A stretch of 64,000 bases of DNA from contig NZ_JH992902.1 in assembly GCF_000315545.1 (NCBI RefSeq), positions 903,280 to 967,279 of the forward strand, given 5' to 3'. The DNA is from Selenomonas sp. F0473. Its GTDB lineage: Bacteria; Bacillota; Negativicutes; Selenomonadales; Selenomonadaceae. Below are positions 1 to 64,000 of the stretch, piece by piece (within the stretch, counting starts at the first letter, position 1; the number at the start of each line of letters is the position of its first letter). The notes beneath the pieces are model-generated. The model made no database searches, had not been told where the DNA came from, and saw only the letters and a program-made list of their open reading frames with translations. Both the position numbers and the translations under genes were made by a program.

Positions 1-966
1 CTGCGGGCGCGCCGTGCATACGGGCGAAGCATCCGCCGCCGCACGCGGCGAGTGCATCGCAGGCGCGGCAGCGCGCCATTCCGTCGTATACGAGCGCGGC
101 GACCGCCTGCGCGCGCTCCTCGGAGATGCCTTGCATGACATCGCCGAGGTAGAACCGCGGGTCCCCGAAGAACGAGGAACAGGCATAGATGCCGCCGTCC
201 GCCTGTACGAACGCCGCCTCACCGCGCAGAACAAAGCAGTGTTCGAACGCCTCCATGCGCCCGCTCACGAGCGCGCCGCAGCGTTCCGTCTGCGTGAGCG
301 CGATGCGGATGCCCGTGAGCGCGGCGAGTTCGTCGAGGCGGCGGCAGAGCGCCGTGACCGCCGCCGCGGTCTCCGCCTCCCCTGCGGGGACGAGCCCTCT
401 GCCGCGCCCCTGCCCGCGCAGGAGGTCGAGCCCGATGCGCCGCACGTTGCCGAGGTAGTATGCGAGCTCGGCGAGCCCCGGGAGGTCGCGGACATTCTCG
501 CGCGAGACGACCGCGGTCACGCCGACGGGAATCCGCAGGGCGCGCAGTACCTCCATGCCGCGCATGACGGCGGCAAAAGAACCCGTACCGTTCGGGAGCT
601 TGCGCAGGCAGTCATGCACCGCCGCGCGCCCGTCGATGCTGACGCCGATGCCGACGCGGTGCCGGTGCAGGAAGCGCGCCCGCTCTTCGGTGAGGAGCGA
701 GCCGTTCGTCTGCACCTGCATCCGCGCGGGGATGCGCTCCGCCTCGACATAGCGTACGATTTCTTCGATCAGGGGAAACGCGAGCATCGGCTCTCCGCCG
801 CTGAACTGGAGGACGAAGGGCGTGCCGCCCGCCGCGGCGAGCGCGAGCGCGCGTTGCGCCGTCTCAAAATCCATGGTCTCGCGCCGCATCTCCGCCGCGT
901 AGCAGTAACGGCAGGCGAAGTTGCAGTCCCCCGTCAGCGCGAGCACGAGCAGCTTGCAGTGTTTCA
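1..966 (-). CDS. Radical SAM/SPASM-domain protein (partial, 3' end beyond window)
   Basis: I translated this frame directly from an ATG at 966; 322 codons are visible and the stop lies outside the window. Residues 15-22 hold the radical SAM CX3CX2C motif (CNFACRYC), followed by FSGGEP. The C-terminal part has a textbook SPASM signature, CX13GX4C then CX2CX5CX3C (ending CGGGC near residue 315), for auxiliary [4Fe-4S] clusters. Members of this superfamily mature peptides or remodel tetrapyrrole side chains (AhbC, AhbD and NirJ are SPASM-type enzymes). It begins 14 bp after the BtuC-like permease stop and so looks like the next gene of the B12-riboswitch operon. The substrate is unknown. The context suggests a tetrapyrrole or a peptide partner; a sulfatase-maturase type cannot be excluded. 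Confidence 0.85.
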
Positions 967-980
967 TCTACGCCGCCCCG

Positions 981-2015
981 TCACGACAGCATCCGCCGAT
1001 TCTTCCGCAGGAGATAGAGGAAGTACGGCGTGCCGAGCAGCGCGGTCATGATGCCGACGCGAATCTCAATCGGGTCGAGGACGACGCGTCCGAGCGTATC
1101 GCAGAAGACGAGCAGCATCCCGCCCGCGAGGATGCTCGCGGGGAGCAGCCGCCTGTGGTCGGGACCGACAATCATGCGCATCATATGCGGCACGATGAGC
1201 CCGACAAAACCGATGTTGCCGCTGATGCAGACGCCCGTCGCCGTCGTCATGGACGCGACGGCAAGCAGGAGGAGCCGGTAGCGCGTGACGGGCATCCCGA
1301 CGGCGCGCGCCTCCACGTCGCCGAGGACGAGGATGTTGAGGTGCCGCGCCATGAAGAGCATGACGGCAAGCCCGATGCAGATGGGACCCACGCCGAGCAG
1401 GACGTGCTCCCAGCGGCGATAGTCGAGGCTGCCAATCGTCCAAAAGAGGTATTGCTGCATTTTCTGCTCGCTGATGACGGTCAAAATGCCCGCCGTAATC
1501 GCGCCGAGCAGCATGCCGACGACGACGCCCGCGAGGAGCAGCATCATCACGGGAATCTTGCCGTGCCGCATGGACAGCATGACCGTGAGCGAGACCGCTG
1601 CGAGCGAGCCGAGAAACGCGAACATCGGCAGGAAGAACATGCTCTCCTCCGAAAGCCCCAGCGAGATGGCGATGACCGCGCCGACCGCCGCGCCGCTTGA
1701 GACGCCGATGATGCCGGGGTCGGCGAGCGGATTGCTGAAGATGCCCTGCATAACCGTCCCCGACGCGCCGAGGCTCGCGCCGACCATCAGTCCGACAAAT
1801 GTGCGGGGGAACCGGATATGCCAAAGCACCGCCTCCTGCTCCGGCGAGACCGCGATGTCCGCGAGCACGGGCAGCCCCGCTGCGTGCGCGAGCGAGGCGA
1901 GCACCTGCACGAACGAGATGTCGAACTGTCCCCATGAGAGCGAGAACAGCGACACGAGGATAAGCAGCACGCCCATGACGGGCGCGAGCGTCCGCAGAGA
2001 AAACTTTCTAGGCAT
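981..2015 (-). CDS. FecCD/BtuC-family ABC transporter permease
   Basis: This inner-membrane permease of the iron-siderophore/vitamin B12 family is about 344 residues, normal for BtuC/FepD. It has many hydrophobic helices and the family motif GxxxGxxxQ (SLGASGTVMQGIFSNPLADP). I use the ATG at 2015 because it follows a GGGGGAG ribosome site; a longer reading to 2117 has no support. The start overlaps the end of the NifK-like gene by 8 bp, which suggests translational coupling. It should pair with the BtuD-like ATPase (5390-6226) and the two binding lipoproteins (11486-13461) to bring a corrinoid, other tetrapyrrole or metal chelate into the cytoplasm. Sequence alone does not separate B12 from heme or siderophore specificity, but the riboswitch favours a corrinoid. 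Confidence 0.88.
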   Translation of the reverse strand: MPRKFSLRTLAPVMGVLLILVSLFSLSWGQFDISFVQVLASLAHAAGLPVLADIAVSPEQEAVLWHIRFPRTFVGLMVGASLGASGTVMQGIFSNPLADPGIIGVSSGAAVGAVIAISLGLSEESMFFLPMFAFLGSLAAVSLTVMLSMRHGKIPVMMLLLAGVVVGMLLGAITAGILTVISEQKMQQYLFWTIGSLDYRRWEHVLLGVGPICIGLAVMLFMARHLNILVLGDVEARAVGMPVTRYRLLLLAVASMTTATGVCISGNIGFVGLIVPHMMRMIVGPDHRRLLPASILAGGMLLVFCDTLGRVVLDPIEIRVGIMTALLGTPYFLYLLRKNRRMLS

Positions 2016-3303
2016 GGTCTCCCCCCTTTTCCGCTCGACGGATGGTCCGGCGGATAAAATCATTCCAAAGATATTCCTGCGCGTATGCCGCGCCGCGCAG
2101 CCCCATGAGCGGCGCATCGGTCAAAAACAGGGCGTCTGGCACGGGCTGTGCGATATGGAACCGTGCGACGACATCCTCATGCGGGAGCCCCGCGGTCTCG
2201 CTGCCGCTCCCGAGGAACAGCCCCTCGCTGAGCGCCGCAATCGCCGCCCGCCCCGCCGCGCTCTCGGGCGCGGCGGTCTCGTCCGCAATATCCGCGCCGT
2301 ACCGTTCCGCCATGCCGCCGAAGTCCTCTGTCAGCACAGCGAGGTGCCCCATGTCCGCCCACTCGCCGCGCAGCGCGTGCGCGATGCCCAGCGCCGCGGA
2401 CGGCGGCGCCGCAATGACGGCGCGCTCATACCAGAGATCGCCCCACATGCTCTTTGCCGCGTTGATGCGGAAGAAGATCTGCCACTGTACCCGCTCCGCC
2501 TCGGTAAGCGCGGCGTCGATACGCGGCGCGCGCAGGGCATCGTTGATCTCCGTGAGCCAGCGGCGCGTTCCCTCGACGCCGTACGGCGGAAGCGGCGCAA
2601 TGTACGGCACATCGGTCGTTTGCTCCAAATATGCCGCAAGCTCCGCGCCGAGTTCGGCGTGAACGACGATGTTCAGCTCCGCCGTGCCCAGCGTCTCGAG
2701 CTCCGCCGCCGTACATCCGCCGCCCACCGGCGCGCCGATCGTATAGCCCGACAGTTCGAGAAGCCGCATCAGCTCGCACAGATCATTCCCCGCGCGCAGA
2801 TAGGCGGGCGTCAGCCCGAGGAGGTTGACGCGTCCGGGCGTCCGCGCCGCCCTCCGGGGGGCGATCTCCTCCATACAGGCGCGGGCGGCTTTTCGATAGC
2901 CCGCGGCAAACATGCCGCCGAGCCCGCCGCTATCAAAGGCGGCGACGCGGGGAAAGCCCATGCCGCGCGCGATGCTCCGCACATCGTCGCCGATGAGCCC
3001 CGCCGCGCAGCTGTTCTCCACCGCGAGCAGAGCGGGCGACGGGTCGAGATGCGGCGCGAGCGTCTCGCGGATGTACTCCTCCGCGCCGAACACAATGGCG
3101 TCGTTGTCGAGCTGCGTTGAAATCATGCGCTGCGCAATCATCGGACATTCCTGTTCGAGCGTCCGCATCGCGTAAAAATAGCACCACATCGGGCCGTTGA
3201 CGGCGATGAGCGCGTCCTCAATCCCTGCGAAAAATCCGGCGGCACCCGCGAGCGCGCAGGAATCCGAATGCCGGCAGACGCTTTGAAACGCGTCTTCAGG
3301 CAT
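2008..3303 (-). CDS. Nitrogenase component-1-like protein (NifK/BchB-type subunit)
   Basis: A 431-residue member of the NifD/NifK/BchN/BchB superfamily. Cys16 (in CALAGAAG), Cys41 (in NGPMWC) and Cys99 (in ENSCAAGLIGDD) occupy the three positions that bind the P-cluster or [4Fe-4S] cluster in this superfamily; Cys10 is an additional cysteine. The GLIGDD motif after the third Cys is typical. The length fits tetrapyrrole reductases (BchN, CfbD) better than molybdenum NifK (about 520). It overlaps the next component-1 gene by 8 bp and the permease by 8 bp. It probably forms a heteromeric catalytic component with 3296-4594 and receives electrons from the NifH-like protein. No nifENB-type cofactor genes are nearby, so true nitrogen fixation is unlikely. 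The substrate is unknown. Confidence 0.85.
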   Translation of the reverse strand: MPEDAFQSVCRHSDSCALAGAAGFFAGIEDALIAVNGPMWCYFYAMRTLEQECPMIAQRMISTQLDNDAIVFGAEEYIRETLAPHLDPSPALLAVENSCAAGLIGDDVRSIARGMGFPRVAAFDSGGLGGMFAAGYRKAARACMEEIAPRRAARTPGRVNLLGLTPAYLRAGNDLCELMRLLELSGYTIGAPVGGGCTAAELETLGTAELNIVVHAELGAELAAYLEQTTDVPYIAPLPPYGVEGTRRWLTEINDALRAPRIDAALTEAERVQWQIFFRINAAKSMWGDLWYERAVIAAPPSAALGIAHALRGEWADMGHLAVLTEDFGGMAERYGADIADETAAPESAAGRAAIAALSEGLFLGSGSETAGLPHEDVVARFHIAQPVPDALFLTDAPLMGLRGAAYAQEYLWNDFIRRTIRRAEKGGDHA

Positions 3304-4594
3304 AGAGCACGCCCCCTTCCCGCCGCCGCGCCGCGCAGCGGCGCATACAGTCGATGAGCAGTTCTTCGCCGCGCCGCCCCGCTACGGGCAGCATTGGCAG
3401 GAAGATTTGACGCAGATGCGGATTCGCGAGCTCATGCGTCGTCAGCACGAAGTCCGCCGCCCGATACGCGGGCTCCGCATCGCGCTCTGCAATCACGGGC
3501 GCAGGGCTCGCCTCCCGCGCGCGCCGCTCCATCTCCGCGCGGTCCTCCGGCAGATAGGCGTCGAGAATCACCACGCCTGCGAGCACAACGCCCAGTTCCG
3601 CGAGCAGCCGGCAGACGGGCTCCGGCCGAAAATACCGCACGGCGCGCCCCACGGCGAGCACGGCGCGCTTGCCCGCAAGAGCGTCCCGTCCCGCGGCAAT
3701 CGCCGTGTCAAACGCCGCACACTCCTCTCCAATGAGCTCTTCCGCCTCCGCCGTGCGGCCCGTGAGCTGCCCGATACGCGCAATCCAGCGCAGGGTCGCC
3801 TCCATGCCGACGGGGTAGATATCCCCCGCGCAGACGATGCCGAACCGCGCTGTGAGGAGCTCTGCAAAGTCCCGCACCTCCTTCTCGTGCGCCGCGTCCC
3901 CCTCCCTGCCGAGCAGGACGGAGAACTCCGCGGCGGGGACGTCGGAGAGCTCGGCAAGCGAGAGGTAGGAGGGGAACTGGAGGATGTCGTGCATCCCGAG
4001 CGCCGCGAGCAGCCGCCGCACCTCGCGGACGTACTCGCCCGACGCGCCGCCGCAGTCGCCGAGGAGGACGGCGCGCCCTTTGACCTTCTCCGCCGCCGGC
4101 TGCATAAAGTGCACGGCAAGCAGCCGCATCGTCTCCAAGTAGCCGCCGAAATACTCGCCGTCGAGGAACCCGTGCGATTTCAGCGCGATGACGGGCATCC
4201 CGTATTCCTCTGCGGCCTCCTCCGCGATGCGCTCCGCGTCGTCGCCGATGACACCCGCCACGCACGACGAGACGATGAAGATAGCCTCCGGCCGCGCATC
4301 GCGCACGACATGCGCGAGACAGCGGCGCAGCAGCTCCTCGCCGCCGAACACCGCCTCATCCTCCGCAATCCCGCTCACATAGAGGGGAATCGCCTGTTCC
4401 TCCCACGCGGCGCCGCGCGCCATGCCGCGGTAATGCGCCCCCGTCTCAAGTGTGCGCGCGATATGAGCGCACGCGCGCGGGCTGTGGAACACGACCGCCG
4501 CGCCGCGCACATAGGCGAGCGCGCGCCAGACGCCCGGCATCGCGCAGCTGCAGTTCGTCCGGCGGAAGATGAGCCGCTTTGCCTCAGTTGCCAT
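3296..4594 (-). CDS. Nitrogenase component-1-like protein (NifD/BchN-type subunit)
   Basis: The start is set at the ATG at 4594 (MATEAKRL), giving 432 residues. The open frame continues to 4903, but that part lies inside the NifH-like gene and is Arg/Ser-rich shadow sequence. Candidate cluster ligands are Cys15/Cys17, Cys42 (in HSPRAC) and Cys111 (in [11 protein letters not shown]), matching the three-cysteine pattern of component-1 proteins. It overlaps the NifH-like stop by 11 bp and the second component-1 gene by 8 bp. Together the three genes form a complete reductase plus two-subunit catalytic component, as in the dark-operative protochlorophyllide reductase. The His pair ligand and the homocitrate/FeMo-co environment of NifD were not recognised. 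Confidence 0.85.
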
Positions 4595-5393
4595 AGGATT
4601 CCACCAGCGCCTCCAGCTCCTCAAACTCCATCGACTGCGGGACGGAGAGCCGATCGTTCGTCTCAATCGCGCGCGCAAGCGCGCGGTAGATCTCCGCCTG
4701 CGCATCCTCGGGCGCGTATTCGATGACCGTCTTGCGCCGAATCTCCGCCGCATGGACAACCTGCGCGCGCGGGACGAATGCGATGAGACGCGTATTGAGA
4801 CGTTCGGCGAATGCCGTGAGGAGCTCCTCCTCGCGCGCGACGTTGCGGCTGTTGCCGATGATGCCGCCGAGCCGGACGCTGCCGCGCGCGGCGAACCGCG
4901 CAACGCCCTTGGCGATGTTGTTCGCCGCGTAGAGGCTCATCAGCTCGCCCGAGGAGACGATGTAGATTTCCGTCGCGTAGCCCTCGCGAATCGGCACGGC
5001 GAACCCGCCGCAGACCACATCGCCGAGCACGTCGTAGAGCACGATATCTTCGTCTTCGATGGCGTGCAGCGCCTTCAGCCGCTCAAGCGCGACGATGATG
5101 CCGCGCCCCGCGCAGCCGACGCCGGGGTCGGGGCCGCCCGCCTCAATGCACTTGATATCGTGCCAGCCCGTATGAACGATATCCGAGAGCTCCGCCGCAC
5201 CCTTTTTCTCGCGTTCGATATCAAGCACCGTCTCTTTGCAGATGCGTCCGAGCAGGAGGCGCGTGGAATCGTTCTTCGGGTCGCAGCCGATCTGACAGAC
5301 GCGCCGCCCCATCTCCGCAAATGCGGCCGAGACGTTCGACGCCGTCGTCGATTTGCCGATGCCGCCCTTGCCGTAAAACGCGATTTTCTTCAT
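4584..5393 (-). CDS. NifH/BchL/CfbC-like ATP-dependent reductase
   Basis: A 269-residue homodimeric Fe-protein homologue. The P-loop GKGGIGKST lies at residues 8-16. Cys94 (GVGCAGRG) and Cys128 (GDVVCGGFA) are the two cysteines per monomer that hold the bridging [4Fe-4S] cluster; in NifH they are Cys97 and Cys132. The Fe protein transfers low-potential electrons to component-1 partners with ATP hydrolysis, and the partners are the next two genes. The start overlaps the preceding ABC ATPase stop by 4 bp. It is most likely a group IV-VI nitrogenase-like protein rather than a dinitrogenase reductase, because no other nif genes are seen and all neighbours are tetrapyrrole or chelate genes. Confidence 0.93.
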
Positions 5394-6226
5394 ACCTTCG
5401 CCCCTTTTTCCTCAGGTACCGCGAGCAGCGGCGAGAGCGCGCGCCGCTCCGCCTCTGTGAACACTTCGATATGCCCCGTCTGCGCGTTCTCCGCAACGCG
5501 CACGGGCGTGCCGTACGCACGGGAAAGCGTCTCCTCGCGCATGACCTCTTCCGGCGTGCCGTCCGCCACAATGCCGTCCGCGCCGATGAGCAGGAGCCGC
5601 GAGCAGAACCGCGCGGCAAGCGAGAGCTCGTGCACGACGAGCATCGCAGTGCGCCCCGCGGCACAGAGGTCGCTGCACAGGCGGAAAATCTCTTCTTGGT
5701 AAATGAAATCCAGCCCCGTCGCCGGCTCGTCAAGCAGGAGGAGCGGCGCCTGCTGCGCGAGAATCTTTGCGAGCAGGACGCGCTGGCGCTGGCCGCCCGA
5801 GACCTCCTGCACCGCCTTGTCGCGGATGTCCCAGACGCCCGTGTACGCCATCGCGGCGCGCACGATCGCTTCGTCCTCCGGACCCTCCTGTTCGTAGAAT
5901 TTCAGATAGGGGTAGCGCCCCGCCATGACGATGTCGTGCGCCGTGTAGCCGAAGGAGATGGCAACCTGCTGTTGGAGGTAGGATACGAGGCGCGCGCAGT
6001 CCTTCTCGCCGTACGTATCGACGGGGCGCCCGTAGAGGAGCGCCTCGCCCGCATGGGGCGGGAGGAGGCCGCGCATCGTCTTGAGGAGGGTGCTTTTGCC
6101 CGCGCCGTTCGAACCGATGATGCCGATGAGTTCGCCGCGCTGCACGCTGAAATTCATATGGCGCAGAATCGTTCGGTGCCGCGCGTAGCCCACAGACAAA
6201 TCGCGCGCCTCAAGAACAGCGTTCAT
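5390..6226 (-). CDS. BtuD/FepC-type ABC transporter ATP-binding protein
   Basis: A 278-residue ATPase of the B12/iron-siderophore importer class. Walker [10 protein letters not shown] is at about residues 38-46, the ABC signature VSGGQRQR at 142-149 and Walker B LLLLDEP at 162-168. The ATG at 6226 follows a strong AAAGGAGG site. It is the first gene after a 284-bp gap in the operon and runs into the NifH-like gene with a 4-bp overlap, so the transporter ATPase and the reductase are translationally linked. Its membrane partner is the permease three genes further on. Confidence 0.92.
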
Positions 6227-6268
6227 AAAAGACCTCCTTTCAAGGGAAATAGTTTATCGGGTGCTGAT

Positions 6269-6336
6269 TGCCGTAAGGCATCTGCCTTGCGAAAAAAGCA
6301 CGGCTTAAAAATCGCTGCGGCAGACGCCTTACGGCA
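6269..6336. repeat. Inverted repeat, 18-bp arms, 32-nt loop
   Basis: The arm at 6269-6286 pairs with 6319-6336 at 17 of 18 positions. The core is TGCCGTAAGGC against GCCTTACGGCA. No T-run follows on the minus strand, so it is not a simple intrinsic terminator. It lies between the chelatase and reductase halves of the operon, upstream of the BtuD-like gene. Confidence 0.75.
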
Positions 6337-6405
6337 CGGTCATATCGTCCTAAAAGATTGGCATGCAAACAATCCCCACGTCATGCCACCCCCTCATTTC
6401 CGCAG

Positions 6406-6433
6406 CCTGAGTGACGCGGAAGTTTGGATGCAT
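6406..6433. repeat. Dispersed repeat, block 1, copy A
   Basis: This 28-bp block, with core TGACGCGGAAGTTTGGATGC, recurs at 35841-35868 with two mismatches and in degenerate form at 50160-50186. All copies lie outside genes, just beyond the 3' ends of minus-strand coding regions. Confidence 0.7.
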
Positions 6434-6509
6434 AGCTAGGAATTGAGGCAGACGCGAGGAAGGCGTAGATGAGACCTACGTCGACGAAGCGTTTGCCAAA
6501 AATGACGAC

Positions 6510-6538
6510 GCTAGGCGCCAAAATCCCGCGTCACGCCT
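6510..6538. repeat. Dispersed repeat, block 2, copy A (overlaps the ChlD-like 3' end)
   Basis: This 29-bp block matches 35881-35909 at 26 of 29 positions. Here it encodes the last residues of the ChlD-like protein (GVTRDFGA) and its TAG stop, so the repeat appears to have been captured as coding sequence. Confidence 0.65.
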
Positions 6539-8421
6539 ACGATATGTAAAATCCGCTCCGCAGAAAGTTCTTCAAGCGTGTAGCACGGCGCATGCATCTT
6601 CGCCGCAACCTGCGCTGCAAGATGCAGCCGTACAAAATCCTGCTCGGTATCGAGGACGAGGGCGCGGACGCCGGTACGCCCGACGGCCTCGGCCGCCGCA
6701 AGCGCCGCCTGCGCGGGGTCTTCGCCCTCCGGCGCGGCGGTCGCCCGTCCGTCCGTGAGGACGACGAGCAGCGTCTCCGCGAGCTCGCCGCGCCGCGCCG
6801 CCCCCGCGAGGTGTGCGAGCGCCTCCGAGAGCCCCGCCGCGAGCGGCGTGCGCCCGCCCGTCGGCAGTTCCCGCAGCAGGCGCTGCGCGAGTTCCACGCT
6901 GCGCGTCAACGGCAGGAGGGTCTCGGCGCGGTCGCGGCGGAACGCGACGAGCCCCACGCGGTCGCGCCGCACATAGGCCTCGCGCAGGAGAGCGAGCATC
7001 GCCCCCTTCACCGCGCGCATCCGCGCGCGCGCCGCCATCGACCCGCTCGCATCCACGACGAAGAGAATGTTCGCCCCGCGCCTGCGCTCGCGCACCGCAC
7101 GGCGCAGGTCGCTCCGCGCGATGACGATGCGCCGCCTGTCTGCCGCCCTCCGACGCAGCCGCTGATAGGGCGCGGCGGCACGCAGCGTCGCGGCGAGCGC
7201 GATATCGCGCTCCCGTTCCCGCGCGGCGGCGTCGCGAACCATGCGCCCGCCCGCCGCACTCGCCGCCGTCAGCCGTTTCCCGCTGCCCGTACCCGCGGCG
7301 CGCAGCTCTGCCGCAAAGTCCAACAGCGGCATCGTCATCCGGGCGAGCGCGTCGAAGACCGTGTCCATCCCCGCCCCCGCAGGAGGCGGCGGCGCCGTAT
7401 CGTCAGCATCTCCGCCCTCGTCCGCGCTTTCCTCCGCGGGCTCCTCGGTCGGGGATTCGTCTGCATGGGAATCTTCCTCCGCCGTATCTCCCGCATCGGG
7501 GCTGTCGCCCTGCGGCGCGTCCTGCCCCTGCTCTTCCTGCGGCGTATCGTCCGCATCCTGCCCGCCGTCCCCCTCGCTTTCCTCCGCGGTCGGCGGGGGC
7601 GCGGGCATCTCGGGTGGCGCGCTCATACGGTGCGGCAGAACGTAGAGCGCCGCCTCCTCCATGTCGGCGGGCAGGAGATAGGAGCGTCCCGCGAGCGCCG
7701 CCGCAGCGCGCGCCGCCTCCGTTAAAAAGAGCTCCGCGCGGTTGCCTGCACAGCGGGCCCGCACGACGAACTCCGCCGCAAGCGTGCGCATCGCGGAGGA
7801 CACAACGACATCAGCAAGACGCTCCCGCGCCGCCGCAACGGACGCGCCCAGCTCCTCATCCGCCGCACGATAGTCCGCGGCAAACGCCTCGGGGGCGCGG
7901 CTGTAAGCACAGGCACGACGCACAATGGCGCGCCGTTCCGCCGCATCGTCCGCCCCCGAGAGCGAGACGAACATGCCGAACCCGTCCAGCACGGCGGCGG
8001 GCAGCGTTCCCTCGGCGGGATTCATCGTCCCGACGAGAACAAGGGAGGCATCCTGCGCCGCCGCTGCAAGCGCCGCATGGAGAAACGGGCGCGGCAGCAG
8101 ATTTGCCTCGTCGAGCAGGAGCATCCCGCCCGCCGCACGCTGCAAAATCCCCGCCTGCGCCGCGCGTACGCCGTCCACAAGCAGCCGCTCAATGTCCGCG
8201 CCGCCGAATACCATATCGTCGGTCGCGCCGAGCGGGAGCTGCGTGAGCCGCCCCACCTGCGGGAGTGCCCCCGCCGCGCGCGCGAGGAGTGTCTTCGCCG
8301 TCCCCTGCGCGCCCGAGAGGAGAAGTCCGCCCGCGCGCGGATTCACAAGAGCGAGCAAGAGCGCTCGTTTTGCCGCCTCCTGTCCGACGATGGCGGACAT
8401 GGGATAAACAATATGTTTCAT
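6511..8421 (-). CDS. ChlD/BchD-like chelatase subunit (AAA+ plus von Willebrand A domain)
   Basis: About 636 residues from the ATG at 8421, which has GGGA upstream; a TTG at 8433 is the alternative start. Residues 1-260 form an AAA+ module with Walker A SGAQGTAKT at 36-44. A Glu/Asp/Pro/Ala-rich acidic linker follows at about 270-345, and a C-terminal VWA domain has the MIDAS motif DASGSM at Asp457 and LTDGRA near 556. This is the usual layout of the D subunit of Mg/Co chelatases, which links the ATPase ring to the CobN/BchH subunit. It lies 49 bp after the ChlI-like gene and shares the operon with a CobN-type gene, so all three chelatase subunits are present. The last eight residues fall within a dispersed repeat. 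Confidence 0.88.
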   Translation of the reverse strand: MKHIVYPMSAIVGQEAAKRALLLALVNPRAGGLLLSGAQGTAKTLLARAAGALPQVGRLTQLPLGATDDMVFGGADIERLLVDGVRAAQAGILQRAAGGMLLLDEANLLPRPFLHAALAAAAQDASLVLVGTMNPAEGTLPAAVLDGFGMFVSLSGADDAAERRAIVRRACAYSRAPEAFAADYRAADEELGASVAAARERLADVVVSSAMRTLAAEFVVRARCAGNRAELFLTEAARAAAALAGRSYLLPADMEEAALYVLPHRMSAPPEMPAPPPTAEESEGDGGQDADDTPQEEQGQDAPQGDSPDAGDTAEEDSHADESPTEEPAEESADEGGDADDTAPPPPAGAGMDTVFDALARMTMPLLDFAAELRAAGTGSGKRLTAASAAGGRMVRDAAARERERDIALAATLRAAAPYQRLRRRAADRRRIVIARSDLRRAVRERRRGANILFVVDASGSMAARARMRAVKGAMLALLREAYVRRDRVGLVAFRRDRAETLLPLTRSVELAQRLLRELPTGGRTPLAAGLSEALAHLAGAARRGELAETLLVVLTDGRATAAPEGEDPAQAALAAAEAVGRTGVRALVLDTEQDFVRLHLAAQVAAKMHAPCYTLEELSAERILHIVGVTRDFGA

Positions 8422-8470
8422 CGCATTTCCCAACGCCGCAAGTCACACAGTGCCGCGCACAGAAAAAATA

Positions 8471-9490
8471 TCATGCGAGAATCTCCTCCACGCGCGCCCA
8501 GTCGATGACCGTCTCCTCAAACGGACGGCGGCGCACACGGTGCGCAAGCGCGAGATGTGCCGCCGCGCGCAGATCATCCGCCGTGATGCCGGCACGCCCC
8601 GCATAGGCGGCATGCGCAAGCGCCGTTTTGATGAGCACAATGTCGCTGCGGTGACCGTCAACGCCGAGTTCGAGAGAGATCCGCGCCGCCTTGTCGATGC
8701 TCTCATCATCCGGCACGAGCGATACAAGCCGCTCTTGCGCCGCGATGATGCGCGCGGCGAGCGCCGCCTGCTCCGCAGCATAGTCCTCTGCAAATGCCGT
8801 AGGGTCGCGCTCATAGGCGAGCCGGCGACGCACAACCTCGGCGCGCTGCGCGGCGTCGCGCTCCCCGCGAATCTCCACGGACAGCGCGAATCGGTCAAGC
8901 AGCTGCGGGCGCAGCTCGCCCTCCTCGGGATTCATCGTCCCGACGAGGACGAACCGCGCGGGATGCGCATAGGAGACGCCCTCGCGCTCCACGGTATTGA
9001 CGCCCATCGCCGCCGAATCGAGGAGGATGTCCACGATGTGGTCCTCCAGCAGGTTCACCTCGTCCACATAGAGAATATTGCGGTTCGCCGCGGCAAGGAT
9101 GCCCGGCTCAAATTTTTTCTTCCCCTCGAGGATGGCCGCTTCGATGTCGAGCGTCCCCGCGACGCGGTCCTCCGTCGCGTTCACGGGCAGTTCCACGACG
9201 CGCATGGGGCGCGGCTCTTCGGCGAGCGTTTCCCCCGCCGCGCGTTTCTCCGCGCAGTCGGCACAGAGCGATCCGCCCGTCGGCGCGCACCGGTAGCGGC
9301 AGCCGCGCACCGTGCGCAGCGGCGGCAGGAGCGCCGCGAGCGAGCGCACCGCCGTCGATTTCGCCGTGCCCTTCTCCCCGCGCAGCAGCACGCCGCCGAG
9401 CGTCGGGTCAATGACGTTCAGGATGAGCGCAAGTTTCATCTCCTCCTGCCCGACGATGGCCGCAAAGGGATATGTATACTCCTGTTTCAT
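8471..9490 (-). CDS. ChlI/BchI-like chelatase AAA+ ATPase subunit
   Basis: About 339 residues from the ATG at 9490; the TTG at 9493 immediately precedes it. Walker A GEKGTAKS lies at 38-45, Walker B is in ILYVDEVNLL, and the sensor region VGTMNPEEGELRPQLLDRF is present. Four cysteines at 64, 68, 76 and 79 (CX3CX7CX2C) form a possible metal- or redox-sensing site that is common in this subfamily. The I subunit forms the ATP-hydrolysing ring that drives metal insertion or removal with the D and H/CobN subunits. The gene lies between the TonB receptor and the ChlD-like gene. Confidence 0.9.
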   Translation of the reverse strand: MKQEYTYPFAAIVGQEEMKLALILNVIDPTLGGVLLRGEKGTAKSTAVRSLAALLPPLRTVRGCRYRCAPTGGSLCADCAEKRAAGETLAEEPRPMRVVELPVNATEDRVAGTLDIEAAILEGKKKFEPGILAAANRNILYVDEVNLLEDHIVDILLDSAAMGVNTVEREGVSYAHPARFVLVGTMNPEEGELRPQLLDRFALSVEIRGERDAAQRAEVVRRRLAYERDPTAFAEDYAAEQAALAARIIAAQERLVSLVPDDESIDKAARISLELGVDGHRSDIVLIKTALAHAAYAGRAGITADDLRAAAHLALAHRVRRRPFEETVIDWARVEEILA

Positions 9491-9511
9491 CAAAAACCTC
9501 AGTCTAATATC

Positions 9512-11401
9512 TTAGAACTCGTAAGTCAGCCCCGCTTGGAAGAACCGCCCCGGCCCCGGGTAATACTTGCTGTTATAGACGGGGTACTGTGCATTTGTGA
9601 GATTCAGCAGCTTCACATAGGCGTTCGTATGCGCGTCGATCGCATAATCGACATTCAGATCGACGATCGTATAACTTTTCTGTCCAAAAAGAGTGCGGTC
9701 CAGCCCGGCGCCCATCGTCGCGAACAAATTGGCCTTCCATGCGCCCGCCCCATAGTGAACGCCGATACGGTAACCGTTCGGTCGGGTATTCGAGTTCTCC
9801 CAAACAAGCCCCTGTCCCGTCCCTCTGTCACGCTCCGTACGAATGTAAGAGTAGCCGAGATCATAACTCCACGCCTTGCTCAGTTCCTGCCGATAGGTCA
9901 GTTCCAGCCCGCGCTTCTTCTCCAAGTCGATATTCGTCGCGTAATAGTCCGACCAATTTGGAGAAACCCAGCGAATCGCATCGTGAATCTTGCTCCGGAA
10001 CGCGCTGACCTCAATGGACTTCGTCCCGTCAAACGCATGGCGCACGCCGACGGTCTCCGTGTGGCCGCTCTCCGGTTTCAGATTGCGGTTGCCGTACATG
10101 CCGCCCCACATGCTGACGCTGTGGTAAAAGAGGTCGTCCGCCTGCGGCGCGGCGAACACCCTGCCCCACGACGCGTAGAGCTGCGTCTTGTCGCTCGCCG
10201 CGTAGTTCACGGCGAGTTTCGGCGAGTAATGCGTGCCAAACTCGCTGTGATGATCCATCCGCAGCCCGGGGATGACCGACCATTTCCCCATCTCTAAGGT
10301 ATCCTGCACGTAGGCCGCCGTATTCGTCAGTTTCTCCCCGTCATATCCGTTCGCAAGGTTCGTCGAGCTGCTGCGGTGCCATTCCAGGCCGGCGACGAGG
10401 CGGTTATTGGGATCGATCTGCCAGCCGTTCTGATAGTCGACGCCCGTGAGGCGGGATTGGAACGCCCCGCTGAACTTCATGGATTTATAGTTGTCAAAGA
10501 CGCGCAGAACGCCCGGCGTCGTCGTATTTTCCTTAAAATTGTACGAAGCGCTCCAATCGTTATAAAGCCGATCCACATGATTGGTGTTCCTGAATTGCAG
10601 ATTGTGGCTGTCCCCGCTGAGCGTATGATGAACGACGGAAAGCGTCAGCGAATCGCCCGCGCCGAGCTTCTTATCGACGCGCAGGCTCAGTTCGTTGTTG
10701 CGGTAATCGCTGTCCGGCATTTTCCGCGTCTCGCCGTCCGATTTGTAACGCATATAGCCGCGCCGGTCGATGCCGCCCGCAATCGTCCAGCGCCAATCGC
10801 CCGCGCTGCCCTCGTGCATGACGCGGTACTCCTGCGTGCTCCACGCGCCTGCCGCCACATCGAGCGTCGTGCGGTTCTCCTTGCCGCGTTTCGTGATGAT
10901 ATTTATCACGCCGCCCGCCGCATCGCTGCCGTAGAGTGCGGATCCGGCGCCCTTCACGATCTCGATGCGCTCGATCATCGACATGGGCGGCACTTCCTTC
11001 AGCGATGCGCCCGCTCTGCCGCTCCCCGTCCCCTGGTCGCTGTTGATGCGTCGGCCGTCGACGAGCACGAGCACGCGGTCGTCGCCGTTCAGGCGCACCA
11101 TGTCCTGCATACCGGACTTCATGACGACGACGCCGTTCACATGGGAGAGCGCCTCCGCAGCGTCGCGGTACCGGTTCTCCGTAATCTCCTCGGCAGTCAC
11201 GACCGCGACGTTCGCCGCCGTCTTCGCAATCGGCGTGGGAATGCGCTCCGCCGTCACAACGATATCCGGCAATGTATATGTATCGCTATCTTGATATTCT
11301 TCCGCATATACATTGCTGCCGCAATACGCCCCCGTCAGCAGGGCGGCTGCGACGGCAGCCGAGAGTTTCCGCTGTGCATTCTTTGTGTTCCATGCGTTCA
11401 T
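9512..11401 (-). CDS. btuB: TonB-dependent outer-membrane receptor, BtuB-like
   Basis: A 629-residue receptor with an N-terminal signal peptide ending near NVYA-EE, a TonB-box-like segment (DIVVTAER), a plug domain (residues about 60-170, with LVLVDGRRIN and GSDAAGGVINIIT) and a 22-strand-type barrel ending in the terminal Phe (GLTYEF). The length fits BtuB (about 600) better than large siderophore receptors (over 700). The ATG follows GGAGGAA. Position between two binding lipoproteins and the chelatase ATPases, all under a cobalamin riboswitch, supports corrinoid uptake. Heme or another chelate remains possible. No tonB/exbBD genes are in the window. Confidence 0.88.
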   Translation of the reverse strand: MNAWNTKNAQRKLSAAVAAALLTGAYCGSNVYAEEYQDSDTYTLPDIVVTAERIPTPIAKTAANVAVVTAEEITENRYRDAAEALSHVNGVVVMKSGMQDMVRLNGDDRVLVLVDGRRINSDQGTGSGRAGASLKEVPPMSMIERIEIVKGAGSALYGSDAAGGVINIITKRGKENRTTLDVAAGAWSTQEYRVMHEGSAGDWRWTIAGGIDRRGYMRYKSDGETRKMPDSDYRNNELSLRVDKKLGAGDSLTLSVVHHTLSGDSHNLQFRNTNHVDRLYNDWSASYNFKENTTTPGVLRVFDNYKSMKFSGAFQSRLTGVDYQNGWQIDPNNRLVAGLEWHRSSSTNLANGYDGEKLTNTAAYVQDTLEMGKWSVIPGLRMDHHSEFGTHYSPKLAVNYAASDKTQLYASWGRVFAAPQADDLFYHSVSMWGGMYGNRNLKPESGHTETVGVRHAFDGTKSIEVSAFRSKIHDAIRWVSPNWSDYYATNIDLEKKRGLELTYRQELSKAWSYDLGYSYIRTERDRGTGQGLVWENSNTRPNGYRIGVHYGAGAWKANLFATMGAGLDRTLFGQKSYTIVDLNVDYAIDAHTNAYVKLLNLTNAQYPVYNSKYYPGPGRFFQAGLTYEF

Positions 11402-11485
11402 TTCAGTTCCTCCAAATTTCTTAAAGCGCCGTGTATATCATCGCGTCCGCCTCATAGAGGACGGGCGCGCATATCTGACTGTCCG

Positions 11486-12466
11486 CTACTTGACCGCCGT
11501 CAGATGCAGTCCGTCGGGCTGCGCAAACGCGTCGCCGTACGCCATATACGCGATCTCCTGCGCGCCGAATACGACGTCCTGCGAGCCGTTGTAGATGTAG
11601 CCCTCGCGCGGCTCGCGTAGCGCGCCCGTCTTGATTGCCTTCAGTGTGGCGAGCGCGGGATCGCCGAGATATTTCTGGCGGAACGCGGCCACGTCGTAAG
11701 TGCCGTGCGCGTTGTAGGTCGGCAGGAAAAGGATGTCGGGATCGATCGAGACGAGCTGCTCCTTCGTCATAACCTGCCCCGTATGAATCCCCAGCTCCGC
11801 CATACCGTTCTTCACTCCCGCATAGCCGCACGCGTCGTCAAAGGTCGATCCGATGCCGCCGTACGAACTCATGAGGGAGATGAGGACGACGGTCTTGCGC
11901 TCCGCCGCAGGAATGGCATCCGTCCGATTTTTGAGCGCGGCGAGTTTCTCGTCCATCTGCCGCACGAGGTCTTCCCCGCGCGCCGGCTCTCCCGCGGCCG
12001 CGGCGAGGAGCGTGACCGTCTCGCGGATCTCGTCGATACTGCGTACGCCCTTGCAGACGACGACGGGGATGCCGAGATCGCGCAGGCTGTCGACAATGGT
12101 GATATCCCCCCAGTCGGGCGCAACGACGAGGTCGGGATGCAGCGCCATGAGCTGCTCGCTCGTCGGCATGCCGATCTTCTCCGGAATCTGCCGGGCGATC
12201 TCCGGGATGTTCGAACTGACGGGATCGTCCGCAAGCGCGTTGACCGCTGCCATACGCTCGGGTTCAACCAGCCCGAGCATGGTGATGTCGGTGCTGAGCG
12301 AGAGCGTCACGATGCGCTGCGGTTTTTCCGCAAAGTGCGTGACATGCCCTTGGATGTCCGTAACGTCGTAACCGCCCGACGCGGCATTCTGCGCCGTATC
12401 TTTGCCGCAGCCCGCCAGCGGAAGCAGCAGAAAGAATACGACGATCAATCGAAGAAATTTCATCAT
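11486..12466 (-). CDS. Periplasmic binding lipoprotein, BtuF/FecB family (copy 1)
   Basis: A 326-residue helical-backbone-metal-receptor-type solute-binding protein with a lipoprotein signal (lipobox LAGC, Cys20). The N-terminal lobe has the QRIVTLS and IPEK motifs. The C-terminal part carries GQVMTKEQLV, FLPTYNAHGTYD and a YNGSQDVVFGAQE block that the adjacent paralogue shares. It delivers the ligand to the BtuC/BtuD-like importer. The start overlaps the upstream paralogue by 4 bp (ATGA). Having two divergent binding proteins for one permease suggests two ligand forms. Confidence 0.87.
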   Translation of the reverse strand: MMKFLRLIVVFFLLLPLAGCGKDTAQNAASGGYDVTDIQGHVTHFAEKPQRIVTLSLSTDITMLGLVEPERMAAVNALADDPVSSNIPEIARQIPEKIGMPTSEQLMALHPDLVVAPDWGDITIVDSLRDLGIPVVVCKGVRSIDEIRETVTLLAAAAGEPARGEDLVRQMDEKLAALKNRTDAIPAAERKTVVLISLMSSYGGIGSTFDDACGYAGVKNGMAELGIHTGQVMTKEQLVSIDPDILFLPTYNAHGTYDVAAFRQKYLGDPALATLKAIKTGALREPREGYIYNGSQDVVFGAQEIAYMAYGDAFAQPDGLHLTAVK

Positions 12467-13461
12467 TCATCCTCCACAGCAGACAGATGCCGGTTGGTCG
12501 GCTGGGCAAACGCGTCGCCGTAGAGCATCGCCGCCGTCTCCTGCGCACCGAACACGACGTTCTGCGAGCCGTCATAGAGATAGTGCCCCCACGGATGCTT
12601 GATATGCCCCTCGCGCACCGCCGTCATCTGCGCGAGCGACGGGTCGCTCACATACTCGCGCCCGTAGGTCTCCTCATTGGAAGACGGGATGCGGTACGTC
12701 GGCAGGAAGATGTAGTCGGGATTCGCCGCGACGAGCTGTTCCTTCGTCATGACCTGCCCGCTCTTATTCCCCGCCGCCGCCTTCGCGTTGATTGCCCCCG
12801 CGTAATTGCACATGATGTCAAAGCTGCACCCCGCGCCGCCGTAGCCCGCCATGATGGAGACAAAGGCGACGCTCTTGCCGCGCTGCTCCGCGGGGACCTC
12901 CTCGACGCGCCGTTTGAGGTCGTCGAGCCCCTCCTGCATCATCGCGACGAGCTTTTCGCCGCGCTCGGGCTCGCCGACCGCATCCGCCGCGAGGCGGATG
13001 TTGAAGACGATGTCGTCGAGGTCGCGTACCTGCCGGCAGGCGACGACCGAAATCCCGAGCGCGCGCAGCGCGTCGACCTGCTCAGCCGGCATGAAGGGGA
13101 CGGTGAAGATGAGGTCGGGGTTCATCGACGCCGCCTTTTCCACCGAGGGCATCCGTGGGATTGCGTTCGGCACGCGCTGCGCCAGTGCCGCGACGTTCGA
13201 GCGCGCGGGGTCGGTGTGCAGCTCGTCAATCGAAATCATGCGCTCCGGCTCGACGAGCCCGAGCAGCAGCTCGTCCATCGACATCGAGTAGGTCATGATG
13301 CGCTGCGCCTTCGCCGGCACTTCGACCCGCGTCCCCTGCGCGTCGGTGACGAAATGTTTTTCGGTGGGCTTTGCCGCCTCCTCGCTCCTGCAGCCCGCGC
13401 AGGCGAGCATTAGCATGAGCACGAGGAGCAGCGCCGCAGCGCTCCGTCGTCCTTTATCCAT
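12463..13461 (-). CDS. Periplasmic binding lipoprotein, BtuF/FecB family (copy 2)
   Basis: About 332 residues from the ATG at 13461, with GGAGG nine bases upstream; a GTG at 13467 sits too close to that site. The lipobox is ACAGC. It is clearly paralogous to the following gene: both have GQVMTKEQLV, LPTY, YDGSQNVVFGAQE and YGDAFAQP near the C-terminus. It overlaps the CobN-like stop by 8 bp. It is expected to sit lipid-anchored on the periplasmic face of the inner membrane and to bind the ligand taken up by the TonB receptor. Confidence 0.87.
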   Translation of the reverse strand: MDKGRRSAAALLLVLMLMLACAGCRSEEAAKPTEKHFVTDAQGTRVEVPAKAQRIMTYSMSMDELLLGLVEPERMISIDELHTDPARSNVAALAQRVPNAIPRMPSVEKAASMNPDLIFTVPFMPAEQVDALRALGISVVACRQVRDLDDIVFNIRLAADAVGEPERGEKLVAMMQEGLDDLKRRVEEVPAEQRGKSVAFVSIMAGYGGAGCSFDIMCNYAGAINAKAAAGNKSGQVMTKEQLVAANPDYIFLPTYRIPSSNEETYGREYVSDPSLAQMTAVREGHIKHPWGHYLYDGSQNVVFGAQETAAMLYGDAFAQPTNRHLSAVEDE

Positions 13462-16400
13462 CCGCACGTTCCTCCAGCTCTCCTTCCATTGACAGATAGA
13501 GCTCCCGCAGCTGCGCGAGCGTCTCTTCCTCCGCCTGCCACAGCCCGCGGTGCGCCGCCTCCAGCAGCGTCTCCGCGATGCGGTGCAGCGCCCACGGGTT
13601 GACCTCGTTCATCCACGCCCGCATCTCCTCATCAAGCGCGTATTTCTCCGCGTACTTCTCGTACATCCAGTCCTCCATGACCGCGCTCGTCGCGTCCCAT
13701 TGGTAGCTGTGCGCGAGATAGGAGGCGAGGTCGGAGGCGCCCTTGTAGCCGTGTTTCTTCATCCCGTTGATGAACTTCGGGTTCATCGCCTCGGCGCGGA
13801 AGATGCGTTTCGCCTCCGCCTGCACCGTGCGGACACACGTGCGCCGCCGGTCGGAGCTGTCTCCGCTGTAGGAGCGCGGCGCTTTCCCCGTGAGGGCGCG
13901 CACCGTCGCAATCATACCGCCATGGTACGCGTTGAAATCGTCGGACGTGAACATATGCGTCTCGCGGTTGTCCTCGTTCTTAATCGTGACTTCGAGCCCC
14001 GCCATGCGCCGGCGGAAAATCTCCGGCTCGTAGTTGCCGCAGACGCCGTCCTTGTAGGCATGTCCCGAGAACCGCGTATAGACCGCGGCGAGGTCATCGA
14101 GGGTCTCCCATTCCTTGGATTCCAACAGCGCGCCGATGCCTGCGCCGTACGCGCCCGGCGGGTCGCCGAAGATACGGTAGGACGCCTTCTCCCACGCCGC
14201 AGCCTCCTCTTCGCCCGCCGCGATGAGCTCCGCCGCGTCCTCCTCCATGTGCTTACGAATGTAGTTCTCCTCATGGGATTCGTCGAGCGCGCCCGCCATG
14301 CGCGCCGCCTCGTCCAGCCAGCGCGCGCCGTCGGGCATCGTATCGCGGAAGAGGCCGCTGATGCGCCCCGTCACGTCGATGCGCGGGCGCCCGAGCTCCG
14401 CCAGCGGGATGACCTCGATATCGCGCACGCGCCCGCTCGGCTGCTGCCATACGGGGCGGATGCCCATGAGATAGAGGAACTCCGCGATACATTGACCGTG
14501 GCTGCGCATGTTCGAACCCGCCCAGAGCACAATGCCGACCGCCTCGGGATAACGCCCCTCCGTGCGGATATAGTCCTCGATGACGGCGTCGCCGAGCTGC
14601 CGCCCGAGCTCCCACGCTGCGGGCGACGGGAGCGTTCGCGGGTCGATGCCGAAGAAATTGCGTCCCGTCGGCAGGAGGTCTGCCCCGCCGCTTGACGGCG
14701 CGCCGCCCGGCGCAGGCTCGATGTAGGCGCCCGAGAGCGCCGTCACCGTATGCGTTATCTCCTCGTCCGTGCGCCTGAGGTTCGGCACGACATCCATGCA
14801 GATATACGAGAGGACGCGCGCGAGCTGCGGCCGCGTCTCTGCGCCGCACTCCTCCCGCGTAACCGCTTTCATCACCGCATCGGCGGCATCCGGTGCGAAA
14901 TCCTCCGCCATCAGTGCGGCGACGAGCCGCGTGCCGAGTTCTTCGAGGCGGTCGAGCGCCATGCCGTAGGTCGTGCCGTCGGGGAGGAGCGTGCCGCCCG
15001 CATCCAGCAGCGCGTCGTAGTCCAGCCCCTGCCCCGCCGCGAGCACGCGCGTCAGCGCAGGGATGTCGCCGTTATCCATACGGACGAGGGATTTCACATA
15101 GTCGACGCGGTCCTCTTCGGGCGGCATGCGCCCGAGGACATGGAGCCCCGTGCGAATCTGCAGGTTCTTGAGGTCGGTCACGTAGTTGTGCAGGCGCAGC
15201 GCGTATGCGTCGAAGTCCTCCTCCTCCGGCACCTCATCCTCGAGATGCGCCGCGCGCGCCGCCTCGCGCACGAGCTCAGCCGCAGCGTCCGCCGCCTCCG
15301 GCTGCGTGCGGACGAAATGCCCGTACTCATCGAGCGCCCGCTCAAGCTCTGCGATGTCGTCGCACGCTCCCGCGAGGCTCATCGGCGGCGAGAGATGACT
15401 GATGAGACACGCCGCCCCGCGCCGTTTCGCCTGAATGCCCTCGCCGACAATCGTCATCCAGTAGGGATAGATGTCGGGCAGGTCGCCGATGGAGATATCG
15501 GGATAGCACGAGGGCGAGAGCCCCGCGTTCTTGCCCGGGAGCCATTCGAGCGAGCCGTGCGTCCCGACGTGTACCACGGCGTCCACCCGGCGCACCGTGC
15601 GCAGCCAGTGATAGAACGCGAGGTAGTGATGCGTCGGCGCGGCGTCGGGCGAGTGCAGGAGTTTCCCGGGGTCTTCGCCAAAGCCGCGCGGCGGCTGTAT
15701 CGTAATGAGGATATTTCCCTTTTCGATGCCGGGCAGGATGAACGCATCATCCGCGACGAGCACATCGCCCGGCGGTTCGCCCCAGTCCGCGCGCATGCGC
15801 TCCCGGACGCGCGCGGGGAGCGTTTCAAAGTAATCGCGGTAGTCCGCCACAGAGAGCCGCCCGCAGGCATGCGCGATCTGCTCGTCGGTCAGATAGCGGC
15901 GGTCGTTCGTCGCCTGCGCCGTGATGTCGTCCATGAGCGCCTGCGCCGTCTCTGGGATGTTCTCCACACGGTAGCCCGCATCTCCCATCGCGCGCAGGAG
16001 GCGCACGACGCTCTCGGGCGAATCCAGCCCCGCCGCGCTGCCGATGCTCGCGTTCGTCGGCGGGTAGTTGTGGAAGATGACCGCAATCTTCTTCTCGGCA
16101 TTCTCCTTGCGCCGCAGCATGGCATAGCGCCGCGCCCGCCGCGCGAGGAGTTTCATACGCTCCGTCAGCGGCACATAGACGGAGAGCCCGTCCTCCATGC
16201 GCTGTTTCGCCGCAATCGGCACGGCGTGGATAGCGCCGTCGAACTCCGGCAGACTCACGCTGATGGAGACCTCCATCGCGTTCATCCCGAGCGGCGAATC
16301 CTCCCACTCCGCGCGCTCGGCGAGAATCGTATACGCCTGCAGCCACGGCACGCCGAGCCGGACGAGTTCCTCTATCGCCGTCCCCGCCGCATGCAGAGAG

Positions 16401-17137
16401 AACTTGAGGCAGCTCACCACGACGTCAACCGTCGGCTGCCCGTCACGGTAAAAATACCGCCGGAGCGTCTCGGCAAAGGGCGGCGCGCCGAGCTCTGCGT
16501 TCGCCAGCGTATTCGTAAAGACGGGAACGACGTTCAGCCCCGCCGCCTCAAACGCGCGCACGAGCGCCGTATGATAGGTGAAATCCCCCATCATCCATTC
16601 GGAGCGGTAGAACACGATGCCTGCCGTCGGGCGCGCGGGGTCGATATGCGCCGTACGGTACGCCGCGATGTCGGCGCAGTCCCCGCCGTAGTCCGGGTGC
16701 CATACGCCGTGCCACGGCTGTTCCTGCGGCGCGGGCACCTCCCCCTCATAGCCGCCGAACCGTGCCGCGAGATAGAGCATCGCCCCGCGGACGTTCTCCT
16801 CGCCGTCAAAGCGGAAATAGCGGCGCAGCTCCATCAGCTCGCCGTCCGTTATCCCATGCGAAATACGCTCCGCGCCGCTGTTTTCGACGAGGAACGCATG
16901 ACGTTTCTCCGCGCGCAGCAGATAGGCCGACGCCCGCTGCAGGAACGGGCGGTCAAGCCCCGTCCCCATCCATAGGAAGAGCACGACGTCCGCCGCCGCG
17001 CAGACGCGCATGTGCTCCCGCGACCATTCGTCTTCGCCCTGCACATAGTATGCCGCGCAGGAGACGCCGGCCGGCAGCGCGGACCGCCCCGCCATGTAGA
17101 AATTCCGGGAAACGTTGGTATAAAAGGCGATATGCAT
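13454..17137 (-). CDS. cobN: CobN/BchH-family chelatase large subunit
   Basis: A 1227-residue CobN/Mg-chelatase H-type protein. Family motifs are HNYPPTNASIGSAAGLDSP at residues 356-374, QPPRGFGEDP at 481-490 and HVGTHGSLEWLPGK at 523-536, the signature of the porphyrin/corrin-binding subunit. CobN with two AAA+ partners inserts cobalt into hydrogenobyrinate diamide; BchH inserts magnesium. A CobN-like protein of Bacteroidetes heme operons (HmuS) has instead been linked to metal removal, so the direction here is open. It is the first gene after the cobalamin riboswitch, with AAGGAG upstream of the ATG. The ChlI- and ChlD-like partners lie in the same operon, which supports an ATP-driven three-subunit enzyme. 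Confidence 0.92.
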   Translation of the reverse strand: MHIAFYTNVSRNFYMAGRSALPAGVSCAAYYVQGEDEWSREHMRVCAAADVVLFLWMGTGLDRPFLQRASAYLLRAEKRHAFLVENSGAERISHGITDGELMELRRYFRFDGEENVRGAMLYLAARFGGYEGEVPAPQEQPWHGVWHPDYGGDCADIAAYRTAHIDPARPTAGIVFYRSEWMMGDFTYHTALVRAFEAAGLNVVPVFTNTLANAELGAPPFAETLRRYFYRDGQPTVDVVVSCLKFSLHAAGTAIEELVRLGVPWLQAYTILAERAEWEDSPLGMNAMEVSISVSLPEFDGAIHAVPIAAKQRMEDGLSVYVPLTERMKLLARRARRYAMLRRKENAEKKIAVIFHNYPPTNASIGSAAGLDSPESVVRLLRAMGDAGYRVENIPETAQALMDDITAQATNDRRYLTDEQIAHACGRLSVADYRDYFETLPARVRERMRADWGEPPGDVLVADDAFILPGIEKGNILITIQPPRGFGEDPGKLLHSPDAAPTHHYLAFYHWLRTVRRVDAVVHVGTHGSLEWLPGKNAGLSPSCYPDISIGDLPDIYPYWMTIVGEGIQAKRRGAACLISHLSPPMSLAGACDDIAELERALDEYGHFVRTQPEAADAAAELVREAARAAHLEDEVPEEEDFDAYALRLHNYVTDLKNLQIRTGLHVLGRMPPEEDRVDYVKSLVRMDNGDIPALTRVLAAGQGLDYDALLDAGGTLLPDGTTYGMALDRLEELGTRLVAALMAEDFAPDAADAVMKAVTREECGAETRPQLARVLSYICMDVVPNLRRTDEEITHTVTALSGAYIEPAPGGAPSSGGADLLPTGRNFFGIDPRTLPSPAAWELGRQLGDAVIEDYIRTEGRYPEAVGIVLWAGSNMRSHGQCIAEFLYLMGIRPVWQQPSGRVRDIEVIPLAELGRPRIDVTGRISGLFRDTMPDGARWLDEAARMAGALDESHEENYIRKHMEEDAAELIAAGEEEAAAWEKASYRIFGDPPGAYGAGIGALLESKEWETLDDLAAVYTRFSGHAYKDGVCGNYEPEIFRRRMAGLEVTIKNEDNRETHMFTSDDFNAYHGGMIATVRALTGKAPRSYSGDSSDRRRTCVRTVQAEAKRIFRAEAMNPKFINGMKKHGYKGASDLASYLAHSYQWDATSAVMEDWMYEKYAEKYALDEEMRAWMNEVNPWALHRIAETLLEAAHRGLWQAEEETLAQLRELYLSMEGELEERADG

Positions 17138-17173
17138 AACGCCGATAACTCCTTATTATAATGCTTCGGGCAA

Positions 17174-17199
17174 TAAAAAAATCCACCCTTCGGTGGATT
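17174..17199 (-). terminator. Riboswitch-controlled intrinsic terminator
   Basis: On the minus strand AATCCACC, a GAAG loop and GGTGGATT are followed by seven T residues. It lies between the B12 box and the cobN-like ribosome site, the position expected for the expression platform. Confidence 0.88.
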
Positions 17200-17490
17200 C
17201 TCGGTGCTCACAGTATCTCCGGCATATGTTCCGACCGCGCCGGCTGCGCACGCCGCAAATCCCCTCCCCATCGCTCGTGGGTCAAACGGTGACTGTCGGC
17301 CGGGCAGTTCTCCTGGCTTAGGTTCATAACGTTTTTGCGCCTTCCCAAAGCATACGCTTCAGTGGCTCTATCGAAAAGCGCAAAAGCATCGCGCTTTTCT
17401 GCAAATTCGCTCCCCCATACAGTGGCGTGACCGCGCCGGAAATGCTCCGGCTTCTCTATTAAATCCCTGCGGATACCCGACCCGTACAGC
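17174..17490 (-). ncRNA. Cobalamin riboswitch with intrinsic terminator
   Basis: Read on the minus strand, the leader has the conserved B12 box AAGCCAGGAGAACTGCCC (17302-17319). Upstream of it is the CGGCGCGGTCACGCCACTG core (about 17420-17440) following a GCCGGAG...CCGG helix, as in the adenosylcobalamin riboswitch. The expression platform is a hairpin plus T-run at 17174-17199, just before the cobN-like start. Ligand binding should therefore terminate transcription of the whole operon. The 5' boundary is approximate; no structure model was run. Confidence 0.92.
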
Positions 17491-17561
17491 AAAACGGGCA
17501 TGCGTCAGCGGGAGGCTGCGCACGTCGTTCGTCCATCTGCACCTTTATATTATTCGCGCTT

Positions 17562-17589
17562 ATTATAACATTGATTTTATGCTTGTCAA
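17562..17589 (-). promoter_or_regulatory. Promoter of the cobalamin-riboswitch operon
   Basis: On the minus strand a perfect TTGACA (17584-17589) and TATAAT (17562-17567) are separated by 16 bp. The -35 box overlaps the stop codon of lpxL (17586-17588). Transcription would start near 17555, giving a leader of roughly 400 nt that contains the riboswitch. Confidence 0.8.
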
Positions 17590-18461
17590 GTGCTGCGGCT
17601 GCGAATGGACTTCCAGCGGTCATGAAGCCAAAACCATTCCTCGGGGTATTTTCGGATCCATTCTTCGATCCGCGCATTGATGTATTGTGTCGTACGGCGG
17701 ATGTCCTCCGCCTTGTCCGCCGTTTTTTCGACGCGAATCGCCGGCCCGACGGTGAGAATATGGCGGCCGTTCGGTTCGCGGTGCATGAACACGGGGAAAA
17801 TCGGAACGCCGCGGAACCGTGCGATGGAGGCCGCCCCCGTAAACGCATTCGTCTCCCGACCAAAGAACTCGACGATGATGCCGTCGCGCAGGCTCGGATC
17901 CTGATCGCTGATGAGACCGATGATCCAGCCCTCGTCGAGCATGCGGAACATCTCGCGCACGCCGCTGCTGTATGTGATATGCATGCCGACGAGCGCGCGG
18001 TACTCGTTGATGAAACGATCCATACCGGCCGAGGACTGCTTCTTTGCAACGCCGACGAGCGGGTACCCCGCGCAGGCGAACGCGCCCCCCATGAGCTCCC
18101 AGTTGCCGCTGTGTGAAGTCGCAAAAATGGCGCCCCTCCCCTCCGCCATGACGGCGTTCAGCTCGTCCACGGCGCCGGTGATCGTCACATAGTCCGACAT
18201 GCGCGCCTTCATCACCGGGAAGCGCAGCACCTCCATGAGCATAGGGCCGAAGCGCAGCGCGCTTGCGCGCGCGATACGCGCCGCTTCCCGCTCATCCGCA
18301 CCGAGGCAGCGCATGATTTGAGCCCGGGCGAGGTTCTTTCGTTTCGCTGGAATAAATATCCATGCGAGCGCCGCCGTCCACGCGCCGAGCTTCATCGCCG
18401 CGTCGTGCGGGAGGAGGCAGACGATACGACTGAGCCATTTTACGGCATAGTAGGACAGCAT
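17586..18461 (-). CDS. lpxL: Lipid A biosynthesis lauroyl/myristoyl acyltransferase, LpxL/HtrB family
   Basis: The start is set at the ATG at 18461 (MLSYYAVKW), giving 291 residues; an upstream extension lies inside lpxD and is spurious. The HX4E catalytic motif is His117-Glu122 (HSGNWE). It has a hydrophobic N-terminus and the SDQDPS and HREP blocks typical of late acyltransferases, which add a secondary acyl chain to Kdo-lipid A at the inner membrane. It begins 1 bp after the lpxD stop and ends under the -35 box of the next operon. The related trehalose acyltransferase fold is excluded by context. Confidence 0.92.
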   Translation of the reverse strand: MLSYYAVKWLSRIVCLLPHDAAMKLGAWTAALAWIFIPAKRKNLARAQIMRCLGADEREAARIARASALRFGPMLMEVLRFPVMKARMSDYVTITGAVDELNAVMAEGRGAIFATSHSGNWELMGGAFACAGYPLVGVAKKQSSAGMDRFINEYRALVGMHITYSSGVREMFRMLDEGWIIGLISDQDPSLRDGIIVEFFGRETNAFTGAASIARFRGVPIFPVFMHREPNGRHILTVGPAIRVEKTADKAEDIRRTTQYINARIEEWIRKYPEEWFWLHDRWKSIRSRST

Positions 18462-18462
18462 G

Positions 18463-19476
18463 TTACTCTTTCCCGCCCAATTTCTTTTCGAGCGTCTTAA
18501 GTTTTTTCGCCATCTCCGGCAGACGGCGGATCGCGGCTTGTACGCGCAGCCACTCGGCATGGGACTGTACGGGGAACCCGGCGCCGAACGTTCCCTCCGG
18601 CATGTCGCCGATGATCCCGGAACGCGCGGCATAGACGGAGTTCGCGCCGATATTGATGTGCCCGACCGTACCGACCTGCCCGCCGAAGGTGACATTGTGC
18701 CCGACCTTCGTCGATCCGGAGATGCCCGTCTGCGCGACGATGAGACAGTTCGCCCCGATACTGCAGTTGTGACCGATGTGCACGAGATTGTCAATCTTCG
18801 TCCCCCTGCCGATCACCGTCGAGCCGAGCGTCGCACGATCGATGCCGACGTGCGCGCCGATCTCCACATCGTCCTCGATGACGACGTTGCCGACCTGCGG
18901 CACTTTGGTATGTACGCCCTGCTCCGTCGTAAAGCCGAACCCGTCCGCGCCAACGACGGCGCAGCTATGGATCGTACAGCGCGCGCCGATGCGGCAGTGC
19001 TCGCGCACGACCGCATTCGGATAGAGCACCGTCCCGTCGCCGATCTCGCTGTACTGTCCGACATAAGTGTGCGGATAGAGCGTGACGCCCGCACCGAGCA
19101 CGGCGTTGTCGTCCACATAGGCAAAGGGCAGGACGGTCACGCCCGCGCCGATGCGAACATTGCTGCCAATGTACGCCTGATCGCTCACACCGACAGGATG
19201 TGCAATCGCAGGGGTAAAGATCGCGAGCAGTTTTGCAAACGCCGCTTTCGGATCGTCCACATAGATGACCGCCCCCGCGAAGCCCTCCGTTCCCGTCGGC
19301 AGGAGCAGCGCCCCCGCCGCTGCGGTGCGGGCCTCGTCGATATGCGGCGAAACGGCAAAGGCGAGATCGTCCGCCCCCGCATCCTCCAGAGATGCGAGGC
19401 CGCGGATCACGCGCGCGCCGTCGCCGCCGACGGTTCCGCCGACGAATGCCGCAGCTTCGCTGACTGTCTTTTCCAT
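18463..19476 (-). CDS. lpxD: UDP-3-O-(3-hydroxyacyl)glucosamine N-acyltransferase
   Basis: A 337-residue LpxD: an N-terminal uridine-binding domain (residues about 1-100), then a long left-handed beta-helix of hexapeptide repeats (IGANVRIGAGVT and so on) and a C-terminal amphipathic helix ending KLGGKE. The motif region HNCSIGANCLIVAQ ... VGHINIG contains the conserved catalytic His equivalent. LpxD adds the second hydroxyacyl chain in lipid A synthesis. It follows the Skp-like lipoprotein gene by 15 bp, the classic skp-lpxD order. fabZ, lpxA and lpxB, which often follow, are not in the window. Confidence 0.96.
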   Translation of the reverse strand: MEKTVSEAAAFVGGTVGGDGARVIRGLASLEDAGADDLAFAVSPHIDEARTAAAGALLLPTGTEGFAGAVIYVDDPKAAFAKLLAIFTPAIAHPVGVSDQAYIGSNVRIGAGVTVLPFAYVDDNAVLGAGVTLYPHTYVGQYSEIGDGTVLYPNAVVREHCRIGARCTIHSCAVVGADGFGFTTEQGVHTKVPQVGNVVIEDDVEIGAHVGIDRATLGSTVIGRGTKIDNLVHIGHNCSIGANCLIVAQTGISGSTKVGHNVTFGGQVGTVGHINIGANSVYAARSGIIGDMPEGTFGAGFPVQSHAEWLRVQAAIRRLPEMAKKLKTLEKKLGGKE

Positions 19477-19491
19477 GCCTCTAGCCCCTTT

Positions 19492-19923
19492 TTACTGGAG
19501 TTTTTGAATGACTTCGTCGGTCAGATCCACGCCGCCCGAGAGCACGGCCGGATACTGCTTGGAACTGTCCATCACGACATCTAATTTCTTCTCTTTGACA
19601 ACATCCTGAACGGCGGCATTCATCTTCTGCTCGAGCTGCACGCTGTAGACTTGGTTGAGCCCCGCCATCTTGCGCTGGGTGTCCATCTGGATCTGCTGCG
19701 CTTCCTCCTGCGTCATTTTGGGATTCGCCTGGAAACGGGACTGCGCCTCTTTCTGCGCTTCGGCGAGTTTTCCGTTCGCCTCCTCCACAATGGCCTTGAT
19801 CTGCGGCGCTTCGTTCTGTACGCGTTCGCGATCCACGGTACCGACATGCACCTGACCGCAGCCCGCCGTGAAGAGACTTGCTGCAAGAAGAACCGCCGCG
19901 GGTACTGCGCTGAAATATTTCAT
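19492..19923 (-). CDS. Skp/OmpH-like periplasmic chaperone, lipoprotein form
   Basis: 143 residues with a lipoprotein signal (lipobox TAGC, Cys22) and an OmpH-like start to the mature part (VGTVDRERV). Charged helices predicted to coil follow (residues about 40-110), then the C-terminal OmpH block DVVMDSSKQYPAVLSGGVDLTDEVIQKL. Skp holds unfolded outer-membrane proteins in the periplasm. A lipid-anchored version is atypical, since E. coli Skp is soluble. It lies in the skp-lpxD operon together with two other anchored relatives. Confidence 0.82.
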   Translation of the reverse strand: MKYFSAVPAAVLLAASLFTAGCGQVHVGTVDRERVQNEAPQIKAIVEEANGKLAEAQKEAQSRFQANPKMTQEEAQQIQMDTQRKMAGLNQVYSVQLEQKMNAAVQDVVKEKKLDVVMDSSKQYPAVLSGGVDLTDEVIQKLQ

Positions 19924-19935
19924 GGAAAAATCCTT

Positions 19936-20997
19936 TCATTCTTTGATACTCTGCATTTCCCGTACCATTTCTCCCGTCACGTCCGTCGCTGAGCGCGAAA
20001 TGATCGGCGCATAGCGACGGACGGAAAACGCGTCGTCTCCCCCCAGCCGCACCGGCGCCTGTTCTTCGGGCGATGCGAGCACAAGGGAAAAGGCGTGCGT
20101 GAGGGCAAGTTTTGCCGCGCGGCTGCGGACATCCCTCATGATCCGCTCTTCGAGGGCGTCCGCCTCGCTCCGCAGTTTCGCAAGACGTATCGTACGTTCG
20201 GCAATCGCGGAGCGCTCATCGCGCGCATCAAGCGCGCGCTTCATCTCCGCCGCATTCCGCTCCTCCGCCTCGCTCCGCAGGCGTTCTGCCTCGGCCCTCT
20301 GCGCGTCGACGGTCTCCTGCGCCCGTTTCGTCCACATCGCTTGCTGCGGCTCGATGCGGGCGGCAACCCGCGCGCGGATCTCCGCCCGCCATGTGTCGTA
20401 GAGAGCCATTTGCCGTGCGCCGCGCTCCGCCTTGAGCGCCTCGAGCCGGCGTTCCCATCCGGCACGCTCCGCGGCAAGCTCCTCCTCCGAGACACGCGGG
20501 CCGTGCATGGCGCGCTGGTTGTCAATCTTGAGGTTGAGGTTGAGGATCGCGTTCAGATATTCGTCGTCGATCGCCTTGCTGCGCGCCTTATAGTCCGGCT
20601 CCGTCTCCTTTGCATACGCCTCGGCGAGGCGTTTCCGCTCGCGTTCAAGTTCCACCCGCGCGCCGATGACGGCCTGCGCGTTCTTCTGCCATACCGAGTC
20701 GTCAAAAGGCGCGGCGTCCGCTTGCGGCGGGTCGATCTTCGGGGCCGGCACGGCATTGCGCAGACGGAGGGCAAGCGTACGTTCCTCGGCGCGCAGTTCC
20801 TGCAGATGCGCGTAGGAGGGATGCGCCGCCAGCACCTCGTCGATGCGCATGACGGCGATATCGCTCTTTCCCGGAGCTTTATTCTTGTCACGCATAAAGA
20901 AACAGATGCAAAGGGCGATCAGCAGGAGGCAAATGAGCCCCGCAAGGATTTCCCTGCGCCTTGTTTTCCAAAGTTCCGGCACACGCCCGCCCCCCAT
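19936..20997 (-). CDS. Membrane-anchored coiled-coil protein, distantly OmpH-like
   Basis: 353 residues: one N-terminal membrane helix (about 15-35), then an OmpH-like opening (AVMRIDEVLAAHPSYAHLQEL) and a long Glu/Arg/Ala-rich coiled coil (about 70-290). A short C-terminal region ends in TGEMVREMQSIKE, which recalls the C-terminal strand of Skp. A GTG at 20982 with a GGGGGG site is an alternative start. It sits between two Skp-like genes, so it is probably an enlarged envelope chaperone or periplasm-spanning scaffold. I cannot assign a precise role. Confidence 0.65.
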   Translation of the reverse strand: MGGGRVPELWKTRRREILAGLICLLLIALCICFFMRDKNKAPGKSDIAVMRIDEVLAAHPSYAHLQELRAEERTLALRLRNAVPAPKIDPPQADAAPFDDSVWQKNAQAVIGARVELERERKRLAEAYAKETEPDYKARSKAIDDEYLNAILNLNLKIDNQRAMHGPRVSEEELAAERAGWERRLEALKAERGARQMALYDTWRAEIRARVAARIEPQQAMWTKRAQETVDAQRAEAERLRSEAEERNAAEMKRALDARDERSAIAERTIRLAKLRSEADALEERIMRDVRSRAAKLALTHAFSLVLASPEEQAPVRLGGDDAFSVRRYAPIISRSATDVTGEMVREMQSIKE

Positions 20998-21083
20998 CGC
21001 ATACGCCTATACCTCGCTATAAAAATATACCGAGCAGCGCTCTGCCCGGTACATTTGCGCGTGTCATATCGTATGAACCTAAT

Positions 21084-21548
21084 TTACTTGCTCAGCTGTT
21101 TAACGACATCCTGTGTGATGTCCTGGCCACCGTAGACCACAGCGTTCTTTTCAATGACGACGGAGAGCCCCTTCTTCTCCGCGACGCTCTTGACGGCGTC
21201 CTGGATGCTCTTCTCGATGGGTTCCATCAGTTCTTCGTTCTTCTGCTGGAGACGCTGCATTGTCTGCTGATAATAGTCGGATTTCTCCTGATCGTTCATG
21301 TTGGCCGACTTCGACTCAAAATCCGCCTGGGCTTCCTGCGAAGCCTTCTGCATCTCCGCGTTTGCCGCCGCGAGCTGCGGATGCTGGCTACCGACCTGTC
21401 GATAGTCCACAACCCCCACGGAGGAAGACGCTGCGGAGACGATGCCCGAACCGCTCTGCGTGAGTGCGAGCGCGACCACCGAGCCGACGAAGACGACGGC
21501 GATGAGGATGCTGATGAGTTTAACTTGCTTCTTTTCGAGTTTGATCAT
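21084..21548 (-). CDS. Skp/OmpH-like chaperone, membrane-anchored form
   Basis: 154 residues from the ATG at 21548 (MIKLEKKQ), with AGGAG upstream; the reading to 21626 has no support. A transmembrane helix at about 13-33 lacks a clear cleavage site. The OmpH fold follows: VGVVDYRQVGSQHPQL, a coiled-coil arm (60-110) and the terminal KGLSVVIEKNAVVYGGQDITQDVVKQL. It is likely anchored in the inner membrane and captures outer-membrane proteins as they leave the translocon. It is the first gene after a good promoter (21603-21631). Confidence 0.85.
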   Translation of the reverse strand: MIKLEKKQVKLISILIAVVFVGSVVALALTQSGSGIVSAASSSVGVVDYRQVGSQHPQLAAANAEMQKASQEAQADFESKSANMNDQEKSDYYQQTMQRLQQKNEELMEPIEKSIQDAVKSVAEKKGLSVVIEKNAVVYGGQDITQDVVKQLSK

Positions 21549-21602
21549 GAAAAAAGTCTCCTTTTCTTCTAAGAACCGGCGGCACGGATGCCGACCGCAC
21601 TC

Positions 21603-21631
21603 ATTATAACAAAGAGTGCGACGCAATTCAA
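21603..21631 (-). promoter_or_regulatory. Promoter for the skp-like/lpxD/lpxL genes
   Basis: On the minus strand TTGAAT (21626-21631), a 17-bp spacer and TATAAT (21603-21608) lie about 55 bp upstream of the start at 21548. Confidence 0.65.
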
Positions 21632-21762
21632 TATCATTTTGTTTTGTACGCGCAGAGCAGTGCGCCGTCCGAACTCTCTTAAAAATCCCCCGCGGAATCC
21701 CGCACGCTTATCATACAACATTCAAGGCGTTCGGGCAACAACAACGTATAAAAACGGTCCGC

Positions 21763-23217
21763 TCACGGAGATGCCGCGCGCCGATAAACGCGCAGCTTCG
21801 TCCGCTCTGCGGGCGTCTCTCCGAGGAAGTCCCACATTCGCGCATCAAAGTTTTCTGCAAAGTCATCGAAGCGGTGCCGTTCCACGACGAGATAAACCGT
21901 GCGGTCATGCGGCAGCGCGTCGATCGGCAGGAACGGCATGACGTTCTTTCCAGTCCAGCTCATCTCTTTCGGCGCGCTTGCGGCAATCTCTTCGCGCGTT
22001 GCCAGCGCGTACATCATATGCCCCGTATAGTAGGGCACCGTCGCCGTATAGTCCCCGTAACAGACGATGAGATCGTCGGCGCGGAGCTGCGGGCTGATGA
22101 GCGCCGCCGCCTCTTTGCCACTGAAATGACCGTCCCACGCGGAATAGTTCGAGACGACGACCGCCAACGCAAGGTAAAGCCCCATGCCCACGGCGGCCGC
22201 AGCGCGCAGGACGCGAGGATTGCGCGCGAGCAGACGCGCCGTTAAAATCGCGGCCGGCAGGAACGCGGGAAAACTATACGTCGGATACTTCGTCGCCATG
22301 CATTGAAAAAAGAGCGGCACGACGATCGCCCAAACGAGCAGGAACTGCGCGCGTATATCAATCGCCGGCTGTACGCGCCACGCGCGGAAGAGCGCGAGCG
22401 GCAGGGCGAAACTCCACGGGAACATCCCGATGAAATAGATGCCGAGATAAAAATACCAGACGTTCCACTGCGCGTGTTCCGGCACCGTCGCACGCAGGAC
22501 ATTGTGAATCCCGAGGAAGGTGTCGACAAAGGCGGCGCCGTGTACCGTATACATATAAAGGTACCAGGGCCCGCAGACGGCGAGATAGACGAGAAGCCCC
22601 GTCGGAATCCGGATGCGCGTCAGCGTGCCGAGATCCCGCCGCACGGCAAGGAAGACGAGGATAATCAGCCCCGGCAACAGGAGTCCGATCGGCCCCTTCG
22701 TAAGTGTGGCAAGTCCCGCGCAGGCATACGCAATGTAAAAATATGCGCGTCGGTCTTCCCAATAGCCGATAAAAAACGCGGCGAGGGTACCGCCGAAAAA
22801 GACGAAGAGGCTCATATCCGTGAGGATGAGCTTCGCGAGTACGGCATAGAGCAGACCCGTGCCGAGGATCAGCGCCGACCAAAACGCCGTGCGTTCATCG
22901 TAGAGCCGCCGCGCAAAGCCGTACGTCAGCGCAAGTCCGCCGACGGCAAAGAGCGCCGGGAAAAACCGCGCGGCAAAATCCGTCACGCCGAACGCGGAGA
23001 ACGCCGCGATCAGCTCCCAATAGAAAAAGATCGGCTTATCGTACCAGTAGCCGCCGTAGATCCGCGGAGAGAGATAATCCCCCGCCGCGAGCATCTCCTT
23101 CGCCGTCTGCGCATAGTTCACCTCGACGGGCGCCGTCACGGCAAGTCCCGCATTCCCCCAAAAGTACAAGAGGGAGAGCAGTATGAGCGCGCCGAGATAC
23201 TTCACCGTCTCGTTCAT
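21763..23217 (-). CDS. ArnT/PMT-family membrane glycosyltransferase
   Basis: 484 residues with about 11-12 hydrophobic segments. The family's first periplasmic loop is recognisable: APVEVNYAQTAKEML (acidic residue replacing the usual Asp-Glu pair) followed by YGGYWYDKPIFFYW. These GT-C enzymes transfer a sugar from an undecaprenyl phosphate carrier to lipid A or another envelope acceptor on the periplasmic face. It is shorter than E. coli ArnT (550). It overlaps the GT2 gene by 4 bp; together they look like a sugar-charging plus sugar-transfer pair. The donor could be 4-amino-arabinose or another sugar, as no other arn genes are present. Confidence 0.82.
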   Translation of the reverse strand: MNETVKYLGALILLSLLYFWGNAGLAVTAPVEVNYAQTAKEMLAAGDYLSPRIYGGYWYDKPIFFYWELIAAFSAFGVTDFAARFFPALFAVGGLALTYGFARRLYDERTAFWSALILGTGLLYAVLAKLILTDMSLFVFFGGTLAAFFIGYWEDRRAYFYIAYACAGLATLTKGPIGLLLPGLIILVFLAVRRDLGTLTRIRIPTGLLVYLAVCGPWYLYMYTVHGAAFVDTFLGIHNVLRATVPEHAQWNVWYFYLGIYFIGMFPWSFALPLALFRAWRVQPAIDIRAQFLLVWAIVVPLFFQCMATKYPTYSFPAFLPAAILTARLLARNPRVLRAAAAVGMGLYLALAVVVSNYSAWDGHFSGKEAAALISPQLRADDLIVCYGDYTATVPYYTGHMMYALATREEIAASAPKEMSWTGKNVMPFLPIDALPHDRTVYLVVERHRFDDFAENFDARMWDFLGETPAERTKLRVYRRAASP

Positions 23218-24188
23218 ACTTCCCTCCCTTCGGCCGCTATTCGATTCTCCGTAGGATTTCTTCGATTATCCTGCGCAATGAGATAGAGCGGACGGTTTTT
23301 TACCTCCTGCAGGACGCGCGCGATATACTCGCCGCAGATGCCGAGCATCATCATCTGCATCCCGCCGAAAAACGCGCAGCAAACGACGATGGTCGACCAG
23401 CCCGGCACCGTCTCGCCGCGCAGCGTCTCAAAGAGCACGTGCAGGAAGAGCGCGACCGCAAAGAACGCCGACAGCACGCCCACGTAGAAGGCGGCGCGCA
23501 GCGGCTGTACCGAGTAGGCAAGGATGCCGTCCAGCGCAAACGATATCATCTTATGCAGGGAGAATTTCGACCGCCCCGCAAATCGCTCCTGCGCCACGAA
23601 CTCCACCTGCGTCTTCCGGAAGCCCATCGCGCCCACGATGCCGCGGATGAAACGCGCATGTTCACGGTAGCGGCGCAGGGCGAGCACGGCCTTCCGGTCC
23701 ATGAGACGAAAGTCCGATCCCCCCTCTTGAATCTCCACATTCGCGAGGAGGTTGAGCAGGCGATAGTAATATTTTGACGTCAGGCGCTTAAAGAGAGAGG
23801 CTCCTTCGGTCGTGAGACGCACGGTCTGTACGATATCGAAGCCCTCCTCCCATTTTCCGATGAGTTCGGGCAGGAGCTCGGGCGGATGCTGCATATCGCC
23901 GTCCATCGTGATCACGGCATCTCCGTCGGCATGATCGATACCGCAGGTCAGGGCGATCTGGTGTCCGGAATTGCGCGCAAGAAAAATCGACTGCACATGT
24001 TCATCCGCGGCGCCGAGCTCCATCAGGATCTCACGCGTGCGGTCGCGGGATCCGTCGTCCACAAAGAGGAGCTCGTACGCATACGGCAGCGGCTCCATCA
24101 CGGCGGCGACGCTGCGCGCAAAATGCGCGATATTCTCCGCTTCATTGTAGACGGGGACGACGATCGAAATTCGTTTCAGTTCGCCCAA
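23214..24188 (-). CDS. GT2-family glycosyltransferase (ArnC/GtrB/DPM1-like)
   Basis: 324 residues. The GT-A domain has SIVVPVYNEAENI at the N-terminus and the DXD-type metal motif TMDGDMQHPPE. Two C-terminal transmembrane helices (about 230-300) are typical of polyprenyl-phosphate glycosyltransferases. It should load a sugar from a nucleotide donor onto undecaprenyl phosphate for the ArnT-like enzyme next to it. The start is a TTG at 24188; no better in-frame start with a ribosome site is seen. It lies 48 bp after the outer-membrane barrel gene. Confidence 0.88.
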   Translation of the reverse strand: MGELKRISIVVPVYNEAENIAHFARSVAAVMEPLPYAYELLFVDDGSRDRTREILMELGAADEHVQSIFLARNSGHQIALTCGIDHADGDAVITMDGDMQHPPELLPELIGKWEEGFDIVQTVRLTTEGASLFKRLTSKYYYRLLNLLANVEIQEGGSDFRLMDRKAVLALRRYREHARFIRGIVGAMGFRKTQVEFVAQERFAGRSKFSLHKMISFALDGILAYSVQPLRAAFYVGVLSAFFAVALFLHVLFETLRGETVPGWSTIVVCCAFFGGMQMMMLGICGEYIARVLQEVKNRPLYLIAQDNRRNPTENRIAAEGREV

Positions 24189-24236
24189 CGCGCCCCCCTT
24201 TCTTCAACGGATCCAAACGGCAGCCTATACCGCGCC

Positions 24237-25556
24237 TCAGAAGTTGCCGATCACGCGCAGCCACGCGTCGTGCCGATCTATGAGTCCCGCAAGGCTGAGG
24301 AAATCATGCACCTTGTACCGCAGTTCTACCTCTCCCGTGCCGTCGGCCGTAAAGTGCTCATAGCGCAGCAGCCAACGCGGGTGGAGTTCGTAGGTCCCCG
24401 CAACGGAGACCTGACCCTCCCGGAGGTCGTAGCGCAGTTCGCCCGTCAGGCGGGGGGCAAGCGTACGCGCGTAGCCGAGGCGCCAGTCAAATCGGACGTC
24501 CTCGGGCGCGGCGTCGGTCTCAAAGTAGAGTTCGTCCCGCCGGCCGAGCATCCGCCCCGCATGCAGACGCACACGCAGATTGCTGCGCCGCGCGCCGCGG
24601 CGCTCCTCCGACGTGCGCCCGATGTCGAGCCACCCCGTCAGCCGCAGACGGTAGCGCGTCGTATCCGTACGGCTCATCACCCGCATCCGCTCCCCCGGCG
24701 TGATCTCAACATGCGAGGTCAGCCGCAGACGGCGAAAGTCGCTTCCGCTGTCGAGCGCGCCGGCCATCTGTTCCTCAAAGGCGCCGCGGTGGCGTTCGAT
24801 AAAGCCGACCGGCACGCCCACGAGACGGTTGACCTCCGTCTCCATAACCGAACGCCGCGTGAGCAACGTGACGTTGGGGATCGTGTCCGAGCGCATCGAG
24901 AGATCGACCGTCCGCACGACGGGCAGACGCGGATAGACCGTGAGACGCACTGTTGCCGTCCGATCCACGTCGACGTCGTAGTCCGCGCGGAACTCCGGGA
25001 GATGCGCATCCATGTAAGCCGTCAGGCGGCGTTTCAGCGCGCCCGCGGCCCAATCCGTCGCCGCAAGAGGGAGCCCTACGAGAGCATCCGAAAAGACCTG
25101 CTCCACGCCCGCGAGGTCTTTTCTTACAAGCGCTTCGACCGCGGGCGGCATCCCCTCGACTTCCGTGTTCAGCGTGACGTCCGCGATGGTATCCGCCCAC
25201 GGGACCAGCCGGATCTCCACGGCGGCGCGCGTCCCCGGCCGGACGCGCACGTCGGTCACCGTATAACCGACAAGCAGGCGGTCAAAGACCGCCCCGATGA
25301 TCCGCTCCTCCTCCGCGGGGTCGATCTCGGCCGTGCGCCGCCCTTCCATACGCTCCGCAGCAATCGCCGCAATGGTACGTTCCATGCGCTCACGCACAAT
25401 GGAGGGAATGGGCTGCGTCCCGCCGACTGCCGCCGTCGTCTCCTCCACATAAACGTCCGCCGCATGCGCGGGCACGGCAAAGAGAAGCCCCGCCGAGAGA
25501 ACGGCGAGCACGCATACGCGGCGCAGGCCGGCCGACAGGGGATCCCCCGGCCGCAT
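24237..25556 (-). CDS. Putative outer-membrane beta-barrel protein adjacent to BamA
   Basis: 439 residues from the ATG at 25556, which shares one base with the bamA stop (TAATG); an upstream extension is spurious. It has a signal peptide ending AHA-AD near residue 27. An N-terminal half has repeated alpha/beta segments (for example DVRVRPGTRAAVEIRLVPW) that resemble POTRA-like modules. The C-terminal half of alternating amphipathic strands ends in Phe (WLRVIGNF), the usual BAM recognition signal. I do not recognise the family by name. Coupling to bamA suggests a role in outer-membrane assembly. Confidence 0.7.
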   Translation of the reverse strand: MRPGDPLSAGLRRVCVLAVLSAGLLFAVPAHAADVYVEETTAAVGGTQPIPSIVRERMERTIAAIAAERMEGRRTAEIDPAEEERIIGAVFDRLLVGYTVTDVRVRPGTRAAVEIRLVPWADTIADVTLNTEVEGMPPAVEALVRKDLAGVEQVFSDALVGLPLAATDWAAGALKRRLTAYMDAHLPEFRADYDVDVDRTATVRLTVYPRLPVVRTVDLSMRSDTIPNVTLLTRRSVMETEVNRLVGVPVGFIERHRGAFEEQMAGALDSGSDFRRLRLTSHVEITPGERMRVMSRTDTTRYRLRLTGWLDIGRTSEERRGARRSNLRVRLHAGRMLGRRDELYFETDAAPEDVRFDWRLGYARTLAPRLTGELRYDLREGQVSVAGTYELHPRWLLRYEHFTADGTGEVELRYKVHDFLSLAGLIDRHDAWLRVIGNF

Positions 25557-27496
25557 TAGAACGTGCCGCCTACGCGGAAGTGCACGCGGCCGCCCTGCGA
25601 GCCGCGGCCGTAGTCGAGACGCAGCGGTCCGATCGGGGTGTTCAGACCGAGCCCGATGCCGATGCTCCCGTGCATATGCTGCGGATTCAGCCCGCTGTCC
25701 CATGCGCCGCCGTAATCCGTAAAGAGGGCGCCCGTTACCTTAGAGACGATCGGGAAGCGATATTCCAGCGAGACGAGCGCCATACGGTTGCCGCGGAACT
25801 GATCCTCACGGTAGCCGCGGATCGTATCCTGTCCGCCGACACGATACTGATTGTACTCCGAAATGGAGCCGCTGCCGATGCCGTACTGTCCCCGCAGCGC
25901 GAATACCTGCGCGTGTCCCGCCTTAAAGTAATGCGTGTCGCTGATCGTATATTTCCGGAAAGAGAAGTCCCCGCCGAGGCCCGCAAACTCTGCGGAAAGG
26001 GACGCGCGCGCGCCCGTCGTCGGCTCGTAGACATTATCGCGCGTATCCGTCACGTGCTCGAACGTGATGCTGCGCGTCGTGCCGAAATTTTTCTTCAGCC
26101 ACGCGGTATCCCCGCTGCGGTTGCCCGCGTTGCCGGTCTCCGTATGCTTGACATATTTATCGTCGCGGCTGCGCAGCGTGATAAAGTTCGTCGAATACTC
26201 GCTCATGGGACGGCTGAGCGTAACCTCCGCGCCCGAATACTTGCGCATGAACGACTCCTTGTGATCGCCGTTCTCATCATAATCGTCATACTCGTACGTG
26301 CGATTGTAAACGCGCAGCGTGGCTGCCGTCTCTTTCTTATCGAGCCACGGGCGCCGGTACATGAACGTATAGCCGTGCGCGTCGGTGTCGTCGCCGCTCA
26401 TCTCATAGCTGAGGCTGATCGTATCGCCCGTGCCGCGGAAGTTCGTGTCGCTGATGCTGACCATGCCGACCATACCGTCCTGGCTGGAGTAGCCCGCGCC
26501 GATACCGAACGAGCCCGTGCGCTTCTCCTTGACGTCGATCTCCATAACGACCGCGTTCGGCTCGACGCCCGGATTCATCTTGACGTTGACATCCTCGAAG
26601 AAACCGAGGTTGTAGACGCGCTGCATGCTGCGCCGCGCCATGTTCGCGTTGAACGGCTCGCCCGGCTTCTGACGCATCTCGCGGAGAATCACGCGGTCCT
26701 TCGTCTTCTTATTCCCTTTGACCTTATAGCCCTCGAGCGTGCCCTCGCTGATCTTAATCGTGAGGGTGCCGTCCTGCGCGATGTTGAGATCCGTGATCTT
26801 TGCGAGGATATAGCCGTCGGCGCGGTATTTTTCCTGAATCGCCTGCACGTTTTCCTGCAGGGTCCGCGCGTTCAGCAGCTCGCCCTGCTTCACCGTGACG
26901 AGCCCCATCAGCGTCTCCGTCGATTCGACCGTATTTCCCTCGATCTTGACTTCTTTGAGGAGCGGGTTCTCGAGCACATGATAGGTGAGCACGACGCCTT
27001 CGGGGACGGGTTCAAAAACGGGATAGAGATCGTAGAACCAGCCGGTCGCGTAAATCGCGTCGCGGTCCTTCGCGAGCCCCTCCTCCGTCACCTCATCTCC
27101 GACATGCATCGTGAGGGCGGCGCGTGCCGCAGCCTCCGTCGCCTCGGTCGCTCCCTTGAAGTTGATTTCAACGATGGTTTTCCCCGCCTCCGCCGCGACG
27201 CCGCTCGAGATCGCCTCCTCTGCGGGACGCTGCTCCGCCCACGCCGAGGCGCGCGCGTCCGGGGCTGCCGCAGGTTCTGTACTCGTCAGCGGCTGTGCGT
27301 CGGCCGCGGGCGTTTCCGACGCAGGCGCTTCCGCGGGGTTTTCCGCCGCGGGTGTTCCCGCCATCTCGGCCGCAGTGTTTGCCGCGGCGCTCTCCATCGT
27401 ATCTTCCGCGGCGAACGCGTGCGGAAGAGCGGATGCCGATACACCCAGTCCAAGAGCAACGGCACATGCGAGTTTTTGATAACGTTTGTTGTTCAA
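25556..27496 (-). CDS. bamA: Outer-membrane protein assembly factor BamA
   Basis: 646 residues with a signal peptide (cleavage after AFA near 29), then a low-complexity Ala/Pro/Glu segment (about 30-105). Three POTRA-like domains follow (about 105-330; IVEINFKGAT, LKEVKIEGNTV and LEGYKVKGNKKTKD mark their first strands). The 16-strand barrel has the conserved IRGYREDQFRG loop and ends in Phe (HFRVGGTF). Three POTRAs instead of five and the disordered N-terminal extension fit Negativicutes BamA. The start is a TTG with AGGAGG eight bases upstream; no ATG is available. BamA inserts barrels into the outer membrane. Confidence 0.95.
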   Translation of the reverse strand: MNNKRYQKLACAVALGLGVSASALPHAFAAEDTMESAAANTAAEMAGTPAAENPAEAPASETPAADAQPLTSTEPAAAPDARASAWAEQRPAEEAISSGVAAEAGKTIVEINFKGATEATEAAARAALTMHVGDEVTEEGLAKDRDAIYATGWFYDLYPVFEPVPEGVVLTYHVLENPLLKEVKIEGNTVESTETLMGLVTVKQGELLNARTLQENVQAIQEKYRADGYILAKITDLNIAQDGTLTIKISEGTLEGYKVKGNKKTKDRVILREMRQKPGEPFNANMARRSMQRVYNLGFFEDVNVKMNPGVEPNAVVMEIDVKEKRTGSFGIGAGYSSQDGMVGMVSISDTNFRGTGDTISLSYEMSGDDTDAHGYTFMYRRPWLDKKETAATLRVYNRTYEYDDYDENGDHKESFMRKYSGAEVTLSRPMSEYSTNFITLRSRDDKYVKHTETGNAGNRSGDTAWLKKNFGTTRSITFEHVTDTRDNVYEPTTGARASLSAEFAGLGGDFSFRKYTISDTHYFKAGHAQVFALRGQYGIGSGSISEYNQYRVGGQDTIRGYREDQFRGNRMALVSLEYRFPIVSKVTGALFTDYGGAWDSGLNPQHMHGSIGIGLGLNTPIGPLRLDYGRGSQGGRVHFRVGGTF

Positions 27497-27512
27497 AAGG
27501 GAACCTCCTAGG

Positions 27513-28082
27513 CTATTCTCTTAAAATCTTTCCGCCGACCTGCATCAAACGCTGCATGTCGCGGTTCGGAATACGGGATGTCTCGTTTGTCTGTGCGGGC
27601 GGGGCAGGCGCCGCGCTCTCTGCCAGGGGCACATGCTGCGGCGGCCCCGCCTCCTGCGTCTGCGGAGGCCGTACGGCCTCCGCAAGAACGCGCTCTGCGG
27701 GCGGCACATCAAGACCGGCGGATGCGGGAGATCCGGCCGGGGGCTGCGCGGTTTCCGCGATAGGCGCGCCTTCCTCTCCGGTCTGCACCGGGGATTGAGC
27801 GGCGGGCTGAACGGGAGACTGCGCCCGCTGAGCCGGCGGCGCGCTTCCCCACGATACGATCCCCCAAACGGCAAGCGCCGCAAGCGGGGGCAGGATCCAC
27901 CGTACATAGCGTCCCAGCCGCCGCCTCCGCGCATCTGAGAGTCGTGTGAGTTCGGCCCGCGCGAGCATAAGCTTCAGATCGCCGGCGAGATCATCCTCGC
28001 CCGCAATCGCATGCTCCGCGCCCGCAAGCCAATCGCGTGCCGCGCGAATGGATCTCTGCCGATCTTTGCGTTCCGTGTCCAT
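27513..28082 (-). CDS. Single-pass membrane protein with Pro/Ala-rich exterior, possible anti-sigma-type regulator
   Basis: 189 residues from the ATG at 28082 (GGAGG 8 bp upstream). A cytoplasmic N-terminal part of about 60 basic/acidic residues leads to one membrane helix (about 62-80, WILPPLAALAVWGIVSWG). A long Pro/Ala/Gln-rich extracytoplasmic tail follows, and a conserved-looking end (NRDMQRLMQVGGKILRE). It lies between a sigma factor and bamA and has its own promoter. The layout (small cytoplasmic domain, single helix, envelope tail) is that of anti-sigma factors, but no zinc or ZAS motif is visible, so this is inference only. Confidence 0.6.
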   Translation of the reverse strand: MDTERKDRQRSIRAARDWLAGAEHAIAGEDDLAGDLKLMLARAELTRLSDARRRRLGRYVRWILPPLAALAVWGIVSWGSAPPAQRAQSPVQPAAQSPVQTGEEGAPIAETAQPPAGSPASAGLDVPPAERVLAEAVRPPQTQEAGPPQHVPLAESAAPAPPAQTNETSRIPNRDMQRLMQVGGKILRE

Positions 28083-28114
28083 CGGCGCACCTCCTCTTCG
28101 CACAGATGGTATTT

Positions 28115-28144
28115 ATTATACTACAAGCCAGGATATAGATTCAA
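28115..28144 (-). promoter_or_regulatory. Internal promoter before the membrane protein/bamA genes
   Basis: On the minus strand TTGAAT (28139-28144), an 18-bp spacer and TATAAT (28115-28120) lie in the 65-bp gap after the sigma factor gene. This allows bamA expression independent of tolC-tamB. Confidence 0.65.
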
Positions 28145-28147
28145 GTC

Positions 28148-28777
28148 TTACCAATGCTGCATGAAACGTGAGAGCATGCCGCGGATGCGGCGAATGCCAT
28201 TCTGCTGCAGGCGATAGATGTGCGCCGTCGTTACATTGAGACGGTCCGCCATCGTCTGCGCCTGCGCGCCGCCGATCGTAACGCCTTCGAGTACGAGGCG
28301 TTCGCGCACGGGCAGCCGCTCCATCGCGGCGCCGAGCACGCCGACCAGCGCATGGTGCTCCGCGAGTTCGGCAACCGACGGCCGCGCATCGACGAGCAGT
28401 TCTTTTGCAGTCTCGTGCGTCTCCCCCGTCTCCGCCTCGAGACAGGGCAGGTCCACCGCCCCCTCGCGCCGGAGAAAATCGAGAATCCGACCGCGCACGC
28501 GGTGCACAGCGTATAGGCTGAATGCGACGCCGCGCGCGGGGTCGTAGCGTTCGACCGCCTCGATGAGACCGACGGTTCCCTCCTGGACCGCGTCCATCAC
28601 GGTCGGCAGGCTGCGGTACGGGACGACCTCGCGGAAGACGAGCGGCTGATAGGCCTCGATAATGCGCCGTCTTGCGTTCTCATCCCCACCGTCTTTATAG
28701 GCGTGCCAAAGCGCGCGCTCTTCCTCCGGCCGAAGTTTTTCAACGGCGGAGAGTTTTTCCACATACTCTGAAAACAT
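28148..28777 (-). CDS. Sigma-70-family RNA polymerase sigma factor
   Basis: 209 residues. Region 2 is clear (LVFREVVPYRSLPTVMDAVQEGTVGLIEAVERYDPARGVAFSLYAVHRVRGRILDF, residues about 46-105). Region 4 is at about 150-205 (MERLPVRERLVLEG ... MADRLNVTTAHIYRLQQNGIRRIR, a helix-turn-helix). It is closest in style to FliA/SigB-type group 3 factors rather than ECF. It lies 23 bp after tamB and before a single-pass membrane protein and bamA, so it may link transcription to envelope state. Target promoters are unknown. Confidence 0.88.
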   Translation of the reverse strand: MFSEYVEKLSAVEKLRPEEERALWHAYKDGGDENARRRIIEAYQPLVFREVVPYRSLPTVMDAVQEGTVGLIEAVERYDPARGVAFSLYAVHRVRGRILDFLRREGAVDLPCLEAETGETHETAKELLVDARPSVAELAEHHALVGVLGAAMERLPVRERLVLEGVTIGGAQAQTMADRLNVTTAHIYRLQQNGIRRIRGMLSRFMQHW

Positions 28778-28800
28778 CGTCTCACCTCCTTTGCAATGTG

Positions 28801-31800
28801 CTAGAACCGGATACGCGCTTCAAAACCGACGAGTTGATCCGAGCCCTCGCGGTCGTACGAAACGCTGAATTTATCGTTGAAGTCGTACTGAACGCCGTAG
28901 CGGTGCTTGTCCGCCGCGCTGCCGATGCCCTGCACATAGCGCACGAGCACGCGGTCGCTGAGGTATTTCCCGATCTCGACATTGTATTCGTTCTCGTTTC
29001 TCTTCACGGCTTCGTCGTCCCTGGTCTCAAACAACGCGCCGCTGCCGCTCGAGAGGCGCAGCACATCGAGATGCAGCAAGTTCTTCACCGAATCCTCCAC
29101 CTCCGAGAGCACGCTCATCTGGAGGCCGATGGACAGGATCTCCGCGGCCGTCAATTTGCCGTCGCTGCCGTATGCGCTGCGCAGCGTCAGCATCCGTATG
29201 ATTTCCTCCTCGGACATCTCGGGCGAGGATCCCAGTTTGAAGTCCATATGGTCGAGCGGACCGTGTGCGGAGAGATAGATGCGCGTGCGCGCGATCCGCG
29301 TCTCTGCGTAAAAGTCGATCTCCGGCAGGAACGATTCCATCTGATTGAACGTCGCCGTCCCTTCGCGGATCTTGAACACGGTGCGCAGATAGCTGACCGT
29401 GTCGCCGCGCCGCACGCTGATCTGTCCCGTCGTGCGCGGGTGCCGCGTCGTCCCGCCGAAGTGCACGCTGCCCGAGGGATGCATATCGTAGAGATTGGCG
29501 CTGAAGAAATGCACCCGGCGCCCCACCGTAAGTCCCACGTCGAGGATGATATGCGGCAGCTCGTCCTCCGTATCCGGAATCGTCGGAATGGAGATCAGGG
29601 CATGATCAATATCGATCGTCCCGGAGATTTTTGGCAGCGTCTCCCCCCAATAGGTATCCTCCGTGAGGCGCAGCATACCGGTCAGAGGGCCGTCATAGAA
29701 CGAGGTCTTGAGGTCAAGCGCGCTCATGACGAGCGAGAAATCATAATCCGTCGGCCGGACGCCGCGCAGTTTCGTCTGCCCCGTCAGCATATAGCTGCCC
29801 GTTCCCATGCGCCCCGTGCACTCGCGCACGACGACGGAGTCTCCAAGGGCATCGATCCGGACCTGCATGTCCGTCAGCGGATATTCGACGCCTTTGAATT
29901 TGACCGCGCCGCTCGTGACGCGCAGGCTCCCCTCAATGCGGGGCGCCGCGAGGGTCCCCCCGATTTTCAATCCGCCCTCCGTATGACCGACCGCCCATTC
30001 CACGCGATCGGAGAATACCGGCAGCAGAGAGAGGTCCGCATTGTCGAGAGAGAGCGTGAGATCAATTTGGTCATATGCGGCAAGCGCCTCGTCGCGCCGC
30101 GCCGTCAGCGCGCGCAGGGGCAGTTTCCCGCGGGCGCTTGCCGTATAGGTCATACCGTCGATGGATTTCTTCACCGTGAGGCTGTCGATTTGAATGACGG
30201 AGCCGCGCAGTCGGGCCGTACCCGTCAGTTCGTCAAAGGACGAGCCGTGGATGCCGCCGTTCAGCGCCGTGAGATTCATATCGATTTCCGGGCTATACAT
30301 GCTGCCGCCGATATGCGCCGTCGCCGTCGCCGTCCCCGTCACTTCCTCGGGAATGCCCGCAAGGCCTGTGAACATACCGAGCGCGATATCCGACGCCGTG
30401 ATGTCGACATTCGACGTCCCGTACTCCGATACGGTGCCGTGGGCGGAGAATGTGCCGGCGCCCTGACGCCCTTCGACCGTTTTAAGCGTCAGCACATGGT
30501 CGGCAAGGGCAATATCGACGGCGACGTCGGTGACGGGATAGCCGGCGACCGTTCCCGACGAGATCGTTCCCGTGAGGGCCGCGGACGGATTGTCGCGCGT
30601 CCCGCCGAAGGTCGCGCGGCTTGTGATCTGCCCCGTGATGCGGTCTTCCTTTTGGTTCGCAAGCGCGAGGAGCGCCCCCACGTCGAACTTCTCCATCTCC
30701 ATGGTGCCGCGCAGCGCCTGCGATTCCGTATCATAGTGCAGGCGCGCGGACACCGTCCCCTCCGCCCCCTGGCGGAATCCCGTGTCGTCCATCTCGACGA
30801 TGCCGTTTTCGTAATGGATAAAGCTGCGGATATCCGTCAGCTCCGCGCCGTTCATCACGATGCGGTCGGCTTTCAGGGAACCGCGGAAAATGGGATGCGA
30901 AATCGTCCCCACGACCTTGCCGTTAAACGTCCCGTGTCCCTCCACCGCATAGGGAAGTTTATGCTGGAAGCGCTTCATATCGAGATCGCGCACCTCCGCG
31001 TCGAGGTCGAGCACCCCCTGCGCCGTGATCGTGCCGTTCAGCACCATATCCACCATCGGCGAATAGATGTGGAACACCTGCAGCCGGATGATGCCGTCCT
31101 CTAGGAAATAGTCGCCGTCCATGCCCGAGAGCAGCACGCCGCCGTAGCTGCCGCGGTAGAAATGCACATAGCCGACGGCCCGGGGGTTGTCGAGCGTCCC
31201 CGTAAACTTGATGATGTTGTCGATATTTCCGGTGATCGGCTGGTCGGGCGCAACGAGCGCCGCCACATCTTCCATACGCGCGCCCATCGTATCAATTTGG
31301 ACATCGATGCGGCGTTCCCCCGTAAAGCCGACGGTGCCGTTGACGAGCCATACCTCGCGGCCGCCACGCTCCATCGAGAAATCGTGAATACCGACCCCCG
31401 AGAGCGATCCTTCCGCACGGAAGAGCAGGCTGTCAAACGGCTGGTGCATAAGCTGTCCGCGCGTTGCGGAGAATTTCATCTCCACCTGCGGATCGTTGAT
31501 ATCGCCGCGTACCGTGCCGCTGAAATCGGCGAATCCGGCAAAGCTGAGCCGATCGTCGAGCCGGTTCAGCAGGGACAGATCCGCATGCCCGCCATAGAAG
31601 TGCAGGTCAAGCGCGGAGCCGGCGATAATATGCCCCTCGACGCCAAGGTCCGAATCGTTCGGAAGGTTGAGGCTCAAGAAGTCTATGGTGAGATCGTTCC
31701 CCCGGAGCATAAAAGAAGTGCTTGCACGCTCCACGGGAATATTGCGGTAGATCCCGTTCATCACCGCGGCGCTGCCGTACACGGTAAGCGCCTCGCGCGC

Positions 31801-33132
31801 CGTGCCGCGCCCCGAGATGCCGAGGTCCGCGTCGACCGCCCCCTCTGTCCCGTCCGGGATGGAGAGCCCGGCATCCGTGCGCAGCCGCGCAAGCGCCGCG
31901 CCTTTTGTCATGAGGTGAGCCGTATAGGAAAGGTCGCCGGTATCGAACAGCCCCTCCCCCGCGACGGTTCCCCCGAATACGGAGGCCTTCAAGTCGCGGA
32001 ACCCCAGCACGCCGCTTTCATAGGAAACTTCGGCCGACGCGTCCGTAAAGGATACGCCGTAGGCGGTTCCGGCCGCCGCGGTCAGCGTGCCCGCGGCGGA
32101 AAAGTCGGCGAGCGTGCCGGTGAGCCGGACGTCCGCCGTCACGGGTCCTTGATAAGGGCTGCTCTTCAATATTTTATCCACGGCGAAATCCTTCGCGCGC
32201 ACGGTGAGGTCGAGATACGGCGCATCCGTATCGAGCCGAATCGTACCGTCGATACGCGCCGTCTCCCCCTCCGCTTCCGCCGTCGCCGCGATAAAGAGCG
32301 CGCGATCGTTGAATGTGAGCGCCGCGCTGCGCACCGCAGTCTCGGTGCCGTAGACCTGCGCGGCCGCTTCCACGCCGTCCGCGCGCCCGTCCAACGTAGA
32401 CACGCCGTCGACACGCGTCCATGTCGCGTCGATATGTCCCGCGTGCAGAGAATGGATATCCACATCCGCAGGCACCGCCCCTGCCGGAAGGAAGTCGAGC
32501 AGAGGCAGCAGCGCCGCGTCGTCCGTTGCGAGACGGAATTTCTGCGTGCCGCCGACGCTTTCTCCGCGAACGCGCAGAGGGACTCCCGCAAGGTCTGCCA
32601 CAAGGTCGCAGGAAATATCGCCGCGGTCGATGTCCGCCGTGCCCGTAATCCCCTTGAGGGATGCGGAACGCTCCTCCGCCGCGATGTCCGCCGTCGCGTC
32701 TGTGAGACGGATACGCCCGGCAAACGCGCTCGGCTCTTCCTCCGCCGACACGAGATCTCCGTAGTTCCACGTTCCGTCCGCGCGCCGTACGATATGCGCG
32801 TGCGCCCCCACAAGCTGAATCTCGTCGACGGACGCCGCGGGTGACGAAAGCAACGAAAGCAGGCGCAGCGTCACTCGTGCTTCATCGGCACGGAGGACAG
32901 GCTCCGCCTGCTTATCGTAGACGACGATATCGTCAATCGTAAATTCATGCAGAGAACGGATCTCTACCGCACCGATGTGCACATCCGTCCCGAGGGTCTG
33001 CGCCGCGAGGCTCTCTGCCATCGCGCCGACCTGCGTCATGAACGCCTGCGCGCGCACGATGTGGAGGATGGCTGCCGCGCAGACAAGCATCGCCGTCAGA
33101 ACGGCGATACCGACATACGCTTTCCGTCTCAT
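28801..33132 (-). CDS. tamB: TamB-family inter-membrane bridge protein (AsmA-like/DUF490)
   Basis: 1443 residues: an N-terminal membrane anchor (about 7-27), then a very long series of beta-strand repeats forming the predicted hydrophobic groove. The C-terminal DUF490/TamB domain has blocks such as GSSPEMSEEEIIRMLTLR near residue 1300 and ends in Phe (LVGFEARIRF). TamB-type proteins span the periplasm and are implicated in phospholipid transport and outer-membrane assembly. It lies between tolC and the sigma factor gene; the BamA-like partner may be the BamA downstream, as no TamA is visible. Confidence 0.93.
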   Translation of the reverse strand: MRRKAYVGIAVLTAMLVCAAAILHIVRAQAFMTQVGAMAESLAAQTLGTDVHIGAVEIRSLHEFTIDDIVVYDKQAEPVLRADEARVTLRLLSLLSSPAASVDEIQLVGAHAHIVRRADGTWNYGDLVSAEEEPSAFAGRIRLTDATADIAAEERSASLKGITGTADIDRGDISCDLVADLAGVPLRVRGESVGGTQKFRLATDDAALLPLLDFLPAGAVPADVDIHSLHAGHIDATWTRVDGVSTLDGRADGVEAAAQVYGTETAVRSAALTFNDRALFIAATAEAEGETARIDGTIRLDTDAPYLDLTVRAKDFAVDKILKSSPYQGPVTADVRLTGTLADFSAAGTLTAAAGTAYGVSFTDASAEVSYESGVLGFRDLKASVFGGTVAGEGLFDTGDLSYTAHLMTKGAALARLRTDAGLSIPDGTEGAVDADLGISGRGTAREALTVYGSAAVMNGIYRNIPVERASTSFMLRGNDLTIDFLSLNLPNDSDLGVEGHIIAGSALDLHFYGGHADLSLLNRLDDRLSFAGFADFSGTVRGDINDPQVEMKFSATRGQLMHQPFDSLLFRAEGSLSGVGIHDFSMERGGREVWLVNGTVGFTGERRIDVQIDTMGARMEDVAALVAPDQPITGNIDNIIKFTGTLDNPRAVGYVHFYRGSYGGVLLSGMDGDYFLEDGIIRLQVFHIYSPMVDMVLNGTITAQGVLDLDAEVRDLDMKRFQHKLPYAVEGHGTFNGKVVGTISHPIFRGSLKADRIVMNGAELTDIRSFIHYENGIVEMDDTGFRQGAEGTVSARLHYDTESQALRGTMEMEKFDVGALLALANQKEDRITGQITSRATFGGTRDNPSAALTGTISSGTVAGYPVTDVAVDIALADHVLTLKTVEGRQGAGTFSAHGTVSEYGTSNVDITASDIALGMFTGLAGIPEEVTGTATATAHIGGSMYSPEIDMNLTALNGGIHGSSFDELTGTARLRGSVIQIDSLTVKKSIDGMTYTASARGKLPLRALTARRDEALAAYDQIDLTLSLDNADLSLLPVFSDRVEWAVGHTEGGLKIGGTLAAPRIEGSLRVTSGAVKFKGVEYPLTDMQVRIDALGDSVVVRECTGRMGTGSYMLTGQTKLRGVRPTDYDFSLVMSALDLKTSFYDGPLTGMLRLTEDTYWGETLPKISGTIDIDHALISIPTIPDTEDELPHIILDVGLTVGRRVHFFSANLYDMHPSGSVHFGGTTRHPRTTGQISVRRGDTVSYLRTVFKIREGTATFNQMESFLPEIDFYAETRIARTRIYLSAHGPLDHMDFKLGSSPEMSEEEIIRMLTLRSAYGSDGKLTAAEILSIGLQMSVLSEVEDSVKNLLHLDVLRLSSGSGALFETRDDEAVKRNENEYNVEIGKYLSDRVLVRYVQGIGSAADKHRYGVQYDFNDKFSVSYDREGSDQLVGFEARIRF

Positions 33133-33167
33133 AGCACTCCTCTATGGGGCTTCACGGGAATCTCCCG

Positions 33168-34697
33168 CTACTTCTTCATATCCTTCTCGTAGGCATCGTG
33201 TGCCGCTTGGACGCGCTGCATCGCGCCGGCTGCCTGCGCGGGCGTCGGCACGGGAGCGGTCTCGCGCACAGTGTCGTCCTTCGGCGTCTCAAAGAGCGCA
33301 TCGTCATGCAGACGCGCCGCCGCACGCGCCCCCTTTGCGCGCTTGCCTTCCTCCTCCGCCGCACGGTAACGCACCGCGTCGAGGTCGACGGGAACCCCCA
33401 TCGCGCTGTCGAGGCTCGCCTTGCCCGTATTGTAAGAGTATAGTGCCGTATAGTAATTCATCCGCGCCGTGGTGAGATCGTCCGAGGCGCGCATGACCTC
33501 GAGGTTCGTGCCCACGCCCGCGTTGTAGCGCACGCGCGCAATCTTATAGTTCTCCTCGGCCTGTGCGACCGCGGTCTCCGTCGTCTTGATATTCTGTTCC
33601 GCCGCGCGCAGACTCAAATATGCCGTACGGACATCGAGGCGGATTTTTTCCTCCGTCGCCGCCTGCGCCTCTTCCGCCTTGCGCAGCGCGGCCTTGGCCG
33701 CACGCACCTGCGCGGCGGTCACGCCGTTGTCGAAAAGGTTCCAGGACAGGCTCAGCCCCGCGGCCCATTGGTTGCTGCTCGTATGATCGTCCTTAAAGGC
33801 ATGTTCGCCGGCAATGGATCTCGTCGCAGCCGCATTCAGCGTCGGATGATAGCCCGCCTCGGCGGACCGCACGCCAGCCTCCGCCTGCTTGACCGCATAG
33901 ACGGCCGCCGCGCCGTCCGCGCGGTAGACGAGCCCATAGTCCGTGCAGTCCTCAAGCGCGAGATCATACTTTGTATAACGTAGTTCGTCGTCGATTTGAA
34001 GATCCGTATCGGTTGGGAGCCCAATCACATTGTTCAGCGTCGCAACCGCAACCTGGTAATTATTTTGTGCCGTCGTGAGCGCCTGCTGGGCATTGGCAAG
34101 GTCCACCTCGGAGGCAAGCACGTCGGCGCGCGCCACCGTTCCTACGCGGAGCTGCGCGTTGACATCGGAGAGATGCGTCCGCATGGTCGCGACGGCATCT
34201 TCACGCACCTTTATGAGATTGCGCGCCTGCAGGATATTGAAATAGTCCGTCGTCGCCGTCAGGCGGATCGACTGCTTCGTCTGCTCCAGGGCAAGATCCG
34301 CGGAATTGAGACCGTAACGCGCGGCCTTCCGCTGCGCGTTCAGCGCCGCATTGTAGACGGGCATCGAGACCGTGCCCGTATTGCCGTAGTTGTAGTCGTA
34401 TTTGGCGCCGGTCATACGCGCCTGATCGTACGCCTCGCCGCCGATGCGGTTCGCCGTCGACGACCACGTGAGCGTCGGTCCCATCGAGCGGTTCGCTTTC
34501 GAAAGAGACGAATGGGCGCTGTCGACATCCGTCAGCGCTTCCTTGATCGTTCGGTTGTTCTCAAGCGCCATCTGTACGCTGTCCGAGAGGTTTATCTTCA
34601 CCGTCTCCGCAGAAACCGGCGCCGCGAAAAGCCCGATCGCCGCAGTCAGCGCCGCCCCCCGTGCAAGGCGTTTGGCAAAATATTTCCCTTTGTTCAA
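33168..34697 (-). CDS. tolC: TolC-family outer-membrane efflux/secretion channel
   Basis: 509 residues with a signal peptide (cleavage after VSAE near 31) and two OEP repeats (about 40-230 and 250-440) with long helices, for example QAEENYKIARVRYNAGVGTNLEVMRASDDL. A basic, low-complexity C-terminal tail ends in DMKK. It forms the trimeric exit duct for efflux or type I secretion. In diderm Firmicutes TolC has also been linked to outer-membrane tethering. The start is a TTG with GGAGG eight bases upstream, and a promoter lies at 34793-34821. No inner-membrane pump gene is adjacent. Confidence 0.93.
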   Translation of the reverse strand: MNKGKYFAKRLARGAALTAAIGLFAAPVSAETVKINLSDSVQMALENNRTIKEALTDVDSAHSSLSKANRSMGPTLTWSSTANRIGGEAYDQARMTGAKYDYNYGNTGTVSMPVYNAALNAQRKAARYGLNSADLALEQTKQSIRLTATTDYFNILQARNLIKVREDAVATMRTHLSDVNAQLRVGTVARADVLASEVDLANAQQALTTAQNNYQVAVATLNNVIGLPTDTDLQIDDELRYTKYDLALEDCTDYGLVYRADGAAAVYAVKQAEAGVRSAEAGYHPTLNAAATRSIAGEHAFKDDHTSSNQWAAGLSLSWNLFDNGVTAAQVRAAKAALRKAEEAQAATEEKIRLDVRTAYLSLRAAEQNIKTTETAVAQAEENYKIARVRYNAGVGTNLEVMRASDDLTTARMNYYTALYSYNTGKASLDSAMGVPVDLDAVRYRAAEEEGKRAKGARAAARLHDDALFETPKDDTVRETAPVPTPAQAAGAMQRVQAAHDAYEKDMKK

Positions 34698-34792
34698 GAC
34701 CCTTTCCTCCTCGTCCGTGGTCAGGATGCACCCGAGCGGCGGGCTGCTCCGAAAGTCGCCAATACGATAGAATCCTATTGACAGATGCTTTC

Positions 34793-34821
34793 ATTGTACC
34801 AGCTGCCGCGCCATTTTTCAA
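34793..34821 (-). promoter_or_regulatory. Promoter of the tolC-tamB outer-membrane operon
   Basis: On the minus strand TTGAAA (34816-34821), a 17-bp spacer and TACAAT (34793-34798) lie about 95 bp upstream of the tolC TTG start. Confidence 0.7.
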
Positions 34822-34883
34822 ATAAATTATGTATTAACTACTAAAAAAGCGGCATTCGTCTCATTCCATCCGGAACACAGGCG

Positions 34884-34913
34884 TTGACCTATCGTCCCAA
34901 AGTATTTTATAAT
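34884..34913 (+). promoter_or_regulatory. Promoter of the enoyl-CoA hydratase/isomerase gene
   Basis: TTGACC (34884-34889), an 18-bp spacer and a perfect TATAAT (34908-34913) lie about 44 bp before the ATG. It is divergent from the tolC promoter. Confidence 0.75.
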
Positions 34914-34956
34914 GTGCATAGATTTTTGAACGAAGCTGTGCCAAAAGGAGGCTCCC

Positions 34957-35730
34957 ATGTACGAACACATCAAGCTCGCCGTCGAAAACGGTATCGCGAC
35001 GATTACCATCGACCGTCCCGAGGCGAACAACGCGCTGAACACGCAAATGTTCCGCGATCTGATCGCAGCTGTCGAGCACTGCGATGCGGACGCCGCCGTC
35101 AAGGTCGTCGTCGTCACGGGCGCGGGCAAGAATTTCTCTGCAGGCGGCGACATCAACGAGATGGCAACGTTCGAGTTCATCAGCTACGAGCTCTCCATGC
35201 TCACGGGCGAAGCGTCGCTCGCACTCAAGAAATGCTCCAAGCCCGTTATCGCCATGATCAACGGCGCGGCGGCCGGCGGCGGCTGCGGCATCGCGCTCGG
35301 CGCGGACTTCCGTATCATGAGCGAGTCGAGTTACCTCCTCACCGCATTCTCGAACGTTGCGCTCCCCGGCGACACGGGCTGCATCTATCATCTCCATCAG
35401 ATCGTCGGCCTCGCCAAGACCGCCGAGCTTATGGCGTTCAGCGCGCCCGTCTACGGCGAGGAGGCGCTCTATCTCGGGCTTGCGACGCGGCTCGCGGCGG
35501 AGGGTTCCCTCCTTGAGGAAACGCAGAACTTTGCCGCAAAGCTCCTGCGCCGTCCCCTCGGCGCCATCGCCATGCAAAAACAGCTCTACTGCGAAATCTT
35601 CTACCGCGAGTACATGAACTACAGCCGCCTCGAAGCCGAGAACCTCGCCAAAGCCGGCGCCTCCGCCGACCACCGCGAGGCCGTCACGGCGTTCCTCGAA
35701 GGACGCAAGCCGAATTTCAATCAAGGGTGA
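34957..35730 (+). CDS. Enoyl-CoA hydratase/isomerase family protein
   Basis: 257 residues of the crotonase fold. The oxyanion-hole blocks are NFSAGGDINEM (residues 59-69) and INGAAAGGGCGIALGADFRI (101-120). At the catalytic position after LPG the residue is Asp139 (GDTG) rather than the Glu of classical hydratases, as in PaaG-type isomerases. It acts on cytosolic acyl-CoA; isomerase activity is more likely than hydration. It is a single-gene unit on the plus strand with its own promoter, an AAAGGAGG ribosome site and a terminator, set among minus-strand envelope genes. The substrate is unknown. Confidence 0.88.
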   Translation: MYEHIKLAVENGIATITIDRPEANNALNTQMFRDLIAAVEHCDADAAVKVVVVTGAGKNFSAGGDINEMATFEFISYELSMLTGEASLALKKCSKPVIAMINGAAAGGGCGIALGADFRIMSESSYLLTAFSNVALPGDTGCIYHLHQIVGLAKTAELMAFSAPVYGEEALYLGLATRLAAEGSLLEETQNFAAKLLRRPLGAIAMQKQLYCEIFYREYMNYSRLEAENLAKAGASADHREAVTAFLEGRKPNFNQG

Positions 35731-35746
35731 CATTCCAACGGCATAG

Positions 35747-35794
35747 AAAAACGGCGTACAGCCAACATCGGTTGATTGTACGCCGTTTTATTTT
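35747..35794 (+). terminator. Intrinsic terminator after the crotonase gene
   Basis: The stem AAAACGGCGTACA pairs with TGTACGCCGTTTT and is followed by ATTTT. The A-rich 5' side could also serve the minus strand weakly. Confidence 0.85.
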
Positions 35795-35840
35795 GTTCGG
35801 GGCAGTATTTTATGCGCCAAAGTCCCACATTCATCCGAAT

Positions 35841-35868
35841 CCTAAATGACGCGGAAGTTTGGATGCAT
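35841..35868. repeat. Dispersed repeat, block 1, copy B
   Basis: It matches 6406-6433 with two mismatches. It lies about 40 bp beyond the mlaD stop. Confidence 0.7.
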
Positions 35869-35880
35869 CGCAATGACACA

Positions 35881-35909
35881 GCTAGGCGCGAAAATCTCGT
35901 GTCACGCCT
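35881..35909. repeat. Dispersed repeat, block 2, copy B
   Basis: It matches 6510-6538 at 26 of 29 positions. Its edge overlaps the stop codon of mlaD (35908-35910). Confidence 0.65.
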
Positions 35910-37188
35910 AAAATTCTTGGCGAACGCCCGTATAAAACGCCCTCCGCTTTCGATCGTTCACATCGTTCCACTCGCCGAAGAGATACGTCCCGCCGTGCAC
36001 TTGGTACTGAGCGCGCAGGCGCACGGTGACGTCGTCCGGATCATAGGCGTCGGCGGAGAATTTGAATTTCTCCCCCGCGTAGGCGTCGACGCCGATGCCG
36101 GCCGCGCCCGCAACGACGCCCGCGCGCGCGCCGAACGCGGGGCCGCGCATCCCGACCTGCGCGTTGAACTTGTCTCCGCCGCCGATGTCGTCCACGCCGA
36201 ATGTGGCGTACATACCCTTTGCCTCGCCGATATCGAGGTTGAAGTTCGTCCGCCAGTCGTCCGCCTTGCCGCTGTACATCGCGTCGATCTTCGGCGTCAC
36301 CTTGATGCTGCCGAGCCGTCCCATCAGTCCGTTTGCCTTTTCCGACATCGTACGCGCATTGTGGATGAGGGCGCGTGCGTCCTCCTGCGTCTGTTTGTCG
36401 CCTGTGACGGACTCGATCCCCTCCGCAATGCGCGCGATGCGCCCCGAGGCCTCTGTGATATTGGCGAGCGTCTGCCGCAGATTTTCCGCCGTCGCCGGAT
36501 CCGCCCCGACGGTCTCGAGGTTCGTCACGATGCGCTCGACGCTCGCCGTCGTCCGCGCGAGGTTCGCCGCCATGGCGTTCATATGCGCAATCGTGCCGCT
36601 GAGATTCCCGCGGTTCTCCGCCGCCATCTGCTCGAGGGTTGCCGTGAGTCCGTCGAGATGCGCCGTCATATGCTCCATATTGACGGCGAGCTGCACCACG
36701 GACATCTGGAATCCCGGCGCGCCGACGATGTTGTTGATCCCCGTGAGCATATCCTCCACCTGAACGATCATCTTGTTCAGTTCGGTGAACATGGAGTCCA
36801 TGCCCATCTCGTCCGAACCGTAGAGATAGTCGCCCGCAGCATAGTAATTCTTGCTTGCCGACGGCGTAATGATAACGAATTTATCCCCCATGATGCCAGG
36901 CTGTGCGATCGTGACGGACGAACCGCGCGGAATCTTCACGCCGTCCTGAATCGTCATGGCGACGGTGACGCCCGTGCCGTCGCTCGCGACTTCCTGCACC
37001 CGACCGACGGGAACCCCCGAGAGGAGAACCTGCGCCTCGGGATTGAGGCCGATCGCGCGGCCGAACCCGGCATAGAGCGTATACTCGTGTCCTCCGCCGA
37101 ACCGCAGTCCGCCGAAGAAGATGATGACCGCGACGAGAAGCGCCGCACCGCCCAGCGTAAAGGCGCCGACCTTTGCCTCGGCACTCAT
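35908..37188 (-). CDS. mlaD: MlaD-type MCE protein with C-terminal outer-membrane barrel-like domain
   Basis: 426 residues: a membrane anchor (about 7-27), one MCE domain (about 35-115, with IGLNPEAQVLLSGVPVGRV), a long helical stretch (about 125-290) and a C-terminal region of amphipathic strands ending in Phe (RAFYTGVRQEF). The last part looks like an outer-membrane barrel. E. coli MlaD is only 183 residues. A long MlaD spanning the envelope has been described in Veillonella as a trans-envelope lipid bridge, and this gene fits that type. It overlaps mlaF by 4 bp; mlaE-mlaF-mlaD form the operon. Confidence 0.9.
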   Translation of the reverse strand: MSAEAKVGAFTLGGAALLVAVIIFFGGLRFGGGHEYTLYAGFGRAIGLNPEAQVLLSGVPVGRVQEVASDGTGVTVAMTIQDGVKIPRGSSVTIAQPGIMGDKFVIITPSASKNYYAAGDYLYGSDEMGMDSMFTELNKMIVQVEDMLTGINNIVGAPGFQMSVVQLAVNMEHMTAHLDGLTATLEQMAAENRGNLSGTIAHMNAMAANLARTTASVERIVTNLETVGADPATAENLRQTLANITEASGRIARIAEGIESVTGDKQTQEDARALIHNARTMSEKANGLMGRLGSIKVTPKIDAMYSGKADDWRTNFNLDIGEAKGMYATFGVDDIGGGDKFNAQVGMRGPAFGARAGVVAGAAGIGVDAYAGEKFKFSADAYDPDDVTVRLRAQYQVHGGTYLFGEWNDVNDRKRRAFYTGVRQEF

Positions 37189-37931
37189 GTCCCACTCCCC
37201 CTTTTGTGATGCAGCGTGCGGAAAAATGCCTGCACGCGGTCATCATCGATATCCTGAAACCGCTCCGGCGTATCCGCAGCGATGAGACTGCCGTCGTAGA
37301 TCATGGCGATCCGGTCGGCGATGCGGCTCGCGCTCGCCATATCGTGCGTGACGACGACGGATGTCACGCCGAGTTTTTTCTGCATATCGATGATGAGCTC
37401 GTCGATCTTTGCCGTCATGATGGGGTCGAGCCCCGAGCTCGGCTCGTCGTAAAAGATGGTCTCCGGATCCGTCGCGATCGCCCGTGCGAGTCCGACGCGC
37501 TTTTTCATGCCGCCCGAGAGTTCCTGCGGCATCATCCCCTCCACGCCGGGCAGCCCGACGAGTTCTAGTTTCTCGGCGACGATGCGGCGAATCTCCTCCT
37601 CGGGCTTTTCCGTGTGCTCGCGCAGGCCGAAGGCGACGTTCTCCCCCACGCTCATCGAGTCGAAGAGCGCCGAGTACTGGAACACCATGCCCATGCGCAG
37701 GCGCACGCGGTCGAGCGCGTTCTCGTTCATCGCGGTGATGTTGTCCGCGCCGATATAGATTTCGCCGCTCGTCGGTCGATCCAGCCCGATCATGAGGCGC
37801 AGGAGGGTTGATTTCCCGGAACCCGAGCCGCCGATGATGGCGACGGTCTCTCCCTTTTCAATCGTGAGGCTGATGTCCTTCAGCGCTTCCTTTTCGGCAA
37901 AGCGTTTAGACACGTTCTTCAGTCGAATCAT
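37185..37931 (-). CDS. mlaF: MlaF-type phospholipid transport ATPase
   Basis: 248 residues. Walker A GGSGSGKST (about 34-42), signature LSGGMKKRV (with the MlaF-type MKKR) and Walker B IFYDEPSSGLDP are visible. It powers lipid movement by the MlaE permease and the MlaD protein between inner and outer membrane. It starts 15 bp after mlaE and overlaps mlaD by 4 bp. Confidence 0.95.
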   Translation of the reverse strand: MIRLKNVSKRFAEKEALKDISLTIEKGETVAIIGGSGSGKSTLLRLMIGLDRPTSGEIYIGADNITAMNENALDRVRLRMGMVFQYSALFDSMSVGENVAFGLREHTEKPEEEIRRIVAEKLELVGLPGVEGMMPQELSGGMKKRVGLARAIATDPETIFYDEPSSGLDPIMTAKIDELIIDMQKKLGVTSVVVTHDMASASRIADRIAMIYDGSLIAADTPERFQDIDDDRVQAFFRTLHHKRGSGT

Positions 37932-37946
37932 AGCGCCTCCCGCCCG

Positions 37947-38714
37947 TTAGAAGAGGAAGAACGTCAGCACGGCGTTCAGGATGAAGATGACGATGATGGA
38001 TGTGACGACGGTCTGCATGGTCGCCTTGCCGACGCCCTCGGCGCCGCTCGGCGCCGCGAGACCATAATGGCAGCCAAGCACGGCAATGACGTTCCCGAAG
38101 AAAATCGCCTTGATCAGCCCGCCCGTCATATCGTAAATCTGTGCGAACTGCGAGACGGACTGCGTGAATGTGTACGCGGAAATCCCGGAATAGTGAACGG
38201 CAATCAGATAGCCGCCGAATACGCCGATGACATCTCCGAATACCGTCAGCACAGGGACGACGAACATACACGCGAGCATGCGCGGCACGATGAGATAGTT
38301 GACGGGGCTCACGGCCATGACGCGCAGGGCGTCGATCTGCTCCGTGACCTTCATCGTCGAGACCTCGGCCGTAATCGCGGCGCCGATGCGCCCCGCGCAG
38401 ACGACGCCGACGAGCACGGGACCGAGTTCGCGTCCGATACCGATCGCAACGACGGCGCCGATCGTGCTCTGCGCGCCGTAACGGATGAACTCATGCGCGA
38501 TCTGCAGCGTCAGCACGATGCCCGTAAAGAGGAGGGTCAGGCTCACGATGAGCAGGGAGTCTGCGCCGAGATGCGCCATCTGATAGACGATGCTCCGTAC
38601 CCGCATCCGCCGGGTCACTTGGCGTATGGTCTCGCCGTAGAGAAGCGTGACGCGTCCGATATTCGCAAGATGCGTGAGGACGATTCTCCCCACCGTCTCT
38701 AGAATGCTCTGCAC
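37947..38714 (-). CDS. mlaE: MlaE-type phospholipid transport permease
   Basis: 255 residues of the MlaE/PqiA-associated permease family with about five membrane helices and the conserved block GRELGPVLVGVVCAGRIGAAITAE. The GTG start at 38714 has AGGAGGT six bases upstream and no nearer ATG. It forms the inner-membrane channel of the Mla lipid transporter with mlaF and mlaD. Confidence 0.95.
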   Translation of the reverse strand: MQSILETVGRIVLTHLANIGRVTLLYGETIRQVTRRMRVRSIVYQMAHLGADSLLIVSLTLLFTGIVLTLQIAHEFIRYGAQSTIGAVVAIGIGRELGPVLVGVVCAGRIGAAITAEVSTMKVTEQIDALRVMAVSPVNYLIVPRMLACMFVVPVLTVFGDVIGVFGGYLIAVHYSGISAYTFTQSVSQFAQIYDMTGGLIKAIFFGNVIAVLGCHYGLAAPSGAEGVGKATMQTVVTSIIVIFILNAVLTFFLF

Positions 38715-38726
38715 CGCCGCACCTCC

Positions 38727-39407
38727 TCACCGCTCCGCGGCCTCCGCCGCGGCCGCGCGTGCCAGTTCGTCACAACGCTCGTTGCGCGGGTTGCCCGCAT
38801 GCCCCTTGATCCAGTAAAACTGTACGCGACGCGCGGCAAACGCCGCGTCGATCTGCATCCAAAGATCCCGATTGAGCACGGGCTGTCCGTCCGCTTTCTT
38901 CCAGCCGCGTCTTTTCCATGCGGGCAGCCAAAATTTGGTAAACGCATTCTTTAGATACTGGCTGTCCGTATAGAGCGCCACGCGCGCCCCTGCGGGCACA
39001 GAGGACACCGCCATGAGGGCCGCCGTCAGTTCCATGCGGTTGTTCGTCGTCTCAGGATCCCCGCCGCTCTTCTCCTCAACCGCACCCGTCGCCACGTTCT
39101 CGATCACCGCGGCCCACCCGCCGGGGCCGCCCGGATTCCGAAGACACGAGCCGTCCGTGTGGATGATATAATCCGTGCCGACGGGCATGGGATCGGGCTC
39201 CGCGGCGGAGGCCGTGCGGCGCGCAGGCGATTTCGTGCCGTCGGCGCCGCACTCCGCTCCCTCCAGCCAGTCCCGCGCCTCCGCTTCGGTCATAAAGCCT
39301 TTGTACGCGGCGCCCTGAAACCCCTGCACCGCGGCCGCGCAGTCCTCCCACGCGGTAAAAAGCCCTGTCGTGCGCCCGCGTTTCACGGCGTAGAATTTCT
39401 TTGCCAC
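38727..39407 (-). CDS. rnhA: Ribonuclease HI with N-terminal hybrid-binding domain
   Basis: 226 residues. The N-terminal RNase H1 RNA/DNA hybrid-binding module (KKFYAVKRGRTTGLFTAWEDC ... GFMTEAEA, about 1-50) is followed by a linker and the RNase H domain (about 75-224). Catalytic acids lie in HTDGSCLRN, MELTAAL and YTDSQYL, with the C-terminal GHAGNPRNE block. It removes RNA from RNA:DNA hybrids. It lies 12 bp before mlaE on the same strand, probably a passenger of that transcript. Confidence 0.94.
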   Translation of the reverse strand: MAKKFYAVKRGRTTGLFTAWEDCAAAVQGFQGAAYKGFMTEAEARDWLEGAECGADGTKSPARRTASAAEPDPMPVGTDYIIHTDGSCLRNPGGPGGWAAVIENVATGAVEEKSGGDPETTNNRMELTAALMAVSSVPAGARVALYTDSQYLKNAFTKFWLPAWKRRGWKKADGQPVLNRDLWMQIDAAFAARRVQFYWIKGHAGNPRNERCDELARAAAAEAAER

Positions 39408-39419
39408 AAATACCGCCCT

Positions 39420-40130
39420 TTAATACGACCAGCGATAGCCGATCGAAAAGCCGACGCCGTTGTAGCCCGGATTTTTCGTGCGCTGCCCGTTTGAAACATG
39501 ATGCCCGAGATAGGCGACGCTAAGCGCGCTGCGCTCGTTGAACTTATAGGTGAGACGCGGCCCGATGCGCCACTGGAAGTCATAGTTGCGCGTATGGGCG
39601 GGATGCGTGCGGTTGTAGACGAGAAGCGCCCCCGTGATATCGAGAGAGGCTTCCCATTTGTGTCCGAGCGGTTTTGTCCAGCGCACCATATACGAGGGGC
39701 CGACGCCGACGGCAGACGAGTCGAGCCGCACGTCCGGCCGATCCTTCTCCGCCCACGACCCGACGGCGCGCGATACCGCCGCGCCCCAGTGGAGCGACAT
39801 GCCGTGCATTTCCTTGTACTGCCGGAACGCATACACATTATAGAGATCGATATAGCGCCGCTCGCCGCGGTGCTCGAGATAGTCCATCTGAATCTCGGCT
39901 TTTCGATACCCCGCGTCCGTGTCCCCGGTTCCCATATGCATCTCCGCACGATCCGCCGCTTTCTGCCGCGGCGTTTCGTCCGTACGCCGCTGCTCCTGCT
40001 CCGCCGCGGGTTTCGGCGAGGCCTGCGGCTGTCCGGCAGACCGGTCAACGGTGTCCGCCGCCCATGTGTGCGGCATGACGAGTATCCCTGCAAAAGTTAA
40101 AAGGGCAAGACGTTTGTTTTTCAGCGTCAT
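39420..40130 (-). CDS. Outer-membrane acyloxyacyl hydrolase/PagL-like lipid A deacylase (probable)
   Basis: 236 residues from the ATG at 40130 (GGAGG 9 bp upstream). A signal peptide ends near TWA-AD (residue 24), then a Gln/Pro/Glu-rich linker, then about 150 residues of alternating strands ending in an aromatic residue (GYRWSY). The segment GHHVSNGQ ... NPGYNGVGFSIGY matches the His-x-Ser-Asn active-site region and following strands of PagL, which removes the 3-O acyl chain of lipid A. Identity is from motif and barrel shape only. It lies 12 bp from rnhA and 5 bp from ubiX. Confidence 0.6.
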   Translation of the reverse strand: MTLKNKRLALLTFAGILVMPHTWAADTVDRSAGQPQASPKPAAEQEQRRTDETPRQKAADRAEMHMGTGDTDAGYRKAEIQMDYLEHRGERRYIDLYNVYAFRQYKEMHGMSLHWGAAVSRAVGSWAEKDRPDVRLDSSAVGVGPSYMVRWTKPLGHKWEASLDITGALLVYNRTHPAHTRNYDFQWRIGPRLTYKFNERSALSVAYLGHHVSNGQRTKNPGYNGVGFSIGYRWSY

Positions 40131-40135
40131 AATCG

Positions 40136-40690
40136 TTACCTCCAACGTGAAAAAAGTTCCTCCTCGACACCGAGGCGGTCGCATATCTTTCCCACTATCA
40201 TATTCACGAGATCATCCGCCGTCTCCGGCCGATGATAAAAGCCCGGCGATGCGGGCATCACGACTGCGCCCGCGCGTGCCAGGCGCAGGAGATTCTCGAG
40301 ATGTATCGCGTGCATCGGCGTTTCCCGCGGCACGAGGATGAGACTGCGCCCCTCCTTGAGCGTCACGTCGGCCGCGCGCGTCAAGAGATCGCCCGTCACG
40401 CCGTGCGCGAGCGCGCCCGCCGCCCGCATAGAGCACGGAAGAATCACCATCGCGTCCATGCGGAACGAGCCGCTCGCAATCGCCGCGCTCACATCCCCGT
40501 TCGGATAGATCTTCGTCACGCGCCGGGAGAGTTCCTCCGGCGCGATGCCGCACTCATAGTCCAGCACTTTCCGGCCGCTCTCGGTGACGACGGCGTGGAT
40601 CTCTATCTCATGCCGGCGCAGCACCTCGATGAGGCGCACGGCATAGATGCTTCCGCTCGCGCCCGTGATGCCGAGGATAACCTTTTTCAT
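40136..40690 (-). CDS. ubiX: UbiX-family flavin prenyltransferase
   Basis: 184 residues: the N-terminal [13 protein letters not shown] binds FMN, and [12 protein letters not shown] and [18 protein letters not shown] are family signatures. UbiX makes prenylated FMN, the cofactor of UbiD-type decarboxylases. The start overlaps the serS stop by 4 bp. No ubiD is in the window, so the decarboxylase it serves must be elsewhere. Confidence 0.94.
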
Positions 40691-41958
40691 CGGATCACGG
40701 TCACGCCGCCCATATAGGGAACGAGCGCCTGCGGCACGACGACCGAACCGTCCTCCCGCTGGTTGTTCTCGAGGATCGCGGCGACCGTACGGCCGACCGC
40801 CACCCCCGAACCGTTCAGCGTATGCAGGAACGCGGGTTTCGCCCCGCGCGCGGGACGGTACTTGATATTTGCGCGCCGCGCCTGATAGTCCGTGCAGTTC
40901 GAGCAGGACGATATCTCGCGGTATTTATTCTGCGCGGGCATCCACACCTCGAGGTCGTAGGTCTTGGCGGACGTAAAGCTCATATCGCCCGTACAGAGCT
41001 GGATCACACGGTACGGGAGTTCGAGCGTCCGCAGGACGTCCTCCGCCGCCGCGATCATGCTCTCGAGCTCGTCCCAACTTGTCTCGGGCGCGACAAACTT
41101 GATCAGCTCCACCTTGTTGAACTGGTGCTGGCGGATCAGCCCGCGCGTGTCGCGTCCCGCGCTGCCCGCCTCCGCGCGAAAGCACGCGGTATAGGACGTA
41201 TAGTACTCGGGCAGCTGTGCGGCGTCCAGGATCTCGTCGCGGTGGTAGTTCGTCGTCGGAACCTCTGCCGTCGGCACGAGATAGTAATCGAGTCCCTCCA
41301 GTTTGAACATATCTTCGGCGAACTTCGGCAGCTGGCCCGTGCCGATCATGCTGTCTTCGTTCACGATGTATGGCGCGAGCATCTCCGTATAGCCGTGCTT
41401 CTCCGCGTGGAGATCCATCATGAAGTTGATGCAGGCGCGCTCGAGGCGCGCGCCGAGCCCCTTATAGAACGTAAAACGCGCCCCCGTAACCTTCGCCGCG
41501 CGCTCCGCGTCGAGAACCCCGAGCTCTTCGCCGATGTCCCAATGCGCCTTTGGCGTAAAGGAAAACGTCCGCGGGGTTCCCCAGCGGCGCACCTCCGGGT
41601 TCTCCGTCTCGTCCCTGCCGACCGGCACGTCCGCCTTCGGCATGTTCGGGATCCGGAGAAGCAGGTCGCGCAGCTTCGTCTCCACATCGCGCAGATCCTC
41701 GTCCAGCGCCGCGATCTCGTCGCCGAGCGCGCGCATTTCGGCGACGGCGTCCTCCGCCGCTTCGCCCGCCTTTTTTCGTATACCGATCTCCTTGGAGACC
41801 GCGTTGCGGCGCGCCTTCTTCTCCTCCGCATCCTGCAAAATACGACGGCGCGTCTCGTCGAACGCCGTGAATGATCCGAGATCGAGGTCGTTGCAGCGGT
41901 TCCGCAGCATCTCTCGGACAGCGTCTAGGTTCTCGCGGACAAACTTCATATCCAACAT
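40687..41958 (-). CDS. serS: Seryl-tRNA synthetase
   Basis: 423 residues from the ATG at 41958 (GGAG upstream). The N-terminal coiled-coil arm (about 30-105) reads the tRNA long variable arm. Class II motif 2 is present ([29 protein letters not shown]), as is motif 3 ([17 protein letters not shown]). It charges tRNA-Ser and participates in Sec charging where used. The promoter is at 41997-42025. There is no room for a T-box leader between promoter and gene. Confidence 0.97.
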
Positions 41959-41996
41959 CAAAATCACTCCATCGCAGCGTAGAATTATCACCTGCT

Positions 41997-42025
41997 ATAA
42001 TAGTACAAAGGACCTCGTTTGTAAA
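41997..42025 (-). promoter_or_regulatory. Promoter of serS
   Basis: On the minus strand TTTACA (42020-42025), a 17-bp spacer and TATTAT (41997-42002) lie about 40 bp before the serS ATG. Confidence 0.65.
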
Positions 42026-42032
42026 GAAAGGC

Positions 42033-42983
42033 CTATACGCGCACCTCAAAGTGCGGCTGCTCTTCCACAGCGGCCCGCTGCGCGGCGGACGGATCCTCCT
42101 TCTTTTGCGGCCGCGCTTCGGGCCGCGCCGCCGCAGCCGAGCGGTCGGGTCGGCGCGCGGTCTCCTTTTTCGGCATCGGGGCATCCGCCCCGGCCTGCGG
42201 CCGACGCCCCGGTTCGCGCGCCGCGAGGCGTTCGAGGGCTTCTCCCGCCGTGAGCCCCGTGTATTCCGTCAGAATTTCTCCATGCGTATCGCGGGAACGC
42301 CGCGTCTTTGCCGCCGCCGAGAGAAGCGCCGCATGATCCTGCGCGGCTTCGCGCTCCCGCTCCGTCGTACGTATCCCGCGCGCACCGCCGCGGTCCATCG
42401 CGAGGATCCGATCCGCCAAATGGGGCGCCGCGCCGCTTTGCCCGATATCGGGTTTCCTGCGGAAGAAACGCCGAAATAGGAGGAACCCGCCGAAAGCGGC
42501 AAAGGCGAGCAGCCCCGCCCAATAGAATGCGCTCGCCGCCGTATAGGACTGCGGCGGCTGCGCCGCGGCAGACGACTGTGCCGTCTGCCCGTCCTCCGCG
42601 ATGCCGAGCTGCTTTTTGAGGATCGCATTCTCCTCGGCCGCGCTCAGTCCGTCGGCCGCATCCGCCCCCGTCTGCCCTTCGAGCTTCGTGCCGTGATCCA
42701 CACGGGAACGCGATGTGTTCACGCGGTCGCCGCCTGCCGCATCGCTGCGCGCGCCCGCATCAGCACGTTCTATCTGCGCGTTATTCGCACGATCCTTCGA
42801 CGTGCCCGTCGTCGTCTTCGAGAGCGCGCCGTTCCCCCGCGCAACCGAGTCCCGCGCCTGCTGCTCCGCCTGCACGTCGCCCGTCGTATGGGTCGTGTTG
42901 TTCTGCGCCTCGTGTGCCGCGTCGCCGAGCGTAATCTTCGGCGGCGTGGGGGGGGTCGGCGGCGTCGGCGGTGTGATCGCCAT
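42033..42983 (-). CDS. Single-pass membrane protein of unknown function, low-complexity
   Basis: 316 residues that I do not recognise. It begins with a PPTPPTPPTPP run, then a polar, disordered stretch rich in Asn/Asp/Arg/Ala (about 17-115), and a short helix (AAEENAILKKQLGI). One membrane helix follows (about 152-170, FYWAGLLAFAAFGGFLLF), then a basic cytoplasmic tail with Arg/Glu/Ala-rich repeats. GGAGGAA precedes the ATG. The absence of a signal peptide and the single central helix suggest an inner-membrane protein with its N-terminus outside or inside, unresolved. Base use matches its neighbours. Confidence 0.65.
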   Translation of the reverse strand: MAITPPTPPTPPTPPKITLGDAAHEAQNNTTHTTGDVQAEQQARDSVARGNGALSKTTTGTSKDRANNAQIERADAGARSDAAGGDRVNTSRSRVDHGTKLEGQTGADAADGLSAAEENAILKKQLGIAEDGQTAQSSAAAQPPQSYTAASAFYWAGLLAFAAFGGFLLFRRFFRRKPDIGQSGAAPHLADRILAMDRGGARGIRTTEREREAAQDHAALLSAAAKTRRSRDTHGEILTEYTGLTAGEALERLAAREPGRRPQAGADAPMPKKETARRPDRSAAAARPEARPQKKEDPSAAQRAAVEEQPHFEVRV

Positions 42984-43019
42984 GCGCGTTCCTCCTTCCC
43001 GTCTGAATTGCCACGTCGA

Positions 43020-43643
43020 TTATTTATAGGCTTTGACGTTCAGCCTGTCGTCCTTCGCGTCGTCGTCCGTCTCCACACGCGCAAATCCCGCGTGCGTCAG
43101 CAGTTCTTTCAGTTCATCCGCCGTGTATACGGTCATGCCGTCGACGATCCTCGTCCATTTGAGACTTCTCTCATTTTTCTTTCCCGCCTCGTTCGTGATC
43201 ATAAACACGCCGCCCGGCTTCAGCACGCGCAGCACCGCGCGGAAGCATTCTTCAAGATCCGGCCAAAAATAAATCGTCTCGAACGCCGTCACAACGTCGA
43301 AGCGTCCGTCCTCGAACGGCATCTCCGGGAGTGCGCACTGCACGACCGCGCAACGCCCCGCCGCGACCGCCGCAGCATTGAGCGCCTTCGTCTTTTCCAC
43401 GGATACCTCGGAATAGTCGAGGCCCGTCACATGCCCGCGCGGGAGCACGCGGAGAAACTGCGCGATGTTCGCCCCGCCCCCGCAGCCGCAGTCGAGCACG
43501 TCCTCATCGCCGCGCAGGGTAAGATGCGAAAAGCCCCACGCGGCGACCGGCGCGTGTCCGCGGTTCATAATGCTGACCACAAGTTTTCCGACGAGGCCCT
43601 TCGGCTTCGCCGCATTGGCAAAGAATTTTTTGAGCAGGCCCAT
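43020..43643 (-). CDS. Class I SAM-dependent methyltransferase (UbiE/COQ5-like)
   Basis: 207 residues from the ATG at 43643 (GGAGG 8 bp upstream); an in-frame start at 43661 is possible. SAM motif I is VLDCGCGGGANI, with downstream blocks VTGLDYSEV (motif II) and RVLKPGGVFMITNE (motif post-III). The substrate is unknown; small molecules are typical for this group. It stands alone after the ddh terminator. Confidence 0.82.
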   Translation of the reverse strand: MGLLKKFFANAAKPKGLVGKLVVSIMNRGHAPVAAWGFSHLTLRGDEDVLDCGCGGGANIAQFLRVLPRGHVTGLDYSEVSVEKTKALNAAAVAAGRCAVVQCALPEMPFEDGRFDVVTAFETIYFWPDLEECFRAVLRVLKPGGVFMITNEAGKKNERSLKWTRIVDGMTVYTADELKELLTHAGFARVETDDDAKDDRLNVKAYK

Positions 43644-43690
43644 ATCCGTTTCCTCCCTCATCGTCAAATCATATGCCCTATCATAACACA

Positions 43691-43734
43691 AAAAACAAAA
43701 AGTGTCTCGTACGGCTCTGCCGCGAGACACTTTT
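43691..43734 (-). terminator. Intrinsic terminator after ddh
   Basis: On the minus strand AAGTGTCTCG pairs with CGAGACACTT and is followed by TTTGTTTTTTG. A weaker T-run on the plus side is not needed by any gene. Confidence 0.85.
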
Positions 43735-43755
43735 ATATCGTACGGTAATTTTATT

Positions 43756-44736
43756 TTACAGGAGCGCTTTGCGCAGCTCCGCACCGCTCTTATCGGAGAT
43801 ATAGGCGGGCGCGATGTCGAGCACCGTTCTGCAGCCCGTCGCGCCCTCGGCGGCGAGACGATGCGCCGCGCGCGCGTACGCCGCGAGGACGTTCGCCGTG
43901 AACTCCGGGTTCGAGTCGAGCTTCAGGCTGTATTCGATCACATGCTTGTGCGCGCCGCCCGCGCCCGTCGCGCCGGAGCGAATGACGAAACCGCCGTGCG
44001 CGAGCCCCGCATGGTCGCGCCGGAGTTCTTCCTCGCTGATGAAATGCACCGTCGTGTCGTAGTCCGAGAAATAGTTCGGCATCGTCACGATCGCCTTCTC
44101 CACAGCCGCTGCATCAGCGCCGGGCGCGAGGACAACATAGCATTCGCGCGTGTGCTTCTGACGCGTCGAGAGCGTCGGGTTCGAGCCGCTGCGCACGGCC
44201 TCGAGCGCTGCGGGAACCGGCACCGTGTACTGCTTCGCATCCTTGACGCCCGGAATGCGGCGGATCGCGTCGGAGTGCCCCTGGCTGACGCCGCGTCCCC
44301 AGAACGTGTAGTCCGTGCCGCCCGGCAGGACCGCGCTGCCGTAGACGCGGCTGAGCGAGAACATGCCCGGGTCCCAGCCGACCGAGATGATGCCGATATG
44401 TCCCGCCGCTTTTGCCGCCGCATCCACCGCCGCGAAATGCGCCGGGATATTCGCATGCGTATCGAAGCTGTCGACCACATTGAACAGCTTTGCAAACGCC
44501 GGCGTCTGCTCGGGCAGATCGGTCGCCGACCCGCCGCAGAGGATCAGAACGTCCACCTTGTCCTTCCACTCCGCCGCCGCGTCCGCGGAGACGACGGGCA
44601 CGCCCGTGCGCACCTTGACCGACGCGGGATTGCGCCGCGTAAAGACGGCGACGAGTTCCAGATCCGCATTCGCCTCCACGGCGTACTCCACGCCGCGTCC
44701 GAGATTCCCATAGCCCAAAATTCCAATTCTTGTCAT
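43756..44736 (-). CDS. ddh: meso-Diaminopimelate D-dehydrogenase
   Basis: 326 residues. The N-terminal Rossmann motif ILGYGNLGRGVE is followed by the family blocks FTRRNP, DSFDTHANIP, SVGWDPGMFS and FWGRGVSQGHSDAIRRIPGV. The enzyme interconverts meso-diaminopimelate with tetrahydrodipicolinate using NADP(H), a one-step route to the lysine and peptidoglycan precursor. The ATG follows AAGGAG. It is a single-gene unit with a terminator at 43691-43734. Confidence 0.95.
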   Translation of the reverse strand: MTRIGILGYGNLGRGVEYAVEANADLELVAVFTRRNPASVKVRTGVPVVSADAAAEWKDKVDVLILCGGSATDLPEQTPAFAKLFNVVDSFDTHANIPAHFAAVDAAAKAAGHIGIISVGWDPGMFSLSRVYGSAVLPGGTDYTFWGRGVSQGHSDAIRRIPGVKDAKQYTVPVPAALEAVRSGSNPTLSTRQKHTRECYVVLAPGADAAAVEKAIVTMPNYFSDYDTTVHFISEEELRRDHAGLAHGGFVIRSGATGAGGAHKHVIEYSLKLDSNPEFTANVLAAYARAAHRLAAEGATGCRTVLDIAPAYISDKSGAELRKALL

Positions 44737-44796
44737 AAATACTCCTTCCGCCGTTTCCCCTAAAACGGCGTAAAACCTTTGAGGAAACCGCGTTCC

Positions 44797-45111
44797 TCAG
44801 TAATGCGGGTGCGCCTTTACATAGTCCACCGGCCGCGACCAGTCCACCTGAACGCCCGTCTCATTCCACAGGCGCGTCAGCGCAAGCTCGAAGCTCTCCC
44901 GGTCCGCGAGCGGCGTGACGGTCTCTTTCGTAAAGTCCATCAGCGTCTCATGCGGCATCTCGATCTCATGATCCGCGGCGAGAAAATTCTCCACCGCCGC
45001 ACGGCCCTTTTCATCCGCAAGATTCACGCTTGCCGACCGCGCCGTACCGTCATAGTCAATCCAGCCGAGAACCTCGCCGCAGCTGATGGCGACGCTGTAT
45101 GTATCGCTCAC
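44797..45111 (-). CDS. Small conserved-looking protein of unknown function
   Basis: About 104 residues from a GTG at 45111, chosen because GAGGTG lies just upstream; a GTG at 45120 is the alternative. It is acidic and soluble with no signal peptide. It contains SCGEVLGWIDYDGTARSASVNLADE and ends in VKAHPHY. It has a good promoter at 45161-45189 and is divergent from the thioesterase gene. I do not recognise a family. Confidence 0.6.
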   Translation of the reverse strand: MSDTYSVAISCGEVLGWIDYDGTARSASVNLADEKGRAAVENFLAADHEIEMPHETLMDFTKETVTPLADRESFELALTRLWNETGVQVDWSRPVDYVKAHPHY

Positions 45112-45160
45112 TCGTATCACCTCTTATTACGGATATATGCCCTCTTCGCGGGCGTTCCCT

Positions 45161-45189
45161 ATTATAGAACGATTCCATGACGCACGCAA
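45161..45189 (-). promoter_or_regulatory. Promoter of the small unknown gene at 44797-45111
   Basis: On the minus strand TTGCGT (45184-45189), a 17-bp spacer and a perfect TATAAT (45161-45166) lie about 50 bp upstream of the start. Confidence 0.65.
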
Positions 45190-45245
45190 CTGTCCGCGAA
45201 AAATTATTCTGTATACAGAGCATGTCGTTTTCTTTCGATGCGGCG

Positions 45246-45274
45246 TTGCATAAGAATTGGGTATGCGGTAAAAT
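45246..45274 (+). promoter_or_regulatory. Promoter of the FlK-like thioesterase gene
   Basis: TTGCAT (45246-45251), a 17-bp spacer and TAAAAT (45269-45274) lie about 50 bp before the ATG. An AGAGG ribosome site follows. Confidence 0.65.
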
Positions 45275-45324
45275 ATTTTCATCGAAGCGCATGATCTATC
45301 GCACTATAGAAAGAGGTTCTCCCT

Positions 45325-45726
45325 ATGGAATTCACAAGCAAGATCGCTCCCGGCATGACGCGCGAGGTACGCGGCGAAGTCACGGAAAAGAATACGGCGC
45401 GCGTCGTCGGCAGCGGGTCGCTCGACGTCTACGCGACGCCCTGTATGGCGGCGCTGATGGAGCGCGCCGCGGCGGAGCTGTGTCAGTGCGAATGCCCCGC
45501 AGGCTGGACGACGGTGGGCACCGCGCTCTCGATCAGCCATCGTGCGGCGACGCCCGTCGGTCTTTCGGTCCGCGCCGTCGCCGAAGTGACGGCGGTCGAC
45601 GGGCGAAAGATCGGCCTCAAAGTCACGGCGTACGACGCGCGCGAAGAGATCGGCGCCGGCACGCACGAACGATTTGCCGTCGCCTCGGAAAAGTTTATGG
45701 CAAAGGCCGAAGGAAAGAAGGGCTGA
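45325..45726 (+). CDS. Hotdog-fold thioesterase, FlK-like
   Basis: 133 residues of the thioesterase superfamily related to fluoroacetyl-CoA thioesterase. Visible blocks are SGSLDVYATPCMAALMERAAAEL (central hotdog helix with the catalytic Thr/Glu region) and VGTALSISHRAATPVGLSVRAVAEV (with the conserved His). It probably hydrolyses a small acyl-CoA as a housekeeping or detoxifying activity. No fluorine chemistry is implied. It is a single gene with its own promoter and terminator. Confidence 0.82.
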   Translation: MEFTSKIAPGMTREVRGEVTEKNTARVVGSGSLDVYATPCMAALMERAAAELCQCECPAGWTTVGTALSISHRAATPVGLSVRAVAEVTAVDGRKIGLKVTAYDAREEIGAGTHERFAVASEKFMAKAEGKKG

Positions 45727-45755
45727 CCCTGCGGCGCGCTTCCTAAAGCCGCAGT

Positions 45756-45798
45756 AAAAGGCGTACGGCACACAAACTGTGCGGGTACGCCTTTTTTA
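45756..45798 (+). terminator. Intrinsic terminator between the thioesterase and trmN6 genes
   Basis: AAAAGGCGTAC pairs with GTACGCCTTTTTT across a GC-containing loop. It sits between converging genes and can act in both directions. Confidence 0.87.
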
Positions 45799-45807
45799 TG
45801 TTGCTCT

Positions 45808-46551
45808 TTAGATACCGCCGCCGTAAATCCGGCAGATCTCCTCCGTATAGCCGCCATCCGCGCCGCGGACAATCAGCGGCGGGAGATGGCGCATCCCCCT
45901 GAGCGCCGCCCCCTTCGCGGCCTCGATCAGGACGAGGTTCGGCGCACGGTCTGCGCGCGGCAGCACGAGCCGCATACGCTTTACGGCGAAATTCTCCGCA
46001 TGCAGCGCAAGCATAATCTCGCCGAGCCGCTCGGGCAGATGGACCATCGCGAGGCGTCCGCCGGGCGGCAGCGCATACGCGGCCGCGCGCACCGTATCCG
46101 CAAGCGTCGCCGTGATCTCATGCCGTGCCGCCGCGCGTCCCTTTCCCGCGTTCACAGCGCCGCTGCGCACGGGGTAATACGGCGGATTTGCAAAGACAAG
46201 ATCAAAGGACGCGGGCGCAAAAAGTGCGGGAGGGTCGCGATAATCCCCTTCCCGCACCGTAATCTTCTCCGACAGTCCGTTCAGCGCCGCGTTCCGCTCC
46301 GCAAGCCGCGCCTGCACGGGATTGAACTCAACCGCGTAAATCTCCCGTACTTCATCTGCAATCAAGAGGGGAATGACCCCCGCCCCCGTGCCGAGATCGA
46401 GTACGCGCGCGCGGGACGCGAGCCGAGGGAAATGCGCGAGCAGAACCGCATCCATCGAAAAACAGAATTCATCCGTCCGCTGGATGATCTTTCGGCCGCC
46501 GCATACGAGATCGTCAAGGCGTTCTCTGGGCAGCAGGTCTACCTCAGTCAC
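45808..46551 (-). CDS. trmN6: tRNA1(Val) adenine-N6 methyltransferase family protein (YfiC/YabB)
   Basis: About 247 residues from a GTG at 46551, with GAGG six bases upstream and an 8-bp overlap with ricT, matching the usual length. An ATG at 46584 has no ribosome site, and the longer frame runs antisense-like through ricT. SAM motif VLDLGTGAGVIPLL and the N6-adenine catalytic motif NPPYY (in FANPPYYPV) are present. It probably methylates A37 of a tRNA. It is the last gene of the yaaR-holB-ricT-trmN6 block, as in Bacillus (yabB). Confidence 0.9.
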   Translation of the reverse strand: MTEVDLLPRERLDDLVCGGRKIIQRTDEFCFSMDAVLLAHFPRLASRARVLDLGTGAGVIPLLIADEVREIYAVEFNPVQARLAERNAALNGLSEKITVREGDYRDPPALFAPASFDLVFANPPYYPVRSGAVNAGKGRAAARHEITATLADTVRAAAYALPPGGRLAMVHLPERLGEIMLALHAENFAVKRMRLVLPRADRAPNLVLIEAAKGAALRGMRHLPPLIVRGADGGYTEEICRIYGGGI

Positions 46552-47602
46552 CGGATGCCTCGTCGCTGACCCGCATACGTTCATTCCGGCGCGGCGCACG
46601 CTTCCCATGCGGACGCGTACGGCGCTCCCCGTCATGTCCGCTCTGCGGCGGCCGATCGCCATGCTCGCTCCGCCCCCTCTGCGCGGCGCCGCGTTCTCGG
46701 CGTTCACGCGGCGCGCGGGCACCGATTTGCGCCGCCTGTCGATGCGGGCAGGCGCAAGTTCTCTCGGCATGTTCATCATGCTCGGCGCGCGCAATATCGT
46801 CCCACGAAGCGACAACCGTTTTCCCGTCGTCCATGAGCAGGGTTGCCATACGCCGCTGTTCGTTCAGCGCGATCACACGTCCCTCTCCGTCCTCCGCCAC
46901 AACGCGGTCGTTCTGCACGGGGACATATTCTTCTTTCTTCTTCGCCTTCATGCATCCGCCGCAGCCGTAGCCCTCGCTCTCGTACTTGAGGCAGCACATG
47001 AGGCGGCCGCAGATCCCCGAGATCTTCGCCGGGTTCAGCGAGAGATTCTGTTCCTTCGCCATGCGAATGGAGACGGGCACGAAATCGCCGAGGAACGAAG
47101 AGCAGCAGAGCGGCCGCCCGCAGCATCCCATCCCGCCCATCATCTTCGCCTCGTCGCGCACGCCGATCTGGCGCAGTTCGATACGCGTGCGGAACACGCC
47201 CGCCAGTTCGCGCACAAGCTGACGAAAATCCACGCGCCCGTCCGCCGTGAAGTAAAAGAGCATTTTCGACAGATCAAAGGTCAGCTCGACCTCGACGAGT
47301 TTCATCTTGAGCCCGAGCGCGCGAATCTTCTCCTCGCAGACGGTGCGCGCCTCACGTTCCCGCGCATGATTCTCCTCAATGCGCGCGAGATCGGAGGCAT
47401 CCGCCACGCGGTGCACCATGCGCAGATTGGGCGGTACCGTTTCATCCGGCACGTCGCGCGGCGCACTCACAACGCGGCCGCACTCCATACCGCGGGAGGT
47501 CTCGACGACAACATGATCTCCCTCCGCGATCATCAGCCGCCCCTGTCCGAATGAATATATCTTGCCCGTCTGTTTAAAACGGACGCCAACTATCGTTTGC
47601 AA
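46544..47602 (-). CDS. ricT: PSP1-domain regulatory-iron-sulfur protein RicT (YaaT)
   Basis: 352 residues. The start is a TTG at 47602 with a strong AGGAGG five bases upstream and an in-frame stop just before it. The PSP1 domain (about 1-250) has the cysteine cluster GCCGRPLCC and ICGRLMCCLKYESEGYGCGGC, the [4Fe-4S]-binding residues of the RicAFT (Y-complex) that guides RNase Y in Bacillus. An added C-terminal tail of about 80 residues rich in Arg, Gly, His and Glu is disordered and looks RNA-binding. It is flanked by holB and trmN6. Confidence 0.93.
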   Translation of the reverse strand: MQTIVGVRFKQTGKIYSFGQGRLMIAEGDHVVVETSRGMECGRVVSAPRDVPDETVPPNLRMVHRVADASDLARIEENHAREREARTVCEEKIRALGLKMKLVEVELTFDLSKMLFYFTADGRVDFRQLVRELAGVFRTRIELRQIGVRDEAKMMGGMGCCGRPLCCSSFLGDFVPVSIRMAKEQNLSLNPAKISGICGRLMCCLKYESEGYGCGGCMKAKKKEEYVPVQNDRVVAEDGEGRVIALNEQRRMATLLMDDGKTVVASWDDIARAEHDEHAERTCACPHRQAAQIGARAPRERRERGAAQRGRSEHGDRPPQSGHDGERRTRPHGKRAPRRNERMRVSDEASGD

Positions 47603-47634
47603 AACTTCCTCCTACGTCATCTATATGGAACAAT

Positions 47635-48693
47635 TCATTGGAATTGTTTTCTTGCCCGTATCAAAAAGGCTTCCGCCTGCAGCGCCGGATTCACATTCGT
47701 CCCGAGTCGCCGGATCAGCGCGTCGCTCTCCCGCAGGAGGGCAAAGATCCGCGGCCGCGTCGTCTGCGGCAGAAGCGCCGCAAGTTCCGCACGCCGATCC
47801 GCGTGAAAAATCTCCGCCGTGCCGGCTTCCATGAGGACGAGCATATCCCGCAGCCCCATCCGGAAAAAGCCCAGCCGCGCCATGCGGTCGTCGTGAGAAA
47901 GGGCGCCGAACTCCTCCGCACGCCGCCAAATCTCGTCGATCCGCAGTACGGGCAACGCCGTGAGGAGCGAGAGCGCCTCGTCACGCGGGGCAAGCCCCGT
48001 ATCCACGAGATCGTAGGCACGGCCGAGGCTGCCGTCGGCCAGCGACGCAATCGCCTTCGCATCCGGCACGCCGCCGCGCTCCAAAAGCGCTCCCTCAATC
48101 TCCGTCCGCGTAAGCGCACCGAATGCGATGCGCGCCGCACGGGAGCGGATGGTCGGCAGAACGGCGTCATAGGCGTTCGTCACGAGAATAAAGAGAATCT
48201 CCCCCGCCGGCTCCTCGAGCGTCTTTAAGAGGCGATTCGCCGCCGTCTCGTTCATGCGCTCCGCCCCGTCGACGAGGATGATGCGGCGCTTCGCGGCCGC
48301 AGGCGCCTCCGAAGCGGCAATAAGCATCTCGCGCACCGCTTCCGTGCGGATCATCGCCGCACCCTTGCCCCGCGCCTCCGGCGCGATCTCAAAATAGTCG
48401 GGATGTACCCCCGCCGCCGTCGTGCGGCAGGCCTCGCAGCGTCCGCACGGAGCGTCCCCTCCCGACGCGCAGAGCAGCGTCCGTGCAAGTACGCGCGCCG
48501 TACGGCGCTTTCCAACACCGGCCGCGCCGGAAAAGATCAGCGCATGGGGCAGACGCCCCGCAGATGCAAGACGACGCAGACGGCGGACGATCTCCGCGTG
48601 TCCGCGCACATCCTCCCACCCCTGCGGGAATACCTCCCGCACCGCGGTTCCCTCCGCAGTCGGTATCTGCGTCTCGCGCATTTTGGCAGCCAT
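47635..48693 (-). CDS. holB: DNA polymerase III delta-prime subunit
   Basis: About 352 residues; the start at 48693 overlaps the yaaR stop, but other nearby starts (GTG 48696, an internal ATG) are possible. The P-loop is GAAGVGKRRT, the zinc module is CASGGDAPCGRCEAC, and the clamp-loader SRC-like motif reads RSRAARIAFG. It is part of the clamp loader with DnaX and HolA. The order after yaaR and before ricT matches Bacillus. Confidence 0.93.
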   Translation of the reverse strand: MAAKMRETQIPTAEGTAVREVFPQGWEDVRGHAEIVRRLRRLASAGRLPHALIFSGAAGVGKRRTARVLARTLLCASGGDAPCGRCEACRTTAAGVHPDYFEIAPEARGKGAAMIRTEAVREMLIAASEAPAAAKRRIILVDGAERMNETAANRLLKTLEEPAGEILFILVTNAYDAVLPTIRSRAARIAFGALTRTEIEGALLERGGVPDAKAIASLADGSLGRAYDLVDTGLAPRDEALSLLTALPVLRIDEIWRRAEEFGALSHDDRMARLGFFRMGLRDMLVLMEAGTAEIFHADRRAELAALLPQTTRPRIFALLRESDALIRRLGTNVNPALQAEAFLIRARKQFQ

Positions 48694-49148
48694 CACATAT
48701 AGAGGTCCACGAGCATTCCACGGATGGCGTCGTGGCTCGCAATGATGTCGAGCTGATCCGCCTGGCCGAGGCGAATCTTCTCCGCCATCTCCTCGAGTTT
48801 CTTATCGATCTTACGTACGGATGTGTAGACCTTCTGCCGGCCGAGACGGTCCCAGCCCGCCTGCGTCCGCAGCTCGTACATCGAGCCGACCGCCTCGCCG
48901 ATGAAACTTTGGATGAGCGCGCGATAGGCGCGCAGTTCGTCGAACGTCGGCGTCTTCGACAGGCGCGATCCCTGTTCGTCAATCTGCTCGAGCAGGCGAT
49001 CCATCGCCTCACGCGACATCGACTGCTCCTGATCCGCCAGCTCCGCGCTGAAATCCGTATCCGCACCGCGCACGCCCGCATCCGGCTCCGAACGTGTCAT
49101 CGCAAGCGCCGCATTGCGGGACATGCCGCGGTCTATCTTCATCGCCAT
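48693..49148 (-). CDS. yaaR: YaaR-family protein (DUF327)
   Basis: About 151 residues; the start is uncertain among ATG 49148, ATG 49142 and GTG 49157. It is a helical, charged protein whose second half (TFDELRAYRALIQSFIGEAVGSMYEL ... YTSVRKIDKKLEEMAEKI) is the DUF327 signature. Its function is unknown. It precedes holB and ricT, the same order as in Bacillus, which supports the assignment. Confidence 0.85.
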   Translation of the reverse strand: MAMKIDRGMSRNAALAMTRSEPDAGVRGADTDFSAELADQEQSMSREAMDRLLEQIDEQGSRLSKTPTFDELRAYRALIQSFIGEAVGSMYELRTQAGWDRLGRQKVYTSVRKIDKKLEEMAEKIRLGQADQLDIIASHDAIRGMLVDLYM

Positions 49149-49246
49149 CGCGTTCACCCGATCCTTTTCCCGTAAGATTTAATATGACGATATAATCCGC
49201 CGATTTTTATTATAGCCCGAACATCCCGCAAAGTCAAAGCACGAAA

Positions 49247-49275
49247 TTGACTTTGCCGATATACTTTGTTATCCT
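49247..49275 (+). promoter_or_regulatory. Promoter of the PilZ-domain gene
   Basis: TTGACT (49247-49252), a 17-bp spacer and TATCCT (49270-49275) lie about 48 bp before the ATG. Confidence 0.65.
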
Positions 49276-49322
49276 ATGCACAAACGCAGAATATGAACGT
49301 TCCGAGAGAAAGGATTGAACCT

Positions 49323-50051
49323 ATGGCAATCGAGGGTGAAAAACTCACGGCACTGTTAAAACACGGTACATCCATTCATATCGTTGACCGCGATCTCGAT
49401 ATCGACTATTACGGCTCGCTCGAACGCGGCGAGGAGGAGCAGGCGGCCGGGCATCCTGCCGGCACCCTCACGGTACGGCTCGACATCACGCCGGAAAAAT
49501 TCGCAAACGCGCCCGCAGCGGGACATATTTTCGCGTGTCATCTGACGGGCGCGGGCTGCGTCTATCATTTCGCCGTGCCGTACCGCTCGTCCTCGCCGCT
49601 GCCGGATACGATCTGGTACCTCGATCTCCCGGAGAGCGCCGAGCGCATCCAGCTCCGCGACTTCGTCCGCGTCCCCATCCCGATGGAGATCGAGGTAAAA
49701 CTTCCGGGCGATCACGGCAGCCTCAAGGACTACCGTACGGCGGACCTCATCGACATCAGCGGCGGCGGGCTCTGCTTCGTCAACGACGAGCCCGTCATCG
49801 AAGGGGCGTCGCTCGTCGTACGGGTCCCCGATCTCCCGCACATCGGAACGCTCGAAACCGAAGCGCATATCCGCCGTTCCACACCGATCGACACCACCCT
49901 CGGCATGACCTACCACATCGGCGTCTCCTTCGACGACGCGCTCACCAAGCGGGAGCAGGAGCGCCTTGTGCAGAGCATCTATCAGCTCCAGCAAAGCTAT
50001 TTGAAACGAGGGCTGAAAGTGCCGCAGATCGATCATACGAAGAAAAGTTGA
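49323..50051 (+). CDS. PilZ-domain cyclic-di-GMP effector, YcgR-like
   Basis: 242 residues from the ATG at 49323 (AAAGGA upstream). The N-terminal YcgR-type domain (about 1-110) is followed by a PilZ domain with the c-di-GMP motifs RxxxR (RDFVR) and DxSxxG (DISGGG). YcgR-like proteins brake flagella or control exopolysaccharide on c-di-GMP binding. No flagellar or pili genes are near. It is a single-gene unit with its own promoter and terminator. Confidence 0.88.
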   Translation: MAIEGEKLTALLKHGTSIHIVDRDLDIDYYGSLERGEEEQAAGHPAGTLTVRLDITPEKFANAPAAGHIFACHLTGAGCVYHFAVPYRSSSPLPDTIWYLDLPESAERIQLRDFVRVPIPMEIEVKLPGDHGSLKDYRTADLIDISGGGLCFVNDEPVIEGASLVVRVPDLPHIGTLETEAHIRRSTPIDTTLGMTYHIGVSFDDALTKREQERLVQSIYQLQQSYLKRGLKVPQIDHTKKS

Positions 50052-50060
50052 ATACCGTAT

Positions 50061-50109
50061 AAAACGGGACGCCCGTACGATTGGATTCGTACGGACGTCC
50101 CGTTTTATT
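50061..50109 (+). terminator. Intrinsic terminator after the PilZ gene
   Basis: AAAACGGGACG pairs with CGTCCCGTTTT, with an inner GTACG/CGTAC helix, followed by ATTGTTTT. It is usable in both directions. Confidence 0.87.
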
Positions 50110-50159
50110 GTTTTGGGGTTCGCGCAGCGGCGATCCGCCCGCCTCCCGTGATACCGCGG

Positions 50160-50186
50160 CCTAAGTGACAGTCAAGCTTGGATGCA
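50160..50186. repeat. Degenerate copy C of dispersed repeat block 1
   Basis: CCTAAGTGAC...AAGCTTGGATGCA resembles 6406-6433 and 35841-35868 at its two ends, with differences in the middle. It lies just past the 3' end of the YbjN-like gene. Confidence 0.45.
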
Positions 50187-50226
50187 CGACATGACGCCGC
50201 CGTACGCCAAGATTTACTGCCACATC

Positions 50227-50712
50227 TCATGCCCAGCGGAGCTTCATCAGCGCCGGATAAACCTCCTCCAGTACCTGCAGCCCCACGCCGACCATCGCCA
50301 TAAAGTTCTCCGCTTGGAATACGCCGACATGGAGATCCAGCGGCAGGTCGATATCGACGACGACATCCTGCTCGTCGTCGATGGCAAATTTTACATAACG
50401 GTACGCGCTGTTCCACTCGTTGAGTTTCTCGATGAATGCGATGCGGTCGGAATTTTCTTCAAGGCGCACGAGACCGAAATACTTGATCTTGATGAAGTCG
50501 TTCGTGTCGCCGTTCTCGGTGACGACGATCGCGATGCTCACGACGCTGCCGTTGTCGAGCTGCTGACGCATGCGGATGATATGGTCTTCACCGTCCTCCG
50601 ACATGTCCTCGCCGTACTTCATATCCTGTTTGTCGAGTTCCGCTTTAATCGCTTCGAACGCGCTGTTCTTCAGCCCGTCCTCGCTGCCGCTGAATCCGTC
50701 AAAAAGTCCCAT
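50227..50712 (-). CDS. YbjN-like domain protein (copy 1)
   Basis: 161 residues, acidic, with no signal peptide. It begins MGLFDGFSGSED, as does its neighbour, and has the fold blocks FIKIKYFGLV, EKLNEWNSAYRYVKFAIDDEQDVVVDIDLPLD typical of the YbjN/type III chaperone-like fold. Function is unknown; YbjN-type proteins are often stress or sensory factors. GGAGG precedes the ATG. Confidence 0.7.
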   Translation of the reverse strand: MGLFDGFSGSEDGLKNSAFEAIKAELDKQDMKYGEDMSEDGEDHIIRMRQQLDNGSVVSIAIVVTENGDTNDFIKIKYFGLVRLEENSDRIAFIEKLNEWNSAYRYVKFAIDDEQDVVVDIDLPLDLHVGVFQAENFMAMVGVGLQVLEEVYPALMKLRWA

Positions 50713-50739
50713 AACTGCCTCCGTTCAGCTTTCGATATT

Positions 50740-51258
50740 TTATGATTCCTGCGGGCGGCTTTTATGCCCGCGCACGCAAAGTTCCATCAGATCGTCAAAA
50801 ACATTCTCCACAATATGCATGCCGAGCGCCATCATCGACATCACGTTTTCGGGCCGGAAGACGCCCTTATGCAGATCGAGCGGCAGGTCGATATCGGCGA
50901 CGACATCCTGATCGCGGTCCAGGCAAAATTTCACATAGCGAAATCCCGCGTTCCATTCGTTGATCTTTGTGAGCAACGCCGCGCGGTCGCCGTCCTCGGG
51001 CAGATAGGCGATGTCGTAGATTTTGATCTTGATGAAACCGTCGGCATCCGCATGTTCGCGAATGGCGATCACAACCGTCACAGGCGCGTCGTTTTCAAGC
51101 TCGTTGCGCATGTAAAAGTAGGTTCCTTCTTGGCCTTCTTCTCGGCCCTCGCTCTCTTCGTAATTCCATTCGTGCTTGTCGAGTTCCGCTTTAATGGCGC
51201 TGTGAATGCTCGTCGCCTGCGGATCCTCGTCCCCACGAAATCCGTCAAAGAGTCCCAT
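50740..51258 (-). CDS. YbjN-like domain protein (copy 2)
   Basis: 172 residues from the ATG at 51258 (GGAGG upstream); the reading to 51462 has no support. It is paralogous to the following gene, sharing MGLFDGF, AIKAELDK, FIKIKIYDI and the NEWNAGFRYVKF ... VVADIDLPLDLHKGVF block. The middle differs (EGREEGQEGTYFYMR), suggesting divergence after tandem duplication. The copies are 27 bp apart and probably co-transcribed. Confidence 0.7.
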   Translation of the reverse strand: MGLFDGFRGDEDPQATSIHSAIKAELDKHEWNYEESEGREEGQEGTYFYMRNELENDAPVTVVIAIREHADADGFIKIKIYDIAYLPEDGDRAALLTKINEWNAGFRYVKFCLDRDQDVVADIDLPLDLHKGVFRPENVMSMMALGMHIVENVFDDLMELCVRGHKSRPQES

Positions 51259-51325
51259 TTTCCCCTCCGTATCCGCTCCGCTCCGACCGCGGAACCGATG
51301 AAGATATATTCTATGCAAAGGCATC

Positions 51326-52663
51326 TTACGGCAATACCCGCCCCATATGCGTGAGCGTATCGATCGCCGGTATGCCGCGTGCGTTCTGAAAGTTAAGATC
51401 CGAGACGACAACCCGGCGGACATACCGCTTCGCGCCGTCTTCATAATAGCTGCTGATGTCATGGATCACAAGAGGCGTGCCCGATCGATCCGTACCGAGA
51501 TAGAGCATCACATGCCCCGGGCGAAAAAGCAGCGATCCCGGCGGCATTTCTTTGAGGCGCGCCCATCGCTCGGCCGTCGGGAGCCCCTCCATAGAGATCT
51601 GTCCCATGGCGCGCTCCTGTTCGTCCGCGTCGCGCGGAAGAACGATGCCCATCGCGCGGTAGATGTTCCGCACATAGGACGAGCAGTCCATCCCGCCGTT
51701 CTCTCCGCCCCAGCCGTACTCCGTGCCGAGCGGCGCAAATGCGAGCCTCATGAGGTTGTTGTGCGTCGGCGTAACCGCCCCTATGGAAAGCCCTTCGGCA
51801 GGAAGCGGAACGTATTTCGTTGCGAGGCGCCCTTCGGCGTCCCGAGCGGGAACACGAATCCGCAGCGTCTGTGCCGGCCCCCATGTGACCATAGGGATGT
51901 GCGCGCCGAGTTCATAAAGGAGCGTTTCCTCCCCCGTGTCAACCCGGAGGGTCGGCGCCGTAACGACGGCGAACCTGCGCGGCGCAACCCGGCCGAACCA
52001 GTCTCCGCGGTCGTCCGTCGCAAGATCCGCCATGCGCACCCAGCCGTCGTAATCGCTCGCCGATATGAATCCATAGGCGCCGTCCGCAGACGTGTGGAAG
52101 AGAAGCGCCGGCGTCCCGGGATCGAGCACGGTTCCTTGAAGCGCATCGTAGCGCGTCTCTTCGGGCGACGCATAGAGCCCCGCGCGGCAGGGCAGAAGCC
52201 GCACATCCGTGCGCCGCAGCGTAACGGTCTCATATACGGTGCTTTTCTCCGGCACCGTGTCTGCCGCGCAGTTCTCCCAAATCGCGCGCCATCGTTCCGG
52301 CGTGAGGCGCGCGCCTCCAAGATAACCGCCCGGGACGGTATCCGGCGTAAAATCCTGCGCCGCCTTTGCAATATACCGCGGGATCGGATTCCCAAAAAGT
52401 TCCTTCGGAACGGCGTCAAGGTCGTTCAGCGTACCCGTCCCCCCGGCGATCCTCATGTTAAGTTCCGTCATCTCTCGTTCTGTGAGCAGGGGCGTATCGC
52501 CGTCCGCGCGCTGCCAATAGGAGGCTGTTGCCGCAGGGCCCTCCACGGGCAGCGCGGCATACGCCGTCGCGCCCGCCATCATAACGGATGCGACCGCTGC
52601 GGCAAAAAGCAGCCGCACAAAAGCCCCGCGCAGGCGGCGGCCGTTATTCGTTCGGCACATCAT
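51326..52663 (-). CDS. Secreted NlpC/P60-family peptidoglycan hydrolase with SH3-like domains
   Basis: 445 residues from the ATG at 52663, overlapping the preceding gene by 20 bp; a second ATG lies at 52660. A signal peptide ends near YAA (residue 37). Two SH3-type segments follow (about 165-290). The NlpC/P60 catalytic domain has Cys in GGMDCSSYVRN, His in RPGHVMLYLG and a third polar residue in VIHDIS. It cleaves peptide stems in the periplasmic wall (gamma-D-Glu-diaminopimelate type). The N-terminal domain (about 60-165) resembles NlpC-associated families, but I cannot name it. Confidence 0.85.
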   Translation of the reverse strand: MMCRTNNGRRLRGAFVRLLFAAAVASVMMAGATAYAALPVEGPAATASYWQRADGDTPLLTEREMTELNMRIAGGTGTLNDLDAVPKELFGNPIPRYIAKAAQDFTPDTVPGGYLGGARLTPERWRAIWENCAADTVPEKSTVYETVTLRRTDVRLLPCRAGLYASPEETRYDALQGTVLDPGTPALLFHTSADGAYGFISASDYDGWVRMADLATDDRGDWFGRVAPRRFAVVTAPTLRVDTGEETLLYELGAHIPMVTWGPAQTLRIRVPARDAEGRLATKYVPLPAEGLSIGAVTPTHNNLMRLAFAPLGTEYGWGGENGGMDCSSYVRNIYRAMGIVLPRDADEQERAMGQISMEGLPTAERWARLKEMPPGSLLFRPGHVMLYLGTDRSGTPLVIHDISSYYEDGAKRYVRRVVVSDLNFQNARGIPAIDTLTHMGRVLP

Positions 52664-53564
52664 GCGCAGGCGCACGGCGCAGCTCGCCGAGTCCCCATGC
52701 AAAGAACGCCTCCATACCGACAAAGGCAAAGCTGTTGTCGGCGACAGCTTCGCCGAACTCCTCCATCGTTCCGATGGCGAAGGAGCCCGCATAGCGTCCC
52801 GGCGTACGCCGCGGCAAATCTCCTGCGAGACCGCGTTCGAAGAACGCGGCCGTTTCCGCATTGACCGCGGCCAGTTCCATCAGGAAATTGCGCGCCATCT
52901 TCATCTTGCCGAGACGGTAGAAAAGCATAGCGAGCGGAAGGTACATCATCGCGACGCCTTCTTCGTAGCGCTGATACAGCTCAATCGCGGGATCTCCGTC
53001 CTCGATGGTCGCGTAGATGAACATGAGCCGGTAACGGCGCCCGAGGTCGTCGTGCGCCGAAAGGCGCATCATCTCCTCGCATTCCTTTGCCGCGAGGCGA
53101 AGTTTGCGGGCTTCGCACAGGGCGTCGAGATAGGAGAGACGGAGGAACATATAGGGCTTCGTCGCCGGCAGCGACCAGAACTTGCCAATATTCTCGTCGG
53201 CAAAGAGCCCTTCCTCCGCGAGCCGCGCGGTCGCCGCACGGGTAAGGTCCTCGTAGAGATGCACGCGGTCGTCCGCGTTCTTCGCGATGTACTCGACTTC
53301 CATGCATGCCGCGGTGATGTTATGCGGTTCAATGCCAAGGATCTGCTTGGCGATGCGATAGCGCTCTTCGCCGGTCACTTTCCGTGCCTGCGCGATCAGT
53401 TCGTCCGCAGTGACGCTGTTGACCTCGTTCGGCAGATTCGGATTCTCGCGCAGGCGCCGGCTGAGATCCGAGACGATCTCCGTCATGCGCTCGACGCTGA
53501 CCTTGCCGCCCTCCGCCTTTACCATGCGGTTCAGCTCCAACTGCATCCATTCCTTCTCTGTCAT
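52644..53564 (-). CDS. TPR-like cytosolic protein of unknown function
   Basis: 306 residues, all-helical and soluble. Blocks such as YRIAKQILGIEPHNITAACMEVEYI, KPYMFLRLSYLDALCEARKLRLAAKECEEMMRL and PLAMLFYRLGKMKMARNFLMELA read as tetratricopeptide helices, recalling ST7-type TPR proteins. It is upstream of, and overlapping, the NlpC/P60 gene. A partner-binding role is likely; no enzyme motif is seen. Confidence 0.7.
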   Translation of the reverse strand: MTEKEWMQLELNRMVKAEGGKVSVERMTEIVSDLSRRLRENPNLPNEVNSVTADELIAQARKVTGEERYRIAKQILGIEPHNITAACMEVEYIAKNADDRVHLYEDLTRAATARLAEEGLFADENIGKFWSLPATKPYMFLRLSYLDALCEARKLRLAAKECEEMMRLSAHDDLGRRYRLMFIYATIEDGDPAIELYQRYEEGVAMMYLPLAMLFYRLGKMKMARNFLMELAAVNAETAAFFERGLAGDLPRRTPGRYAGSFAIGTMEEFGEAVADNSFAFVGMEAFFAWGLGELRRAPAHDVPNE

Positions 53565-53630
53565 GCGGTGTCCCTCTCTTTGCTCTATTCTTCTTATCCT
53601 TATTATACCTTGTTTTTGCGGAAAAAGCTA

Positions 53631-53670
53631 TAAAAAAAGCCGCCGTTCCGAATGCGCGGGAACGGCGGTT
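53631..53670 (-). terminator. Intrinsic terminator after the Lys-tailed secreted protein gene
   Basis: On the minus strand CCGCCGTTCC pairs with GGAACGGCGG and is followed by CTTTTTTTATA. Confidence 0.88.
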
Positions 53671-53676
53671 TGTCTG

Positions 53677-54345
53677 CTATTTTTTCTTATTTTTCTTGTC
53701 TTTTTTGTTCTTCTTCGCGTTCTTTTTATTGTTCTTATCGTAGTTCTCCGCCCGGTCAGCACGTTTTTTCGAAAGAGACTTGCGGTCCGCATCGCTTAAA
53801 ATTCCGTTGGATCGCTGAATCAGCTCCTCCTGATGCTCCGCCGCATAGGTGATGATGGCGTCGAAGAACTTCTTCTCGACGTCTTTATCCGAGAGCTCCG
53901 AGAGTTTGAACTCCTTCGTATTCTCTTCGCGCGAAAGTGCGCCCCATCGGCTGTCGAGATCCTCGTGCGCCGTCACATGTACGACGCCCGCGCGCAGATC
54001 GATCAGAAGATACTCGGCCGCGCCCGTGAGGTCGCCGTAGCCGCTCAAGGAAAGCATCCGCCAGCGGCGCTTCGAGACGACGTCCTGAATCTGGATGTTG
54101 TCGTAGATGCGCAGGGTCGGCACGATGAGTTTTGTGAGGTCGATGTGTCCGTGCGCATCGGCGGCGTATTGAATCTGCTCTTTGTTGAAATAGTATCCCT
54201 GCCGCGCCGTGGACTGTACCCACTGATAGATGTTCTTCGGCACGTCCTCGGCCGCCGCGGGCCGCATGCCCATGAGCAGCACGGCGCCCGCCGTAAGTGC
54301 CGCGCCCCATATTTTCTGCACGCTAAATCGCTCCAATCGAATCAT
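53677..54345 (-). CDS. Secreted protein of unknown function with Lys/Asn-rich tail
   Basis: About 222 residues from the ATG at 54345 (weak ribosome site). A signal peptide ends at AAAED (about residue 33). A globular region of about 120 residues (YQWVQSTARQGYYFNKEQIQYA, LIVPTLRIYDNIQIQDVV) is followed by an acidic helical part. An extreme tail of about 30 residues, almost only Lys/Asn/Asp (KNNKKNAKKNKKDKK), ends the protein and could bind LPS, teichoic-like polymers or nucleic acid. The fold is not recognised. The middle shares a style with the secreted protein at 55416-56300, but I see no clear homology. Confidence 0.7.
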   Translation of the reverse strand: MIRLERFSVQKIWGAALTAGAVLLMGMRPAAAEDVPKNIYQWVQSTARQGYYFNKEQIQYAADAHGHIDLTKLIVPTLRIYDNIQIQDVVSKRRWRMLSLSGYGDLTGAAEYLLIDLRAGVVHVTAHEDLDSRWGALSREENTKEFKLSELSDKDVEKKFFDAIITYAAEHQEELIQRSNGILSDADRKSLSKKRADRAENYDKNNKKNAKKNKKDKKNKKK

Positions 54346-54447
54346 GATCACTCGCTTTATCGTATTACTAAAAACTGAATTTTTACTGAACTCCTCTCTC
54401 CCAGACGAACATGCGGCGGTACCGGCAGCGCATGAACCGCACGCGCG

Positions 54448-55377
54448 TCATTCGTCCGCGTTGTTGTCGAGGCTATCGAGCTCGTACGGCGTGCCCTGGT
54501 AGACATAGTAGTTCAGCCAGTTCGCAAAGAGGAGATGCGCGACGCTGCGCCAGCGCACGACGGGCCGGCGATGCGGATCGTCCTCCGGATAATAGTTGAT
54601 CGGAATATCGGGGTTCATGCCGGCCGCAAGGTCGCGGTCATACTCGGCCTTGAGCGTCATCGGGTCATACTCCGCGTGCCCGGTGATGAAGAATTGACGG
54701 CGGCGCAGGTTCGCGATGATGTAAACACCCGCATCGCCCTCCGAGAGAATCGTCAGCTCGGGGACGCGCTCGATGTCCTCTTTGCGCGTCTCCGTATGGC
54801 GCGAATGCGGCACATAGAAAACGTCGTCAAATCCCCGCAGCAGGCTCTCGTGCCGGACGCAGAGCCGGTGCTCATAGACGCCGAAGATCTTCCTGTCCAT
54901 CCAATGTTTCGGGATGCCGTAGTGGTAATAGAGCCCCGCCTGCGCGCCCCAACAGATATGAAACGTCGAGTAGGCGTGTTTCCGGCTCCAGTGCATGATC
55001 TCAGCGACTTCGTCCCAATAGGCGACGCGCTCGAAATCCATCTGCTCCACGGGCGCGCCCGTAACGATAAAACCGTCGTATTTTTTATGACGTATCTCCG
55101 CAAAGGTGCCGTAGAACTCGGTGAGATAGTCGCGCGAGGTATGCGACGGGATATAGGACTCGGTATAGATGAAATCGACCTCAACCTGCAGCGGCGTATT
55201 GCCGAGGAGGCGCAGAAGCTGCGTTTCGGTGACGTCTTTGATCGGCATGAGGTTCAAGATGAGGATCCTGAGCGGACGGATATCCTGGCTGTACGCGCGC
55301 GCCGCGTTCATGACGAAGATGTTCTCGCTCTCGAGGACGTTCGCCGCGGGCAATTGGTTCGGTATTTTAATCGGCAT
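54448..55377 (-). CDS. metA: Homoserine O-acetyltransferase, MetA family
   Basis: 309 residues. The catalytic Cys is in [16 protein letters not shown] and the His/Glu pair in GHAEYD and similar blocks. The acyl-donor-determining residue at position 111 is Glu (GAPVEQMDF). In this family Glu111 goes with acetyl-CoA use and Gly111 with succinyl-CoA, so acetylation is predicted despite the usual succinyltransferase name. It starts methionine synthesis from homoserine. It stands alone; no SAM riboswitch or T-box is visible in the short upstream space. Confidence 0.95.
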
Positions 55378-55415
55378 GCTGTACTCGTTTCCCTTTCCTA
55401 TGGGCGGCGCGCGGC

Positions 55416-56300
55416 TTACTCAAGTTGATAGCGTTTTACCCATGTGCTGTATCCGTCGGCGAAGGCGCGCAGGCGCATGAGGCCGCGTTCCTCGGGCGAA
55501 CTGCGTACGATCATGCGGTAGGCGCCCTCATAGGCGTCGTCGAGATCCTGCCATCCGTCCTGCGGTGTCCAGTAACGTCCGCGGACGATGCGCTCCGTCC
55601 CCTGCGGCAGGTTCACCGCGCGCTTGTCGAATTTGATCTCGACGACGTTGCCCTGCTTGTCATGCGTTTCTGTCCACGCCCAAAAGATGAGATTGTCCTT
55701 GACGCGGCGCATAGTGGACATATCCGCCGTCACGACGGTCTTACGCCCCTTCGTATCCTCGTCGGACCAAAGTACGATCCAGCGGTCGTCCGCCCGCAGC
55801 CGATCGAGTTCCCCCTGGCGGAACACAATATCGACGATAGCGGCGTAGAATTCCTCGTCGAACTGCTGGGAGTTCATCTCTTTCTCCCGTCCCTCACCCT
55901 TCGACCAGAGCACGTTGCCCTTCACGTCGTAAAAGGTCTCGTTCATATACTGCAGCACGCGGCTCTGAGGATGCACGCGCACATGCGCAATGGCATAGGC
56001 AAGCTGCCCCGGGTTGGCGATCACATGCTCGATGTGGTAGTTGCGGATCGTCTCCTCGGCCCCCGCGTAGCTGAACGAGGTCTTGATATCTCCCTCGATC
56101 TCGGTTGCCACAGTTCCCTTCGGCCGTTTGCGCACGGCAGTGGATACCACGCGCACAGAGGCGGGCGCGTAAAATTTCGAGTATTTATCGTTCGAGCTGA
56201 GCCAGGTCCAGGCTTTGCCGTCTTCGGCAAACGCCGCGGGACAAACAAGGCACAGAAAGAGCAGACCGATCAGCGCGGCGATCCCATATTTTGTTCTCAT
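55416..56300 (-). CDS. Secreted protein of unknown function
   Basis: 294 residues with a signal peptide (cleavage after AFA, near residue 25). Two repeated-looking halves each contain a tyrosine/tryptophan-rich strand region: [22 protein letters not shown] near the N-terminus and [18 protein letters not shown] with [24 protein letters not shown] in the second half. The alternation suggests a duplicated beta-rich domain exposed in the periplasm. It is 39 bp upstream of metA. No family is recognised. Confidence 0.7.
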
Positions 56301-56336
56301 TTCATAACTCCTCTCTATGGGCCTTCCGATGCGCCC

Positions 56337-57188
56337 TCATATCAGCGGCACAAGTTCCCGCCCGCGCCCCCCGGTAAAGCGTATCTGCTCGGTATAACCG
56401 AAGAAGCGCGCATACCGCACGGCCTCCTCGTTGTAGCGCGCGCAGTCCTCGGGTTTGTGCGCGTCCGACGTTGTGACGACGGGCAGCCCGTGTACATGCG
56501 CCGTGCGCATAAAATCCGGGTACGGAGAAAATTCCCGCACGGGGTAGCGGTAATACGTCCCCGTGTTCAGGTCGACGATCATATCCGCCCGCCGCATCGC
56601 CGCGGCGACACGTTCGAGGTACGGCGTCACATCGAAGTCCGGGAAATACTTGTAAAGCCGAATGTTGAACGGGTGTCCGAGCACATCGTAGAGCCCCGCC
56701 GCAGCGAGTTTCTCGGCCTCCGCCGTATACGCCTCGTAGATATCCTTGAGCGTGTGGTTCTCCCACTCCGCTGCGATCGCCCCCGTATCGTACGCCCACC
56801 CGCCGAGGAAATGCACCGAGCCGATGATATAGTCGAACGGATAGGCGCGCAGGATCTTCGCGACCGCCTCCTGATTTTGGAAATTGCAGACCTCGATGCC
56901 CGCGAGCACCTTGTGTTTCTTCCGCAGTTTTTCGATGAAGGAAAAATATTCGTCGAGCGTGTACTTAAACTTATTCGTCCTGAGCCATTTTTTCTGAAAA
57001 CTGCCCACGAAGCCGTCATCAAGAATCAAATCGTCATAGTAGAGCTGCTCGAACTCCGGGAACGTATGCGAGTGCTCGGAAAAGCCGATCTCCGCGACGC
57101 CGCGCGCCCGCGCCGCGCGGAAGAAGCCCTCCGCGTAGTCCTCGTCATAAGAGCCGTATTCGAGATGCATGTGATAGTCAAAACGCAT
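56337..57188 (-). CDS. PHP-domain phosphatase, HisK/HisJ-like
   Basis: 283 residues of the PHP metallo-phosphoesterase fold: DYHMHLEYGSYDE at the N-terminus, FSEHSHTFPEF, GIEVCNFQNQE and IGSVHFLGGW, and the late metal-binding TTSDAHKPED. It could be histidinol-phosphatase (HisJ/HisK type) for histidine synthesis. No other his genes are nearby, so a general phosphoesterase role is also possible. It starts 9 bp after the HAD-family gene. Confidence 0.85.
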   Translation of the reverse strand: MRFDYHMHLEYGSYDEDYAEGFFRAARARGVAEIGFSEHSHTFPEFEQLYYDDLILDDGFVGSFQKKWLRTNKFKYTLDEYFSFIEKLRKKHKVLAGIEVCNFQNQEAVAKILRAYPFDYIIGSVHFLGGWAYDTGAIAAEWENHTLKDIYEAYTAEAEKLAAAGLYDVLGHPFNIRLYKYFPDFDVTPYLERVAAAMRRADMIVDLNTGTYYRYPVREFSPYPDFMRTAHVHGLPVVTTSDAHKPEDCARYNEEAVRYARFFGYTEQIRFTGGRGRELVPLI

Positions 57189-57196
57189 GGCATACC

Positions 57197-58003
57197 TCAG
57201 TCAAATTCACCCGCGAGAATCCGCTCGCACACCGCGATCACCCCGTGCGCGCGATTGCTCGGCGCCGTATAGCGCGCGCGTTCCTTCACCTCCGGCAGCG
57301 CGTTCTCCATCGCGAAGCTGTGCGCGACGGCATCCATCAGTTCGAGGTCGTTCTGATAATCGCCGAACGCCGCGCACTCGTCGGGGCGGATGCCGAGCGC
57401 CTCCTGAATCCGCCGCGCCGCCGTTCCCTTATTGACGCCGCTGTTGTAGAGATCCACCCACTCGTGACTTGAGAGCGCCACCTGCAGGCGGTCCCCATAA
57501 GGCAGGACATGCGGCAGAATGGTCGTCTCGGCGTTCCCCGTCAGATCGCAAAAAGACATTTGAATAGGAGCGTCATCAACGTCGTTAAAATCGTCGACGA
57601 ATGCCGCATCCGATACGTATTTATCCAGCTGTGCGCGAAAGGCGGAAACGGCATCCTGCGTGCGCGCATAGCCGTGCTTCTTCCCGCTGAGCACGCCGTA
57701 GACCGCGGGCAGCCCGCCCACATCCCGCATGATCTCCATCGCAAGCGCGCGGTCGATGACGCTCGAATACAGTTCGCGCCCGCCGCGGTCCACGATCATC
57801 GTTCCGTTTTCCGCAACGAAGAGCATCTCCTCCCGCCACGGCGCAAAGGTCTTGCAGAGCGAAGCATACTGGCGCCCCGAAGCGGGGGCGAAAAGGATCC
57901 CGCGTTCCCGCAGGCGCGCGTAGAGATCGCCGAACTCCGCCGGCAGCCGACCGTTCTCGTCCAGCAGCGTCCCGTCCATATCCGAAAAGATCAGCCGTAT
58001 CAT
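57197..58003 (-). CDS. Cof-type HAD-IIB family hydrolase
   Basis: 268 residues from the ATG at 58003; a GTG at 58012 is possible. HAD motif I FSDMDGTLLDENG, motif II ASGR, motif III NKGTAARRI and motif IV AFGDYQNDLELMD are all present, with a C2-type cap in the middle. These enzymes dephosphorylate sugar phosphates or flavin intermediates in the cytosol; the substrate cannot be read from sequence. It is probably co-transcribed with the PHP phosphatase. Confidence 0.88.
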   Translation of the reverse strand: MIRLIFSDMDGTLLDENGRLPAEFGDLYARLRERGILFAPASGRQYASLCKTFAPWREEMLFVAENGTMIVDRGGRELYSSVIDRALAMEIMRDVGGLPAVYGVLSGKKHGYARTQDAVSAFRAQLDKYVSDAAFVDDFNDVDDAPIQMSFCDLTGNAETTILPHVLPYGDRLQVALSSHEWVDLYNSGVNKGTAARRIQEALGIRPDECAAFGDYQNDLELMDAVAHSFAMENALPEVKERARYTAPSNRAHGVIAVCERILAGEFD

Positions 58004-58134
58004 CTCATCCACCGTCTCTTGTATACAATGAGGCTATTATAGCAAAGAACATATCTCCGTGCAATCCGAAAGAAGCCCCGACCCCCGTTTTTACGGGTAC
58101 TTCCATAGGCGCCGCGCAGCCGCATGAGTACGAT

Positions 58135-60651
58135 TTATTCACGAAGATACCGCCCCGTGACGCTGTTCGGATTCTGCACAATATCCGCCCGCGTGCCGCA
58201 CGCGACGATACGGCCGCCGTCCGTCCCTCCGCCGGGTCCCATGTCGAGGATGTAATCGGCGCTTCGTATCACGTCCAAATCGTGCTCGATGACGATCACG
58301 GTCGCTCCCTGCGCAAGAAGGCGTTCGAATACGCCGAGCAGGGTCTTCATGTCGAGCGGATGGAGGCCGATTGTCGGCTCGTCAAAGACGAAGACCGATC
58401 CTTCCTGCCCCTTTCCCATCTCGCCCGCGAGCTTGAGCCGCTGCGCCTCTCCGCCCGAAAGGCCCGGCGTCGCCTCGCCGAGCGTCAGATAGCCGAGTCC
58501 GAGATCGTGCAGGACATCGAGCCGCCGGCGCACCGTTTTGAGGTCGGCGCAGGCTGCGATCGCCTCGTCCACGCTCAGCGCCATCAGCGCGGGAAGCGAA
58601 TAACTGCCGCCGGTTCCTTCGCGCAAAATCTCTCCCGCCGCCGCGGCGTAACGCGTGCCGCCGCAGTCGGGGCAGTCGATGGTGACGTCGGGCAGGAACT
58701 GCACGTCGAGGTCGATGGAACCCGTGCCGTCGCAGGTCGGACAGCGCAGCTTTCCCGTATTGTAGGAAAAGGCACCCGCCTTATACCCCGCCGCCTTTGC
58801 CGCCGCCGTCTGCGCATAGACCTTGCGCAGCTCGTCGTGGATATTTGCATAGGTGGCGACGGTCGAGCGCACATTCGCGCCGATCGGCACGGCGTCGATC
58901 AGCCGCACCTGCCGCACGCCGTCCGCGGAAATACTCTTGATATGCGCGGGCAGCGGCATTCCCGCGATCTGCGCCGTGAGCGCAGGGATGAGGCTCTCGA
59001 GAACGAGCGTCGTCTTGCCCGAACCGGAAACGCCCGTCACAACGCTCAGCCGTCCCTGCGGAAAACGCGCCCACAATGGATGCACCGTATGAACTGCATC
59101 CGTCTCCAGCACGATCTCCCCGCGCGCAAAGAGCTCCGCCGCCGCTGCTGGTTCGTGCACATGCACGCGCGCCGTCCCCGCGAGGAACGCACCGATACGG
59201 GAGTCGTCGTTTTCCGCAAGGTCCTTCAGCGTGCCCCGAGCGATGATTGTGCCGCCGTTTGCCCCGGCATCCGGTCCAAGCTCGACGAAATGATCCGCAT
59301 GGCGCAGAATCTGCACGTCGTGATCCACGAGGACGACGGAATTTCCGTCGCCGACGAGTTCCTCCATGACGTGCAGGAGGCCGTCGATGTTCGACGGGTG
59401 CAGGCCGATCGACGGCTCGTCGAGCACATAGAGCACGCCCGTCGTCCGGTTGCGCACGGCACGCGCCAGCTGCATCCGCTGGCGCTCTCCCGTCGAGAGT
59501 GTCGACGCCGCACGGTCGAGCGAGAGATACCCGAGCCCGAGTTCCATGAGACGCGCCGCCGTATGTCCGAACGTCTCGCAGATACTCTCGGCCATCGGCA
59601 CCATGTCCGCGGGCATCGCCTGCGGCACGTGCCGTACCCACTCTGTCAGCGTGCTCAACGTCATGCGGCAGACATCCGGCAGCGCGCAGTCACATAGGCG
59701 CGGCGCGCGCGCGGCATCCGAGAGCCGCGTTCCCCCGCAGGCGGGGCAGACATCCTGCTTGAGGAACCGCTCCACGCGCTTCATGCCCTTTTCGTCCTTC
59801 ACCTTCGCGAGCGCGTTCTCCACGGTATAGACGGCGTTGTAGTAGGTAAAGTCCATCTCGGCCGCGACGTTCGTCGTGTCGTTGTGGTAAAAAATATGCT
59901 TCTTCTCCGCAGGCCCGTGGAATACGATGTCTTTTTCCCGCGCCGAGAGTTCGCGAAACGGTACATCCGTGCGCACGCCCATTTCGCGCGCAATGTCCTT
60001 CATCAGCGACCACATGAGCGTGTTCCACGAGGCGACCGCGCCCTCGTCGATCGTGAGGCTGTCGTCGGGGACAAGCGTCCGTTCGTCAACCACGCGCACG
60101 ATGCCCGTGCCGCCGCAGCTCTGACACGCGCCGCCGCTGTTGAACGCCAGATCCTCCGCGCCCGGCGCATAGAAATGTACGCCGCATTCCGGGCAGACGA
60201 GTTCCTGTTCCGCCGCAACGCGGCGCGACGGCGGCAGATAGTGCCCGTTCGGGCAGCGGTGACACGCGAGCCGCGAGAACATGAGCCGTACGACGTTCAG
60301 CAGCTCCGTCGAGGTGCCGAACGTGCTGCGGATGCCGGGCACGCCCGGCCGCTGATGCAGCGCAAGTGCGGCCGGGATGTAGCGCAGCTCGTCGACGCGC
60401 GCTTTCTCCGCCTGCGTCATGCGCCGCCGCGTGTAGGTCGAGAGCGCTTCGAGATAGCGCCGCGAGCCTTCGGCGTAGAGTACGCCGAGCGCGAGCGAGG
60501 ACTTCCCTGACCCGGAGACGCCCGCGATCCCGACGATTTGATGCAGCGGAATGTCGACGGATACGTTTTTCAAGTTGTGTACGCGCGCTCCGCGCACCTC
60601 GATCGCCGCGGGCTGTGCGCCGCCGTGACGTCCCGTAATGCCTTTGCGCAT
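58135..60651 (-). CDS. UvrA-like ABC ATPase (UvrA2/DrrC-type)
   Basis: 838 residues from the ATG at 60651 (AGGAGAT upstream). Two ABC modules have Walker A GVSGSGKSS and GVSGSGKTT, the signatures LSTGERQRMQLARAV and LSGGEAQRLKLAGEM, and zinc cysteines (CHRCPNGHY, CPECGVHF, CQSCGGTG, CPACGG, CPTCDGTG, CPDCGG). It is about 100 residues shorter than standard UvrA, consistent with loss of the UvrB-binding domain seen in UvrA2 paralogues linked to drug or DNA-adduct resistance. No uvrB is nearby. Confidence 0.9.
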   Translation of the reverse strand: MRKGITGRHGGAQPAAIEVRGARVHNLKNVSVDIPLHQIVGIAGVSGSGKSSLALGVLYAEGSRRYLEALSTYTRRRMTQAEKARVDELRYIPAALALHQRPGVPGIRSTFGTSTELLNVVRLMFSRLACHRCPNGHYLPPSRRVAAEQELVCPECGVHFYAPGAEDLAFNSGGACQSCGGTGIVRVVDERTLVPDDSLTIDEGAVASWNTLMWSLMKDIAREMGVRTDVPFRELSAREKDIVFHGPAEKKHIFYHNDTTNVAAEMDFTYYNAVYTVENALAKVKDEKGMKRVERFLKQDVCPACGGTRLSDAARAPRLCDCALPDVCRMTLSTLTEWVRHVPQAMPADMVPMAESICETFGHTAARLMELGLGYLSLDRAASTLSTGERQRMQLARAVRNRTTGVLYVLDEPSIGLHPSNIDGLLHVMEELVGDGNSVVLVDHDVQILRHADHFVELGPDAGANGGTIIARGTLKDLAENDDSRIGAFLAGTARVHVHEPAAAAELFARGEIVLETDAVHTVHPLWARFPQGRLSVVTGVSGSGKTTLVLESLIPALTAQIAGMPLPAHIKSISADGVRQVRLIDAVPIGANVRSTVATYANIHDELRKVYAQTAAAKAAGYKAGAFSYNTGKLRCPTCDGTGSIDLDVQFLPDVTIDCPDCGGTRYAAAAGEILREGTGGSYSLPALMALSVDEAIAACADLKTVRRRLDVLHDLGLGYLTLGEATPGLSGGEAQRLKLAGEMGKGQEGSVFVFDEPTIGLHPLDMKTLLGVFERLLAQGATVIVIEHDLDVIRSADYILDMGPGGGTDGGRIVACGTRADIVQNPNSVTGRYLRE

Positions 60652-60794
60652 GATCTCATCTCCTGTATGCAATACCGATTGATCCACATAAGTATAACAC
60701 AAACATATCTATCGAAACGATATGCCGCCGCCCATCACAATAGGCACAGCCGCACGGGATCTTACGAGGCCGGCATATTTGCAAATGATCGCGC

Positions 60795-60840
60795 AAAAAG
60801 GAGCCGCCGCACAAAATCATGTTTGTGCCGCGGCTCCTTC
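60795..60840 (-). terminator. Intrinsic terminator after the chemoreceptor gene
   Basis: On the minus strand AAGGAGCCGC...GCACAAA pairs with TTTGTGC...GCGGCTCCTT and is followed by TTTGC. The hairpin is long and GC-rich. Confidence 0.85.
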
Positions 60841-60869
60841 TATGAAGCTATATCAAGCCTTATTCCGCT

Positions 60870-62867
60870 TTAGTTCAGCTTAAACGTCTCGACCGCCGCC
60901 TGCAGTTCGCTTGCCATCTCGGAGAGATGTTTGCTGGCCGAGGCGACTTCATGAACGGATGCCGTCTGTTCCTCAGTCGCGGCGGAGACCGTCTGCGTCT
61001 CGTCCGCAAGAGAGGCGGCGACCTTCTCGATGCTTTGGATGGATGCCGTAATGCGTTTGCTGCCCTCGTTCGTCGCCTTAATCGCCTCCGTGGAGTATGT
61101 GATCCGCTCCATGAGCTGCGTGATCTGCGCGACGATCTCGCGGAACGCGCCGCCCGCCTCGTTAACCGACCGCACGCTGCCGACCGTCATCTCCGTGCCC
61201 GCCTGCATCGAGACGACGGCATCCTGCGTGCGTTTTTGGATTTCGGTGATGATGGACGTAATGTTCTCCGTCGCGCTGCCCGACTGCTCGGCAAGCTTGC
61301 GCACCTCTTCGGCGACAACGGCAAAACCACGGCCGTGCTCTCCGGCACGCGCCGCCTCGATCGCCGCGTTGAGCGCAAGGAGGTTGGTCTGCTCGGCGAT
61401 GCCGGAGATGGTGTCGACGATCTCGCCGATCTGCTTCGACTGTTCGCCGAGTGCCCGGATGATGCTCTCGGACTCTTTGACCGTCGTCTCTAGTTTGCCC
61501 ATATTCCCGACGGCCTGTTCGACCTTTTCCGCGCCCTCGGTCGCCGCATGGTGCGCCGACTGCGAGGCCTCCGTGATGGTCTTGGAGTTGTCCGACAGGA
61601 TCTCCAGCTGGCGCTCCATATCGCCGACGACCTCGATGGCCTCGGTCACGGCCTCCTTCTGCTTCACCGTGCCCTCCGCGACCTGCATGATCGAGTCCGC
61701 CACGAGGTTCGACGCCTGCGAGGTCTGCTCCGAGTTCTCCGTGAGATGCTCGGAGGCCGACGCCACGGATTCGGCGCTGTTCTTCGCCCCGCGCAGCACG
61801 GAGGAAAGGCGGTCCGTCATGTGGTTGAACGCCGTTGCCATGCGCCCGATCTCATCGCCCGAATCAACCGACAGTTTTTTGATCGCCAGGTTCCCGCCCG
61901 CGATCTCCTCCGCCGCATTTCCCATGCGGATGAGCGGCTCGGTGGCCTTCCCCGCGAGGAAATAGGCGAGTACGCCTGCCGCCGCGACGAGGATGATCCC
62001 CAGAATAACGGTGGGAATCGCCGACTCGACGCCCGTCCGGATCACATAGGAATGCGGCGTTGCCGTCGCGATGACCCATCCCGTGATCGGATTTTGGTCA
62101 TAACTCACATAGTAGTCGTTCCCGTCGAGCAGCGTAACCTCCGTTGTTCCCGACTTACCGGCCAGCGCGTCTTTAACAAAGGAAAATTCATTTTCGTCTC
62201 TGCGGTCTTCTTCTTTCTCAACCGTCCGATCGGAGTGGGCGAGAAGTTTTCCCTGGCGATCGATGATAAGCACGCTTGTGTGTTCGTCCGCCGCCGCCTT
62301 TACGAAGTCCGCGAGCACGCCGAGATCATAGTCGCGCTGCACCATGCCGACGACCTGCTTCTGTTCGTTGAACACAGGCACGGCAATAACGGAGATGAAC
62401 CGTCCCGTCGCCTTGCTGACGACGATGTCGGAGATGCTCTCCTTGCCCGCCATCGCATCTTTAAAATAGGCGCGCGTCGCCGTATTCACGGGCTCCTTAT
62501 GATCGCTGCGCAGGAGCTGTTGTCCGTTCGTATCCGTGATATGCGTCGGATTGGCGTCCTTGAAAATATCGTTCGTCCGCGTCAGCGACGCGTCCATGTC
62601 CGCCGCGTTTGCCGCCGGGTCCGCCAGATACCGAAGGGTCGCCGCATTGTTTGCGAGTGCCTTGATCCCGTTGCGGTTCTCCTCGAACAGCCCCGTAATA
62701 TTCGAATCGATTACCTTGACGCGCTGCTGGCTGACGAGTTCAAGCTGCGCGATGCCCCGCTCCACCGTGCTGTAAAAATTGACGCCGATGCTGATGAGCA
62801 GCGGCACCGCACTGATGAGCACAAGAATAACAACCATCTTGGTCTTGACGCTTGCATTTTGAAACAT
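60870..62867 (-). CDS. Methyl-accepting chemotaxis protein
   Basis: About 665 residues from the ATG at 62867, preceded by GGGGGAGGAG nine bases upstream; an ATG at 62888 has no such site. Membrane helix 1 (about 8-30), an extracytoplasmic double-Cache-type sensor (about 35-275), helix 2 (about 280-305), HAMP (about 305-360) and a long signalling coiled coil follow. The hairpin tip is [48 protein letters not shown]. It signals to CheA. No che genes are in the window. Confidence 0.95.
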
Positions 62868-62919
62868 CTCCGAATACTCCTCCCCCATTAAACCCCATCT
62901 TAGAAGATATTACATACTT

Positions 62920-62948
62920 ATTATACATATTTTCTCATCTGATGTCAC
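62920..62948 (-). promoter_or_regulatory. Promoter of the chemoreceptor gene
   Basis: On the minus strand GTGACA (62943-62948), a 17-bp spacer and TATAAT (62920-62925) lie about 55 bp before the start. The surrounding 62890-63100 region is AT-rich intergenic sequence with no gene. Confidence 0.7.
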
Positions 62949-63104
62949 GATTTTTATTATATAGGTCTTATTTCCCATTGCAGAATTATTAAATTTTTCC
63001 ATCATGACGTCTTTTATATTTTTATGATACGTTCTTCGATAAAGCGTAGAAGTCTTTATAGAAATGAATAAAAAATAATTCCTATCGTCGGATTCGTCAG
63101 ACAT

Positions 63105-63144
63105 AAAATGAGGAGCCGAGATCTCTCGGCTCCTCATTTATTTT
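63105..63144. terminator. Bidirectional hairpin terminator between the chemoreceptor and oxidoreductase genes
   Basis: AAATGAGGAGCCGAGA pairs perfectly with TCTCGGCTCCTCATTT, with short T-runs on both sides. It serves the minus-strand oxidoreductase gene ending at 63164. Confidence 0.85.
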
Positions 63145-63163
63145 AAAATATTTTCCGTCTTGT

Positions 63164-63718
63164 TCAGAGCGACGCGATGCGTTTCGCAAGTTTCTCCGCG
63201 TGTACCGCGCTGCGCGCTTTCATATCGGCAAGCGCGGCGGCGTCGGAACGCGTCGCATAGGACACGTCTCCGGTGTAGACGCGTCCCGCGTACTCCATCC
63301 CGCAGAGCGTGCAGGTGGCAATGACGGGAGCGAGCAAATCGTCAATCCCATAGCCCATGCCGTCCTTCCGATATGCGTCCTCAGGCGCTCCGGTCGTCAG
63401 CGATACGACGAGCTTCTTGCCCTTCAGCTTATCGCCCGTCCGCCCGTGCGACCAGCCGTGCACAAAGGTCTGCTCCATCCATCGCTCAAGCAGAGACGGC
63501 AGCGAGTACCAGAACACGGGGAACTGGAGCACGATGACGTCTGCCTTTTCGAGTTTTGCCTGCTCGGCCTGAACATCGATTTTATAGTCCGGATACAGTT
63601 TGTCGAGATAGTCGAACTCTGCCGACGGGAGCAGCTTTGCCAGCTCCTCCATGATGGTTTTGTTCGCCACGGAGTCGTTCAAATCGGTATGGCCGGAGAC
63701 CACGAGCACATTTTTCAT
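63164..63718 (-). CDS. Flavodoxin-fold NAD(P)H oxidoreductase (MdaB/KefF-like)
   Basis: 184 residues with the flavodoxin-like fold: VLVVSGHTDLNDSVANK binds the FMN/FAD phosphate, and IVLQFPVFWYSLPSLLERWMEQTF is the signature of the NQO1/MdaB/KefF group. It likely reduces quinones or related electrophiles with NAD(P)H. GGGAGGA precedes the ATG; a -10-like TACAAT lies about 30 bp upstream. It is a single-gene unit. Confidence 0.88.
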   Translation of the reverse strand: MKNVLVVSGHTDLNDSVANKTIMEELAKLLPSAEFDYLDKLYPDYKIDVQAEQAKLEKADVIVLQFPVFWYSLPSLLERWMEQTFVHGWSHGRTGDKLKGKKLVVSLTTGAPEDAYRKDGMGYGIDDLLAPVIATCTLCGMEYAGRVYTGDVSYATRSDAAALADMKARSAVHAEKLAKRIASL

Positions 63719-63902
63719 CGGATATTCCTCCCATTCGTTCCGCTGCGGCTATTGTAGCACGCGAGGGAGAGGGCGTCTATCATAAAGTATGGTTCATGAT
63801 GTATTTATAATTTGTATGCGGCGATGAAGTTCCACACGCGTCATACATCTCGATGTTCCGCGCGCGTTACGCCACGATGTTAGGCGCGCATCACTCGACC
63901 AA

Positions 63903-63922
63903 GGGCACGGCACGCCGTGCCC
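63903..63922. repeat. GC-rich palindrome (REP-like)
   Basis: GGGCACGG, a CACG loop and CCGTGCCC form a perfect 8-bp stem. It lies in the gene-free right end (63719-64000), where nothing else is recognised. Such palindromes are often interspersed repeats, but no second copy was seen here. Confidence 0.6.
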
Positions 63923-64000
63923 CTACAAGGCGCGCATGATACAAATTTTTTCTCCACGATGAAAACAACGGGCGATGCCCCGCGGAGACGCGTCATATGC

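Follow-up and report, generated by a model that had tools for sequence, protein, structure and literature searches.

A cobalamin riboswitch operon of Selenomonas sp. F0473 joins corrinoid-type import genes, a CobN-type chelatase and a nitrogenase-like reductase

A single operon-like array of genes lies on the minus strand of the window, the 64,000-nt stretch of Selenomonas sp. F0473 DNA that was analysed (Table 1). At its 5′ end a promoter, a cobalamin riboswitch and a terminator precede cobN, which is followed by the genes for two binding proteins and a BtuB-like receptor, chlI, chlD, the gene for an ABC ATPase, nifH-, nifD- and nifK-like genes, and the genes for a permease and a SPASM radical SAM protein. 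A sequence-only reading of this DNA had named the TonB receptor, two binding proteins, permease, ATPase, three chelatase subunits, NifH/D/K-like proteins and radical SAM enzyme, and profile searches found every one of them. Since the RF00174 aptamer stands directly upstream, together with a promoter and a terminator, the operon belongs to the cobalamin-riboswitch regulon. The terminator region (a 55-nt stretch) has a local fold of -18.6 kcal/mol. Intergenic spacing ranges from 14-nt overlaps to 84-nt gaps, and the ATPase, nifH, nifD, nifK and permease genes overlap. The exception is the 284-nt gap between chlD and the ATPase gene, most of which has no counterpart in the S. artemidis orthologue (∼94 nt there, counted in the alignment). 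The earlier claim of one minus-strand array under a B12 riboswitch is supported. That reading had also raised the possibility of a separate promoter and terminator isolating the nif-like genes. In the promoter/terminator scan, which covered positions 1-8720 of the window, no minus-strand promoter-like site was found between chlI and the permease start, but weak terminator-like stems are present, one of them at the end of chlD. The scan also revealed a weak promoter-like site (9/12) inside the permease gene (1207-1180). Beyond the window, two further TonB receptor genes lie on the same strand between the radical SAM gene and lpxC (L012).

Table 1. Features of the operon, in order of transcription (positions in the window)
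Feature	Position	Strand	Evidence
Promoter TTGACA-16-TATAAT (consensus)	17562..17589	-	read by eye; stretch outside the promoter scan
Cobalamin riboswitch aptamer RF00174	17286..17495	-	cmscan 94.7 bits, E 2.8e-22, full length
Intrinsic terminator, probably riboswitch expression platform	17175..17198	-	hairpin of at least 7 bp, then T-run; read by eye
cobN-type class I chelatase large subunit, 1227 aa	13454..17137	-	PF02514 E 0; TIGR02257 over cut-off
BtuF/FepB-type binding protein 1	12463..13467	-	PF01497 E 1e-19
BtuF/FepB-type binding protein 2	11486..12466	-	PF01497 E 8e-21
TonB-dependent receptor, BtuB-like	9512..11401	-	PF00593, PF07715
ChlI-type AAA ATPase, chelatase	8471..9493	-	TIGR02442 486 bits, TIGR02030 422 bits, both below cut-off
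ChlD-type AAA-VWA subunit, chelatase	6511..8433	-	PF13519, PF17863; TIGR02442 493 bits, below cut-off
ABC importer ATPase, BtuD/FecE type	5390..6226	-	PF00005 E 3e-31
nifH-like Fe-protein reductase	4584..5393	-	PF00142 E 1e-108
nifD-like catalytic subunit, own clade	3296..4594	-	PF00148 E 8e-53; tree; AlphaFold pLDDT 88
nifK-like catalytic subunit, own clade	2008..3303	-	PF00148 E 1.5e-46; tree; AlphaFold pLDDT 93
FecCD/BtuC-type permease	981..2117 (longest ORF; likely start ATG at 2015)	-	PF01032 E 1.7e-96
SPASM radical SAM protein	1..967 (cut by window edge; whole gene L012:11222-12247)	-	PF04055 E 1e-18

The top NCBIfam model for the TonB receptor was the B12 receptor model TIGR01779 (203 bits, below the cut-off of 600), and for the ABC ATPase a corrinoid ABC ATPase model (NF007082, likewise below cut-off). 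With the BtuB, BtuF and BtuC models, the import proteins of the operon all scored below cut-off. The radical SAM protein gave weak scores to AhbC, AhbD and NirJ (68-81 bits, below cut-off), and the SPASM Pfam model was matched in the radical SAM protein of one relative.

CobN cobaltochelatase inserts Co(II) into the corrin ring with the help of ATP-using partner subunits. The operon CobN passed the curated model TIGR02257 (933 bits, cut-off 822), passed none of the other CobN models in the library, and fell short of the BchH model (816 bits, cut-off 829); its nearest solved structures are CobN 7c6o and 9uk9. The predicted partner-subunit genes, chlI and chlD, accompany cobN in the operon. Known ChlI/ChlD chelatases carry out metal insertion, so that metal removal fits poorly with these subunits. 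The genome also encodes an anaerobic B12 pathway (CbiD, CbiK and an apparent cbi/cob gene array), and given this CbiK, the operon CobN is an additional chelatase.

The NifH-like protein narrowly missed both the nifH model (386 bits, cut-off 394) and the CfbC model (372 bits, cut-off 402). For nifD, a longer ORF begins out of frame within nifH, but translation probably initiates from the ATG at 4594. The D-like and K-like proteins formed separate clades in a tree whose reference set is without CfbD and whose Bch rows are long branches; among these references, the placement outside known clades held. Neither protein passed the CfbD model (36 and 30 bits, cut-off 268), the BchN model (35 bits, cut-off 420) or the BchB model (57-61 bits, cut-off 490). 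The best PDB match of the D profile was MarD (E 1.6e-43), which was also the top structural match of the predicted D structure; the predicted K structure was nearest to BchB of DPOR (Z 38.3, rmsd 3.0, 412 aligned). Three P-cluster-type cysteines in D and three in K were present at every position of the alignments (55/55 and 57/57, respectively), although in a wider K alignment the third is found at ≥90% and is not invariant. At the positions of the three K cysteines, BchB has Asp and a gap. Because the Nostoc VnfE and VnfN rows likewise carry all six cysteines, the pattern is no proof of a P-cluster. The catalytic-cluster cysteine (Cys275 in NifD, Cys270 in MarD) occurred in 0/55 aligned D sequences, which have Gly, Asn, Ser or Thr in this column; six of the 55 have a Cys four columns earlier. 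NifD, NifE, VnfD, VnfE and six further D-type reference rows do have Cys in the column. Besides D and K, the genome gave one weak PF00148 match only, and hence has no NifEN pair. We know of no biochemistry for members of this NifHDK-like type.

The association of the reductase with CobN is conserved. Among 300 Negativicutes genomes surveyed, 75 with and 225 without the nitrogenase-like type, CobN was found in 70/75 versus 35/225 (by genus, 27/29 versus 13/68, genus labels being counted by eye); the co-occurrence of cobN, chlID and nif-like genes, proposed earlier as a check, was supported. CobN lay ≤20 kb from the best NifD-like match in 49 of the 75 genomes and not within that distance in 26, where some contigs are short. 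In five genomes the reductase is found but CobN is not, and at several rumen loci nifHDK stands by itself. CbiZ was present in 54/75 genomes with the reductase versus 52/225 others, and in 38 of those 54 within 20 kb. Across 61 named loci we counted cobN in 38, chlI/chlD in 29, and radical SAM, CbiZ and CbiR-like TIM barrel genes in 22, 25 and 18, the identity of these last three clusters resting on one member of each. For the CbiR-like member tested, NF041277 was the sole NCBIfam match at E 0.001 but was not passed (21 bits, cut-off 105). Riboswitches occur in 18/61 loci, many loci being cut off; in 8/61, for instance in Sporomusa ovata and Phascolarctobacterium faecium, a cobalamin riboswitch ends 83-252 nt before the nifH match, and in Phascolarctobacterium-type loci a MerR gene takes the riboswitch's place. 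CbiZ was not found in the Selenomonas sp. F0473 genome, nor was a CbiR-like gene in its operon. CbiD was counted by eye in 72 of the 75 genomes, which therefore probably make cobamides. The presence of CbiZ and of a weakly CbiR-like protein beside the reductase in relatives strengthens the earlier suggestion that an imported corrinoid is salvaged and remodelled.

Part of the gene set has been described. Operon-2 of Dehalobacter restrictus, as presented in PMC4285132, comprises a cobalamin riboswitch, a Fep/Btu-type ABC importer, CobN, Mg-chelatase-type subunits and two CbiZ, and was on average 46-fold up at low corrinoid, the largest change of any operon. The Selenomonas operon likewise unites riboswitch, importer, CobN and Mg-chelatase subunits, but it is without CbiZ and has a TonB receptor, which the Dehalobacter account does not name for operon-2. 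The main text of that paper mentions neither nitrogenase, NifH nor radical SAM, and operon-2 includes unnamed genes. We found no literature report of a nitrogenase-like part within such a CobN/chelatase/importer operon. The earlier statement that no characterised pathway has this gene set must therefore be qualified for the CobN/Mg-chelatase/CbiZ/importer part. As in DPOR and COR (BchLNB, BchXYZ) with BchHDI, a nitrogenase-like reductase adjoins a class I chelatase and the predicted K structure is nearest BchB, but the separate placement in the tree (where the Bch rows form long branches), the three K cysteines, the B12 control and the importers differ. The logic of chelatase plus nitrogenase-like reductase is shared with CfbA and CfbCD of coenzyme F430 synthesis, and the NifH-like score is near that of CfbC; however, a D and K pair is found here and CfbD alone there, and the CfbC and CfbD models were not passed.

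The gene set, riboswitch, conservation, clades and ligand pattern are direct observations, corrinoids as the substrate class are inferred, and the reaction and its direction are our proposal. We take the operon, with a probability of roughly 0.56, to be a B12-repressed system that scavenges and remodels corrinoids (cobamides) and whose new reductase/chelatase module works on the corrin ring or the metal it holds. At low adenosylcobamide the riboswitch would let transcription pass, and the TonB receptor and BtuFCD-like transporter would take up a corrinoid, whose nucleotide loop would in many relatives be removed by CbiZ and the CbiR-like protein. The NifH-like protein may supply the NifDK-like protein with low-potential electrons in an ATP-driven transfer. 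The latter has P-cluster-type ligands and a pocket free of the catalytic-cluster ligand; such a pocket could take a tetrapyrrole, as in DPOR. CobN with ChlI/ChlD would move metal in or out of the ring. The chemistry we favour would be reduction of corrin or cobalt coupled to metal removal, exchange or re-insertion, by which unusable corrinoids might become usable corrin or cobalt. It is a more tentative suggestion that this is the first known ATP-driven system opening the scavenged corrin macrocycle to anaerobic change, the nitrogenase-like reductase, with its P-cluster-type ligands, holding the corrinoid in the catalytic cluster's place and the class I chelatase removing or swapping the metal. 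If true, this would add a third kind to the nitrogenase relatives that reduce tetrapyrroles, and the system would be the reverse of cobalamin synthesis or a repair branch of it.

The module could instead destroy or de-metallate corrinoids so that the freed cobalt supplies CbiK and endogenous cobamide production, much as HmuS extracts iron from haem, but we regard this as unlikely. The cells do encode their own cobamide pathway, so that a B12 shortage may often reflect a shortage of cobalt, and a strong reductant would presumably aid cobalt release. HmuS of Bacteroides, as described in PMC12583661, is a demonstrated de-chelatase, and it too is a CobN-superfamily protein of an uptake operon in gut anaerobes. 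However, HmuS is described as NADH-dependent and as having a methionine-rich insertion of ∼120 residues with 21 Met (PMC12583661). This insertion is missing from the operon CobN (≤8 Met per any 120 residues) and from 33 full-length relatives (≤11 Met), and the operon CobN is nearer CobN than HmuS (774 versus 375 bits). The Selenomonas operon has ChlI and ChlD, a B12 riboswitch and the nitrogenase-like reductase, and an intact corrin would be costly to destroy when CbiZ could reuse it. The likeness to hmu operons, which also combine uptake genes of TonB/ABC type with a CobN relative, would allow uptake and breakdown of haem or another iron-porphyrin; with cobalamin riboswitches, CbiZ and CbiR-like partners and a chelatase of CobN and not HmuS type, this is the least probable explanation of all.

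Somewhat less probable than cobalt harvesting is that a new tetrapyrrole, reduced and carrying cobalt or another metal, is synthesised when B12 is scarce: CobN/ChlID would metallate a ring, either imported or made by the cell, for reduction by the NifHDK-like enzyme. With BchHDI/BchLNB and CfbA/CfbCD, metal insertion by the chelatase comes first, and the metallated ring is the substrate of the nitrogenase-like enzyme. One bch locus has bchN, bchB, a CobN-annotated gene (presumably bchH) and bchL side by side. The association of ChlI/ChlD with insertion, and the weak likeness of the radical SAM protein to the tetrapyrrole editors AhbC, AhbD and NirJ, would also fit. Against it, the importers, CbiZ and CbiR-like genes of the same clusters indicate scavenged corrinoids, the frequency of CbiD makes own cobamides probable, and the identified clusters include no candidate consumer enzyme (∼10 of the 27 clusters common to ≥5 loci are outside the identified set). 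CbiD, CbiK and the apparent cbi/cob operon speak against such a tetrapyrrole being made because B12 cannot be made. Nitrogen fixation, or another reaction like that of nitrogenase or methylthio-alkane reductase, placed in the B12 regulon by chance, is very improbable, although the NifH-like score comes near the nifH cut-off and MarD tops both the profile and the structural matches of D. Mar also has six P-cluster cysteines (PMC12552129), and MarHDK and the isethionate reductase IsrHDK are both described as acting with a radical SAM partner (PMC11423573). Nevertheless, the Cys270 equivalent is missing, no NifEN pair accompanies the enzyme, D and K form their own clades, and the conserved tie to CobN and CbiZ indicates a chelatase and corrinoid setting and not one of sulfur compounds.

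The known roles of nitrogenase-like enzymes concern nitrogen, chlorophylls, F430 and organic sulfur compounds. An additional, corrinoid-tied clade would broaden the scope of nitrogenase machinery and offer a natural test of how P-cluster-type sites could serve a tetrapyrrole. Its relevance would extend to competition for B12 and cobalt among anaerobes of the gut, rumen and mouth (Phascolarctobacterium, Dialister, Veillonella, Selenomonas). Reads of nifH or nifD from these habitats need not signal nitrogen fixation; nifD-like reads without nifK have been noted for Phascolarctobacterium faecium and Selenomonas (PMC8597730).

Each gene of the minus-strand array claimed in the sequence-only reading, with its B12 riboswitch, importer, chelatase and nif-like genes and radical SAM gene, was confirmed on checking. 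From the ATPase gene through nifH, nifD and nifK to the permease gene, each gene shares 4 to 11 bases with the next (the permease start used for this count, the ATG at 2015, was taken from the translation), which places the reductase between the two halves of the importer. The single wide intergenic gap (284 nt) lies 3′ of chlD, and contains a stretch that has partial copies elsewhere in the genome (76-83% identical) and is missing from the orthologue of Selenomonas artemidis. The NifD of S. artemidis, at 88% identity, was the closest among the named genomes listed, from which near-identical records were possibly excluded; on this basis the source organism is a Selenomonas-type Negativicute. 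A terminator-like stem is present at the chlD/ATPase junction; such stems were not clearly commoner in the scanned stretch (15) than in shuffles (11.9, sd 2.9). The source genome is a single 2.07 Mb contig. Beyond the window edge, two further TonB receptor genes and then lpxC genes were found (locus L012). Past the LPS-type genes, a 353-aa ORF matched no Pfam or NCBIfam model at E 0.001.

Coordinates of the features discussed, by window position or by fetched locus (L)
Feature	Location	Strand
Consensus promoter, full-length cobalamin riboswitch, intrinsic terminator	window 1-17589, 5′ of cobN	minus
cobN, then genes for two BtuF/FepB-type binding proteins and a BtuB-like TonB receptor, chlI, chlD	window 1-17589	minus
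ABC ATPase gene, nifH, nifD, nifK, BtuC/FecCD-type permease gene, SPASM radical SAM gene, after chlD	window 1-17589	minus
Repeat of the chlD/ABC ATPase gap and its partial copies	window 6227-6510 (gap), 35824-35871; L022:13726-13836	
353-aa ORF	window 19936-20997	minus
Riboswitch directly before nifH	L070, L077, L086, L090, L095, L101, L103, L109	
MerR-type regulator upstream of nifH	L063:8239-9099; similar in L067, L069, L071, L073, L074, L079	divergent
Conserved ~108-aa protein	L079:7847-8173	
cobN pieces, Sporomusa ovata	L090:6600-8513	
CbiZ, Sporomusa ovata	L090:17845-19407	
CbiK match, source genome	L023:8575-9750	
Third PF00148 protein, source genome	L014:6926-8569 (G000:C1:72925-74568)	

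When the NifD-like alignment was used to scan a single genome of each species, 61 named loci were recovered; their titles place all of them in Negativicutes apart from Pelotomaculum propionicicum and a MAG that carries the label Acholeplasmataceae. Their neighbourhoods were frequently cut by contig ends, and example members of the gene clusters were identified. Counted in this way, nifK was found at 56 of the 61 loci and nifH at 43, with cobN at 38 and chlI/chlD at 29. Among importer components, a binding protein occurred at 36 loci, a permease at 30 and an ABC ATPase at 24. CbiZ was present at 25 loci, the radical SAM protein at 22, a CbiR-like TIM barrel at 18, and CbiK-type and nitrilase-type proteins at eight each. 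Gene order varies between genera, with the gene set and strand largely retained. The MAG locus (L077) reads riboswitch-nifHDK-PBP-permease-cobN-radical SAM, and its Acholeplasmataceae label perhaps reflects a misplaced contig. Loci of the Acidaminococcaceae/Succiniclasticum type (L082, L083, L084, L091, L093, L099 and L106) carry nifHDK of the same family or nifDK alone, and no chelatase or binding protein was recognised near their nif-like genes. The ORF map shows cobN in several pieces at the Sporomusa ovata locus and at that of S. acidovorans (L100), where it may be frameshifted or misread. A conserved ~108-aa protein with two repeats and no clear family occurs at ten of the 61 loci.

Genome-wide counts were made in a sample of 300 Negativicutes genomes. 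The reductase type was defined by E < 1e-30, a threshold chosen after viewing the scan, which leaves two genomes (G252 and G213, about 1e-28) narrowly outside and takes in a more distant second subfamily (about 25-30% identity) that also lies near chlI/chlD, cobN or CbiZ in several loci; about 103 out-of-frame N-terminal residues in the scan query inflated the scores of close relatives. The reductase type was present in 75 genomes and CobN in 105: both were found in 70, the reductase only in five, CobN only in 35 and neither in 190 (Fisher p 2e-35 by genome, not corrected for descent). The predicted conserved co-occurrence of cobN with the nif-like genes was borne out, CobN being present in 70/75 reductase genomes versus 35/225 others. 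By genus, with labels tallied by eye, CobN was found in 27 of 29 genera with the reductase versus 13 of 68 without it (Fisher p 4e-12, likewise uncorrected for descent). CobN lay ≤20 kb from the best NifD-like match in 49 of the 75 genomes. CbiZ was present in 54/75 reductase genomes versus 52/225 others (Fisher p 7e-14, with no correction for descent); 38 of the 54 reductase genomes had it ≤20 kb away. Within the genus of the source organism, CbiD, CbiK and one CobN apiece were present in 14/14 genomes; CbiZ was present in five of the 14, and is absent from the source genome.

The source genome carries 11 cobalamin riboswitches, and several of the others lie near genes for TonB receptors, methylmalonyl-CoA mutase-like proteins and CbiK (named by eye, except CbiK). 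With a covariance model built on nine of the 11, the window's included, riboswitches were detected in 18 of the 61 named loci and in three of 12 further loci searched. In eight of the 61 the riboswitch ended 83 to 252 nt 5′ of the nifH match. At Phascolarctobacterium-type loci a divergent MerR-type gene occupies the riboswitch position upstream of nifH, and its product could be a corrinoid-sensing protein. According to the part of PMC9600662 consulted, most Negativicutes cobalamin riboswitches tested to date show promiscuity for corrinoids, which would suit a scavenging role.

The operon's CobN scored above the cut-off of the CobN model TIGR02257, and among solved structures it matched CobN (774 bits) better than ChlH (515) or HmuS (375). 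The HxGxHGxxExxP motif is present in 33/33 full-length CobN relatives, and the HmuS-type methionine-rich insertion was found in none of the 33. A role for this CobN as the cobalt chelatase when B12 is made de novo was considered and rejected, given the CbiK, CbiD and cbi/cob operon of the genome (locus L133; genes named by eye from the sequences, except CbiD). The sole CbiK match in the source genome lies just downstream of its own cobalamin riboswitch and has a signal-peptide-like start, so that this cobalt chelatase may be periplasmic. At both Schwartzia loci the reductase genes lie between two CbiK-type genes, with a riboswitch upstream, and CobN was not seen around nifHDK. That CbiK replaces CobN in Schwartzia is contradicted by G062, apparently the same Schwartzia genome, which has CobN on another contig; the CbiK-type proteins are therefore better read as an added cobalt chelatase. 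The CbiZ of the S. ovata cluster likewise begins with what resembles a signal peptide, a hint that cobamides may be cleaved outside the cytoplasm. The CbiR-like protein had no match in the PDB at E 0.1, and the radical SAM protein best resembles peptide maturases (PapB, 146 bits; structure 5wgg).

A maximum-likelihood tree built from 59 D/K-type proteins grouped the NifD-like (D) subunits of the operon family and of the second subfamily in one clade (100/100) and their NifK-like (K) subunits in another; the rows for NifD, NifK, NifE, NifN, Vnf, Bch and further nitrogenase-like proteins lay outside both. The expected placement of the NifDK-like proteins outside known clades therefore held for the Nif, Vnf and Bch rows included, a statement limited to those sequences because the Bch rows are long branches and CfbD, MarD and IsrD were not in the tree. 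Treponema and Nostoc matches from the plasmid search, used as reference sequences, sit in other nitrogenase contexts. Cysteines were compared in D rows of 400-560 residues and K rows of 390-520, other lengths being excluded. Those matching P-cluster ligands are present at D 17, 42 and 111 in 55/55 rows and at K 16, 41 and 99 in 57/57, the third K cysteine being nearly, not fully, invariant in a wider K alignment (A4, one row left out). A seventh D cysteine (92) is kept in 52/55. Where MarD has its catalytic-cluster cysteine (Cys270, by profile alignment), the 55 D rows have Gly (44), Asn (8), Ser (2) or Thr (1), and six have a Cys four columns earlier. A Cys in the catalytic-cluster column itself was found in NifD, NifE, VnfD, VnfE and six further D-type reference rows, and in two K-type rows (Nostoc VnfK and one of the second subfamily). 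As far as the consulted part of PMC12552129 goes, BchNB and CfbD have neither the full set of P-cluster cysteines nor a P-cluster. The reductase, with six P-cluster-type cysteines and no catalytic-cluster cysteine, is thus unlike both the catalytic-cysteine group and BchNB/CfbD; the six cysteines are not proof of a P-cluster, since Nostoc VnfE/VnfN rows also have all six. AlphaFold models of D (pLDDT 88) and K (pLDDT 93) have the nitrogenase fold. The D model was closest to MarD (9d9u_A; Z 26.4, rmsd 4.5, 354 aligned), followed by NifD (Z 25.3), NifEN (24.4) and BchB (24.2), and the K model to BchB of DPOR (8vqh_B; Z 38.3, rmsd 3.0, 412 aligned), followed by MarK (Z 36.2) and nitrogenase beta chains (about 33).

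We conclude that the locus is real and conserved, that it is not an ordinary nitrogenase or bacteriochlorophyll locus, and that it encodes nitrogenase-like enzymes with a clade of their own in a corrinoid salvage setting. The riboswitch, importers, CbiZ and CbiR-like protein tie the system to corrinoids. A salvage system restricted to auxotrophs was rejected: CbiD, which marks anaerobic corrin synthesis, is present in 263 of the 300 genomes and, by a count made by eye, in 72 of the 75 with the reductase, the other three being genomes 73-83% complete. Since an own B12 pathway is encoded, the system is most simply a scavenging/remodelling route, which would be turned on when adenosylcobamide is scarce. 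Bacteriochlorophyll and F430 are both made by a chelatase and a nitrogenase-like reductase working successively on one tetrapyrrole. By analogy, the reductase/chelatase module may have the corrin ring or its metal as target, candidate reactions being metal removal, exchange, or repair with re-insertion. The presence of ChlI/ChlD speaks for metal insertion, and the CbiZ encoded in these clusters for a corrin that already contains cobalt. According to the part of PMC4285132 consulted, operon-2 of Dehalobacter restrictus comprises a riboswitch, an importer, CobN, Mg-chelatase-type subunits and two CbiZ, and is up 46-fold on average at low corrinoid; the main text mentions neither nitrogenase, NifH nor radical SAM. 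No report of the nitrogenase-like/CobN/riboswitch set was found among titles and abstract openings of the open-licence literature. There is a fair chance that a reductase clade in corrinoid salvage represents new chemistry.

Further nitrogenase-like genes were seen elsewhere. A third PF00148 protein of the source genome (547 aa, E 4e-14) has no D/K partner adjacent and no NCBIfam match, and its gene precedes TonB receptor-, binding protein- and permease-like genes. Loci of other Selenomonas genomes (L129, L130 and L131) carry a second nifDK-like set, about 43% identical, with no CobN in the fetched stretch. The Negativicute G056 has several more adjacent nitrogenase-like D/K pairs near an ABC ATPase gene (L122, L123), and one of its D rows retains the catalytic-cluster cysteine.
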